Made by a program: the position numbers and the translations under genes
Shown: piece after piece, positions 1 to 64,000 of the stretch
Layout: every line of letters starts with the position of its first letter
How positions within the stretch are numbered: the stretch's first letter is position 1
Notes under the pieces: model-generated
What the model saw: the letters and a program-made list of their open reading frames with translations, nothing else
What the model was told of the DNA's origin: nothing
The model's database searches: none
Assembly: GCA_903813345.2 (NCBI GenBank)
Contig: CAIIXF020000001.1
Coordinates: 14,277,915-14,341,914 of the forward strand
DNA length: 64,000 nt
Origin: Owenia fusiformis
Lineage: Eukaryota > Annelida > Polychaeta > Sabellida > Oweniidae
Direction: 5' to 3'

Positions 1-420
1 CAACTTATTCAAGAACATGTATTTGCAATTGTTAAATGAAATACATACTGCTACACTATTTATCAACTTATCCAAAAACATGCTTGCCTGGTAGCCAGTT
101 TTTACCAAGGGAGAGTTTTTTGAAGAATGTTTTGGCTAAAAAATCATGCAAAAGTGCTCAGAATGGTGAAAAAATATCTAGCCAGGAGTACCCTAACCTT
201 GCTCAAGTCTCTTTTACTCATCTTGATTTCTACTAAGATTGATTGATTTCTCAATCGGACACCCGGAGGTGAGATGATTTCAACAAGAAATGTTGAAAAG
301 ATCACTGAAATGATCAAACATGATAGCTATACGATCTAGGCTGAGAGATTCCGATCAATCACTGAATCATATCGAGGACTATATGGACTAGGTCTTCATG
401 AATTTTCATCGCAAATTTAA

Positions 421-579
421 GGAATAAATAATGATAGGCCATTCAATATGGTGAAATTCAGCACGAGTTGGACAGAATGTTGTACAAAGCACGAACCGAA
501 GGTGAGTGCATTTGTACTAACATTCTGTCCAACGAGTGCTGAATTTCACCATATTGAATGGCCTATCATTATTTATTCC
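421..579. mobile_element. Near-perfect palindromic hairpin element (159 bp)
   Basis: The left arm GGAATAAATAATGATAGGCC and onward is the exact reverse complement of the right arm ending at 579. Arms are about 65 bp with few mismatches and enclose a short spacer around 500-510. The ORF crossing it is an artefact of the palindrome. Confidence 0.85.
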
Positions 580-694
580 GATTCAAACATAAAAATTAGT
601 AAAAGCCGTGTCTGTGGAACGGGCATGAAGGAAGAATACGCATATGCTGTCAAGATTCTGAAGTCGGCCGGAAAAAATTTAGAATTTGTTTGGG

Positions 695-803
695 CTGTTC
701 TATTTTACTCCCCGTTAAATAAGACTAGTTCACCGGCTGCAAACTTGAAGTCAGCCATAGTTAAATAGTTACAGTAGTTACGGAGGGAGTAAAAAAGAAC
801 AGC
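695..803. repeat. Small inverted-repeat element
   Basis: GCTGTTCTATTTTACTCCCC near 697 is mirrored by GGAGGGAGTAAAAAAGAACA ending near 802. Confidence 0.6.
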
Positions 804-2377
804 TATCCCCGGACAGAGCCCCAGATGTGCAGCTGAGATGTGACGTCACTCAAAACAATGCAAATTGCAGATTGAATAGAGCATGGTCGTGCATCTATGG
901 AGAATTAGAGAACATTCTATATTGGCTATGCTGCATTCTGATTGGTTCGAGAATTTCGAATAGAGCACGGTCATGTTTGAATCAGTTTTAAATCAACATA
1001 AAATCGCATGATTTAATTTATATTAATGCCTGCTTACATTCCACTGTACATTTAATGACAGAATATATTGTAACTGAAGAATTGCTCTATCAGATCATTG
1101 AAAATTTCAAGTCATAGACAAGTAGTTTGCTTTGTTCATGCAGGTAAACCTGATAACGTTTTAATTGGTCAATCAGCCTGAAGTCAGACGTCGTGTCCAC
1201 ATGATCTTGCCTATCAATACGGTTTCGCAATACCCCTGACAGCACAGGAATTATGGAAATCTCGAAACTGCTGAATAACTTATCATAGTATCAGCGATGA
1301 TGCATTGGATAGTACAAGGCGGTAATATATCAAGATCAGATAAGTAAAAAAAAAATACTGACTTGGGCAAGGCTAGGACGACCCAGACTGCTACATATTT
1401 TTATCTACTTATATTCAATTTCATATAATGTTTATAGAATTTGTTTCATGGGATACCCATTAGACCAATTGAAAATATCTGAAAACACAAAATTTCTCAA
1501 GCAAGATTTGAACACCTGACACTTGTAGTTCCCATCAGTAATATATATAGGTAATAATTTAAACAAGGAATGGTTAACATGACTCAAAAAATGTGAACAT
1601 TCCTGATTGTATGCATCTATAGCAAAGTTTACACCAAATTTAAGTGTTTCCGAGTGAGTGATTTGAGCTATCACTTTTTTCTAGCTCAACAACTTTGAAT
1701 TCCTTGTGGGTACTAACATGACGTATGAGGTCATAATCACCTACAAACTATGACAATATGCATACAGCAATAAATAAATGATGCTGTATTCCTTAATCAT
1801 GGTCATTTATTGGCTAAAATTCTGAGTCAATTTGGATTAGTCAGTACACATGCCAAACTAGACAACATCAATGCCGAAAGCAAATCCTATCAAACAGCCA
1901 TCGCTGGCACTTTTACAAAATCCTTCTACTACTTTTTCAGTAATAGCAAAAATCGTAAAATAACACATATAAAAATGGCCACCATTTTCAAAATGGTCGC
2001 TCATTTATAGCGAAATTGTAATAAGAAAGTGTAGTAATATGCTTCTAAGTTGGTACATATAAAATTTCAACAAAATCACAAACACATACTTATAAATGGC
2101 AGCTATTTTTTAAATATGCCATCATTAAGAGTGTTCACATATCAAATATGAAAAATATAAACAAAATCACTCTTTTACTTTTTGAGTTAAAGTAAAAAAC
2201 AAAAATTAATGCTGGACTAGGGATGGGATGGGAATGGCATGCCAAAGGGGAAACTAGAACATGCTTGAATATCAGTGTGAGGTCGGGTATGGCCATGTAA
2301 GCACCTCCTGCTGTATACTCCCTGCCCATATGCAAGCATAAGTGCCATTTAGATACTATAAAGAAGGCATAACTCAC
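804..2377. other. Last visible WLS intron; no gene seen
   Basis: AT-rich noncoding sequence downstream of the WLS exon 12 donor. I searched the minus strand for the expected last WLS exon and did not find it, so it should lie to the left of this window. Confidence 0.5.
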
Positions 2378-5300
2378 CACATAGAAAAGCACTTGTGTAC
2401 TCCAAACTGTTCTCCTCGCCCCATTTCCACTGGCTCTCACTGACTTGACTGATGATGAAGAATATAACAGTCATGGCAGCACAGATCAGTGTGGACAACA
2501 TCAGGAACTTGAATCTGTAGATCAGGCCCTAAGAACCACAACCAGATTTACAGATAGCAATTGCATTTAGTTTAATTCAATAGTACATTGTAAATAGGAA
2601 ATTACTATCTTTAAGTGCACTCACATAGATATATTTCACCTCACTATCTTACATGTCAACTCACCATGTTATACTTCAACTCACCATATAACACTTCAAT
2701 TAACCATGTGATATCTAACTCAACATATAATACTTCAATTCACCATTTAAAATTTCAACTCATCATATAATACTTCAACTCACCATGTAATACTTCCTCC
2801 TGATCGCACTCATCTGTGGCAAAGAATTTTTCTTGGCACCAATGTTTCTGAAGACCTTGAAGATCATATAGCAGAGGAAGATGAAGTACGTACAGGCGGC
2901 AATACCAGCCAGAACCACAAAACCAAGCTAGCGAAATGTTAAGGCTATTTACATCTTCAACAAATATATTGGACTGTACATAATTACCCTTTACATTCGT
3001 TTGACTTCACTTCTTAAAAGAGAGCTTCGTCTTCACTCTTTCAAACTAAAATAAACGTATGAACTCACCGCGCCAATCAGTGTTTGTCGGCCAAATTTGA
3101 CCGATGTTCTATATATGGGCATTCCTTCTGACGTCATCGTTGAGCCCGGAACTGACCAATGACATGCACATATTTAATTAGAATGCATTTGGCGTATGTT
3201 TCTTCAAGCTCGCTGGTTGGTGGATGAAAGGTCAGCACGTAGGTCAGAAGTGATTTCCTACCCAAACTGTCACCGGTACCGGTCCTGGGGGTGGGGCTGC
3301 TAAACTATAATATGGTCTCTACTAGGCAGAGTGTAGTTTAACTAGACTCTGCACGCAGGGTAGTACATAATAGGGCCTATGCAGGTGGTGCAGAACAGAA
3401 AACATTTTTGGGTAGTATATACACTATGTACAGCTGTACTCTACAGCAGAAATCAATCTTAATTATTTTTATGTCATATTCTAATTCATGGATTTTTTCA
3501 GAGCATCAATCTCAGTATGAAATGTGAAGGCGCATTATTTACCAAGACTCCGCTTAACTCAGTCTCTGTAAGTTAATTGAGCTTCTTTATCAATCAAGTA
3601 AAGCTAATGTGATTCTTTGTGGTAATATGTTATGATTAAAGGATACAGCCAGCTTGGATCCCGCGTCAGTGCTCCAGATACTGTAGAATGGATTCGTCAG
3701 CTGGACACCCCTATAACATTAGTAAGCCCATTCAATCATGTAAACAAAATGGCCAAAAATTTGATGAAAAAAGAAGGAAAGAGAGCAAACGATCCCCTGT
3801 TGTATCAAGACCCTATTTTCATGCAGATATGAGCTTCTATTTGATCAGTGTATGACTATTAACTAATAGTGGACCACTTTTTGAGATACCAAAGGTGTTC
3901 CATTTACAGAGATTTTTCCGTATTCATGGTATATTTAGATGATTGAAAACTTTATTGTGAGATTAGCGAGTTGAAGCCCATGATATAAGCGCTGTTAAGC
4001 GCATAAGTGTTAATGAAACAAAACCTTTAAATTCAATAATCAAAAATGTCTAAAACATTTTAGTCATGAGAAAATAGTATTGAATGATTAATCATTATTT
4101 TCAACTTGCATGTAATATTTTAAGTGGCTTGACACAGTAATACAGCTGAATGGAATCAATACAATATAAGCTTTTTAAGATATCTAGATACCTACCTTTC
4201 ACACATTTCAAAGACAAACAGGCAAATGCAGCCAAAGAGAACAGCACTAAGATGTTTCCAGTATTGTACAAGTCGACTCCTCTCTACCTGGTCCTGTAAG
4301 AAAAACACATATGCAATCGCTTATAATGATTCAATCTCAGGACCTATGGTTTTGGATTGGATTGCTTTATAAGACCCAAGAGCCCAAACATACTTCTGGA
4401 TTTTGAAATAAAATTGGAGCAACACTATATGTTTTAATCAATGGTCAAAACCGATATCTCATACATATTTAATTTTCCCCTTTTCATGTGATTATGACTC
4501 ATAGAACAGCATCTTTCATTCCCCTTAGTTTGCTTAAATAAACAGAATCATTAGCTATAGTAAGCAATTGGCTGACTCACCATCATATGTTCGCCACTGA
4601 ATATAATCCAGAAGCACATGAGGAAGGAGTAGAAGACACCCTGTCTAATGTCACTCAAAAGCAACATGAAGGGGAAGTCAAACCACAGGGTGAACCACTC
4701 AATAGGCACTGAAATAAGAGCAAATGAGATTAGTTCTTTCATATAAGCATTGGCAATGCATTGCTACAATTTTACAGCAATATGTTGAAATGAAAGCAAA
4801 TAAAAGCAAATGAGATTAGTTCTTTCATATAAACTTTAGCAATGCATTGCTACAATTTCACAGCAATATGTTGAAGTGAAAGCAAATAAGAGCAAATGAG
4901 ATTAGTTCTTTCATATAAACTTTGGCAATGCATTGCTACAATTTCACAGCAATATGTTGAAATGAAAGCAAATAAAAGCAAATGAGATTAGTTCTTTCAT
5001 ATAAACTTTGGCAATGCATTGCTACAATTTTACAGCAATATCTTGAAATGTGGGTAGCATCAAAGGAAATCTAGAGGGAGTCCTTCACTGTATCTTCAGC
5101 AAGTGTCACAGTTTTGATAGTATTTTGCCCCTAAACATGTATGCTCCAACTGAGTGGAACAGTTGTTGTATCTTATTGATGAAGGGGACTGCTTTTATGC
5201 AAAGCTTTTATGTTAGTTTATTGTTGTATACGTGTAGCATTATACTATACAAGGTAGAGGTGTCAAGTATTAACCGGTTAACCGGTTAACCGCCGATAAT

Positions 5301-8300
5301 GCCTTGACCGGTCTGCGTTTTTATGGGTGGTTAGTTGACCGTGTATAATTCTGTTATTTCCCGCGCTTATATTGCATACTAATCTGTTTGGTTTTAAAGT
5401 GTCAGTTTCACGTAAGCTACTCATACATGTCATAAGTCCGGTAACTCCTTAAAAACATCCAATCAGCAACTTTAATCCCTTCCACATTGCTTTCCCGCGC
5501 TTACTTTGCATGTTAATCTGTTTGTTTTTCAAGCGTCAGTTTCATGTGAGCTACTCATACATGTGATAGGTCCGATAACTCCTTACAAACATCCAATCAG
5601 CAACTTTAACCCCTTACTTTGCATGTTAATCTGTTTGTTTTTCAAGTGTCAGCCATGTACTTGTGTAATCAACTCATAGGCCAGATAATTCCTTTAATTT
5701 TACAAATTGCAAAACAATTTCATAAGTAAATTATATGCACTTTTTAATTCGTCAGTTTTGTTATTGTTGTCTATCAACGTCGCCAAAATGTCAAAAGTCA
5801 AAGCCTCGCTTTGGTAGTGAGAAAATTAAAATTAAAATAAACACTAATCAGCTGCAATTCTCGTTGTTTCGGTGCGTTCGTGGAGATTCCAAGGGTAAAC
5901 CAATGTGGTAAGTAATTTAGAGGTACCGGTTGTCAGGTAGTGTATGAATAGAGTAAAGCTTGACGAACGTAAAAAATAAACGCCGATATATCATTTTTCC
6001 AATTTTTTTCAACTTTCAAGATCGAAGATGAAGATTTCATTTGGAATTATCAGTTCAAATTTCCCGCCGGTTAACCGACTTTAACCGGTAAAAACACCCG
6101 GTTAACCGGTTAATGCTCAAGCAGTTAATTGACACCACTGATACAAGGTGCTTGTCCTTCTGTTTGTACCAGGGCCAATTCAGTATACAAAAACGATCCT
6201 TGCTAAATATTAATGTATGCCTGGTCCTAAATTGTAACAGTACAATCAATTTTAAGGCAGCAAGAAATACTGGGATGTGCTGTGATAAAACCAAATATAA
6301 TGTTCACTGATGTTGGTAAAATACATTTATATTAAAGGGAATTGAAGAATTAAGAAATAGGCACTTACAATTCAACTGAGTGAGAGCAATTCCAAGGCAA
6401 AGCAATGCTCTGAAAAAAATCACAAAATCATAAACTACAATAATTTTAATATTTTGAGATGTTTTATTACAAAATATTCTCCATAAAGTGTTCATCTATT
6501 ATCATTTTGAAAACATAATGTAATATATTGCAATTACACTTTTATTACAAAATTCTACAATGATCTGTTTTTAAGGGCCAGAATGTTTCAAACATCAAGA
6601 GGGATTATGAGCTATATTCATAATGATTGGATGTGTTAAATATTCTCACTTTTCAAGGAGATTTGGTTTGCGTTCCAACATCATTATGCGTCTCCAGAAC
6701 CAACAAAGGACCATTAACACAGTGGGGAACATCAATGTCTTCATGGAGAACCAAACTTTTGTGAAGCCTCCATTCTGGTTGATGAACTAAAAAAGAACCA
6801 ATACATTAATGTATTTCAAATGTATTTCATATCAACACTATAGGACAAGATTGAATACAAGGCATTAACATGACAAAATGTCACCACCTAAAACAATTTG
6901 GTCAATTTAAAGCAAGTTGGAAAATACCTTTTGACCTTAAGAAGAACTTCTGAGAACATGTAGATGATTTTGAAAAAAAAATTAGTCAATTTGAAGCAAG
7001 TTGAAAAAAGACCTTTTTGACCTTGAGAAGGTCATTGAAGGTCAAAGGTCAAATCTAGAGTCAGATTTGAACTTCTGAGAACTTGTAAAGTCAAATTTGA
7101 ACTTCTGAAAAGATGTAGATGATTTTGAAAAAAAAATTTGGTCAATTTGAAGCAAGTTGAAAACAGACCTTTTTTTACCTTGAGAAGGTCATTAAAGGTC
7201 AAATGTCAAATCTAAAGTCAGATTTGAATTTCTGAGAACATGTAGATGATTTTGAAAAAAAATTAGTCAATTTGAAGCAAGTTGAAAAAAGACCTTTTTG
7301 ACCTTTTTTGACCTTGAGAAGGTCATTGAAGGTCAAATGTCAAATCAAATGTCAAATCTAAAGTCATATTTGAATTTCTGAGAACATGTAGATGATTTTG
7401 AAAAAAAAATTTAGTCAATTTGAAGCAAGATGAAAAAATACCTTTTTGACCTTTTTTAACATTGAGAAGGTCATTGAAGGTCAAATGTCAAATCTAAAGT
7501 CAGATTTGAATTTCTGAGAACATGTAGATGATTTTGAAAAAAAAATTTAGCCAATTTGAAGCAAGTTGAAAAAAGACCTTTTTGACCTTTTTTGACTTTG
7601 AGAAGGTCATTGAAGGTCAAATGTCAAATCTTAAGTCAAATCTAAAGTCAGATTTGAATTTCTGAGAACACGTAGATGATTTTGAGATGATTTTTTAGTC
7701 AATTTGAAGCAAGTTGAAAACAGACCTTTTTGACCTTTTTTGACCTTAAGAAGGTCATTGAAGGTCAAATGTCAAATCTAAAGTCAGATTTGAAGGTCAA
7801 ATGTCAAATCTAAAGTCAAATCTAAAGTCAGATTTGAATTTCTGAGAACATGTAGATGATTTTGATAAAAAATTTAGTCAATATGAAGCAAGTTGAAAAA
7901 AGAGCTTTTTGATCTTGAGAAGGTCATTGAAGGTCAAATGTCAAATCTTAAGTCAGATTTTAACTTCTGAGAACATGTAGATGATTTAAAAAAAATTGAA
8001 GTCAGTCTAAACAGTATTTGTTAAGTTATAGGAAGTTGTAAGAAATTGTTACAGACGCCGGACGCCGGATGCCAACCTCCAACCGCCGTCGCAAAAAACG
8101 GAGACCATAACAATATGTCACCACTTTTGGTGGTGACATAATTAATATACTGGTATATCAAAACACCGGAACAGCTTGACAACTGTGATGTCAGATTCCA
8201 TTGTCCAAAATGGCCTTTTCGATTAGATTTTCTTCCACTGCATGTTTAATAGAGCTAAATATGTTTTCACATCAGGAAAAATACATTAGAGGCCCCATAT

Positions 8301-11300
8301 GAACTTTAAACCACTTTGGCTTATATTATAGTCCTACCTAATGTTATTAAAATATACTATATGAAACATTTTAATATAATTTCAAAAAGCTGATTTTGAA
8401 GGACTTTTTGTTTCATTTTTCATGGAATGTCTTGAAAAAACAACCATGTACTCAAAAATATTTTGTTAGACATCTTGAAAAGAGTAATGTTAACTTGACA
8501 CAATTTTTGTCAGAGCTCTGAGCAGAACTGTCTTGGAATGCTTAGTATAGTGTTAATAAAAATAAGTAACAACTTCGGTGGTGACATAATAGGGTTACTA
8601 ATAGATAGAAGTAATTACCACTGTCCATATATCAACAACTTTTCCAATGCCAGTATTTTTTCCTTCGACATGCTCTTCAGTAATTTCATCATAGTCAAAC
8701 GTAGGAAGACGCAGGTTCAAAAGGTAGAAGGAGTAATGGCAACTTCCCAACTCAAACAGTGGTAGGACACTGCAATTGTATTGCTGGCCGTGTGTTTTCT
8801 GGAACAAACATCAGTCAAAAATAAGTGAATTTTTCAATGGACCAATTAATAATTTCAGTATGTGTAAGAAAATAATATATATCATGGCCTACACTTCTTG
8901 ACTCGAAAAATAATTAGTTAACTAAAAAAAGCCAAAAGTCTCCAAAAACCTGCTAAAAATATGTTGGATTATTAAAACATTGCAATGGGTGTCAGGACTG
9001 AGGACTCATATAGATGGCAGTAAACTAATTTGCTAAAGTGGGTTGTTCTTCATCAAGTCCCATTGGTTTGTGTATAAATGTATAAATCTTAAAACTTCGA
9101 ATACATTACTACATAATAAATAAAATTAGTTTCACATTTTCTCATCATGGTTTTTACTATCAATGTTTTAAGTTTCAATATCATGATGTTTTGGATATTT
9201 TCTTTGAAACTTAGAAGATTTTTGAAGCAATTTTATTACATATTATTGTATACAGTTAAACCCACTGTATTTTTGCCGTCCATTGACAGTCTTTAAGACC
9301 ATTGTACTGGTGATCAGGCTTTTCCCGACATAACACACACTGGTCAACGACAATATTTTGCATGCAATGGACAGAAGTTATAGGAAAATTAATGTATTGT
9401 ACAATTGGGCTTACTAATGATTGTTCTATTGAACAGTCCAGAGTCCTGATCTCCTCAGCAGCTGCTATTAGAGTCCATGGCTCAGTATCCTTGTTCCTTC
9501 CTCCTAGTTTCAACTCCAGGCTCACCATAGCATTTTCCTCTGTAAAATCATATTCAAAATAACAATTCACATATTATTATTAATGACTAATAGCAGCCAG
9601 GGGGGGATTAACCCCAGAGTTCAAAGATGACCTATGCTTATAATGTAAACCTGTATTGAGATGACCTACGCCTCTGATTGCTCAAAATTGACAAACAAAA
9701 ATGGCAGCTTCAAAATTTCCAAAATACGCTTTGAATAATATTGATGTTCATCATTCTGATGTGTTAACCAATTAGCTTCTTATTACTAATCAAGATAAAG
9801 AAAGGTGTACGGAATATGAATATCGAAGAGTAGTTATTTGAAACTAGCCAGTGAAATTTTGAAACAAACGAAGATGGAAAGCAAGAGATGGGATGATGTC
9901 TGTTAGCCCTGGGGCTTTCCCTCCTCTTAATAGTAGCTAGCTCGCTGGCGGATTGATTGAGAAAAGGCTAAATTGGTAGGGTATCATGGGTACCAGTTGT
10001 GGGGGTGGAGCTGCTAAACTGTTATATGGTCTAACTAAGGCTGAGGTTAGTTTTTAACTAGACTGCACACAGAGTAAACCAACATAAAAAATTCCATAAT
10101 GAGTAACTTACTGATCTCATTTCCCTCCTGGTACTCTATATTGATATCAAGCACTGATGTTATATGTTGGAACCAACTTGACATCTGTAGATTGTGACCA
10201 TCTCGTGGTAGAGGTATCATGAAAGCAAACACCACTTGGTTATTATGGACATCAGGGCCTGAAAGATATTCAAAAGGCTAGTATACAATATATTATTTGG
10301 GTATAATTGCTCGATAGGGTGATGTTTTGTGGTTATTGAGAAAAAATCTGGTGCGAAGAAAGGACTTACAATATTGCTAAATCTAACCACATTGGTGGTG
10401 CTCACCAGAGTGTGAATAAACTCATTCAATCTAAATTTTTTATTTATTATTCAAGCATAAAACAAGCCCTAGACTTAGGACTTATCAAATTGCATATGAC
10501 TCATTAATAACTTGCATGATTTCCATAAAGTAGTTTCCATAAATGTACATCCCATAGAAATGGGTCAAAAAACACTGACTGACTACATGTTTTGGGTGGC
10601 CAAAAAACAACTGTCTAAAAGTTTAAATATTTCTTTCTTTAGTTAATACATATGCACCCAACCTTATTTTCCAGTCAAATACAGAAACTTGTGTCTATTT
10701 TGGAATTCTCCCGACTCAAACAATTTTTGGAAACTTTTTAAGAATGAGTTCTCCATGACAGTGGTAATTATGAGGTCTATGTGACCAACTCTCTGAATTA
10801 AATAATATATGAGTACAATGATCATCACAAAAATATGTGATTGTCAATAGAACCAAATATAGCTGGTAAATGAAAAACGTGACAATCTCACCTAGCTCAT
10901 CTAAGGTATTAGCAGATTCACATTTGCCCGGACCCCTGGGGGTATACCAAGTTTTCTTGTACCAGGCAGCTGATTTGGTGCGACTTTTTTCTTTACAGAT
11001 AGTTCCCAGCACATTGCTGACATTAGATGGTGTTGGTGCTGAAAAATATAAGTTACTTTTGTATTCTAATTTATATGTTTTGTGGTAGAAAGAATCAAGG
11101 TGTTCCTCTGTGTAATTATATAATGCATTTCTATGACAAATATTGGGGACATGGAATTAAATATGTTTGTTTATATCTGTGATGTTAACCTTTCTTGACC
11201 TCAGTCATGTTGATCTGGGCCTCAATTTTCATATGTTTAAATAAATAGGGATATGTATTGATTGTCATCACATTTCCCCATATGTGAATCTGATGTACAA

Positions 11301-14211
11301 TATATCCATCTACAGAAAGGTCAGAATAGATCTCAATTATATATTGGAAGCAATAGACTTAACTAGAGTTCGTAGCATGATAAGAACTTAGAATGTTCTA
11401 AGTTTGTGCTAACCAATTGGCATGATTCCATGTTGATTTTAATGACTATTATTTGATGTGGTGTTGAATAGCTTGTAACTAAGATATTAGCTGGAAGTCA
11501 TCCTGACATACATCTTGTGCAAATATGCATCCTGCATCCCCTGGTTTTAATTCATACAGGTTCTCTTTTATTAACACTACCTGATGCAATCATCTTGAAG
11601 GTACATACATGCTGCACCATTCAAAAGTTTACTGGCAAGGGTGGGGAATTAAAACAAAAAATATTTTGTCCTGTCAAATTCCTTTTTCAGAGGCCAAATT
11701 AATAAGTCAATTTGGAAAACCTGGAAATTAATAAGTTTTGTTAAATATTCCCACCCCTGGGTCCTGCCCTTGAATTTGCTTACTAAAACATCTAATATCC
11801 ATGTTAGTCGGCGAATGTTGAAAGATACATGTGCACATTGTGGCGTACTTTGTATCAATATTTTAATTAGGGATTACAAATAGTCACAAGATTCCAAACG
11901 GAAAGCCAACGAAATGTGTTTGAGGTGACATTGAACTTCACAGATCTTTAGAGGAAATTTGAGAATTTAGCAATTTTGAAATTTTCAACTTTTCCTGAGA
12001 GGTTGTTTTTATTTCACGGTGTGTGTGCCCTGTTAAAACAAAGGCTATTATCTTTAACTCTAAATCAGATGAAACTTTTAAATTCAATAACGAAGTGATT
12101 GAATGTGTTGAAGATTACAAATATCTAGGGTGTATTTTTAACAGGAATAGTAATTTTGATAAGCAAATAAGCTATCTTAAAGAAAAATCCAGAAAAGCTC
12201 TATTTAAAATAAAGCAACAACACCATAAGTTTAATGACATTCCTATATCTGTTGCATTACATTTATTTGATTCACTTATCCAACCAATTCTAATGTATGG
12301 TTCAGAAATATGGACAAGTAAAAAACATATTAAGACAATTGAAACTATCCATCTTTCCTTTTTGAAAAACATTCTTGGTGTGAAAACATCAACTGCAACA
12401 CTAGCAGTTTATGGAGAGCTGGGTCGTTTCCCTTTGAGTCTATGTTTTGATATTCAACTTATTAAATATTGGATAAGGCTTATAAAATTGTGTCCAGACA
12501 ACGTCCTTTATAAATCATATCATTATGATTATGAAATGCACAGTCTGGGTTTTAAAAATACATGGTCAAGTAAAGTTTATAACATTTTAAAAGATTGCAA
12601 TCTTCTTTTTAACTGGAATGAACAAATTGTTGAAGATGATTTCACATTTATAAATGTTTTAACTAAGACAATGCACCAAAATTATAAGGACAAATGGAAG
12701 TGTGATTTACAATTATATCCAGTTCTGAGAACATATGTTAAATTTAAGACAACTTTTGAATTGGAGCAATATTTAAGCCTTCAAAACAAAAATCATAGGC
12801 AATCCTTTACCCGATTAAGGTTAAGTTCTCATAAACTTCAAATAGAACTGGGTAGACATGTGAAACCACGGCCAAAACCTGAACATGAAAGAACGTGTAA
12901 CGTTTGTGGAGAAATAGACAATGAAATTCATTTCATGATAAATTGCCAAATACATCAAGAAAATAGAAAACTATTGTTTGAGAACATCAACAGCAAAATT
13001 AAATTTGATAAATACCATCCTGAAAATGCATTCATAATGTTAATGTCCTCAAAAGATAAATATGTCCAAAAGCAAGTTGGCATTTTTATAAATAAAGCAT
13101 TCAAGGTCATTGAACTTGTCTGAAGAACATTCTGGATGCATCACACTGCTTTAAGTATTATGTATAGTTAAATACATGTTAATAACATGTTTTTGTATAT
13201 ATTGTATTTGTATAATAATAGTGTAGTGTAGTGTAATGTAGTGTAGTGTAGTAAGTTTTTATTTTATTTTTGTACTGACTAATATGTCATACTATGACAT
13301 TCTAAGAGTCAATAAAAGATATATATATATATCATTATAAAAACACATTAAATCTGTGCAAGTCCTTAAATAGCAATTGTTGAACAAATGAGGGAAATGT
13401 TGTACAGGAATACTTACTGTTCCTGTCAACTGCTCGGATTGTTGGTGACAAAAATTATTTTTACAGGAACATTTTTCTACATTGAGAGATTCCATCAATT
13501 CTCAAGATGGCGTTTGGATTTAAAAGGGGATTCCCCATTTGACTGGCCCGGAAGTACCAATAAATGGAGGAATTTGACGGTTGAAATAAGTTTAATATTA
13601 CACGCAAATATTGCAATCAAAAACAAAAATTCCTTCGTTCTGCCAATAAACCCAGACAATTGTGGATTCAACTACACGAAAAGAATGCTAAAATACCAAG
13701 GAATCTATTGAAGTAGGTAGAGAAGTTTTAATCATACAAGTGCAAAAGATAGCGCACAGTCAAGGACTATAGTCCTGGAACGGGATAAACCCTGTCCAGG
13801 GGCATAGCTACATATACGCAGAATACGCAGCTGCGTACTATTGAGAGTCAAGACCACCATAGAATATCACATAGAAACTCTCAAAATGCGCCAAATAACT
13901 TCCAAAAATCCCAAATTTTTGGGGGAACATACCCCTTGACACCTTAGTTTTGCTCAGCCTACGGCCTCGCGTACTATCACTTCTAATTCTGGCTACGCCC
14001 CTGCTGTCTCTTATGTTGACTTTACCCCAAACGTTGATGTTACACCAATTTGCCCTATTTGTTCAACAAAAGTAGAGAATATAGTAGTAATAAATATCAA
14101 CTCACCAACAAGACCACCCACAAGGAAAAATGTCAAAAGAAGCAAACCAAGAAGCACTCCGAGTCCTATCAATTTCCTGTTGCTGAGGTTCTCTAAAATT
14201 ACTCCTCCCAT
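2378..14211 (-). CDS. WLS: Wntless (Wnt ligand secretion mediator), 12 exons, C-terminus off the left edge
   Basis: Wntless is the multi-pass membrane receptor that carries lipidated Wnts from ER/Golgi to the plasma membrane. Coding exons in transcript order: 14106-14211, 10892-11038, 10112-10258, 9415-9539, 8619-8798, 6650-6786, 6369-6409, 4581-4708, 4196-4293, 3647-3710, 2784-2927, 2378-2528. All have AG/GT borders and phases that join without a break, giving 489 codons. Seen: start [10 protein letters not shown], a hydrophobic segment at residues about 14-34, an NVS glycosylation sequon near 41, four lumenal cysteines in the family pattern (TICKEKS, GKCESA, LDCSIEQ, YNCSVL), then [53 protein letters not shown] and SQWKWG, all recognisable WLS blocks. 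The vertebrate protein is about 541 residues; the missing part is the last membrane segment and cytosolic tail, which I could not find in 1-2377. Exon 10 has a weak donor (GTATCC). Confidence 0.95.
2634..2790 (-). repeat. 21-bp minisatellite made of the WLS exon 11 end plus its 5' splice site
   Basis: Read on the minus strand, exon 11 ends in AAGTATTACATG followed by the donor GTGAGTTG. The next roughly 150 bases are about seven more diverged copies of this 21-bp segment. At least two distal copies keep ATGGTGAGTTG intact. Reading past the true donor gives ATG GTG AGT TGA, an in-frame stop. Confidence 0.85.
3271..3362 (+). repeat. Dispersed repeat, copy 1
   Basis: GGGGGTGGGGCTGCTAAACT, then a TATGGTCT block and TAACTAGACT, are shared in the same order and orientation with 9985-10076. 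Confidence 0.7.
4714..5049 (-). repeat. 86-bp tandem repeat (4 copies) abutting the acceptor of WLS exon 8
   Basis: The block containing GAGATTAGTTCTTTCATATA recurs at 4726, 4812, 4898 and 4984, exactly 86 bp apart. The array starts inside the pyrimidine tract next to the acceptor at 4709-4710, so each unit repeats the minus-strand TCATTTGCTCTTATTT tract, but only the true site carries the terminal CAG. Confidence 0.9.
5255..6140. mobile_element. Non-autonomous hAT-like element with 8-bp target duplication
   Basis: The ends are TAGAGGTGTCAA on the left and, reverse complemented, CAGTGGTGTCAA on the right, followed inward by repeated TTAACCGGTTAACCGG palindromes. It is flanked by the identical octamer ATACAAGG at 5247-5254 and 6141-6148. 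An 8-bp duplication with YAGNG-type ends is the hAT signature. No transposase is visible. The interior holds an approximately 150-bp tandem duplication (5360-5700). It lies in the WLS intron between exons 8 and 7. Confidence 0.88.
5360..5700. repeat. About 150-bp tandem repeat inside the hAT-like element
   Basis: Blocks with GCATGTTAATCTGTTTG and CATCCAATCAGCAACTTTAA recur two to three times in direct orientation, the third being partial. Confidence 0.8.
6861..8140 (+). mobile_element. Minisatellite-cored interspersed element (HINE/pearl-like), longest copy
   Basis: The left end is GGCATTAACATGACAAAATG followed by TCACCACC. The right end is CAATATGTCACCACTTTTGG continuing into TGGTGACATAAT, which forms a stem-loop. 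Between them lie about eight tandem units, then a GC-richer arm with GACGCCGGACGCC. The family recurs at least seven more times in the window. The layout (short inverted ends, minisatellite core, terminal hairpin) matches the established description of Helentron-associated elements such as oyster pearl; family membership is inferred. Confidence 0.75.
6895..8010 (+). repeat. Minisatellite, about 8 units of 127-182 bp
   Basis: The anchor CATGTAGATGATTTTGA recurs near 6957, 7097, 7237, 7385, 7518, 7667, 7849 and 7976. Units carry TGACCTTGAGAAGGTCATTG and GTCAAATCTAAAGTCAGATT, themselves small palindromes. It forms the core of the element at 6861-8140. Confidence 0.9.
8565..8592 (+). mobile_element. 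Right-end fragment of the GTCACCAC element family
   Basis: AACAACTTCGGTGGTGACAT followed by AATA matches the terminal half-hairpin of the family. No left end is visible. Confidence 0.5.
9590..9960. other. WLS intron segment with a possible degraded foldback
   Basis: GGGGGGATTAACCCCAGAG near 9601 and CCCTGGGGCTTTCCCTCC near 9906 are loosely inverted. No coding potential seen. Confidence 0.3.
9985..10076 (+). repeat. Dispersed repeat, copy 2, ending 36 bp from a WLS splice donor
   Basis: Second copy of the repeat at 3271-3362. Its right edge lies just outside the donor of WLS exon 3 (exon end 10112). Confidence 0.7.
12022..13335 (+). mobile_element. 5'-truncated non-LTR retrotransposon in WLS intron 1
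   Basis: A 366-codon open frame (12023-13123) begins just after where the RT active site would be. It starts with [10 protein letters not shown], the post-YxDD motif of LINE reverse transcriptases, and ends with a zinc-knuckle-like motif ([17 protein letters not shown]). A 3' UTR follows with a GTAGTGTAGT simple run and an AATAAAAGATATATATATAT tail. Everything upstream of the thumb region is missing, as expected for a dead-on-arrival insertion. It is antisense to WLS. I saw no clear target-site duplication. Confidence 0.85.
12023..13123 (+). pseudogene. C-terminal fragment of a LINE ORF2 (reverse transcriptase thumb and zinc knuckle)
   Basis: The frame is still open, implying a recent insertion, but the catalytic palm with YxDD and the endonuclease are absent, so it cannot encode an active enzyme. 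LINE hallmarks seen: KTK plus [32 protein letters not shown], and the C-terminal CxxC...H...C cluster. Clade not assignable by eye. Confidence 0.85.
13797..14003. mobile_element. 207-bp MITE with CAGGGGCATAGCTA ends
   Basis: The left end CAGGGGCATAGCTA and right end TGGCTACGCCCCTG are inverted. CTGTC flanks both sides (13792-13796 and 14004-14008). It is in WLS intron 1, about 100 bp inside from the exon 1 donor. Confidence 0.8.
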
Positions 14212-14590
14212 GATTCAGCCGATAAAAAGTTTGTGAAAAATAATTCCTATCTTCTCAAAAAGCCGGGTTTTTGAGCACAAGCCATAAATTCATAAAATAT
14301 CTTCCGAAAATTTTCAACAAAGTTTTTAATTTTTCACATGGAGGCTCATTAGAGTACAGCGACATCTATGAGTAATTTATTCATGAAAGGGGTGAAAGCA
14401 TTCATAAGAAATAATGTTTCATGTTTTTTAACGATAAAGTTAGGTTCTCGATCAATTTGAATAAATAAACCAGTTATTTTATTGTATTTATAAGAACATA
14501 GATTTGAAAATTATCTTGTCTGAATAATTTATTTTATAATCTATTTATGTTGAACACAAAATAAATAGACTCGTCTAGACTAATCTTACA
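14212..14590. promoter_or_regulatory. Divergent promoter interval between WLS and SYCE2
   Basis: The WLS start codon (14211, minus) and the proposed SYCE2 first exon (plus, near 14591) are separated by about 380 bp. The interval is AT-rich, without a repeat element I can recognise. The motif ACAATGGCGGCAG at its right edge resembles the YY1/ATGGCGGC initiator found at metazoan housekeeping start sites. Bidirectional activity is inferred from geometry only. Confidence 0.4.
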
Positions 14591-14704
14591 ATGGCGGCAG
14601 ATTTGAAAATCTTGAAATTTGACAGAAGAGAATGATTGATTGTCATTTTTCCATTTTCAGCAAGAGTAAGATTCGTATATTATTGGTCGTCTAGTAAATT
14701 TCAG
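14591..14704 (+). other. Candidate noncoding first exon of SYCE2, with a 14-residue upstream ORF
   Basis: A good donor (CAG then GTGAGT) at 14704/14705 follows an ATGGCGGC-type initiator. The ATG at 14591 opens a 15-codon frame closing at TGA 14633-14635. The next acceptor in phase with known coding sequence is at 15582-15583. The exon is inferred. Confidence 0.4.
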
Positions 14705-15612
14705 GTGAGTTATTTCTAGCATATTCTCGTGTATAATGAATGACTGAAGAGAATGGAGACAGGTTCAGTACTCGGTCAAGATCACACCACTCCACTGTGA
14801 CTGTGACCGACACTCACTGCTCATGATTTACTGAACGCAGCTGGCTCAAAAGCCTTCTGTCAGCTCGGTAGAGTAACTCATGATTGTGATTCAGAGACCT
14901 AGTCTTTAAGGCTTAGGCCAAGGATGAACTGAACAAAGTTGATACCGTGCTGAGAGTCACTGTTGGTGTGATTTCCTTCTAAAACAATGGACTTAGATAT
15001 CTACTAAGAGTGGTAAAATTAGAGTATGCAAAATGATTGTGCTGATGGTGATCAAAGTTCTAAGATCATATCAAAGTTTAATAGTGCTATGGAGAACACT
15101 GAATCTAATTTACCTTCTTCCAAAGTAATTTTTAGGCATAGTAATATGTATGCACCTAGTTTGTGATTTCTTGCTAAAATAGGGAGCTAGTTTGTGTTCA
15201 TTTCTTTTTTATCTCATGATCTCATGTGAAATATTTTTTTTTGTACTGGAACTGGGTAAAGAACTGGGTAAAGATATACCTATGAAACGAAACTCAAGTA
15301 TTTTCCATTTATTTGAAAAGTTCGAGATCGATTAATGTGTTAGTCTTCGAAAAGTCCAATGTTGCTAGGCACGTAGTTTGTGATCGAAATAAACTTTGTA
15401 CCTAAGTTGGCATGCAGCTTGAGTACCTTACGGTGAAGCTGCCATCTTTAGATAAAGATTTTAGTATAATAAAATAAAAATTTTTTGATGTTTTTAAATA
15501 CATATTTTTTAAGAGCAGCCAATTCTCGTTACCAAAGATGTACCAGCATAATTCAGTAATTGTGTATTTATTTTGAATTTTAGTTTGTTCACTGAAAGTT
15601 TATCCTCTAAAG

Positions 15613-18600
15613 ATGGATTCTGAATATGAGTCTGCTCAACACATAGCAGCGTCATCCCCGATGGACCACTTTCATCAGAATGATCCAGATGGTCGCAAAC
15701 ATTCAAAGTAAGCTTTCAACGTAAACTATTCCCAATATTTGATTATTATGATAATACTCCTGTTGCTGACGGGGTCCCACTGAAAATGTAAAAGTTATGG
15801 AATTTGACTCTTTCAACCATTAGCATATACCCTAGGCTCCAAGAATATATGAGGTGCTTGTCTCAAAAGTGGTCAGCGAATTTTTAATTAGCTATTATAG
15901 TGGCGCCCTCTTTCCATTTTCTGACATAGGGGTGGCTTGACAAAATATTTTTTTAAAGTTGTTTCCTCTATGCCATTGGAACGATGAATGTATATTATTG
16001 AATAGAAATGTTTGAAGTATCCTCTGAATTTTTTGGGCATTTGTGTGAATAACGGTTCTAAATAATTAACCCTTTGAATACTAAAAATTGGTTAAAAAGC
16101 GGGGCTATACTACATATCTTTACATCGTATGGGTAAAACAAAAGATTTTGATTCTCTTTTTTAATTTTATTATAAACTTGGTTTAATAAAGGATAAAATG
16201 GCATGGTATTTGTTTTTTTCGAAAATCATTGATTTTTTCAGAAAAAATATCCAAAATTTGCCATATTTTTTTAATATTTCACTATATTTCAAAAGCTCAT
16301 GACAGGAAAGTTTTTTAAAATAATTTACAAATAGATAATGTTAATCCAACATACACAGTTATATAATGTGCTAATCTACGTAAATGTTTATGCTCTTCTC
16401 AATTGGATATATATTGATTTAGAGGTATTAACCCTTTAAACACTAATATTACTCGAATTATTTTCATGTATTATTCTATTCAAAAATAGTATTATATTAT
16501 AAATATCCAATGTTCATTTATCTTCATTTACAAATTTGCAAATGACACATACATACATTTTATATGTTTCTAGACTACTGATTATGTATTTCTATACTAG
16601 TATTTTAACCCTTAGGGCACCAATACTGATGAAAATGTTTTCATGTGTTATTGTGACAATTGTATTCAGTTGTAAACATCCAATGTACATTAAGCTTCAT
16701 TTATATTGTTTCATATATACATTTTATAATTTCTAGACTACGGATTATGTGCTTATGTACTATTTTAACCCCTTGAACACTAATTCTGATAAAATATTTT
16801 CTTGCATTATTCTAGCTATTCAAACAATTGAATTAAAAAAATCCAATGTTCATTTATCTTCATTTACAATGTTGCACATATAGATTTTATCATTTCTAGA
16901 CCACTGATTATTTGTTTCTTTAATAATTTAACCCCTGGAGCACTAATGTGGATGAAATTGTTTGCATGTGTTATTTTATTGAAACAATTGTATTCAGTTG
17001 TAAACATCCAATGTTCATTAAGCTTCGTTTACATTGTTGCATATATACATTTTATAATTTCTAGACTGCGGATCCTATGCTTTTGTACTATTTTAGCCCT
17101 TTGAACACTAATGCAGATGAAAATGGTTTCATGTGTTATTATATTCAAACAATCATATTCAGTTGTAAACATCCAATGTCAATTTATCTACATTTACAAT
17201 GTTGCAAATATACATTTTATAATTTCTAGACTATATTGGGTGTGAACCAAATTAAGTATGACAGTTGAACGCACAGGGTGGGGTTCAATACGAGGATGTT
17301 AAAATTTGAGCAAACTGATGTTTCCATAGTTTCAGTAAGATCTAGTCTAGTTTCTAGATATTTTTATATATAATTGTCTGTAACAACATCTTAGACAACT
17401 TTACAGTGAATTGCTTAGTCAAACCAACACAAACTCCAAATGTAGTATATGGTGAAATGTGCGTGTACATCTACCTGAGATATTGTACAAGGCAAATTCA
17501 AGTTGTTTGTTTTGTACCTTACCATAACCGGGCATTTGTGAAGGTTGAACTATAAAATTCACAGTCAAGCTCACTGTCTAGGATGCTGTGACAGACATTT
17601 ACATGTAAAAATATTTAGAAACTAGATCAGATCTTTCTGAAACTATGAAAACATCCGTTTGCTCAAATTCCATCACCCTTGTGTTTTACCATACCCTGCC
17701 CCTTTAATTGTCATGCTGAATATTGTGCACACCCTGTTGACTATGGATATTATGTTTTTGTACTATTTTAACCCTTTGAACACTAAAACAGATGAAAATG
17801 TTTTTATGTATTATTCAATTCAAATAATTGTCTTCAGTTGTAAAAATCCAATGTCCATTTTACAATGTTGTACATCTACATTTCATAATTTGTAGACTAC
17901 TGATTACATGTATGTGCTTCATTGCTTCTGTAATATTCAATGTCAAATACATTCTTTTTATTTTTAAACATGATGAAATAACCTTTTCAGCCCTCTGAAA
18001 ATGTGACAGAAATATAGCTAAAAGTAGAAGCTTAGGCAAGGTCACTGAACAGAATCTTTTGATTTTTTCAGAAAATATGCCCAATATTGTTCTTAATGAT
18101 GCAATCTTTGAAAAAACTGAATTGAAAAGCAATCTATTTTCCTTTTATAACATTCTCAGCAGATTTCACAGCTTTTATTAAATTTCGTATATCCCTTGCT
18201 TCTTCATCTCTTTTACAATTTGAATTATGTGTAGATTTTGGCATATCCTGAGTCAATCTAACACCCCCTTGTGTCACTCGCACCGTGCAGTTTTTACTGT
18301 CGATAAAGAGTTCCTCCCCATTTTCTGTAATAAATTGAGGATTGACGCCTATATCTATTTTGTTAAATTCGAAATGTCCCGATTTTTCATTCAACCCCTG
18401 TTATACGCCTACCACCAGTGATTTGTCTACATGTTTTACGATATTGAACAAATATTTCACTCTATTGAGGTGAATACCTGTACATCTTTCACAAGTGATA
18501 TTCCACGAAGCCCGGAGGGCAAGTGGAATATCACCTTGTAAAAGTGCTACAGGTATTCACCGAAAATAGAGTGAAATATTTGTTTTATTATATCACTGTC

Positions 18601-21600
18601 TAGCTAAACATCCCTAATATTATTAAGTCATAGCTAGGTCATAAGTTAACATTGAAATACATATATTTTTACTCGGTTTGTATGCCATTTTGACTTACAC
18701 AAATTATTGACACTGAACGAAAACAAATTCTTCGAAAATTCCCGGGAGCGTGGGATATCGCTAGATATCTCACGGTTGTCTTATCTGATTAGCATTGCCA
18801 TTGAATATCGCCAGATATCCCACGACATGTGACCCGGTTTTGACCAATCATACTGTCGCTAGCTAGATCGTGATATAATAATGTGATTTATTACATCTTC
18901 GAAAGTGTGAATATTTGGATTCTGACAATGCCTGACACAAGTAAAATGCCCTTGTTCCATATGGTAAAGACGTGTGATCACACTGAAATAAGACAAATCG
19001 CTAAATAACTTTAAGCTTATATAATGTTCCTAAATGGTCCTCAAAAATACAGGAAATGTTGTTATTTAGTATACTTTACATTGATAACAACACAATTATA
19101 TGAGCTACGATTGCTACGTCGTTTCTATCTACTCTTAGGTATTTGTTACGTTATCACTATCACTTTGTTACGTCGAAGTATAATAATTTGACAGAATGAC
19201 TGATTTGTTAAAACAAATCTTCCAAATATACTATCTGACCGTTCTACTATCTTACCTTAAATTCTACTTTAAAGTTGCTCATAGGAAGGAAATATGCTGA
19301 AAATGCTGAATGCTGAAAATCTTACAATATGCAAAGTTACTCACCGATCAACGTGTATGCTTAATCTGTAGCCAGTTTATTAAATCATCGGTATACTGAT
19401 TAAAGTCACATTACTTGTGCTTGAAAAAATACACCAAAGGAATTATATAAAGGATTTAATAAAACCTCATAGAGATACATGTGCCATGAGTTTTGTGCTA
19501 CTGGGCATGATGTTTGAGATACGTTAAACGCCAATGAGAAAGATCTGATCTAGTTTCTAGATATTTTTTACATGTAAAATGTCTGTCACAACATCCTAGA
19601 CAATGAGCTTAACTGTGAATTCTATAGTTCAACCTTCACAAATGCCCAGTTATGGTAAGGTACAAAACAAACGACTTGAATTTGCATTGTACAACATATC
19701 AGGTAAATATACTCGCACATTTCACAGTATACTACATTTGGAGTTGGTTTAACTATGAAATTCACAATTATATATAAAAATATCTAGAAATTAGATCTTA
19801 CTGAAACTATGAAAACCTCAGTTTGCTCAAATTTTAACAGCCTCGTGTTCAACCCTTCCCTGTTCGTTCAACTGTCATACTTAATTTGGTTCACACCCAA
19901 TATAGTCTAGAAATTATAAAATGTATATGTGCAACATTGTAAATGAAGATAAATGGACATCAGATGTTTACAACTGAATATAATTGTTTGAATAGTGTAA
20001 CACATGAAGACATTTTCATATGCACTAGTGTTCAAAGGGTTAAAATAGTACAAAAGCATAGGATCCGTAGTCTAAAATCATAAAATGTATATATTAAGCA
20101 ACAATGTAAACGAAGCTTAATGGACATTGGATGTTTACAACTGAATACACTTGTTTCAATAAAATAACACATGAAAACAATTTCATCCATATTAGTGCTC
20201 AAAGGGTTAACATATTAAAAAAACAAATAATCAGTGTCTAGAAATAATAAAATCTATATGTGCAACATTATAAATGAAGATAAATGAACATTGGATTTTT
20301 ACAACTGAATACAATTGTTTGAATAGCTAGAATAATGCAAGAAAATATTTTACCAGAATTAGTGTTCAAGGGGTTAAAATAGTACAGAAGCACATAATCC
20401 GTAGTCTAGAAATTATAAAATGTATATATGAAACAATATAAATGAAGCTTAATGGACATTGGATGTTTACAACTGAATACAATTGTCACAATAACACATG
20501 GAAACATTTTCATCAGTATTGGTGCCCTAAGGGTTAAAATAGTATAGAAGTATATAATCAGTAGTCTAGAAACATATAAAATGTATGTATGTGTCATATG
20601 CAACTTTGTAAATGAAGATAAATGAACATTGGATATTTACAATAATTCTATCATTTGAATAGAATAATGCATGAAAACATTTCGAGTAATATTAGTGTTT
20701 AAAGGGTTAATACCTCTAAATCAATATATATCCAATTGAGAAGAGCATAAACATTTACGTAGATTAGCACATTATATAACTGTGTATGTTGGATTAACAT
20801 TATCTATTTGTAAATTATTTAAAAAAACTTTCCTGTCATGAGCTTTTGAAATATAGTGAAATATTAAAAAAATATGGCAAATTTTGGATATTTTTTCTGA
20901 AAAAATCAATGATTTTCGAAAAAACAAATACCATGCCATTTTATCCTTTATTAAACCAAGTTTATAATAAAATTAAAAAAGAGAATCAAAATCTTTTATT
21001 TTACCCATATGATGTAAAGATATGTAGTATAGCCCCACTTTTTAACCAATTTTTAGGATTCAAAGGGTTAATTATTCAGAACCGTTATTCACACAAATGC
21101 CCAAAAAAATCAGAGGATACTTCAGACATTTCTATTCAATAATATACATTCATCGTTCCAATGGCATAGAGGAAACAACTTTAAAAAATATTTTGTCAAG
21201 CCACCCCAATGTCAGAAAATGGAAAGAGGGCGCCACTATAATAGCTAATTAAAAATTCGCTGACCACTTTTGAGACAAGCACCTCATATATTCTTGGAGC
21301 TTAGGGTATATGCTAATTGTTGAAAGAGTCAAATTCCATAACTTTTACATTTTCAGTGGGACCCCGTCAGCAACAGGAGTATAATAAAGGTAAAGGCCTT
21401 CTTGTATTGTTAAGTCAATATCAGCTTGGCAGGTTGTAAGTGGGCAGTGGTGTCTCATTTTTTGTCTGTCCATCTCTGGACAAAAGCTCATCTCAGTGAT
21501 TGATTTAAAATTTTCAGAGATGTTTTCAGAAATTCAAGAATTGCCTAGATTTTAGTCATGCTGGGTAAATTTCAATGTTGATTTTTAGGTATGATATTAT

Positions 21601-22883
21601 TCACCATATTTAATGTCTTTTCAGCCTTCAACAGGTGCCAGCCTATGCAATGAATGAACATGGAGATCACCATGGTCACAGTAATACTCCAGATGCCTAC
21701 GAACAACACCAAAGTAGAGACCAACAATATTCATCAGCAGACCCAAACAACAACTTACCCCAAGATCAAGCCATGGCTAACAAACCAACATTAATATACA
21801 GCCATGAAATGCTGAGTCAGCAGGCCCAAAAGCTCATTGATGACATCAATGAGAAGAGAAAGCAAGACACTGTACTTATGGAAGACTATAGGAAATCATT
21901 GGAATTAAATGTAAGTTTGGAATTTATAGAAAATAATAATATATATGAATACACAATATAAAGTCCTCAACTGTAAGGTAAGATAGTCACAGGTGACTCT
22001 AGAAATATAAATTATTTACTGGGTATTCCATAATAACATGTTTTACCTGGAAAATAAACAGGGAATAGAAATTATATTTAAAAAATCCAGTATCAGATTC
22101 CATATCAACCATAATCCCGGCAGTATAAGATCCCATATTGGATCCAGTATCAGCCAAAATCCAGTATCAGAACTATTTCCAAGATTATGGAATAAATAGG
22201 TTATTGATGGTCAATATGATATTTTCCTTGGGCAATATCATATTTTCCCTTGGAATAAAATTTATATTTCAAACTTGAAAATGAATAAGTTTCAGATAAA
22301 AGATTATGGAATAAATAGGTTATTGATGGTCAATATGATATTTTCCTTGGGCAATATCATATTTTCCCTTGGAATAAAATTTATATTTCATCCCTCCCAT
22401 TAAGTAACCTCTCCATATTTCATTGTGTTTCAGATAACATTTTTTTACTTCTTGATTGTTTTTTGTGGATGGTGTTTGGTGGTTGGTGTTTGGCATTGGC
22501 ATTTGTCATCTGTAACAAATGGCAGGTAGTGACATTTTGCATGTTAATGCCTTGTTGGAGTTTTGCAATGATGTGTATTTTGTGATTTTATTCAGTAATA
22601 AAATAACAAACAAAAAAATCCCCAAAGCTTTTTATTTTGTTCATTATATTATTTGTATAATTGACCAACACAACTCTGCTAAATTCTTTTCCAGGTCCAA
22701 AAGCAATGTGCGGCTGTAGAGGAACACATGTTTGGTCTCTATGAAACAACAGGCAAAACCATCCAAACAAAACTCCAGGAACTTTATTCTACATTTGATC
22801 GTATTGCTAAGCTGGAGGATGAACTGAATCAATTTAAAAGTGCCCTTGGGATGCTATATCAGGATGTCAATTCTTCTGAGTGA
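15613..22883 (+). CDS. SYCE2: Synaptonemal complex central element protein 2-like
   Basis: Three coding parts with AG/GT borders and continuous phase: 15613-15707 (exon from 15584), 21625-21910 and 22695-22883, giving 189 residues and ending at TGA. Residues about 96-187 match the vertebrate SYCE2 core: QKLIDDIN, a RKQD-LM stretch and RKSLELN, then in the last exon EEHMFGLYETTGKTIQ, KLQELYS, IAKLEDEL and LYQDV. The core is heptad-rich coiled coil. The N-terminal 95 residues are polar, rich in His/Gln/Asn and not conserved by eye. SYCE2 pairs with TEX12 in the central element between synapsed meiotic chromosomes (family knowledge). The second intron (the first between coding exons) was enlarged by a 5.6 kb foldback element. 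It faces PDE9A tail-to-tail. Confidence 0.85.
16425..17225 (+). repeat. About 165-bp tandem array in the left arm of the foldback element
   Basis: The block TTTTAACCC..., ...CACTAAT...GATGAAAATG, ...CAATTGTATTCAGTTGTAAA, ATCCAATGT, TTTATAATTTCTAGACTA recurs about five times (near 16430, 16606, 16764, 16930, 17094), with one more unit near 17765. Confidence 0.85.
17225..17745. repeat. Smaller inverted segment nested in the left arm
   Basis: TTGAGCAAACTGATGTTTCC with TTTCAGTAAGATCTAG near 17310 is mirrored by GATCTTTCTGAAACTATGAA and CCGTTTGCTCAAAT near 17630. The right arm carries only part of this (19540-19915). Confidence 0.7.
18134..18394 (-). CDS. Short unrecognised ORF in the centre of the foldback element
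   Basis: 86 codons, hydrophilic and lysine/aspartate-rich, containing ENGEELFIDSKN and DEEARDIRNLIKAVKSAEN, which read more like real protein than random sequence. There is no family I recognise, no splice support and no upstream start context. It may be a remnant of a captured gene or of the element's own ORF. Confidence 0.25.
   Translation of the reverse strand: MNEKSGHFEFNKIDIGVNPQFITENGEELFIDSKNCTVRVTQGGVRLTQDMPKSTHNSNCKRDEEARDIRNLIKAVKSAENVIKGK
18445..18590. repeat. Hairpin, arms of about 60 bp
   Basis: AACAAATATTTCACTCTATT, GGTGAATACCTGTA and GTGATATTCCAC on the left are mirrored on the right by GTGGAATATCAC, ACAGGTATTCACC and AATAGAGTGAAATATTTGTT. Confidence 0.8.
18585..18881. mobile_element. 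Nested short inverted-repeat element in the foldback centre
   Basis: A 22-bp terminal inverted repeat with two mismatches: 18585-18606 (TTATTATATCACTGTCTAGC...) and 18860-18881. Its interior holds a further palindrome around GGGATATCGCTAGATATC (18750-18825). Confidence 0.65.
19905..20725 (-). repeat. Matching tandem array in the right arm of the foldback element
   Basis: Reverse-complement counterpart of 16425-17225, with GTTCAAAGGGTTAAAATAGT-type blocks repeated at the same spacing. Unit-by-unit pairing with the left arm is preserved. Confidence 0.85.
22190..22390 (+). repeat. About 120-bp tandem duplication in the last SYCE2 intron
   Basis: GATTATGGAATAAATAGGTT with ATTGATGGTCAATATGATAT and the following bases occurs twice in direct tandem, almost identical. 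Confidence 0.9.
22461..22554 (-). mobile_element. GTCACCAC-family element, inverted partial copy in SYCE2 intron
   Basis: The minus strand reads AAGGCATTAACATGCAAAAT, then GTCACTACCTGCCATTTGTT, then ACCAACCACC-type arm sequence. The right-hand hairpin is missing. Confidence 0.7.
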
Positions 22884-23007
22884 CAGTAAATGGGCAAATT
22901 AATTCTGGTAAAATTATTTCGAGAAACATATAGTGCTATTTGTCTCTCTGAATTACTAATCTCCATGGAGCAAACTATAAAATTCTCATTTTGGTAATCT
23001 TTCCAAT

Positions 23008-23096
23008 CTGGGTGCAAACTGATCCTCAACTGGGTGCAAAAATGATCCACAATGGGGTGCAAATTGATCCTCAAACTGGGTGCAAACTGAATAATC
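23008..23096 (+). repeat. About 20-bp minisatellite in the SYCE2 3' UTR region
   Basis: CTGGGTGCAAACTGATCCTC-type units repeat four times, starting 125 bp after the SYCE2 stop codon. Confidence 0.8.
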
Positions 23097-23820
23097 AATT
23101 CCACTTATATATAGTTATGCTGATGAGACTGCCACAGTAAGTTTAAACAAGGGGAGAGTATGGCAATTTCAAATAAAATAACCACAGAGATCACAGGCTC
23201 CTGATAACCAACTGATTATTCAGCTAATCTCATTCTAAATGCTTTAATTTATTGATTATCTTGGTGGAAGTATTATTACCAGAATCAAAGTTTTGAAGAA
23301 TTCAATATTTTATGACATTTCACATTTTACTCATGTTTAAAAAATATAATGTTAGCTAATAATGTACACAAATCACAAAGCAAATTTTAAGTTCATATAC
23401 TCCTCTTCACAGTTTAAGTATCACTAGAGATGAGAGCTTGAAACAGGATAAAGTCTATGTCCATAATTCATGAAGAGATCTCATGACTCTCCTTTGGAAA
23501 GATGAAATATTCAAATACCTTTGATGAGTCAAGATGGAATGTCTTTGTAACTAATTATTATCATTCGAAAGAGCCTATTACTCTTAACTGCTGATATAGT
23601 CATGTACCATGAAACATGATAGTTGTGATTCACTGCCAATAAATGGGTATAGTATATTTTGCTTGATATTGAGGAATTTATGGTGTAGTATCTTTTGACT
23701 TGCAAGTTCACATTATTTGATTACAAATAAAACACTAGAATAAATTTTGGGATGAAACGAGACAGGTCACAGATGATTACAGGTAAGGTAGTGTTACACT
23801 GTTCACCCTCCACACAAAGA
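23097..23820. other. SYCE2 downstream region, no gene seen
   Basis: AT-rich. AATAAA-type hexamers occur near 23639 and 23727 and could serve SYCE2 polyadenylation, but none can be chosen from sequence alone. Confidence 0.35.
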
Positions 23821-23825
23821 TAGTA

Positions 23826-23992
23826 TAGTAAAACCTGTTTAAGTGGAACACCTTTGCTACCTCTAAAAAGTGTTCCACTTGTGAAGTGTTCCATTCATAA
23901 AGATTTATTTAACATTTAGTCAATTGGTCTTGAGACTCTGAAAAGTGTTCCATTTCTAGAGGTGTTCCACTTCGCAGGTTTCACTGCACTTT
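23826..23992. mobile_element. MITE with AGTAAAACCTG ends
   Basis: AGTAAAACCTGTTTAAGTGG then AACACC on the left is mirrored by GGTGTTCCACTTCGCAGGTT then TCACTG on the right. TGTTCCACTT half-sites repeat inside. Confidence 0.65.
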
Positions 23993-23999
23993 GTTCGGT

Positions 24000-24215
24000 G
24001 TACTTAATTTGGCAGCCGTTTTAATTTGGTAGATCCGCCAATTGTTAAAGTGCTAAATCAAGTAGCCGCCGAATTCCCCGGTAATTTTAGTAATATGTAA
24101 ATAAGAACCATTAGTACAATGTAATACTGCAAGTCTGCCAAATTAAGTAGCAGACAAATGTTCAAAACAGCAAACCCGCCTAAATAAGTAGCGCTGAATT
24201 AAGTAGAAGTACAGT
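24000..24215. mobile_element. MITE with GTACTTAATTTGGC ends
   Basis: GTGTACTTAATTTGGC on the left is inverted to GCTGAATTAAGTAGAAGTAC on the right. AAGTAGC/TAAGTAG motifs recur within. Confidence 0.55.
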
Positions 24216-24344
24216 ATAACATTGCCTATGGACGTTTCATCAGTGTCACTTATATCATTGTAAGAGCTACACCATAGCTTTCAATTAGGCATTCATATCA
24301 CGGCAGAGTGTCTGAATATCAGAATACAGATACATGTATGCAGC

Positions 24345-24426
24345 CTTGCTTCAGGACCTTAGACCCTGCCCCTCCCCCTTATCTACTTTGTTAATAAGGG
24401 GGAGGGGCAGGGTCTTGAAGCAAGAC
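24345..24426. repeat. GC-rich hairpin of the TAGTCTTGC family
   Basis: GACCCTGCCCCTCCCCCTTA is the exact complement of TAAGGGGGAGGGGCAGGGTC across a short loop. Flanks read CTTGCTTCAGGAC and CTTGAAGCAAG. Confidence 0.85.
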
Positions 24427-25582
24427 TAACAGATACAGTATGTTATAGAATTTAAAGTGGGAATTATAGGATACAAACTCTTTGTATACAGTAGGGAATA
24501 TAGATATATTTTTGTCAATCGATGAAGTCAACTTAACACCCTTTTACGAAACAATCTGTACTGCTCTATGTATTAATGAATGATAAACATGATTGTAAGT
24601 TAAAATAGAGCTTAAAAAATTGCAGATAAACAGATAAACTATGTTCTATTTTAACCAAATTGTAATGTAAAAAAGTTAATGTTACACTCTACAAAAGAAT
24701 AAATGTTTCATAAAGAATGAAATTACACTTCGTCTCATTTTATAGATTTATTTATGACTTTTGCACGCATTAGTTTCCATTAGAGGAATAAGAGAACACA
24801 TTAACCTTGTGATGCATCAACATTGATAAATCAAACTCCTGATTCAAGAAAAACATTACGGATATAATCTCAAGGGGACATATCAAAACAACAGTATTTG
24901 AAGAGGATGCCTATTCTGTTATTATAAAATGAATTTTTCAACAATGTCTCATGGTAATTTAGAGGTTGGCAAATAAAAATGAAAGAAATTTATTAGGGAA
25001 TTTGAAAATATCCATTAATCTCTATCGGTTTGATAGTTTAAAACTATGTATAGTGTGTTCTATTGAATTAAAAAAAATGTCCACTTAAAATTTTGGAAAA
25101 TATGACCCAATAATTATTGGTACTAATCATAAATCACAATTAGTATTCTTGCATCCATATTTTGTTTTTAAACAAAATCAGAATTTGAGAATATTGCACT
25201 TGATAATTTGACACAGTCCCTAAAACATGTTGAACTAGAAGAGGAAACATACATTTCCCCTCATACCAGGTAACTCTTTGGTTTGTGGTGTTATTGTGTT
25301 CACATCTATGCTTCACTTTCTCGTACATATGTGTGTATTATGAACACATTTGAGCTCAAAAGTTCACCACAGTGGTTTTTATTCAGAAGTCAATGGAGTA
25401 TGTTCTGAAAAAATGTGTCCATTAGGTATACACCAGAATAATGTTTACTTATAAGGTTTAACTGTATTTCATTTTGACATTGAAGTACGTACACTGAAAT
25501 ACAGTGTAACAATCCATACTCCAAGATATTCTTAGAGATGGTTATTTAGAATTGATGAGATCATTACACTTAACCTCAATCA

Positions 25583-25681
25583 TAGTCTTGCATCAAGAAC
25601 CTTGACCCCCTCCCCCTATCTAATTTGACAACATTGTTGTAAAGTAGACAAGGGGGGGTCCAGGGTCTTGATGCAAGACTA
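25583..25681. repeat. GC-rich hairpin of the TAGTCTTGC family
   Basis: TAGTCTTGCATCAAGAACCT on the left pairs with AGGGTCTTGATGCAAGACTA on the right, with C-rich and G-rich stems between. Confidence 0.85.
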
Positions 25682-25699
25682 CCTCCATCGTCTTGGAAA

Positions 25700-26930
25700 G
25701 ATTTGTTTTTCTGCAATGGTGATGACTTAGACTGGAAGAACATTAAAATTCTTATATTTGTAAATAATATTTCTACTACCCATGCACCAGGGGGACACAA
25801 ACATGTAACCCACTAATTTTGGAATAATGATTTCTGAATATGATAATGGATGAATGTTCTTGATTTTATTTCTGTAGATAGTGTTCACAATATTTGGGAA
25901 GCAGTGGTGTCCTCATACAGGATCTACAACTTTGATATTTAAAGCTGAGGTATCTTGCTTTAGGCTTGCTATCGTATCAAGTTGTTCAAACATATAAGTT
26001 TTGAAGCTTGGTTCATCTTTAGCAAATCATTTCTGGTTTGCATCCTGACACTTGAAGTGAGATGTAGTGAATACTGGTGAATGATTTTAATTGAGTGAAA
26101 CTATATTCGAATTGTTTAAAATTGTTCAAGTTTAACAACGGTGTTTCACTTGCTGGTTTCCAATATTGGTATTTCTGATGATATATGATGTAAATCGGTT
26201 TAATAATCTCATTAAATATTACGTCATCTTATTATTGATAGCAAAATAAGCATTTAATACAGTGTAAACATGACCATAGCTACCATATTATTAATTTGGT
26301 ATCTCAAAAATATCATATCACATATTGCAGTGAACCCTCTGTATTACAAACAGCAATTTGTGATGCCCCCTCTACCAGAATGAACTGTTTCATCTCCCCG
26401 GATATGTTTCAATCACAAGATACCTCACATTCTTTCATGTTCCAGACTCACACTGTAAACAAACTTATTGACTTGTAAATTCTCATCTGTTATCTGCAGG
26501 GCCTTTAGGTCTCTATAGATCTATATATTACTACATGCTAGAGTACATCAGTATTGGTTGGATTTAAACAGAAACACAAGCGGAAATTATTCTGATTTAA
26601 TCAGATCAAACAAGGTGATCATATTTTCACAGAGCAGAGTAAACTGGATCAATGCCATTTGGTGTTGCAGACAGTCAATGTGAGAAAAATCCATACACTT
26701 GTAAACAATTAAATATCCATATACAAGAAGTGTACTGTTAAATTCTTTATTTTTGAGAGGTATATCCAACGAGAACCTAATTTCCTTGTTATTCAGCAAA
26801 TCTACTGATGAAGATGGGTAATGGGGATAACATATAACCAAATATGTTGAAAAGGTCGAGGGTCAATCTAAAGATAGCAGAAGATTATAATGAAATGTCA
26901 CATTCTCTATGTTTTATATTTCAATACAAG
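25700..26930. other. Intergenic sequence, no gene or repeat recognised
   Basis: Only short, composition-driven open frames. No splice-linked coding segments or inverted repeats seen. Confidence 0.35.
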
Positions 26931-26944
26931 TAGATGGTACTATA

Positions 26945-27300
26945 GATGGTACTCTGTTTAAGGGAGAATATTCTTATATCTTATATATTCTTCTTCGTTT
27001 AAGGGGAAATATCTCTTCAAGAGAGAGGATCTTTCTCTTTTCTAGAGAGAATACTCGGTCCTCTGCTCAAGAAAGAATTTTGCTCTGTTCATGAGAGAAT
27101 GCCCTTCTGTTCAAAAGAGAATGATAATCTGTTCAACAGAGGATGCATCTCTGTTCAAAAAAGGATGTTTCTCTGAATGATCCTCTGTTCAAGAAAGGAT
27201 GAATCCCTATTTAAGATTTAATAGAGAAAGATCCTTTGATCAATAGAGACTATTCCTCTGTTCAAAAGAGGTTGCTTCTCTGTTCAAGAAAGATTGCTAA
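26945..27300 (+). repeat. Degenerate 20-23-bp minisatellite
   Basis: Units of the type TCTGTTCAAGAGAGAATG recur about 14 times with drift (CTCTGCTCAAGAAAG, TCTGTTCAAAAGAG and similar). The array runs directly into the element at 27304. Confidence 0.85.
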
Positions 27301-27303
27301 CGA

Positions 27304-27450
27304 GGCATTAACATGCAAAATGTCACTACCTGCCATTTGTTACAGAAGCAGAATACCAACTGCCAAACTCCAAACGCTGATTATTGAAGATCATTCACAA
27401 AATAAGTTGGAGAGAATAACAATATGTCACCACTTTCGGTGGTGAAATAA
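27304..27450 (+). mobile_element. GTCACCAC-family element, short copy
   Basis: Left GGCATTAACATGCAAAATG, middle CCAACTGCCAAACTCC-type arm, right CAATATGTCACCACTTTCGG then TGGTGAAATAA. Confidence 0.8.
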
Positions 27451-28320
27451 AAATGCTCCACCATTAAGAGAATACACATGTACATACATTTTCAACAATA
27501 ATTCTTATCGAAGATTTTATTACAAAATGTTATTTACATAGTGTACATTTACATTCTCTAATCTTCCAAATAAATATATAATACAATACATCAACTGTAC
27601 AGTGTACATACACACAAAAATGTGCACAATGTGTAGTATCCTATACCATCAAACTCCTCAAAGGTATATTAATTGCGTATCACACTTGTAAAAGTAGTAT
27701 CATAAACAATATGTATATATTTCATAGTAGGGGCCTACAGATTAATTGACAATTTAGTGGGAATCATATTTTTTGAAAACCAGTAACTTTTTCACTATTA
27801 TTGCAAAAATGTATGTCTAAATAACAGTAAGGCATTTACAAGATGAAATACCAAAGATGCTGATTACTGAATGCTATTTACTAAGTAATTCACAAAAAGG
27901 TGACTAGCAATGTATCATTATTTGACATAAAACACCCTTAAATACTTAAAAATGTAAGAAAAGTGGTATGATAATAAGGTTTTCTGATGCCCAAGTATAC
28001 ACCACTAAACAGTAAACAGACAGTTAATTTGTATGGCCTGACTGACAATAAAGTTTTCTCTTTGCGCAAATTGCTCATTGAGGAAGCTCACAAGAAACAT
28101 TACTTGATAGTTAAAACATGCGTAAGAATGTTTTGCAAAAATCCTAATAGGATGAGGTGACTCCTATTTAATAGTTAACGAGTAATTTCATAATGAGTAA
28201 CTTTGCAGCACCCCTTATTATGTTTACTATATTTTTGTGCTGTAATTTTTGCTTGTGAAATTCATTCAGACTGTTATTTGCAAATTCATGTTGTTACTTA
28301 AAATCTTCAATACTATAAGT
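27451..28320. other. Intergenic sequence, nothing recognised
   Basis: AT-rich, no coding signal or repeat structure seen. Confidence 0.35.
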
Positions 28321-28324
28321 TATT

Positions 28325-28441
28325 GAATGATTTGAAGTGCAATACCTGCTCGAGAAATTCCATATTGGAATGAGACGAAGTCGAGTGCCAATACAGAATA
28401 TTGAGAGCAGAATATATCCTGTATTGCACTTCAAATCATTC
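28325..28441. repeat. Hairpin element, GAATGATTTGAAGTGCAATA ends
   Basis: A 21-bp perfect inverted terminus at 28325-28345 and 28421-28441. A second hairpin follows within 30 bp. Confidence 0.8.
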
Positions 28442-28466
28442 TATATCATTTTTGTTGTGTGATCCT

Positions 28467-28547
28467 CTGTATTGCTATTGAGAATGTCCCATCCGTTCCA
28501 ATATGTGACGGAGATGATCAATGGGGACAATCTCAGTAGCAATACAG
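28467..28547. repeat. Second hairpin, CTGTATTGCTATTGAGA ends
   Basis: CTGTATTGCTATTGAGAATG on the left pairs imperfectly with ACAATCTCAGTAGCAATACA then G on the right. It may be part of the same composite element as 28325-28441. Confidence 0.7.
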
Positions 28548-28835
28548 ATTGGTACAGCACAAGAACTGACCAATCAGAAGGCTTCATTTTACAGATCATA
28601 CGATAAATTAACATGCATATTTCAAATGACAGATTTTAGCAAGATGTTTTCTTACAACTACACGAAGTTCAAAATACAAGTGCTTTTTATTAATTCTCAC
28701 AAAATAATATGAAAAAATGATCATCTTTAATTTGGTTCATACAGAACAAATGACCAACAAATTCATTCAAAGAATCCTCACAATTATACATTTATTTTGT
28801 ATAAATTCAAGAAACAATAATTACATATAGGTGTA

Positions 28836-29041
28836 CAGTAAAACCTTATGAAATCCCAGCTTTGAAATTAAATCCAATAGCCAAAATTGTAATGTCTATC
28901 TTTAGTCTCTGATAGCTTTAGGTCTATTTGTGTCTAAGAGAGAATTAGGAGGGTAAATGCAAGTCAGGGACTTGACCTGAAACAAAATTGTTTGGGAATT
29001 TTTTCATGAGAAGAAAATGTTTAGCTCAACAGGTTTTACTG
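28836..29041. mobile_element. MITE with CAGTAAAACCT ends and TA flanks
   Basis: CAGTAAAACCT at the left is mirrored by AGGTTTTACTG at the right, each next to TA, consistent with a Tc1/mariner-type TA duplication. Confidence 0.7.
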
Positions 29042-29049
29042 TACTGAAG

Positions 29050-30830
29050 TACCCTGGGTGTTGTACTACAATTTATATTTCAATAACAACTCGAAGCAGA
29101 AATAAAATGTGCCCATTTAACAATTAAATGTATGATACCACTTGGTACTTACGTCGATAAACAAATGCTGTACAATATAATAACAATATTTTACATAACT
29201 TTTTGTGCGTTTATTTTTAATAATGCGTTAATTGGCACACTCATGCATCATTTGGCCAAATCTATGTATCCACATATACACAAAACTGTTCCTTAACTGG
29301 CAAATGTAATAATAAAATTCCTACACATAGCAATACATGTAGATTAAAACATGTCATATTACAGTTGAGCACAAATGGAGCCCCATCTTGCCCAAATGGA
29401 GCATGGAGCCCCCTCCCCCATCCACTTGGGCTGTGCTACTATATCACTCACCAAGTGTTTCTCTTCAGATTTCTGGCTGAATATTTGACAATATTACAGA
29501 AATTTAGCAACAGAATATGGTTTCAGTGTAATAATATTTTAAAAAAACATTCAAACCCTGTGCTGTAGGTGGATTGAAAATCTCATCATCTTTAGGGAAT
29601 GCCTCAATATTCTGATGTTTGCCAAAATTGTAGTTAATAAGTACAGTAGCTTAGATTCATCCCCTCCCTCCCCCAAATGTTAATATTTGTTTATTATTGC
29701 AAAATGTCATAGACTTTTATCCCATCTTCCCATTGTTGGTTCCCATGCTCAATCACTATGTTCTACTTGTCTTTCTATAATCTTTGGACATGTCCGAAGC
29801 TTGATGAAGCAAGATACCTAATTCCTTGAAATGAATTGATTAGATTTACGGCTAACATCAATATATTGAGGTTGTCCCTAACCAAGGTAGTTACGGTTAT
29901 ACAATTTCATCCAAATGGCCTAAAAGCAAAGAAAAAATGAAAGTATATTATAGAGGCCTAGAAAATAAAGTTTAAAAATTTAAACAATGTGTTTTTCTTG
30001 GTTTCTTATAGAACACATCTTTTTTGTGTTTATAAATGTTTTAGATGGTTCTCATGACTTTATTGAAATGATAAACCTGATAATATAAAATAGTATTTCT
30101 CAATTTTCAACGATCTATGGTGAAAACGATACTTGAGAAATAAGGTTTTGAGGTAGAATTAAAATGAGACAATACACCAATACTTCTACCATCTGCCTAG
30201 CAAAATTTTTACAAACTGTGTACATTCTTCTGAAATAAACACACTTTGTCATGAAGTTGCCATAAGAACAAAAGGAACTCAAAGGCTAATATGATTCCCA
30301 TTGGTCTCTCGCAATAGTTTGTGTAGTTACCATGCTGATGGGTCTGTCAACAAAGGGCCTTTTTTCATTCTGGATCCCATCCCAATAATCAAGCTGACAC
30401 AGAACAGAATAGAATGGAATCAGAACACATTTTGGAATTTGCTCTCAGAATTTGAAATGTTTTCATTGTATTGAAATATTGTGTATTAAAAAGATACTTT
30501 ATATCTTACTTCTAATGTATTCAAAGTTAATGACCCTCTAAGGATCATGAATGGTGATATATTAAATCCAATTAATAGAACCAGTACTTCTGAGAGAATA
30601 CAATTACAATACAAAACAATAAGTTTCATTCCAAAGGGATTGTTTTTGTCCAAAGGAATTGTTTTTGAGACATACAGAGGGGCTTGGAATATCCCCACTA
30701 TAAATTTTGTTTTTTGGGATAATAAGCTCGAAAATGAAAATCAGGGACAGGTTTAATAGAGCTCTGTGTTTCTAACAAGAACTTAATATTCTGGAGGCAG
30801 TTGTGTTATTTACTTCACAAAGGCTCTAAC
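29050..30830. other. Region downstream of PDE9A, no gene seen
   Basis: AT-rich. Part of it may be PDE9A 3' UTR: minus-strand AATAAA candidates occur, for example near 30058-30063. No coding segments recognised. Confidence 0.3.
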
Positions 30831-31175
30831 TTCTCTTATATTCCTGTCTATAGCTACCCATAACACATAGGCTCTAAGTTCCCTTGTACCAGCCTTTAGC
30901 AACCCACAGAGGGTCAAAATCCCTTATCCCTGTTAATAGCAACCTATAACACCCAGGCTCTAAGTTCCTGTCTATGAAAACCCATAACACATAGTCTCTA
31001 ACTTCCCTCATTCCTGTCTATGAAAACCCATAACACATAGTCTCTAAATTCTCTCATTCCTGTCTATGGAAACCCATAACACATTGTCTCTAACTTCCCT
31101 CATTCCTGTCTATGAAAACCCATAACACATAGTCTCTAAATTCTCTCATTCCTGCCTATGGAAACCCATACCACA
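30830..31175 (-). repeat. About 49-bp minisatellite just downstream of the PDE9A stop
   Basis: CTCATTCCTGTCTATGAAAA then CCCATAACACATAGTCTCTA repeats about seven times, with the distal copies (30830-30970) more diverged. It ends about 170 bp from the PDE9A stop codon, so probably lies in the 3' UTR. Confidence 0.85.
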
Positions 31176-31340
31176 AATAGGCACATAAAATATACCAAAT
31201 GAGACATAGCCTAGACTCGAAATTGATAATATCACAGGTTCAGTCCACAGTAAATGGCGAATAAGATCATTCCACAATGCCAATGTGAACCAAAAATAGC
31301 GATTTGTACACGAGACAGATTCTTTTGGTTAAATTCTGTG

Positions 31341-34300
31341 CTAGGATTTGATTGGCTTAGAGCTGATTCCATTTTTAATTCCACTTGACGATTCTTTTCG
31401 TTCCATCTTTTGTCCATCAATGGCATCTGCCATTTTTGTATAATAGTCCAAAGCCCAATTCACAGGTCGTATAAGGTGTTCCTGAAACACATAGAAAGTA
31501 TATATTTATTCATAAGGCATGTTTAATTTTAAATCACCAAACATGTACGAACTGACACAATGTCTCCCTTCAATATCCTCAGAAAGGATATTATATCTCC
31601 ATGTGCAATTTCTCAACAATATAATAATACATGAAATGCATGATAATAAATAAATGCATCAAAAGCTTAATGGACAGAGGGTTAAATATATTTTGCAATT
31701 TTCATTGCTATTGAATTATATCCCCATTCACTTTGGCATATCATAACTCAATTTAAATTATATTATGTCCTACAATGTACTTAAGAGTTTAACTAGATTC
31801 AGAAAAACATGGTATCATAAAGTTTGAGAAAAATACCTCTATAGCTGGAAACATCTCCGCCAAGGCAGCAAACAGAGGCAAAAGTACAAATCTGATGAAC
31901 CCTATTTGAGAGGAAGGTTTTGTTACTTTGTCTCTATCCATGAATGGTGCTACTGGCAGTCCTTCAAGCTTCTCCACGTCACTCTAGAAACATTAGAGTA
32001 AGATTATACTTTAGAAACATGACAGATGAATTATACAGGGTGTCAAATAAATATGTTCTCCCCCTTAGCTTTAACATTCACATAACTTTTTGTATGCATG
32101 ACATCTGAATAGTTATTGAGCCAATTGAAACTAGGCTTCATGGACCAACTCCAAAAGAAATTTCAGATGACTAGCCCAACTTGAGGCACATTTATGCATA
32201 AAAGTTCATACTTTTGAAATTAAGAGGGGAGAACATATTTACTTGATACCCTGTACTCTAGAAACATTACAGCTACAATGGTTGTACAAAACACTTCAGC
32301 CACATTATACTTTAGAAATGTTACAGCTAAATCTTACTTTAAATATGTTACAGCTAGATTATATGAAATGAAATTTGAACATTTTTGGCTGCCATTGTGT
32401 GGATGCCTCGAACACTTTCAGACAATCTGAATACGATATTCTTAACGCTGTCACTCAAATTCTTAAAGGTTTTTACAAATAATTTTGATAAAAATTGGTA
32501 TCAATGTTTTTGTATTCAGGCCTTGCCTTGTTGAGTCAACAATCTTCAAAATGTTGATTAATATAATAACCACAGTAAGAAATAGATCTTATTTAGGAAT
32601 GTCATGCAAGAAAAATTGTGAATGGGAGGATGACAGAGGGACAAACAACAACACAGAACCTTAATTTAATAGAAAATAAGATTTATCTTTATTTACAGGT
32701 CGGGAAAAAGAAAATTGTAAAAGATCTAAGGATTTTGTACATTTACTTAATTACTGTTCATAATTACCAAGGAGGATTGGAAGCCGTTATTGAAATTCGA
32801 TACTCCATTGCCCAGAGTAGACCAATTTGGTTACAATATTACTCATATTATGAAGACTAGAACTGCTGAGGAAGCTTGAATACTTCCAAAATATTCATAA
32901 TGACCACCTTTCAGTGAAATACTCCAAAGAGAACCTTATAGAATTTTTTTTACTAAATTGTTCCACTGCAGGCAATGGAGTATAGAGTTTGAATAATGGC
33001 TGCCAATCCTCCTTGATAATCACATAATAATATTGTACTACCATATATAATTGTGGTCTATTTTCATGATTTCAATATTGAGAATTCAAAACATAATCTC
33101 TTTTTTGTATTATTATCATCCAATTCCATTTCTTGTCTTGATATATCAAATACAATGGTATAACCTTGTAAAAACAATAGTAATATGTTCATGAGACACC
33201 AACGACTGTGGTATCCTACATTACGGACCTGCATGAAGAATTCCTGTAGAAGGCAATCGAGCCACGGTTCTGCAACCTCCATAGGACGGGCCTCATTTGA
33301 TATATCAGCAACTTTCACTAGTATTTGTAGAAGCTAAATAAACAACAGAGTGACAACACATCTAGAATATTGAGTCACTACGACGACACAGTGTACCAAT
33401 ATAACTATACTATAGATGTGCAAGGGAACACACTGAAACTCCCTCTGTGACTCTCACATTATTGAAAAGGGTTTCATTCTTTCGCTATGGCTGAAGTGTG
33501 CATTTTCATTTGTATCCAGAATGTATCCAGAATGTAAGATCTTTAAATACACCTCTGTAAGTAAAACACCTACATTACATGTAATACTTTTAAGAGTCCC
33601 ATGACCCATTGGCTCAATGTTAAATGAACCCGAAGTCCAACATCTTTTTTATGTCTCAGTCAGAGTCACATAAGGTAGTTTACAAGCCACATATTGGGAA
33701 AGGTAACACGCATAAAGTGCAATGAGGGAAGCAATATCTTGCAAACCATGCAGAGGTAGAAAGCCGTCATATCTATATATTTCTACAACGGTGGGAGACA
33801 AGCAATGGAGGGAGCACTTGGAGCAATCAGAAAGTGTCAACTTTGATCCATCCATGGCCATCTCCACCCACACTGTTTCCCATTCCCTTTAATCCAATCA
33901 TTGGGGTAGGCTGGTACATGCATAAGGCTAGGATAATCAAATTATATGTTCAGATTTTTAATTTTTTTTTTTTATTATTAAATTTATTTCAATAGAATAC
34001 AAAAAATGTAAATACAGACATGTAAATTCTTAAATCGCCACAATGGCATTATATAAGAATAGGGGGCAGGTGGAAGTAGAAGTGGCAGAGCAGGCAGGGT
34101 CTTGGACTAGGGCAAGTGTGACGGGACTTGAGGATACTAGAGATGGATAAGAAGGAGGGAATTAGCTATTGTCTTTGATAAAATTAACAATGAGAAGTAG
34201 TATTTGGGAATTTGCATCTATGTTTAATTTGGGAATTCCTGTTTTCAAAATAGCTATGAAATCAGTTTGAGAGAGATTATGACTGAAGATGTTTGGTTCG

Positions 34301-37300
34301 AGATCAGTGAGTTTGTCCATGAATTGCTGTCTTTGTATAGTAAGTAAGTCACATTGAAAGAGAAAATGTTTCAGAGTTTGTGGTTTTCCACAAGTGCAAT
34401 TAGGGCTGTCAATAGACTGAAAGTTGTGAGCGTAGAACTGGGCTTTGAAGTATAGGTCAGCTCTCACTTTATTGAGAACTATTTCTTGAACCCTTGTTAG
34501 ATTAAGCTGGCTTGTTGACAAAATCGGGGGCGTTTTTTGGAAATGTACTCTTTGGTGTTTTTTAAAATTCGAAAGAGTATTCTTAGATTTAATAGCAGGT
34601 GGAAGATTGATCCAATTTGAAATTGCAGCTGGTATTGCTGAGGTGGAGAATCTATTTGAGCATCTAATGGGCATTTTAAATGCTTCATTATATCTCAATA
34701 CTCTGTTTGCATGGTTTCTAAATTTGTCAAAAATATCAGTTACATAGGGAGGACTTGTACCATTTACAATTTTGAACATAAAGTTGTTAATCTGGATACT
34801 GCGTCTTGATTCAAGAGTTGGCCAATTGAGTAGGTTTAAAACCTTTTTTGAACTGCTCCCTTGGATACACCCAGAACAATAAAGTGCAGCTTTATAATAA
34901 AGACTGTCGAGTCGTTGTAATAGGAACTTTGAGGCTGTGCTGTACATGATAGCACCATAGTCAAAATGGGGTAAAATAAAGGACTTAAATATGGTTTCTA
35001 GATGCTTACTACCTAACTTATATTTAAGTTTCTTTAAAGGGTTTAACATTTTTCGTATTTTTGATATGATTTCTCCAATATGCTTGTCATATGATAAGCT
35101 TGGGTCAAAAGTAAATCCCAGATGTTTGTGCTCGTGATCTCTGGTAATTTCAACATTGTTTAACTTTGAAACAGAAACATTATCGACTTTAGATCTGGAT
35201 GAGTGGAATATCATTTCAGAACTCTTTTCAGGTTTAAACTCCAATTTCCAGGTGTCAGACCATTTTTCAATTTTAATTAGGTTAGATCTGGCTATTGCAT
35301 CTACTTCTTGTGGATGCTTAGGGTCAAAAGGATGATGTAGAGAAGTGTCATCCGCATAAATATAGCAATGCCCCTCCAGATTGTCTGGAAGGTCATTAAT
35401 GTATAGGAGAAATAATATTGGCCCAAGTATTGAGCCCTGGGGGACACCACAATTGATAAAGTCATTTTCAGAATAATTTGAAAGTTCCCCAGATATCTGT
35501 ACAGCAATTTTTCTATTAGTAAGGCAAGATTTGATAATTTTTTGAATTTGCCCTTGGAAGCCATATGCTGAAAGTTTATGAAGTAGTAGCTTATGTGGTA
35601 CTCTGTCAAATGCAGCCGCTATATCTAGAAAAATTGTTTTGGAAGCTTTTCCTTGTTCAAATGTGCTCTGAAGAAAATGTTCAATCGATAAAAGTTGATG
35701 AATAGTACTATGACCTGGTAAGAATCCGGACTGATGTTTGAAAAGAAGATTATTGTCAATTAAATGCTTCCTGATTCGATCAGCTAAAACTTTTTCAAAT
35801 ACTTTAGAGATACAGCTTAAAAGAGTGATAGGTCTATAATTATTGATGTTTGATTTGTCATTCTTCTTAAAAATTGGGCAAACATTTCCAATTTTCCAGA
35901 TATCCGGGTAGGTACACTTTGATAAAAGTTTGTTGAATAAGTTGGCTAAAGGTTTTGAAATGGTATGGGCTGTCAAATTCAACATTTTGTTGGTGATGTT
36001 ATCTGGGCCACATGCCTTTGAGGTGTCTAAGGACAAAATTATTTTCATTACCTCGAATTGATCGGTCTGGGCAGAAATGAGTAGAGAATTAGTCCTAATT
36101 GGGAATTGGGGCAATTGATCAAAAGTTGCATCAGTATGATTTTTTGAGGCAAAGAAACTCATAAATCGGTTAGCTATATCAAGGTTGTTAGATAAGTCGT
36201 GTCCAGAGACATCATCATAGATACTAGAAATATCATTTTTATGTAAATTGTTACCAAGGAATGATTTAATTAACCTCCAATAGTTTTTATCAGATTTATT
36301 GAGTTGGTCAATTGATGAGATAGTTTTGAGTTCATGTGCCTCTTTGGCTTGTTCAATTAGTTGGGAAACTTTAGAAGCTTGTTGATTATAATTGAATTTG
36401 TTAACTTGATTAGGAGCTTTTGAAAATTTCTTATATAAAACTTTCTTTTTTGATATTTCACGTTTAAGATTATCATTGAACCATGGCTGGTCATTTGACC
36501 TTACAGTGATGATTTTATTTGGAATTTTGGATTTGTATATGTCCGAGAGTTTTTCAATAAAGTTAGAGGTAGCTAAGTCCAAGTCTATGTTTCTATCGAT
36601 AATATCTGTCCATTCGGTATTTCTAATTGCATCATTCAAAGTTTCAAGATTAGCTTCATGGTATTTCCAAATGGTTTTTTTAATAGGCTTGGACTTAGTC
36701 ACACCAACTTTAATTTGAGCTACAATTGTGCTGTGGTCGGTTTTTTCAATGGGATCAGTGACATCCCAGTTGTCAAAAATATCTGGAGAATCAGTCAAAA
36801 TATGATCAATGCAGGATTTGGAGTGATCAGTTATTCTAGTTGGTTCACTAACAAGTTGTACAAAGTCTTGGTTATCTATGGTTTCTAAGAGTTTAGTTCC
36901 TGCTAAGTTTATGTCATCATTATCATACCAGATTGAATGTTTTGCATTCAGGTCACCCATCAGTATGACATGGTCAAAGGCCGGCTGAGATGTTACTATT
37001 TGATCAAGTTGAGTTTCCAATAATGAAAAATAATTTCTTGTTTCTGTTGCATTCTGACTGGGTGACCTGTAGCAAGTGCCAAATAAAATTCGTTTATGGT
37101 TCACAATAACAGTTACTAACAGATTTTTAATTGCCTTGTCCTTGAAATTAATTATGCAAAATGACACATACATGGATATGTCAAAATGTAAAGTGGAGAA
37201 GAAATATATGGTAGAATCACAATAAATGCTGAATTGAGCTTATTTTTGATGCTGTATTGAAGTTTTTGACTGAGAAGATATGCTGAACATTTAATTTTTT

Positions 37301-40300
37301 TCCCTTGGCCTCGCATGCAACAATTCATGCAGGCAAATATCTAAACAAAGTAAGACTCCTGGATGAACATAATGGATATTTCACATTTTCTTTTGTTTTA
37401 TTGTATCGGCAATTTTCATTGAAAATCACTGTGAATACAGCCCAAGGAAAAATTACATTAATTTTGCAAAAATCATAGAATTTCATTATGCTCTAATCAC
37501 AAAGTGTACTTACTATACAATATACACAAGCTTACAATACAATATCTATACAACAACTGCATGCTTTAAACTGAAGTCTAATCATGCATTTTGAAAGCCA
37601 ACCTGGTTAAAAAATTCTTGAAGTAAGCAATCAATCCACGGTTCAGCAACCTCCATGGGTCGAGCCTCGTTTGAAATATCTGACACTTTCATCAAAATCA
37701 TCATAACCTATTGTAGAAAAGCTATAGGATTAGACCTAACAGAAGCAACGTACTGGGCTATACTGGGGTGTGGAGGCATTATACTTAGGCTTGTCCTCAG
37801 CTAAGGTATCTGCTTCAAGCATTTTGGTATAAAGAACTGGTACATTTGTATACTGTAGGTATATCAAGCAGGATCTTACTAAATATTAGAAGCGGCCATT
37901 ATGTTACCATGACAACTAGGAATACAAAAATGTCTCCCATTTTTTTGTGTAGCAGGAGACCGCTTCAATCCTGCAATGTGTGAATGTAAAATGCAGGATG
38001 GGGATCATTATTATCCACGAGTCAGGGCTCCTATTCTAAACGAAGCAATTGCATTCAAGTATATAAATATTAATGATTCGCTAGTCTTGCATCTTGCCTC
38101 TATTGTGTTTATGTTGTCACAATCTCTCAAAGTCTGGCCAAGAGCAAGATAGAGTAGGAATCAGAGACTTGACGCGAGACTAGGGAACCACATGCAGATA
38201 CAATGCAGAAAATGTTCATACAAAACTTTGTAGCTATTAAAGAGGCAACAAAAGAAACAAAAGAGTTGATGGAAACTCGTTGAAAAACTGTCACAGTTTT
38301 ACCGAACTGAGTTTTTGACCTCATTTTAAGAAAGTACCTTGATTTTTAAAGTTATCTTAGAGAAAATCTCCAAAAGTCAACATCTTCTGCAGAAAATTCT
38401 GCATCTTGAACTATCAGGTACTTTCTTGTTTGATCAAATACTGAACATTCTTAGATAGCATCATTGGAAAAAATTATTTCCAACTTATTACAATCACAGT
38501 ATACATTGCTGCCACTTTAAGGTAGGCTAAGTAGAGTCATCTGACAAAATAACTTTCAAATGCAAATTCATTCCACAGTGACTACCTTAATGCTTTGAAC
38601 TTTCGAAGCATGTTGATATCATATCAGATATTATTCAAAGATGACTCTTGTTATTTATAAAATAAAAAAATATAATAAACTAATGGCAGTTTTCTGTCAT
38701 GGATTGTTCTCAAATGAGAAAAAATACTGATTTCTTGTTATGACTTTCCAAATTTCAACTGGGTACAGATTGACACTCAATCGGGTGCTGCACCCGGCTG
38801 ATTCAATGTTATGAATGCAATGGATACCAACAAGATTTTATCTTTAAGATCTACGTACCAATGATTTGTGCTCTTTGTTGGTAAAATCTTTGTTGGGTAT
38901 AATGGCTTTGAAAGAATTGAGTATGTCTGAATGTTTGGCCATGTCTGTTGCTAAAACACATCTGAAATGAACATTTCAAATAAGTTGTTATTATAAATTT
39001 CTAAATGATTCAAAGATTTGATAAAAAGAGTAAATATGGTATGTTGTTTTAAAATGTTGATTACAACACCAAAAAAATCCTCTCTAATTGTGGTAACAGA
39101 GGTTTTGATGCAGGACGTTCTCTCGAATATGTTGGATGGTTCAGGAATTTATTTTCTCTATACAAAGACTTAGTATTGTTATTATAAAGAGACTTTATGA
39201 ACACCCTGTATATCTAACAAATATTAAGAGTTATAAAATCAAAAATGGTCGGGTTCTTCATACTCACTTGATCATTCCCTCTCGGACCTTCTTGAATGTC
39301 TCTAGTGGAAGATTTCTGAATATATTTGCATGATTTTTCTCAAGAATCTCGAAGGCTTTGGAGCAATGGTGGTTTTCCAGTGGTGAAATATCATTGTATC
39401 TCATCGCTAATTCTGTTCTTGCGTTGATCTGAAGGAGAGAAGATTACAATAATTCTTTTTTTACAGTAATTCTTAATTGAAAAATATGTATCATGTCAGA
39501 CTTGAAATATGTAAATTTTATATAGAGATGTCCACCTTCCATCCAAAGAACCTCAAACCTTTCTAAAATAAACAGTGGAACCATTAATGATAAGAATTCA
39601 GAATTAGTATTAAAACCAGGGCATAAACATGCAAAATGTCACCACCTGTCATTTGTTACAGATGCCACATGTCGAACACCACCATGCACTGGACACCAAC
39701 AGTGGACCGCCGCCACAAGTTGGAGACTATATCAAAATGTTAATGGTGACATTAAAACCATTGCCAGGGTAGGAGGTCTGAATGTTGTTGGTCCAAATCA
39801 CAAGAAGCATTACAGTCATGATTCCTCTGCAATGGGGTTATAGCAAAAAAAGATGGAAACCTTGTGCACTGTTCTTCTATTATACAGATTACACAAACAA
39901 CAATTATTCTCCTTTACCTAGAACTATGCTATAATCAACCTGGAAAAGTCTCACGCTGTGTCTACAGACTCATATTTCAATATAACAGGCATCAATATTT
40001 AAAGCAGATTTGACATAAGCTCATGTCATTATTGACAATATTGTGCAACTGTAATAAGTCAATCAAGGCCAATACATTCTAATGAAGTTCAACATCAGTT
40101 TTATGTGTATGGTATGTTATAGTCATCTAAATTCTATCATATCAATGTTTTTGGTGTCAATACAAAAATGTTATGCCCAGGAATGTCTGTATTTCATGAG
40201 GGCCAGCCTGCTGTCATGGGAATCTACTACAAAGACAAATCACAGTATGTATCAACACAACTCCAATTGCACTGGTGATCCACTCGATTACGCTGCTTAC

Positions 40301-43300
40301 CGAAACGGTTCGTTTTGGTAACAAAATGTCGGAACGTCGAAGGTACGATTTTTCACAACGGTTTTTCGAAAAACAGTTAAGATCTGTCCTTTTAACCCAA
40401 ATCTTTTATGTAACTTAAGTGAGGAATTAAATCGATGATTCTGTTGTCTTCTGAGCTATTTTTTCGCAAACATGAACTTTTTCTAAAACATATGATACTG
40501 ATACACGTTTGTGTGAAAAAACGTCATGGGGATTCTGCCTACAACGCGTGAAATAAGGAAAACAGAAAAATCGTACCTCCGACGTTCCGACCGTTTTGGT
40601 AACCAGCGTAATCGAGTGGATCACCAGTGAATTGTCTCTCTCAGGAGATTCCTTCTTATGATCAGCATCATCCAGCATTTAAAACTTACATTTACCCATT
40701 GCAATCAGCAAACAATCTTTGGTTTGGCTTGGTAAAAGAATTGGGAAACTAGTTGCCAAAGGGACAGTGGGGCTGAATGGGGCACTGAGGTTGAGTGGGC
40801 AAAGCAGCTGAGTGACCAATGGGGTTGACTAAGCAATGGGGCTGAGTTGCCAATGGGGTTGACTAGGCAATGGGGCTGATTGCCAAACTAGAAAATTGTG
40901 AATATCCTATTAATGAACCTTATAAAACACTGACCTGATAAATGAAAAATACCAAGAGGTAAATATATTGAAATAATATGCACTCAACTACATTTGCACA
41001 TTAAGTATAATCCATACGCAAAAATATATGACCTCAGCCAACAAAGCAAAAATGACTCAAATGAACAAAATCATACAAAAGTAAACTAACACTCAATGAT
41101 CCTGAGGTCAATGAACCTCTTGGATTAATCAATAATGTAAAAGATCTAGATCTTACAACAATACGTGCAAGAATTGCAAATCCTGAAAAGCTAATGCAGG
41201 CAGACAATAATTGTCAGTAATTGTGAATGTCAACAGCCTTCCATTGAATTGTAACCAGATATTTGACACAGTTGTAGAAAACAACTTCAGGACACCTAGC
41301 TCCCCACAGTGGATATAACCTTCAAGAATTCTTAATCTATACACGAGGTTCATGTTTAAAAATAATAAGTCATTGACAGTGAGTGTCTGCGAAGAATGTA
41401 AAACAATGATCATGTTTCAATTAAATGCACACAAGATCAAACGAGTGAATATAGAAAGTAATAACATGATGGAGAGGACACCTAGATTTCCTCTATGACT
41501 CCATAACTCTCAGAATGACTTCTAATTAAGGTCCTGCTGAAGATGTGCACGTGATAAAATATGAGAAATATCTTAAAGGTACTATCTCTACTGAGGATGT
41601 GCTTGAGATAAATGCATGGCTTGAGAAACATCTTAATGGTACCATCTCTGGTGAAGATTTGCATATGATAAATGCATGGCTTGAGAAACATCTTAAAAGT
41701 ACCATCTCTGGCGAAGATGTGCATATGATAAATGCATGGCTTGAGAAACATCTTAAAAGTACCATCTCTGGCGAAGATGTGCATATGATAAATGCATGGC
41801 TTGAGAAACATCTTAAAAGTACCATCTCTGGCGAAGATGTGCATATGATAAATGCATGGCTTGAGAAACATCTTAAAAGTACCATCTCTGGCGAAGATGT
41901 GCATGTGATAAATGCATGGCTTGAGAAACATCTTAATCACTTTGAAACAATTAAAAATTAAACTTTTGATAAATTGGCATACTGAACTAATATGTTAGGG
42001 TTCCCAATGAGACACAATTGCAAATAATTTGTTGAAAATATTGGTGAACACGTACCCATTTCTCAGAAAAGTGACATCATATACAAAAGGGTAATTCTTC
42101 GTGTAAAAAACATTCCTGTATCTTGAATATTAACATGCAATATTTGAATCATGATAAAAACTTGTTGCTTGTATAATGTTCACATTGTGCTTTTACTTTT
42201 CAATACCAAGAAATTGGATGATACAGTTATACCAAATATTCCTGTTTTGAACTAAGGCCGTAAGAATTAGATTCTTTGTTTTGCGTCCCCTTGCTTGCAT
42301 GATTTTGAGTAAATCAGAAAAAACAAACACATCCAAATAGCAACCACAAGGGTCTGAAAGTGACATTGCATTTCGTTCAATCAGAATCAGACGAAATGGC
42401 GGATAAATTGATGTGCGTCAAAATTGACAGTGTTATTGATTACTTGGGTAAACATTGTGTATTTTTTTTATTGTTTTCCCTTGATAATACCTATATTTAA
42501 AGATGTCATTTTAAAAGCAAAAAAGGCTCCAAAACGTAATAAAATATGTAGTTTGGATGTTCATTTATGTCTGTGGATTATATTTTATACCACAAACACT
42601 TATAAATACCTGAAATTTGCAATAAAAGTGCCCAAAAATTGTTGTTTCGAAATTCCCCATTTTTCCTGTATCGCGCTAGTCACGTGACCCTTACGCGTAG
42701 CAGGCAATGCCTAGTATTACAGATATTACAGCTCAGTACATATTTCAACATGTTCAATATGGCAAACATCAGCGATTCTGACTCCCGGGTTCTGGGAAAT
42801 GGCTATATATAAATCGGCGAGAGGATGTTATTTAAGGAGGACAATTTAAGGAGGGGAAATATGTCCAAGTATGCCAGTAAAAGAGCAGATATGGACTTTA
42901 GACAAGTACTATGACGGAGAATCAACTAAAAAAATGTGCGTTCTGGAATGAAGACCCGTTGCCATTGACTGAGAATCCCAGCGATCCTATAATCCTACTC
43001 AGTTTGAATTTAGACGCGGAAAACAGGTTATGAAAACGGGCTCTCTGCAAAGTTATCAAATTTAGAAAATATGGATCTTGTTTTTGAGTGGCTTAACAAG
43101 CATTCGGATACAAGACTTGGCGCTATCTCTTGTCAAATACACGCAGACTTGCAGTAAATTGGCCATTGCAAATTGCAAAATCAGATCGTCAAATAAATCG
43201 CTTCGTTTTTAAACGTATGCTTCATATCTTCATCCAAAACTTTAGGATTCGATAGAGATAAGTTAAAACTTGTACAGGAAGAAATGGGAGATCCTACCTT

Positions 43301-46300
43301 AATTTAGAATCGCTGATTTCTCTGGACAAATTCCGAGAAGAAATTGTTCAACATCGCGATCAGCTCAGACTAAACTTACATGTCGTGCATGTCACTCTGA
43401 ACTCACGTGATAAAATACGGCATTTTGATTGGTTACTACTCGTGTTGTCATGACGCGAAAAACAATAGTAAACACTGAATATGTTAGTGAACTGTCATAT
43501 ATGGAGCAATTGTCTTTCTGATTGGTTAACTTTACACGCCTCCTAAATGAATATAGTAGTCGTAGTAAATGATTCATTGATAACTCTGAATGTGGGCGTG
43601 ACCAGCTTTATTTTGACACCAAATTCAAGATGTTTCAAATAAAAATGGCCTCGCAAGACGAGGTTGAAATATCGGCAGTTTGATACTGATATGGTCTACG
43701 ATAGATCAAAATTGACTGCCCCGCGTCATATGTCACGTGAGCCTATATTTGTTGAAAAATGAAAGAGATAGTGACACTTTTTAATCTTAAGTTAATACCA
43801 ATATTACAAACACATATCTATTTTTTTCATTAAATATTTATTTCTTCATTATACATACATTTGTTTTACACTGCATTGATTTATTTTTGCAAAACCTTTG
43901 CTATTAGATCTTTAAATATATTGTATAAAATGTATAGATCTGTGTTTGTATCACTGCAAATTGGTATGTCATCCCTTTTAATGCCCATAAAATGTATACA
44001 TTTCTCAGCAAACAAGTTTGTGTTTTTTCTTGAGTTTGTGTTTGTTTTCCTTGTAACCTTGCATGATTTGGATTTTGCCAGGACGCAAAACAGAGAATCT
44101 AATTCTTATGGCCTAACCATCATTACCCAAGATAAATTGCTAAGCTTTATCAATCATCATCATACTGAAACCCAAGAAAGTCATTGACCCAAATATAATT
44201 GATATAATTTAAGGTAGATTTATTAATATCAAAAAACAAAGACATTATGTTACTGAAGGGCATTCAATGTTTGCTATTATTACACACAAACTGACCTTCA
44301 AACCATCTTATTAAAGCTATCTATCTGAGTAAGCCTATCATCAAAGGGAGGAAAACTAGTAAAGCCAATCAGCTATATAAATCAAAGGGCCATCTCTTTA
44401 TTGTATCTTGCATTTTGGATCAAAATATCAATCATTTTTTATAATTCTGCAGAAATCAGATGAAACTTTGATCAACTGTGAATCTTTAGTACATGAGAGA
44501 CCAGGCCCTGGAAATATTTGTCTAGGAAAGTATGACAAGGCCTGTGAACTCAATTAACACCCTTTTACTTTTTTATGGCTAGATATGCCCGTCTATTTGA
44601 TACTGTCTAAATTACAAGTTAATTCTTATTCAAAGCAGACCTCTGTAAAACAAAAGAACTATTATAGCAATGACAATAACAATAGCACTGAACTGAGGAA
44701 GAGAATTACATTAACCGATTATTTAGGTTTAAATTAATGTTTATGAACCTTACCATTTGCAATGCGGATCTGAGATCTTAGTCGAGATACTTATCAAGTG
44801 TATAATTAGAAAGTGGATCAAACTGATTGCCTTTTGTAAAGAAATGTCAAAGACAGCTACAGTTATGTCAATAAATTGCAGATCTAGTTCCTACTTTTCA
44901 AAGTGCAGTTAACCCTATTTGAAGGTGGTACAATATCACATTTAATCTATTATTAACCTGATATGTAATATCCCCAAATGCCAATACCAAATATCACATT
45001 TTAACCCATTAGAAACCTAATATGCATTGTTGTATCCCCAAATATCAATACTAAATATCACTACTAAATATATACCAAATATCACGTTTTAATCCATTAT
45101 AAACCTAATATGCATTGTTATATCCCCATATATCAATACAAATATCACATTTTTAATCTATTACTAACCGGATATACATTTTAATATTCCCAAATATCAA
45201 TACTAAATATCACATTTAACCCATTAGAAACCTAATGTGCATTGTAATATCCCCAAATATCAATACCAAATATCACATTTTAATCCATTACTAACCTAGT
45301 ATGCATTGTTATATCCCCAAATATCAATAACAAATACCACATTTTAATCCATTAGAACCCTAATATACATTGTTGTTTCCCCAAATATCAATACCTAATA
45401 TCATATTTTAATCCATTATTAACCTAATATGCATTGTAATATCCCCAAATATCAATACTAAATATCACATATTAATCCATTAATAACCTGGTATGCATTG
45501 TTATATCCCCAAATATCAATACTAAATATCACATATCAATCCATTACTAACCTGATATGCATTGTTATATCCCCAAATATCAATACTAAATATCACATAT
45601 TAATCCATTACTAACCTGGTATGCATTGTTATATCCCCAAATATCAATACTAAATATCACATATTAATCTATTACTAACCTAATATGCATTGTTGTATCC
45701 CCAAATATCAATAACAAATACCACATTTTAATCCATTACTAACCTAATATGCATTGTAATATCCCCAAATATCAATACTAAATATCACATATTAATCCAT
45801 TACTAACCTGGAATGCATTGTTATATCCCCAAATATCAATACTAAATATCACATATTAATCCATTACTAACCTGGTATGCATTGTTATATCCCCAAATAT
45901 CAATACTAAATATCACATATTAATCCATTACTAACCTGGTATGCATTGTTATATCCCCAAATATCAATACTAAATACCACATTTTAATCCATTACTAACC
46001 TGATATGCATTGTTATATCCCCAAATATCAATACCAAATATAACATTTTAATCCATTACTAACCTGATATGCATTGTTGTATCCAGGATGGTCCAAGTCA
46101 TGGCAGATGGCGGAAGTTATGAGAATTAAGACATCTATATCATCTAAAATTGTTGGCAAATCAAGCAACCATGTCAATCCATACATCTGCAACATATAAA
46201 TACATGTAAATAAGAAATAAAGCTTGCTGATACTCATCACATCTTTCTGATTTCAAACTAGCAATGGAAATATGGTAAACTGATAAAGGGCTTGGATCTC

Positions 46301-49300
46301 TCATATCGGAGATGCGTATCTCATATGTTTCATTAAAGTATAACAATACTTTTCATAATTTGATCTATTCATTTATTATATTTAGATGACATTCCTAGTT
46401 TGGAGAGTAATGATTATTTTGAGGTATTAATACCGTAAAATTTTGCAAAATATTTTTCTTCGTAAACTCTCACTTCACAAAAATTATGTTTCTAAACGAA
46501 ATTGACCTAGATGAGGACATCAAAAAATTTAATACGGCACTCTGATTGGTCAATCAGGACAAGACTGTGAAAGTCATGGCTACTTGCACATCAGTAAGAA
46601 TTAGATTCCAATATCCTTCAGATTTTGAGATAAGTAGAATTAATATTGGATAACAGGGCTTTAGATAAGAATTAACAAAATCCAGGGCTTCAATGATAGC
46701 CATAAAGGATGTCTCAATACAGTCTCTGAGCTACGTCACAACCTTGGAGTGGGACTCTGAATGATTTAAATCTAACACCAATGTGTCAAGACTGGCCTGC
46801 ATTCAAATGTTTGAAAAAATACAAAATAATATATTGATTGTAAATTGTTCCTTGGCATAATTAGTGAAATATTTGTATGTCAGCTAGATGTTAACATAAA
46901 TATAACATGAAATACATAGCTGTAAAGTGGAACAATACATGTCAATTGGTTGAATCCGTTCTAAGGACACTTACGTGAATAAGACAACTTGAGTATACTT
47001 TACATCGATAACCTGTTGACATTCTGCGATGCTCAAGTCAAGCCATGCTGATCCTTACACAATTACTCTATCAAGTATTCAGGGAGGGACCTCCAGAAAA
47101 AAATTAGCACTCAACCTTTTCACAATTATTCATACATCAATCACCAAAAGTTGAAGGGGCACTTTGGTGTGATTTTGGAAAGTCTTTTACAACATGAAGT
47201 GACAATTGATGTGCCATACTGAGCTTTTACTCTTATGTCAAGCAAACTTAAGCATATATTGGGGTAAATTTATGTGACCCAATCTTGCCAATCTTGAAGC
47301 ACACTTGACATGATTATATGCCAATCTTTTGTCAGTCTCTTGTGACCCCATGTGCAATTATCTCACTAACTCCACTGACCACATATGACTGTATAGATCT
47401 TGCTCGCGGGCGAAATCATGTACAAAAATGCAGCCCAAATGAGGGAAGGAAGAGTCGGACTCTAGACAAGACTAAATCACTCCACTTTCTTTCTGATTTT
47501 TATAAAATTGGTTACCATGACATTCCCTGTCAAGCAAAGTATAAAAATGTGGATGGAATTGAGAGATTAAGATGGATATCTTAAATGATGTAACAAAAAT
47601 TAATTCAGGGACGTGCATCTAACTAACTTTCCACCAAATAAGTACAACCTAAATCCCCAATATATTCTAAGATAAGATGTCTCGTGCCTTTCTCCATGAG
47701 CCTGATTCAGTATTTCAAGATGTCACATAAGCTTTAGTTCTCTATGAGCCAGATTCAATACTTTTATTTGTAGTAGTCTTGCATTAAGCTCTTGTACCCA
47801 GATTCTCCCAAACATTCTCTGTAACGCATGTAAGGAAGAGAATGGGGGAATGGCCAGGAATGGCTCTACATGGGCTTGATTTAAGACCACTGCTTGAAAT
47901 GTTCTTTTTTTAATTATATACTTATAATGTAAAATGTTAAATTTCTACCCTTAGAAATGAAACATATTCTATTTTGAATAGCAATTTCTCAATGAAGCGA
48001 ACAATTTAACATAGGTTTGCATAATTTTGTGTGGGATAAGCAAGATAAGATGTCCTGTAATACTGTACATGCACAAGGCAGTGACATATAAAATAAGTAA
48101 CCATAGATGTTTCTTAGAGATGCTATAAAAGGTTTTAACATTGCATCACAATGTGCGTCATTGAACCGTTTCACTGTTAGTATCAATTACAAATTATAAT
48201 ATAAAAGGCAATCTTTTTAGGTAAGCTAAGATTCAAAAAACATTGATCTTCATTCACTCCCTCAGTATGATTTAGACTTTTGTGAGAACGACAAGATGTT
48301 GGAGGTTGGTAAACGTCCTAAATATATTTATTATTTTAGTATGCCTTTCCTCTTGTGCCATATGAATTCAAAGTGCTTTTAAAATAAATCAGCTGCTTTT
48401 CAAAAATTCAATTCAATTCACATATAAAATATTATTAACATTAACATACATTCATATCCTATCTGTGAAATAAGTATTAATTAAGGAGGGGAGAAAAGTG
48501 GTATTCCATAGGACAAAACCCATATCAGTGACCTCAGCATAAAGGGTCACAATCATCGATATCTCACACAAAACAATGAAGATTTATATTGACGAATGAC
48601 TATAAAATTATTGTTGATTTGCTTGGTAATTATCTTGATCAATCTCGATTTGAAAAATGTTTCTCCATAAGTACAAAGACTAACAAATTAGGTGGAAATT
48701 CTACAGCCATAAAGTACCATAAAACATGAGTGAATCAGGCTATAATTTTCCGAGACTCTATGTATAAAGTGACACAGTACGTCATGCCTGTCTAACGGAT
48801 AATTGCACCATGAATGCCAAGCTTAGCTTAACTCTTGCTTAAGCCATGGGAGAATATAGCTAATCCTAAAAGGGATGTTCACTTTTATTGATATATGACA
48901 ATTAGGGTAAAACTATATTTAGACTCACAAGTCTGACGTCATAAGGGTTTAAAGGTATAGACTATACAGATACTATTTTCAACTTTACCGGATGTATTTT
49001 CGCATCAATCATTATGGATGGGTCATCTCTAAATCTAAATGGGTTAAAACTTAATCTAAATAGATGTGTCAAGATTCAGGAAATACTGATTTCCCTATGG
49101 TCTTTGTAACTTTATATCCAGAGGCATTAACAGTTAGGTTATTTTTAAAATCTGAACCATAGACTTTTAAGACTTTAGAGAAGACAAATTATGACCCGAG
49201 ACATTGTCTGAGGATTTAGCCAACCCTAAGACAATAACTAAAGGTTGAGATGACAAGACATTTACTGAGGGTTAGGGAAAGGAGAGTGGCCACGAAGCAG

Positions 49301-52300
49301 TGTTTGGAGTTGTGAAATGGTACTATCTTATACTCACCATTTGTGTGACCATGAAGCAGTGTTTGGAGTTGTGAAATGGTACTATCTTATACTCACCATT
49401 TGTGTGACCATGAAGCAGTGTTTGAAGTTGTGAAATGGTACTATCTTATACTCACCATTTGTGTGACCATGAAGCAGTGTTTGAAGTTGTGAAATGGTAC
49501 TTGGTTGTAACCTCTGTAAATTTCAAACAGCCATTGTTCTAACACTGAGATCTGAAATAATAAGAATCAATACCATATTCTAATAACTTTTAATTGATTA
49601 ATATAACATACTAGCAAACATTAAATCTAGGCCTGTGAAATTTAGCTTTAACATGACAAAATGTCACCACCTAGTTGCTCACAATATTGTTACAGACAAT
49701 GATCGCCAACTGCCAATCGCCAACCGCCATCACAAAAGATGGAGACCATAACAATATGTCACCACTTTTTTACAAATACATTTGTATTATATAAAATTGC
49801 ACATAGTATAACAACGATTGTAATTAAGTTGATACACTAAAAAGTATGAATCAATTGATTATACCAATCAATGTCAGACACATGGACAAACATTATATCA
49901 CATTTGCACTGATTGTTAATATTGACAGTCAACTTGATCAATAAATTTACATTTATTTTGGCATGATCGGTCAATAGAGACTTAAACATTGATATCAAAC
50001 TGTGGGTTAAACTTGCAGGGAATCTATAGTATGTATATCTATAGTACTATTATATATATTACATGTATGTATATCTAGCTAATGTTCAGGAAGCAATGTG
50101 TGTTGTATGTTGACATTCGGATGTTTCTTCCAATATCTCTGTTAAGTGATGTACTTTTAGAATAGCCAGGAAAGTTGTCCAAATCAATTGTTCTTTGGGG
50201 CCTTTTACCTAAACATATAGCATCCATGTATCCTGATATTCTTTGAAAAACCTCAGTCTGTAATCATTCCATATAACGTCACCCATTGGTGTCATTCTCA
50301 TGTGTCATTCCCAACTTTATATTAAGATTTAACCACAAAATTACTTTGAATTGTAATACAAGAAAAAAATTGGTGATAAGGATGGCGCTTGACGCAGCTG
50401 TCTGGAGGCAACAAAGTACATGGTTATCTATTACCCAATAATAAGACTGATTATTGAGCCTTGTGTCTTTCGTTGCTTTTATAAAGAACCTGATTAAGCA
50501 CCGTAGGAGCACAATGGTGATATCATAATACGGGGATTATATCTTATGACTCTACTGTTAGCAGTACTTGGCCTGGAGAATTGATTAACTTGAATCAAAA
50601 GGCTAGATCTGAATCTAGATGAAGGTCAAACTAAAATTGGTTAAAGTCAAACAGAAATTAGTTAAAGTGCCTGGGAAAATAGACTGCAAAACAAATTATA
50701 AAAGATAAAAAGCAATTTCCTAGTATAGTAGTCATTTAAGTTTAACCCTTCAATTGATTTCCCTCTATGTTTTTAACTAAGTGTTTACTAGTTCATGACA
50801 TGCCATCCAACAATCAGTGATCATTCTAATCCTTAAACAATATCAAACAAAAATAAATTTGCTTCGATTACAGTTATATGTTCTTATCACACAATTTCAA
50901 GTGCTACGCCACAAGTTTCTCACATTCTGTTTTCAGTGTGGCAGTGGAATCTTTGTAAATGAGCGTAGTTGGTCCTCAGGCTCCGGAAACAAAAATTGAA
51001 GGTATAAAGGTATAATGCATCATTATTGTAGAAATTTTGTTAGATTAACGTGGTTTGAAAAATAAAAGTTAATAAAAGTTATAATGTAAGAAAAAACAAA
51101 ACAAAAATGTTTTTTTTAGAAATAGAATAGTTTAAACTGGAATATTGACAAAATAGACTTTGTTACCCCAGTCAAAAGAAAACAAGTCCCATGCATTAAA
51201 GAACATCCAAACTGGATCACTTTCCCAAATCGCAATACGTAGGAACCCATCACCCACTACATGTAGGGTGATCTATTAATTGAAAGATTTGTCTAACCTA
51301 TACTCTAAGACTGTTTCAAATTGTATCCTCTAAAAGTTGAGCCTTGTCACAATTCCTTTAAAATGCTAATAATGAATGCAATTTTTCTAGTTATATATAT
51401 TATACAATATGTGTCAAATTTTGCAAAATTAGTTTGGACAAAAAACATCATCATCAGTTGAACTCGGAGCCTGGAGACCGGCTACACAATGGTTCCACTT
51501 CGACCTGGTATGTTTTGCAACTAGCAAATATTTTTCTATAAATGAACTGAAACGAGGCCATAATGTCTCACAAAGAGTGAATTCGTGTGAATTAAGCCAG
51601 AATAGAGGAAATTGTTCCCAAGATAATAATTGTAATATTGACCGCAAAAAAGTTCCAAGTTCGTCCCAGTATGCATTAAAATTTAAGAGAAAAGAAAATC
51701 GTATTACTAATTGACCTGTGTGTATACCTTTGAACAGTATGACAAATAATGATGATTTTCTTAGCCTCTTAAAGGAGTATGTATTATTAAAAACATTGAA
51801 ATAAATGCGAGGACTGCATTCTGATACTCATAGCATCTCTCTCTGTTGTATCTTCTCCATAAGATGTGGATTACTCGAAAAGAAATTTAATGTGAAATAA
51901 CCTAGTGAACAGCTCTAAAATCTGAATAACCCTTAAGTATATATAAGGTGAATGGATCCCAAATGAGAGTCAATACCATATACATGTACAGTATATATGA
52001 CATTTTCAATAAGAGGATTATGAAAGACATAAACCTACAATTGGAAGTTTTCTATTACTATACAGTCAAAACAATCATATTGTATAAAAGAAAATTTAGA
52101 TTTTCTTCACATTCAAATAATCTTCAATTCAAAATAAGATTTGGCTTGTCTCACATCTCTGCAAAATTTAATCAGTAAAGGCTGCATTTGATCCAAGTTT
52201 AAAGGTTCCTTTGTAATCAACCATTGAGCATTGTTTCCCATTGGAATTATTTGGACATCTCTAATTCATATGAGCTTTTTTCTCTATTCCCTCGATTCAA

Positions 52301-55300
52301 TGAATATTTACTTGCTGTAGCAACAAAATCTAACACTTAGAATCTCTGATGTTGTAATGAGAAAGGAATCTTAATTAGAAAAGTGAATACAAGACATTAA
52401 CATGTCACAACATGCCATTTTTACAGATGTCACATCATTTGTTAGACCCCAACCACCGAACACCAACTGCCGTCCACAAAAAGAGACTATAACAATATGT
52501 CACCACTTGTGATGGTGACATAATATCTTAGATCTTCAACTAATAAGATTCAACAGCAATCTTTGAGGAATGTTGATGCATATTTAAGCACAAACAAAGA
52601 GAACAAGCATTTGAAAGTCTCATAAGGCATTTTTTTAATGATTATTCATTCCTTTATTCCTTTGTATTCCTTTGAAGTTGAGAGGCATTATACAACTTCT
52701 TTATAAACCTACTTACCTCAATATTAAACTTGGCAATAAAGCCCAGATCTATATACATTTGTCGGAGAAGTATCAACATTTCGCTATCGTCCCACTGCCA
52801 GTTGTCAAATGTAGGCTTCCTGAGATATTGTCGCACTTCGTCAGTTACTTGGACATGTCTGAAACACACAATTTACACAACAAAAATTAATTTAGCATAC
52901 AATACCAATCCAGATGTTATTGGGCTTGATTTTTAGAACCTTTTGTTGGCTCTATATGAAGTGAATATCAGGACAGAATATGCAAAATGTGAACACAGCC
53001 TATCAATTCTTTCTAGAATATTTCAAGTTGAAAAACAGCAAAATGCGATGAATATCAAAATTGTAAATTTAGATAGATTAATCGATGGAAGTGGTGATCA
53101 ACATCACAAAATACGGACTCACACTCAACATTTAATGAGAAGGATTAATTTTGAGATATCACAAAATGCAGACTCATTCAACATTTCATGAGTAAGTATC
53201 AATTTTGAAATTGTTATATCTGCTGAATGATATTTCATCAAATGCAGAACTTATCCTGCTATATGTGTTTATGAGGTTAGGGTGACCATCTCTAGTTGAA
53301 TAATGGGGGTAATTAATGATGTGGTACTTGTATAACCATAAAGTATTATGCTCATATCAATAACAATGAAAAGGAGGAGTTCATCACTGTTCTCGGCTAT
53401 ACTGTTCAGTATAATGAAAAGCCCCTAGAAAACAAAGAGAGTGCTAATTTGAAGTATTGCACTTTGTAGGTGTCTTGCATTACACTGGTGTTATAGGATT
53501 TCTTTCATATATAATAATAAATATATTGAGTTTTTATTGCAGGTCTTACACCATTAACAGTAATGTAGAATATTATGAGAAAAAAGCTCAGCGAACGTAT
53601 CTCTAAATGCTATATAGGGCTCTTATTTTAAAATGGTTGGTTAGAAATAAAATGTTATTCAGCCATCAGAGATTTATAAGAGCCATTATATTCTGAATTA
53701 AAGAATAAAAGTCTTCCATGATATATTAAATACTTTGACTAAATATGCACTTAAGATGTCTATTTGCATTAAATTAAGACAAATAGTCAATGATTGCACA
53801 TTAATGGGATTTGCACTATACCCTAGAGATGTATGAAATCATTGTTTATAGACAAAAAATGTTGATAGATAAGTTTGTACATCGTACTGTGTAATAGCAT
53901 TGACGGAATAAAATATGATGCCGTTCTTAGTATAGTGATAGGTACTTCGCTCTGTTTTATTCTGATTACCTAGCTTTTTAGATAGATCCATAGAGAATAT
54001 GTTTCACCTATTAATAAATAAAATAGAAATTTTTAACAAATGAGAACAGGTTGTCTGACAAGCATCAAATCAGTAAATTACTTATTTGATTCATGACAAG
54101 AATGATATGTAACAACTACAAAAACATATGTAAGTGATCAGGATAATTGCCGTTGCATGTAAAACATGGATGGAACAAACCATCGATACACGATTCATAC
54201 ACGATTTACACGGTTCATTTTAGGAAGTCAAACCAGATTGTTATGATTGGTTTTTTGAAATCAATATGTTGGCCCAATTTCCATACTACACAAACATGCA
54301 ATCATCCACGAAGATCTGAATTTAATTACCATTTCAAACATCACAATAGAAAAAAAATCAGTGGGAGGATTCAATGTATAATGATGAAGCTTTTTAGGCT
54401 TCCAACCCACTCTTACATCTAGGCACGGAAAAAAACAGCTCAATTTGTAATAAGGAGAAACTGACTTATTAACCATCATCCAATAGTGTAATAATATATT
54501 TTGCCATATTTTAGCACAGTTGGGTGAACTCAACATCTTGTATTGTCATAAAGCTGTCAATCATTGCTCTGGGGACTTTAGCAATCCCAAGGAAGTCAGC
54601 AGTCTCATGATATAATGGTAAGGCTATGGAAAGTTTAATTATGATTTGAAATGATTTAGGCAAAGGAGTGGTATTGATATGGAGAACTTTTTGGACACAC
54701 GTTTCTCTTAGACCAGTCATAAAAAAATCTAAAAAATTTAACACATCGTCAATTTAATAGTCATCTTTTGAATGGTAACAATATAATTTGAAAAATATAT
54801 ATATACTTTCATCTATATAGTTTTAGAAAACACATCAAACACTTGTTTTGTTCTTGGTATCATGCTTCCAGAGTGAAATAAAACATCTTTCCGAACCTCA
54901 TTGGAACAAAACGACATAAACACAATATGTTTAGGTCTCTAAATATTGTAATTGTACAAAGGAAATTTTGGTCGATTTTAAAAAAGTATCTTGTTAATGA
55001 AATAAAAGGCTTATCTTGATTTTTATCTTTTTTGGGGAGATTTTGTTTTAATATTTTGAATACTTTTTTAAAATCAACCAAAAATTCCTTTGTATAACTA
55101 TAATATTGAGAGGTCTAAAGACATGTTGTATATGCTGTTTTGTTCCAACAAGGTTCAGAAAGACATTTTATTTCATTCTCAAGAATTTGGAGAAAGGAGC
55201 AAAAACAATTGCACCAAAAAAACAAAAAATGTTAACAAAAACAGTTATATAAAATATTTCTAAATAATTTTCGCATTAAATTGTTGTCAATCAGTCAACA

Positions 55301-58300
55301 TTACATAAAATACCGTGTTTTTTACAGAATGTTTTCAATGATTGGTTTAAGAGAAAAACATTGTTGAATTCAGTTCTCCATATCGATACCAATCCTTTTC
55401 AGAAAACAAACGAAAATGTTAAGTGCCCATTATATTATACTTGTAATCGATTCAAATGACAATATAAACTTTAGAATTGTGATTTTAGATCATGTTATTT
55501 CAATCTGAGTTCTTAGATTGAAAACTACATAGCATCAGTATTGTCTTCATTAAAATGTTTAATACTCAATGGTGTGTCACTTAATCAATCACTCTTGTTT
55601 TTAAGTGTTATAAATTTTTTGTTTTTTAAATTTGTTTGGTTTTCATGCATCTCCCACCCTCCTAAGATTTGTCCCTTCATAGGGACATTAAACATACAAT
55701 TACCTTGAATGGCCTAAGGGATGAAATACAGAGGGATCATGCAGACCCAAGTGAGATCATATTCTTAATGATGTACAAAGCATTGAACTGAGTTAATTGA
55801 AAGGTGAAACAGATCAATCAGTGAAGTTTCTTTAGATATAAATGAACCTCTAACAAAGATGCATTTTTATCTGCTGTATAATATAATTAATAATAATTAA
55901 AAACATGGCATTAACATGACAAAATGTCACTGGTAAATGGATGTTCAAAGTAAAAATTTAAAGTCAGACTAAACCATCCTCCGATCACAGGGCTTCAAAA
56001 TCCAGAATATATTCCCTCTTTTTACCCCCTGCGATAAGCAGTTAGCATTTCCCCGATTAAGAACTCGCAATCTGATTGGCTACAGTAATCTTGTATAAGT
56101 CATTGCGCATAATAAGATCACGTGATTCAGTTTAATCGGGCGCTTCCAAATTGGTTATAGCAGGGGGGGAAGAAGGAGGTACGGATTCTGGACACCTGCT
56201 TAGGAGGATGGAAAACAGTAATGAAGTTATTGCAAGTTGTAAGAATGTGTTACAGTCACTGAACACTGACTGCTGAATGGTTACAAAATGATACAAGATC
56301 ACTTAGTTGTTGACATGGTAACATTTATTGGGAGATATGTGTTGGAACTAATACAATGATTATATTTTACAGTTAAAGTTTAAAGTCAGTCTGAACAGTA
56401 CTTACTTTAATTAAGTTATAGGATTTGTATGAATTTGTTACGGATGCCGACTGCCATGCCGAACACCATCCACAAAAGTGAAAAAAACAACAACATGGCA
56501 TCACTTCTGGTGGTAACAAAAATCAAATTTATACAAAAGAAAACCTATAAACATACATAATTCATGAATTGTAGAAAATAACCATGCTTGATAAAATGTA
56601 TAAACCATTTCTAAGCAATCAATTCCAAAATAGATACAAGAAACTCATCTATTAGAAATGCAATGGGGCATTCTATAACTAAATCATGTAAGGATACATT
56701 AAATGGAGTTCCTCATTGATCATAGTAATCTCTACTATAAACCTACAGGATTAACTGGCCATTCCTTTATATAATGTCCACAGTCCATCATTAGCCATAA
56801 TTCCATTTTACCAAAAATATTTTTCGCAAGGAGGGATACAATGACATTTAAGATTTAGAATAAAAAATATTATATTTATATTTCATCCCCAGCCACTCAT
56901 AAAAATCATAATCCAATTAATATTTCATTATAAAACGGAAGCTATTTTTCAAATTCATAATTCCCCTGGCGAGCTTGATGCCATTGCGACACTTTGGGAT
57001 TGATGACACTGTGGGAACGGATTCAATTTGAAAACTATATTCATTCTTGGTAGCTCTATCAGTACAAAAACTGGTCTTCCTAGAGGCCCAGTAATAATTT
57101 ACAATTATTTACAATATGTACAATTATACAACATATAAGACAATTAATATATATGCATCTTCAAAAGTATGAACTTACACGAATATAGAGGACAACTTAT
57201 TAAGAGAATTTCCATGAATATAAAGAACAACTTATTTAAGAATGCATTTACATGAATTTTCACTTTAAGAACACAATCAATGTAATGAGATGGAAAAGCC
57301 AAAGTGGGTTCTCAGGAGAGAGATTGAATAAGGTATCTACATGTATTCTAAGAAAACATTGAGTCATTTCCTGATGGAACAAGATAAAAACGTTTTGTCC
57401 CAATATAAATATATTTACCAGAAATACATAATGTAACATATGGTCTGTCTGGAATAATGCCTTCATATTAGAAATACATCTGACTGGTTCTTGACATCAT
57501 GATAAACCATGACATCTCATTTCTTCTCAGCCCTGAGATGTTACGGGTGAAACAGAAAGATGCTATGAGTATCAGAATGGGTTCTTGACATTAGACAAGA
57601 AAGAGAATATGATGCTATTCTGTCAGGACTAATTTTATCATGGTAGGAAACTTGATGAAAACATTGTAACATGTTTATCCTTATACTTCATTTCCTTATA
57701 ACAAGAATTAAATGCTGGGACAAGGATAAACTTGCAAAATGTCACAACCTTCCATTTGTTAGAGACACCAACCGCCAAAGACCAAATACCAACCACCAAA
57801 TACCAAACACAATCCACATTATTGTGGTGGTGATATAAAATGCTGAAGATCTTTTGCAGAGTTAACTTAAACAAAACACTTTGTGATATTGTAAACAAAT
57901 TGTTACCTTACAATTGGTACGTGCAATTAGATTATACAAACTTTAGTATAATTGCCAAATGCAGACTGATACGTTAACAAACACAATTTTGAAACAGTAA
58001 ATCCATTTTGAAGTAAAATGCGAAAACATAAAAAATTGTACGTCTAGGTATTTTGTTTATTAATTTAAACTTTCATATTTTTTCACGTAAATGAAGTATT
58101 CTACTCTGAGGAAGGGGCCAAATTCTAAATATACAAATTGAAATAAATTTCTTCAGAAATCGTGCTGAAGAAATAAGAGATAAGTAAACAATGCAAAAAT
58201 ACAGGAACAGCTCATAAATATACAGTACTTAAGACCCAAACCCTCATGGGAAATGTAATAATAACTATAACTTAATCATACATATTGTCTTGTCAAAATT

Positions 58301-61300
58301 GGTGTAAATTCTGCTGATAATGTATGGCTTTAGCAAACATCCAATTTTCTTAAATGAATTATTATCGAATGAATATTTAATAACTAAGATAGAAGTCAAA
58401 GTATGATATAACTAACTGGTTGAGAGCTTCTTGCTTCAGGAGACAATAGCTTTAGATGATATATGTGAAACAAGGCAGCAAACTATCTGTGTGTTTATTG
58501 AAATGTTGCATGTTGTATCATCATAACATCTCAAAGATTGCACCATTCAGTCGGCTCGCATGGTGATTCCTTATTCCCATTCTGTCATTCACAAGTTACC
58601 AACAATTTGGTATACTTTTCTTTTGACTGTAAACATCAATTGCAGGGTATATTGTTTGATTTTGATTTTGAAATACTATAAATTACACAGCCTTGTTTTG
58701 TTTATATTTTGATGACAAAAAGCTGATTTCTCAAAATTAAAGCAGAAATTGAAGCTAGGACCATTAGTACTCTAGTGTAAATTAACAGTATTAAATCAGA
58801 CCCTCTTAAAGTAGATATGAGCATCAGATGAATGGCAGTTTTAGTTTTAAAAAATATTAACGGATGCAAGACAGGACAGGTAAACAGAAAGACAGACGGA
58901 TGGGCAGATGGATGAGTGGGTGATACAATAGTCTCACCATAGGGAAAAGACTTAATAAATTACAATTGGTTATCCTACTTACATATGGAAATCAGACTAG
59001 AGAGTTATCTTGTAACATTCAGAATAAATTTATAAGATATTCCCAAATGATTTTGGTGTACATAACAATGTCATTGCCCATGAACAGAATGTCCTTATTA
59101 GACAAACAAAGGAATGGTATCGATATGGAGAACTGAATTCAACGATGTTATTCTCTTAAACCAATCATTGAAAACATTCAGTAAAAAACATGGTATTTCA
59201 TGTAATGTTGACTGATTGACAACAATTTAATGCGAACCAATTTAGAAATATTTTATATAACTGTTTTTGTTAACATTTTTTGTTTTTTTAGTGCAATTGT
59301 TTTTGCTCCTTTCTAACAATTCTTGAGAATGAAATAAAATGTCTTTCCGAACCTTGTTGGAACAAAATAGTATATACAACATGTTTTTAGACCTCTCAAT
59401 ATTATAGTTATACAAAGGAATTTTTGGTTCATTTGAAAAAAGTATTCAAAAATTAAAACAAAATCCCCCCAAGATAGATAAAAATCAAGATAAACCTTTT
59501 ATACCATTAACAAGATACTTTTTTGAAATCAACCAAAATTTCCTTTGTACAATAATTATAATTATTACAATATTGAGAGACCTGAACATGTTGTGTTTAT
59601 GTCATTTTGTTCTAATGAGGTTCATTTCAATCTGGATATGATGATACCAAGAACAAAACAAGTGTTTGATGTGTTTTCTAAAACAATATAGATGAAAGTA
59701 TATATATATTCTTTTCAAATTATATTGTTACTATTCAAAAGATGACCATTAAATTGACGATGTATCAATTTTTTAGATTTTTTTTATGACTGGTTTAAGA
59801 GAAACGTGTGTTCAAAAAGTTCTCCATATCAATCCACTCCTTTAACGACTCTGTCATCTCTAAGGTTGGTCTGTCCTAACATTTCTTAACTTATGAACCT
59901 AATATAAAGTTGTGTCTTGTTAGGAGCACAATGACATTTTTTCATTTTATCTAGGCAATTTCTAAGCAAAAAGGTATGGTCACTTCGTCTTTTCAGACGG
60001 AAATCTAAATTCACATGAAGGAAGGGAGCAATTATCCAATACATCTTTCTCCAAAGTATGTTTCAAAATTTGTGGATATCCAAAGATATATATGTACGAG
60101 GAAGAGCTAAGTTGCAAGAGACAAATAAATTAGAAATTTTTTATCTCTGATGAGAAAAGTAAATGTACAAGGAAGATTTAAGGTACAACAGACAGACAAA
60201 TAAATAAAAAAATGTTCAGATCTTGGTGACATAAATGGAACATTAGAGCAGAAAATAAACAAGTCAATATAATTGAATTATAGGTGAGAATTATTTTTCC
60301 CCAAAATACACAGTGACTTGAATATATGAAGTTTGTGACCTTAATATAATTACAAATACTGTATGATCTCAAAGTGGATATATTAACATAGCTATCCAAG
60401 GTAAAAATACCCTTTTAAACATTTAATGTAGAATAACAAAAAATAATGCACAATTTCCATTTATAAATTCTGGTTTAACATTGCATGGAATTAAGAAATA
60501 TGTCATTAAAAATATGACACAGCTATCAACCAATCAAATTGCAAATCAAATGTGCAATAACATACATGTACTTTACTTTGGAAAAAGGCCTGTACCCACT
60601 GGACTCAAACACCAATTATACCAACATGAAAATCATGAAAAATTTGGTATTTTGACAGCCTTTAATCAAAGTTGTAAAAATTTGAATTTTGTACCACAAA
60701 AGGAGAATTCTGGATTTGAGGTAGTTTAATAAAATGCTGAAAAAACCTTCAGAACTAACACAGATCTAATTTCCATGTTACCCTTAAAGCATTATTACTT
60801 CAGCTTCATGGAACAAGAAGCCTCAGATCACAGAGAATCAATAGTTAGCATGTTTTGACATTTCACATCTGAGATACCTCTCCAGTAAATAGTGTCAAAA
60901 ATAGAAATCTAATTGCGGCACTGTATTGTATGTTTAATCAAGCATGTCTATATTTTGTATTCTACATTGTTGACAACTATGCATACGTGTTCGTTGATAT
61001 TTGCAAAGTGTATTAACATTTTTATGTTTTGTCATCTCCTAAAGCAGTGGTCCATTTGAAGTGTCTGGGCGAAATTAGGAAGCGTGAGATCACATTATCA
61101 GGCTTCTAATTTCACAGCACTTAAAAGCCATATCCGAATTGATGCAATAAAGCTCTTTTGAGGCATAAAGTGACACATTGCAAGATGAATCTTTTTAATA
61201 CATTATTACACAATAGTCTCAAATGAATTCCCTAGTCCATAAAATCCGATTGGATTTGGGGAAAGAAAGAGGACAATTATCCTAGCTGGTGGCTTAAAAA

Positions 61301-62552
61301 CAACTTCAAATTAATGGCTGAGTAAATCTCAATTGCTCTTGGTACTTAATCATTAATTTCAACAGTTTCAGTACAAAGAATTCTACTTCAAGATACTCTT
61401 CTAATTATGATATTAAAGTGCAATTCCATAAACAGTGGACAATAAACACTGGATAATAACAAGTTGTCAAATGACTGCTCCAAACAGATGACAATAAATA
61501 CGAGAAAAGTTATGAAATCACAGTATGTACATGTATGTAATATCTATAAAAAACAACACATTCCGAATACTATTCTATCACTTCTAAAAGTGATTTTCTT
61601 TGATTAATCTAAAAACATGCACCACAGAAGAGAATGGATGGACATAGACTTGATGCAAAACAAACCATTGTATTCTTCTCTATTGGTTCTGACCAAATCA
61701 TGAGTTCTATTGTCCTAAGGGAGGCGAGGCTCTGTCCACCAGATAAGGTATCATTGCCCACAAGATCTAACCAATAATGTTGGCCAATAAGCTATTAGAA
61801 ATACAAGAGCACATGCAGACTCAAAGCCTAAAATTACTTGGTTGAAAATGGATACGTCATTGTGTATACTTACGTCATTTTTATAAATTTTTCAAATACC
61901 CTTTTGTTCACTTCAGCACTGCGTCTCACAGCGCTGTTCTTTTTATTCCAGAATGGCTGCAGTGATGTTCCACTGGAGATGTCTTTGAATAGGCCTAGCC
62001 AGCTTAAATGTTCTACACTCTGAAAAAAAAGAACATCAGAATCATTTATCTATACTTATTAATATACATATGATTAATAAAGTACATCTCCAAGTGCATT
62101 ATTATATGAGAATACGGGAGATATGTTTGCAGGAATGATTCACATATTTAACATTCAACTCTTAAATTTAGTTTTTTTTAATTTAAAAGAATCTTTTGAT
62201 TATTGGCTTTCTAGGTTCATATTGTTTGTTAGGTATTGTTTTTCTTTACATGTAGTTGGTGTTGTCTCTCATGTTTCACAATTAGTTATTTTTACTACAG
62301 GATTTTTTTTGATTGTGTCCTACCCTTTGCAATACTTTTCCTCTGTAGAATAGACTTCATCAATTGAGTGTAATAATTTGCAGTTAGAGGGTAGTAGCAT
62401 AAGCTATTAGACTTGGGTTTCTGGGTCAAAATCAAATAAACAGCGATACCTCTAATTTTTCCCTGAAGTGTTCTACTTTTTGTTTCATATCGTATACAAG
62501 TTTTGGAGTCTCTCCACTGTCTGTAAGGATATTTCTCTCCAAATGCTGAAGT
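31341..62552 (-). CDS. PDE9A: PDE9A-type cGMP phosphodiesterase, 3' part of gene
   Basis: High-affinity cGMP 3',5'-phosphodiesterase. Exons in transcript order: 62450-62552, 61874-62019, 52717-52858, 49456-49551, 46064-46186, 39268-39428, 38859-38961, then 37603-37707 or 33229-33333, 31837-31983, 31341-31481 (stop TAG at 31341-31343). All borders are AG/GT and phases agree, giving about 422 residues. Seen in order: coiled N-terminal linker; [23 protein letters not shown] (first metal His); [12 protein letters not shown] (metal His/Asp); [38 protein letters not shown] (metal Asp); [23 protein letters not shown] (substrate-binding Gln). These blocks match PDE9A more closely than other PDE families. 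Every catalytic residue I can place is intact. The 5' exons lie beyond the right edge. Two exons are followed by splice-site minisatellites. Confidence 0.95.
31510..31836. other. PDE9A last intron
   Basis: AT-rich, nothing recognised. Confidence 0.4.
32036..32253. mobile_element. Tc1/mariner-like MITE, TA duplication
   Basis: CAGGGTGTCAAATAAATATG then TTCTCCCCCTTA on the left is mirrored by TAAGAGGGGAGAACATATTT then ACTTGATACCCTG on the right, each flanked by TA. Located in the PDE9A intron after alternative exon B. Confidence 0.85.
32762..33020. mobile_element. Inverted-repeat element (259 bp)
   Basis: ATTACCAAGGAGGATTGG, then a TTATTGAAA block, then ATACTCCATTGCC on the left is mirrored by GGCAATGGAGTAT and CCAATCCTCCTTGATAAT on the right. 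Arms are about 55 bp. It ends about 210 bp from the exon B donor. Confidence 0.8.
33229..33333 (-). CDS. PDE9A: PDE9A alternative exon B (metal-Asp exon), downstream copy
   Basis: 105 nt, phase 0-0, acceptor ATTTAG, weak donor GTCCGT. The same 35-residue segment as exon A, with [17 protein letters not shown]; its final FMQ is closer to the vertebrate sequence. Identical length and phase, 80% protein identity and intact splice sites indicate a functional duplicate, most simply a mutually exclusive exon. Including both would keep frame but duplicate a catalytic helix. Confidence 0.9.
33962..37218 (-). mobile_element. 5'-truncated LINE with near-complete ORF2, between the PDE9A alternative exons
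   Basis: The minus-strand element ends in an A-rich tail (T-run at 33962-33973). The open frame runs from about 37218 to 34162, where an in-frame TAA upstream marks the loss of the endonuclease N-terminus. The frame is uninterrupted, implying a recent copy. It shares the PDE9A orientation. No target-site duplication was resolved by eye. Confidence 0.9.
34162..37173 (-). CDS. Non-LTR retrotransposon ORF2: partial AP endonuclease plus reverse transcriptase
   Basis: 1003 codons. Residues about 1-155: C-terminal part of an exonuclease-endonuclease-phosphatase domain (GDLNAKH at 73-79, [15 protein letters not shown]). RT domain: [35 protein letters not shown] near 515-524, [20 protein letters not shown], and the catalytic YADD at 606-609. 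C-terminal CTCG...H...C cluster near 923-945. The first part of the endonuclease, with its catalytic Asn and Glu, is missing, so the copy is probably immobile on its own. Jockey/CR1-like organisation; clade not resolved by eye. Confidence 0.92.
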   Translation of the reverse strand: MYVSFCIINFKDKAIKNLLVTVIVNHKRILFGTCYRSPSQNATETRNYFSLLETQLDQIVTSQPAFDHVILMGDLNAKHSIWYDNDDINLAGTKLLETIDNQDFVQLVSEPTRITDHSKSCIDHILTDSPDIFDNWDVTDPIEKTDHSTIVAQIKVGVTKSKPIKKTIWKYHEANLETLNDAIRNTEWTDIIDRNIDLDLATSNFIEKLSDIYKSKIPNKIITVRSNDQPWFNDNLKREISKKKVLYKKFSKAPNQVNKFNYNQQASKVSQLIEQAKEAHELKTISSIDQLNKSDKNYWRLIKSFLGNNLHKNDISSIYDDVSGHDLSNNLDIANRFMSFFASKNHTDATFDQLPQFPIRTNSLLISAQTDQFEVMKIILSLDTSKACGPDNITNKMLNLTAHTISKPLANLFNKLLSKCTYPDIWKIGNVCPIFKKNDKSNINNYRPITLLSCISKVFEKVLADRIRKHLIDNNLLFKHQSGFLPGHSTIHQLLSIEHFLQSTFEQGKASKTIFLDIAAAFDRVPHKLLLHKLSAYGFQGQIQKIIKSCLTNRKIAVQISGELSNYSENDFINCGVPQGSILGPILFLLYINDLPDNLEGHCYIYADDTSLHHPFDPKHPQEVDAIARSNLIKIEKWSDTWKLEFKPEKSSEMIFHSSRSKVDNVSVSKLNNVEITRDHEHKHLGFTFDPSLSYDKHIGEIISKIRKMLNPLKKLKYKLGSKHLETIFKSFILPHFDYGAIMYSTASKFLLQRLDSLYYKAALYCSGCIQGSSSKKVLNLLNWPTLESRRSIQINNFMFKIVNGTSPPYVTDIFDKFRNHANRVLRYNEAFKMPIRCSNRFSTSAIPAAISNWINLPPAIKSKNTLSNFKKHQRVHFQKTPPILSTSQLNLTRVQEIVLNKVRADLYFKAQFYAHNFQSIDSPNCTCGKPQTLKHFLFQCDLLTIQRQQFMDKLTDLEPNIFSHNLSQTDFIAILKTGIPKLNIDANSQILLLIVNFIKDNS
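37603..37707 (-). CDS. PDE9A: PDE9A alternative exon A (metal-Asp exon), upstream copy
   Basis: 105 nt, phase 0-0, acceptor CAATAG, weak donor GTTGGC. Encodes 35 residues around [15 protein letters not shown] and can splice directly to the exons before and after. It differs from copy B at seven positions: 1 V/L, 2 M/L, 3 M/Q, 6 M/V, 9 S/A, 25 I/L, 34 N/M. The metal-binding Asp (position 10) and the Asn-Glu after it are retained. Confidence 0.9.
38083..38186. repeat. Hairpin of the TAGTCTTGC family, degraded
   Basis: CTAGTCTTGCATCTTG at the left and GACTTGACGCGAGACTAG at the right are inverted. The stems are weaker than in the copies at 24345 and 25583. Confidence 0.55.
39619..39753 (+). mobile_element. 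GTCACCAC-family element, short copy
   Basis: GGCATAAACATGCAAAATG then TCACCACC on the left; AACACCACCATGCACTGG arm; degraded right end TAATGGTGACATT. PDE9A intron, about 190 bp from an exon. Confidence 0.7.
40270..40629. mobile_element. 360-bp MITE with long terminal inverted repeats and AATTG duplication
   Basis: CACTGGTGATCCACTCGATT then ACGCTG at the left is mirrored exactly at the right, and similarity continues through the CGGAACGTCG and GTACGATTTTTC blocks for about 90 bp. AATTG flanks both ends (40265-40269, 40630-40634). No coding capacity. Confidence 0.92.
40780..40890 (+). repeat. Short degenerate tandem repeat
   Basis: Units of the type CAATGGGGCTGAGT/GGGGTTGACTAAG repeat several times. 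Confidence 0.6.
41545..41940. repeat. 60-bp minisatellite (7 units), open in frames on both strands
   Basis: AAATGCATGGCTTGAGAAAC then ATCTTAA...GTACCATCTCTG...GAAGATGTGCATATGAT repeats at exactly 60 bp; the four central units are virtually identical. As 60 is divisible by 3, a stop-free unit gives long frames: 138 codons on plus (20-residue unit with [20 protein letters not shown]) and 152 and 119 codons on minus. It lies in a PDE9A intron. Confidence 0.92.
42253..44116. mobile_element. 1.86 kb element with terminal inverted repeats, decayed interior
   Basis: GGCCGTAAGAATTAGATTCT then TTGTTTTGCGTCC at the left is mirrored by GGACGCAAAACAGAGAATCT then AATTCTTATGGCC at the right, with weaker similarity for about 80 bp inward. 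The interior is less AT-rich around 42850-43400, with short ORF fragments (for example [18 protein letters not shown] at about 43070) but no recognised transposase. Target duplication unclear. Confidence 0.65.
44925..46063 (-). repeat. About 63-bp minisatellite, 17 units, each carrying a copy of a PDE9A 5' splice site
   Basis: On the minus strand the exon 46064-46186 ends GGATACAACAATGCATATCA G followed by the donor GTTAGTAATGG. The following 1.14 kb consists of 17 further copies of the exon's last 20 or so bases plus the donor and about 40 bp of intron (TGTGATATTTAGTATTGATA, TTTGGGGATAT). Roughly half keep CAG then GTTAGT intact. Reading on past the true donor meets an in-frame TGA. Confidence 0.95.
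47771..47900. repeat. Possible degraded hairpin of the TAGTCTTGC family
   Basis: TAGTCTTGCATTAAGCTCTT on the left, and CATGGGCTTGATTTAAGACC on the right in inverse orientation. Confidence 0.4.
47901..49280. other. PDE9A intron, nothing recognised
   Basis: AT-rich intron without repeats or coding segments that I can support. Confidence 0.35.
49282..49500 (-). repeat. 59-bp tandem array duplicating the PDE9A HNFKH exon end with its splice donor
   Basis: Each unit is the last 45 nt of exon 49456-49551 ([15 protein letters not shown]) plus 14 nt of intron (GTGAGTATAAGATA). There are four copies; the first is the true exon end, the last is partial and reads into GTGGCCACTC. Copies are almost identical. 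Reading past the true donor gives GTG AGT ATA AGA TAG, an immediate stop. Confidence 0.95.
49646..49769 (+). mobile_element. GTCACCAC-family element, copy just upstream of a PDE9A exon
   Basis: TTTAACATGACAAAATGTCA then CCACC; ATCGCCAACTGCCAATCGCC arm; ACCATAACAATATGTCACCA right end, with the final half of the hairpin missing. Confidence 0.75.
49800..52380. other. PDE9A intron, no gene seen
   Basis: AT-rich. Only short chance frames; no paired inverted termini noticed. Confidence 0.35.
52391..52524 (+). mobile_element. GTCACCAC-family element, short copy
   Basis: GACATTAACATGTCACAACA at the left; CAACCACCGAACACCAACTG arm; CAATATGTCACCACTTGTGA then TGGTGACATAA at the right. About 190 bp from the exon 52717-52858 donor. 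Confidence 0.8.
52900..54650. other. PDE9A intron, no gene seen
   Basis: AT-rich; nothing beyond short chance frames. Confidence 0.35.
54662..55398 (+). mobile_element. Self-palindromic MITE, copy 1 of an inverted pair
   Basis: Ends AAAGGAGTGGTATTGATATG then GAGAACT, and its inverse near 55370-55398. The interior is also inverted about its centre (TTCCGAACCTCATTGGAACA at 54890 against TGTTCCAACAAGGTTCAGAA near 55141), so the whole 737 bp is one imperfect palindrome. Confidence 0.85.
55907..56518 (+). mobile_element. GTCACCAC-family element interrupted by a nested element
   Basis: Left end GGCATTAACATGACAAAATG then TCAC; right arm AAAGTCAGTCTGAACAGTAC, GGATGCCGACTGCC and CATCACTTCTGGTGGTAACA. 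The interruption at 55974-56211 is a different inverted-repeat element. Confidence 0.75.
55974..56211. mobile_element. Nested inverted-repeat element
   Basis: CCATCCTCCGATCACAGGGC, then a CCAGAAT block, then CCCCCTGC on the left is mirrored by GCAGGGGGGGAAGAAGGAGG, a GATTCTGG block and AGGAGGATGG on the right. It is more GC-rich than its host element. Confidence 0.7.
56520..57720. other. PDE9A intron, no gene seen
   Basis: AT-rich. A 50-bp block around GAATTTCCATGAATATAAAGAACAACTTAT recurs about twice near 57180-57260. Confidence 0.35.
57722..57836 (+). mobile_element. GTCACCAC-family element, short degraded copy
   Basis: AAACTTGCAAAATGTCACAA at the left; CCAACCACCAAATACCAAAC arm; ATTGTGGTGGTGATATAA at the right. 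Confidence 0.7.
57850..59100. other. PDE9A intron, no gene seen
   Basis: AT-rich; nothing recognised. Confidence 0.35.
59108..59843 (-). mobile_element. Self-palindromic MITE, copy 2, opposite orientation
   Basis: 736 bp, high identity to the reverse complement of 54662-55398 along its length: AAAGGAATGGTATCGATATG, TTTCCGAACCTTGTTGGAAC and TTCTCCATATCAATCCACTC occur in mirrored order. Confidence 0.85.
59850..61860. other. PDE9A intron, no gene seen
   Basis: AT-rich. Short open frames at 60178-60399 and 60481-60729 show no family signal, splice linkage or coding-like composition. Confidence 0.35.
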
Positions 62553-62559
62553 CTGAAAT

Positions 62560-63705
62560 CATAGTAAAACATAATTATGCTCAGGTATCCCTATTAACTC
62601 TTAGATTTCAAACAATTGTTCTACATGTTATCAAATGCATGGTACACTGCATTAGGCATGTATATTAGACACTCTTTATGCTGTTGATTAGGAGGAATTT
62701 TAGGGGACTTCTTTTACTTTTTGTCAACACTTTATTTCTTTTTCTTTTCTTCAGTAATTTCTCTCCCTTCTTGCAGTTAGTTATCCAACATTTAGTCCTA
62801 CAAGGTACCTCCATTGAACTTTCTAGGAAATTATTTATATTGAGGTCATGGTCAAAACAAAGCAGTCCAAAATGCCATTATTTCAAATAATTCATTTGTA
62901 TCTAAAATGAAAATAAGGATCCAAAATATAATTCCAAAGGTCAAAGATCAAGTGCCTTGTTGGGCTCCTGCAAAATGGCCTTGGTCCAATTTTAGTTCTG
63001 GTTAATGATTATTTTGGAAAGTGCTTCAGGTAAAATAATCCCATCAGCCCAATAGAGAATTATTATCAAAAACATTAACAGAATAACAGACAATTAGCAA
63101 ATAAGTTCTTTTGTATTACAAATCTTATTAAAGTTCTGATCATTTATTAATCATGAGTCTATTGAATATATTGTATAATTGTTTGTATACCTTTCTGCCA
63201 TTATTGATCCCCAATATGAGACTTCATTGGGTTTATGATTATTTGCAATGGTAATATACATCAAAGCCTCCTAATATTCTTAATTGGATCGTGTAATTAT
63301 GCTATGATATTAAATTTTCAAGACTTGGGTATTGTCCAAGTTAGACCCTATTTTTATCTCAGGTAGTTGACTTATTTCAAGATTGTTTCCATTATTGCAT
63401 CGAATGCCTTCAAAGAATTGGTGTAACATAGTAGCCAATAAAGGGGCAGATTTTTTCATGTAGGAAAACTCTTTGTATTGACTTCTTACAGAATCGTTAG
63501 GATACTTTATCTATTTTGCTCCCACTTTATGAATTTCCGAATCTGCTCCAGGGTTCTTGTTCTGGGCATCTTGCATCTCAGTGTCTTACAAAAGAAGTGC
63601 ATTGAGAGTTCACAACAAAATCTGGGTCTCTATCGAATAATATCTTATATATCTGGGTTTGCTATATGTAAGGTTAAAGTTCTCATGATATAACAGTATA
63701 TACAG
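62560..63705. other. PDE9A upstream intron, no exon identified
   Basis: The exon preceding 62450-62552 must end in phase 2. I did not find a matching segment here, so the 5' exons probably lie beyond the window. Confidence 0.4.
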
Positions 63706-63710
63706 GGTGG

Positions 63711-64000
63711 GCCAAAAAAAACCACCCCCCTAGCCAATATTTCTGATAAATATTCAATTTCTAACATGCACACCAACAATGATATATCATTTTAAAGATA
63801 ATTTAATTTGTAACAAAATGATTTATAATAGAACAATTTTCAACAACTCTGGCTCGAGATATAACCATTTATGTGACATGGGGGTCAAAAAACACCTTTT
63901 CAATTTTCGTCGATTTTGCAAACAATTGTCTATTTCTACCAAATTTTAGTAAATTACAACATTGTCATGAGTCTTTCATAATTAGATATTATATATTGTT
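63711..64000 (+). mobile_element. Left end of a TACAGGGTGGGCC-type DNA element, cut by the window edge
   Basis: TACAGGGTGGGCCAAAAAAA then ACCACCCCCC follows TATA at 63707-63710. This TA-CAGGGTG start is common at termini of TA-targeting cut-and-paste elements and their MITEs in invertebrates. The other end is not in the window. Confidence 0.5.

Follow-up and report, generated by a model that had tools for sequence, protein, structure and literature searches.

Minisatellite arrays that span exon-intron borders recur in the genome of the annelid Owenia fusiformis. Very probably they are minisatellites of the kind called mirages in amphioxus: a segment across the border was duplicated at its own locus, expanded, and tolerated, since the copy on the exon side still joins the next exon. 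The arrays came to attention in a stretch of 64,000 nucleotides (the window), in which a sequence-only reading had pointed to three arrays across 5' splice sites, with a fourth adjoining a 3' splice site, and had taken the true site to be the terminal unit. Using Tandem Repeats Finder and exon mapping, we found all four arrays, and the site that fits the protein is the terminal unit in the three that span a junction.

Two of the spanning arrays are in a PDE9-type phosphodiesterase gene on the minus strand. A 64-bp array of 15.8 units (90% match; 45072-46084, minus strand) crosses the donor (CATATCAG/GTTAGTAA, at 46064) of the exon at 46064-46186, the translation of which ends in HPGYNNAYQ. Each unit contains 21 exonic nt, GT is kept in 14 of the 15 other copies scored, and a looser, related stretch starts at 44984. 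A 59-bp array of 3.7 units (98% match; 49286-49501, minus strand) crosses the donor (CACAAATG/GTGAGTAT, at 49456) of the preceding exon (49456-49551), and 46 nt of that exon are within the array. The predicted PDE9 protein, spliced at the terminal copies, aligns to human PDE9A (8bpy_A, E = 4.4e-123) and is gap-free at the joins. In a genome search with the PDE9 query, in which very common words were skipped, all 17 of the 17 matches to the part in the 64-bp array were at its own locus.

The other two arrays are in a Wntless gene, also on the minus strand. A 20-bp array of about eight units (72-74% match; 2636-2796, minus strand), reported by Tandem Repeats Finder as two overlapping rows, crosses the donor (ATTACATG/GTGAGTTG, at 2784) of the exon at 2784-2927, the translation of which ends in RRKYYM; 13 exonic nt fall within the array. 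Spliced at this exon-side copy, the predicted part of Wntless aligns to human WLS (7drt_B, E = 1.8e-36), again gap-free at the join. An 86-bp array of 3.9 units (95% match; 4712-5050, minus strand) adjoins the acceptor of the exon at 4581-4708 and ends 3 bp before its first exonic base (4708). This array adjoins the acceptor without duplicating the splice site, because its other copies have TTTGCT and the true acceptor has TTTCAG, so that the AG is not copied. Its unit does not cross the exon-intron border, the property that marks a mirage.

In the three spanning cases, the exon-side copy fits the protein at the predicted splice sites, and the window arrays put no insert into the aligned PDE9 or Wntless protein. 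Three of the 28 arrays in the window cross the end of a mapped exon with an overlap of 6 nt or more, compared to 0.5-0.8 expected with uniform seeding (simulated P 0.012-0.037), a comparison that is not an independent test because the same three arrays raised the question. An Rfam scan of the window gave no match at the gathering score.

Arrays at exon ends were also found elsewhere in the genome, in support of the recurrent pattern that the sequence-only reading had described. We used a first sample of 26 further genic pieces. Three genome searches gave 153 matches (55, 60, and 38), of which 116 were in the chosen pieces, a choice biased towards genes that had multiple exon matches in a span of about 10 kb. 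We dropped one match with many stops (L012, 1726-2202), and merging overlaps left 114 exons and 228 junctions. Inspection by eye replaced the automatic pick at six junctions, which lie in the four pieces L007, L012, L013, and L029, and confirmed others. Fifteen of the 81 arrays in this sample crossed the end of a mapped exon with an overlap of 6 nt or more, eight at donors and seven at acceptors.

Two more gene families were sampled. For myosin, a hold-out for which the test was set beforehand, 71 of 92 matches were used, and 12 from an alternative-exon cluster and the nine weakest were excluded before retrieval. Four of 21 arrays overlapped an exon end (142 junctions). The count as first scored was five (two donors and three acceptors), and it fell by one when the donor of piece L056 was set at 522 instead of 488. 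That donor is still at 488 in the comparisons of GC content, GT/AG copies, terminal units, and donor strength given below, and its array was skipped in the column count. For kinesin, we used 20 of 144 matches (the top 22 by E-value minus two with several stops), which were judged by eye and not with the profile script. There was no array on any of the 40 listed junctions of these 20 exons, and there was one on an unlisted acceptor (L079). One piece, L093, was chosen because the kinesin search had shown its repeats, and it was excluded from all rates. Both of the kinesin arrays are at acceptors. Arrays were found at about 21 gene loci in six families (TCP1, adaptin, PDE, WLS, myosin, and kinesin), and the recurrence of junction-spanning arrays in this genome is firm.

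Donors and acceptors both carry arrays. The 23 arrays studied comprise 13 at donors (one with 4 exonic nt) and 10 at acceptors; without the window, there are 10 of each. The units that we inspected by eye contained the splice site together with a piece of exon. The placement is not accounted for by base composition, because strong arrays off the mapped junctions match the surrounding non-exon DNA (GC of 0.333 in 33 such arrays and 0.331 in non-exon DNA, with 0.419 in exons). The GC content of the 19 strong arrays that cross junctions was 0.375, between the non-exon and exon values.

We considered whether arrays form at junctions any more often than elsewhere. If they form uniformly along a gene and selection removes those that are wholly exonic, then the junction arrays would be of the same kind as the others and present in their expected share, with zero bias. 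We regard this as a serious account that stops short of being probable. Tandem repeats make up 14% of the 26 genic pieces, and many overlaps with junctions are therefore expected. In the myosin hold-out there was no junction excess over the intron control bins by the test's own criterion (four arrays, first five, versus control bins of eight and zero), the four crossings compare with 2.5-2.7 simulated (P 0.20-0.27), and the kinesin result (0 of 40 listed junctions) agrees with uniform formation. However, the 15 crossings in the first sample contrast with 3.8 or 5.0 expected from uniform seeding, depending on the repeat period used; none of 4000 runs in the first simulation gave as many, and P was at most 0.00005 in the repeated simulation. 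The expectation was lowered in the first simulations because they relied on the smallest period reported for an array; the repeat also took the best-scoring period. In addition, strong arrays in this sample had 13 edges within the first 100 bp on the exon side versus seven across 250 bp of intron (50-299 bp), with a filter for strong arrays that sharpens the contrast and was picked after the data were seen, and unmapped exons, like that of L079, hide further crossings. The proposed enrichment at junctions is seen in the 26 pieces and not in the myosin or kinesin exons, and the case against uniform seeding depends on that one sample. Raised formation or retention of arrays at splice junctions is possible. 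We consider it rather unlikely that minisatellites in this genome arise preferentially at exon-intron junctions, whether donors or acceptors and independent of base composition, with several per cent of splice sites carrying growing rows of spares. If true, these rows would be a standing stock, open to measurement, from which new introns and exons and shifted splice sites could come.

Other accounts of the arrays fit the data less well. The spare splice sites might be functional, as back-up, in recruitment of U1, or in controlled unproductive splicing, and a role as donor decoys had been suggested from the sequence. Of 187 other copies, 179 have kept their GT or AG, as function would have it; the same count speaks against the earlier idea that selection leaves just the exon-adjacent end of an array recognisable. 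Also, the 14 youngest arrays (match of at least 94%) had no changed splice-core columns versus 6.4 expected, a result that plain neutrality does not predict and that is a hint from a split made afterwards; in the same split, the eight older arrays had 27 versus 22.3 expected. Over all arrays, however, changes in the spare splice cores are as frequent as the average for their units (27 changed columns versus 28.68 expected, stratified, with 22 of the 23 arrays scorable). A cell-based comparison had indicated better-kept spare cores (18 of 22 arrays lower, Wilcoxon p = 0.023). It was replaced by the column count, which shows no overall difference, because one change common to many copies is counted repeatedly when cells are compared. 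There was also no preference for keeping the reading frame: seven of the 25 periods are divisible by three, which is no more than roughly one third, and the other 18 would shift the frame. Nor are the host donors weaker than the rest, with a mean score of 4.99 (n = 13) versus 3.96 for the others (n = 183; p = 0.22; mapped donors below -1 excluded). Based on these results, we consider functional spare sites very improbable, and the decoy proposal was not supported. Slippage primed specifically at 5' splice sites, by U1-paused polymerase or R-loops, had also been put forward, and each of the three spanning arrays in the window is indeed at a donor. Acceptors are equally affected elsewhere, both in the 26 pieces and in the myosin exons as first scored, and the two kinesin arrays are both at acceptors, all of which makes a donor-specific process highly improbable. 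Arrays are difficult to assemble, and one amphioxus mirage seemed aberrantly assembled in a draft genome (PMC3087553). Even so, an assembly artefact or the dispersal of a single repeat family is extremely unlikely here: each unit has exon sequence of its own gene, copies within loci have diverged, and there was no similarity at E<1e-3 among the 25 arrays when the first three units of each were compared, across all of the loci and families. This absence speaks against one dispersed element.

We favour the mirage-type reading, in which the arrays would arise in a few steps. A short segment across an exon-intron border would undergo tandem duplication where it lies, after which slippage or unequal exchange would expand and homogenise the array. 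The copy touching the exon would still be joined to the next exon, and the gene seems to tolerate the array because only this copy is needed. The other copies, each with its piece of exon and its splice site, would stay in the intron and drift. Rows of intact, probably unused splice sites can adjoin real ones, a warning for gene prediction and for studies of splice sites.

Several known systems resemble the arrays. The sequence-only reading knew of no named class for them, and here it was mistaken, as they match the mirages described in amphioxus (PMC3087553, PMC3902484). In those descriptions, mirages are tandem duplications of an exon-intron border, 5' or 3', with units of 10-160 bp and AG or GT in many but not all repeats, and splicing stays regular; the hosts named are Adh3, the globins BflGb6 and BflGb9, PGBD5, and troponin C. 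Length polymorphism and somatic instability also count among the traits of mirages, and it has been suggested that new introns can arise from them (PMC3087553). The likeness extends to units that cross the border by at least 6 exonic nt (three window arrays, 15 from the 26 pieces, and four from myosin), to both types of border, and to unit length, which over 25 arrays is 17-259 bp with a median of 64. The arrays of O. fusiformis differ in reaching about 34 copies and in including one with a unit of 259 bp, longer than any reported. At amphioxus BflGb6 the border unit is reported to be excluded from homogenisation; here there was no sign of this, the terminal unit being less similar than inner units in four of 16 arrays (with all units aligned against the terminal one, a procedure that works in its favour). 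We do not treat this exclusion as defining, because it is reported for one locus. Amphioxus is a cephalochordate and O. fusiformis an annelid, a difference that we also do not take as defining, because the host is just where the class was seen. In this genome the annelid linker family PF16915 gave three hits that exceed the cut-off.

Other systems share fewer features. The minisatellite of human IFI6 (6-16) lies at an exon end and has units containing splice donors, and two of its downstream units are used as donors, giving three mRNA species (Turri, Cuin and Porter 1995, as stated in PMC4526556); the spare sites here, in contrast, are probably unused, and with most periods their use would break the reading frame. 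Intron gain by tandem genomic duplication of an AGGT segment, as reported in PMC3443670, likewise yields extra splice sites within a gene, but it begins within an exon and creates a new intron, whereas here an existing border was copied. Earthworm metallothionein genes have large minisatellite-type arrays in an annelid intron (PMC12783039); as that report describes them, these arrays are placed inside the first intron, and copied splice sites are not part of the description. Based on these comparisons, the arrays are best filed as a further case of the mirage kind, outside amphioxus and in an annelid. The accounts of mirages in amphioxus proceed gene by gene (PMC3087553, PMC3902484). Here they overlap several per cent of the junctions that we sampled (15 of 228 in the 26 pieces and four of 142 in myosin, with none at the 40 listed in kinesin), which makes them countable, datable, and testable.

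Three of the 28 arrays in the window overlapped a mapped exon end and extended into the intron. Tandem Repeats Finder reported 45 rows in the window, and these merged to the 28 arrays with a period of at least 10. Both genes involved lie on the minus strand; one is Wntless (WLS) and the other encodes a PDE9-type phosphodiesterase. An array of 20-bp units (2636-2796) spanned the donor at 2784 and contained 13 exonic nt, one of 64-bp units (45072-46084) spanned the donor at 46064 and contained 21, and one of 59-bp units (49286-49501) spanned the donor at 49456 and contained 46; the latter two donors belong to neighbouring PDE9 exons in the present gene model. The sequence-only reading had described a fourth array abutting a 3' splice site, and we found this 86-bp array at 4712-5050, stopping 3 bp short of the exon, which begins at 4708, its other copies lacking the AG. 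Elsewhere in the window, a PDE9 intron holds a 60-bp array (41562-41936; six units, 95%) with frames open on both strands, and there are three repeat blocks with units of roughly 148-331 bp (6944-7830, 16496-17233 and 19903-20710). The second and third blocks have consensus units that, by reading, look mutually reverse-complementary.

The alignments indicate that the exon-side terminal copy is the one that fits the protein at the PDE9 and Wntless donors in the window. Seven PDE9 exons spliced at their exon-side sites gave an open protein of 292 aa that aligned with human PDE9A (8bpy_A; E 4.4e-123), gapless at VTQM|MYGL and YNNAYQ|INART, and the Wntless part aligned with human WLS (7drt_B; E 1.8e-36), gapless at RRKYYM|GLIYRF. 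These gapless joins support the earlier claim that the terminal unit would be the true site at all three donors. One PDE9 exon is present in two versions (37603-37707 and 33229-33333, minus strand), each in frame, which are likely mutually exclusive exons. Long open frames at 11999-13123 (plus strand) and 34162-37239 (minus strand) resemble, by reading, LINE-type reverse transcriptases.

Arrays at exon ends are real and recurrent, as had been proposed, and this conclusion is firm. From the genome searched (498 Mb, 525 contigs) we took 26 pieces totaling 200.5 kb around TCP1, adaptin, and PDE exons, including 116 of 153 matches, a choice that favours genes with several closely spaced exon matches. 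Tandem repeats covered 14.1% of these pieces. Merging left 114 exons with 228 junctions, together with 81 arrays. Fifteen of the 81 overlapped an exon end by at least 6 nt (8 donors, 7 acceptors), and two more did so by 3 and 4 nt. Among those read by eye, an adaptin donor carried a 151-bp unit repeated 23 times (99%), another piece an 82-bp unit repeated 34 times, and an acceptor an 83-bp unit repeated 9 times; the units contain a piece of exon, the splice site, and some intron. No array lay on the 40 listed junctions of the kinesin set (18 fragments, 20 exons). By reading, with the kinesin neck motif as a guide, a 93-bp array in one kinesin piece (L079, 1107-1380) repeats an acceptor together with the beginning of its exon, one missing from the domain-search list. 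The crossing counts are therefore lower bounds.

A further kinesin repeat came up unsought in the same search: a piece of exon (positions 290-327) occurs 18 times in 159-bp steps at C2:23266359-23269174, C2 being one of the contigs C1-C12, which are 32-62 Mb long. A partial fetch of it reads as an acceptor array. The lowest-coordinate copy, last in the direction of the gene, has an open frame of 68 aa versus 52 aa for inner copies, as expected if that copy is the true exon.

Arrays may prefer junctions, and the samples disagreed on this. Seeding the same arrays uniformly at any position except wholly inside an exon, we expected 3.8 (smallest reported period) or 5.0 (best-scoring period) crossings in the 26 pieces versus the 15 seen; 0 of 4000 runs reached the observed number, and a repeat simulation gave P of 0.00005 or less. 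The window had 3 crossings versus 0.5-0.8 expected, and the window itself had prompted the question. The enrichment proposed earlier held in the 26 pieces but not in a myosin hold-out with a criterion set beforehand (71 of 92 exon matches, 500 bp either side). There, four arrays (five before one donor correction) had an edge 6-100 bp inside an exon, which was no excess over the intron control bins (8 edges at 50-150 bp, 0 at 150-250 bp), and simulation gave 2.5-2.7 expected crossings versus 4 (P 0.20-0.27). With a strong-array filter picked after the data were seen (score 100, period 20, match 85%), the 26 pieces had 13 edges within the outermost 100 bp of exon, while on the intron side the 0-49 bp bin held 1 and the 50-299 bp bin held 7; the myosin set had 3 (plus one at 4 nt), and 3 and 0, respectively. 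Another myosin gene region, at C9:37986009-37994334 outside the window, matches head-domain positions about 18-84 at 12 irregularly spaced places, which probably represent alternative exons in a large set.

Donor-specific causes, suggested by the sequence-only reading, were not supported: of 23 arrays, 13 were at donors and 10 at acceptors (10 and 10 without the window), and that both are hit alike speaks against such causes. We found no similarity between arrays on comparing the first three units of 25, no reading-frame preference of the periods (7 of 25 were multiples of three), and no weakness of the host donors. When a PDE9 query was searched against the genome with very common words skipped, its array portion had 17 matches, all at its own locus. 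The GC content of strong arrays off mapped junctions was that of non-exon DNA. The suggestion that the copies serve as decoys also lacked support: although GT or AG was intact in 179 of 187 spare copies (units other than the exon-side terminal one), 27 of 151 splice-core columns varied versus 28.7 expected from the unit average (22 of 23 arrays scored). In a post hoc split, the 14 arrays with a match of at least 94% had 0 varied core columns versus 6.4 expected, and the remaining eight had 27 versus 22.3. This hints, and no more, that young arrays retain their spare sites, because the 94% split was made after the rows were seen. Most simply, the gene would tolerate a border-crossing duplication by way of the exon-side copy. 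This copy would still be able to splice, and therefore the remaining copies would count as intron, free to drift while the array expands and contracts.

These arrays, for which the sequence-only reading knew of no named class, are of a known kind, the mirage minisatellites of amphioxus, whose unit spans an exon-intron border (PMC3087553; PMC3902484). The descriptions of mirages that we found were from amphioxus only; none from outside the cephalochordates turned up among the matches listed, which is not proof of absence. In the present genome the erythrocruorin-linker family PF16915, not known to occur outside annelids, has three hits above its cut-off, in keeping with an annelid host, perhaps Owenia fusiformis. 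The chromosome number of that species is 12 (PMC9539403). Related cases include further mirage genes in amphioxus, PGBD5 and troponin C (PMC3902484), a minisatellite in human IFI6 that provides several donors (PMC4526556), and large minisatellites in earthworm metallothionein introns, for which the available text does not mention copied splice sites (PMC12783039). The arrays described here are probably mirages in a phylum other than that of amphioxus, and their frequency makes mirages testable.
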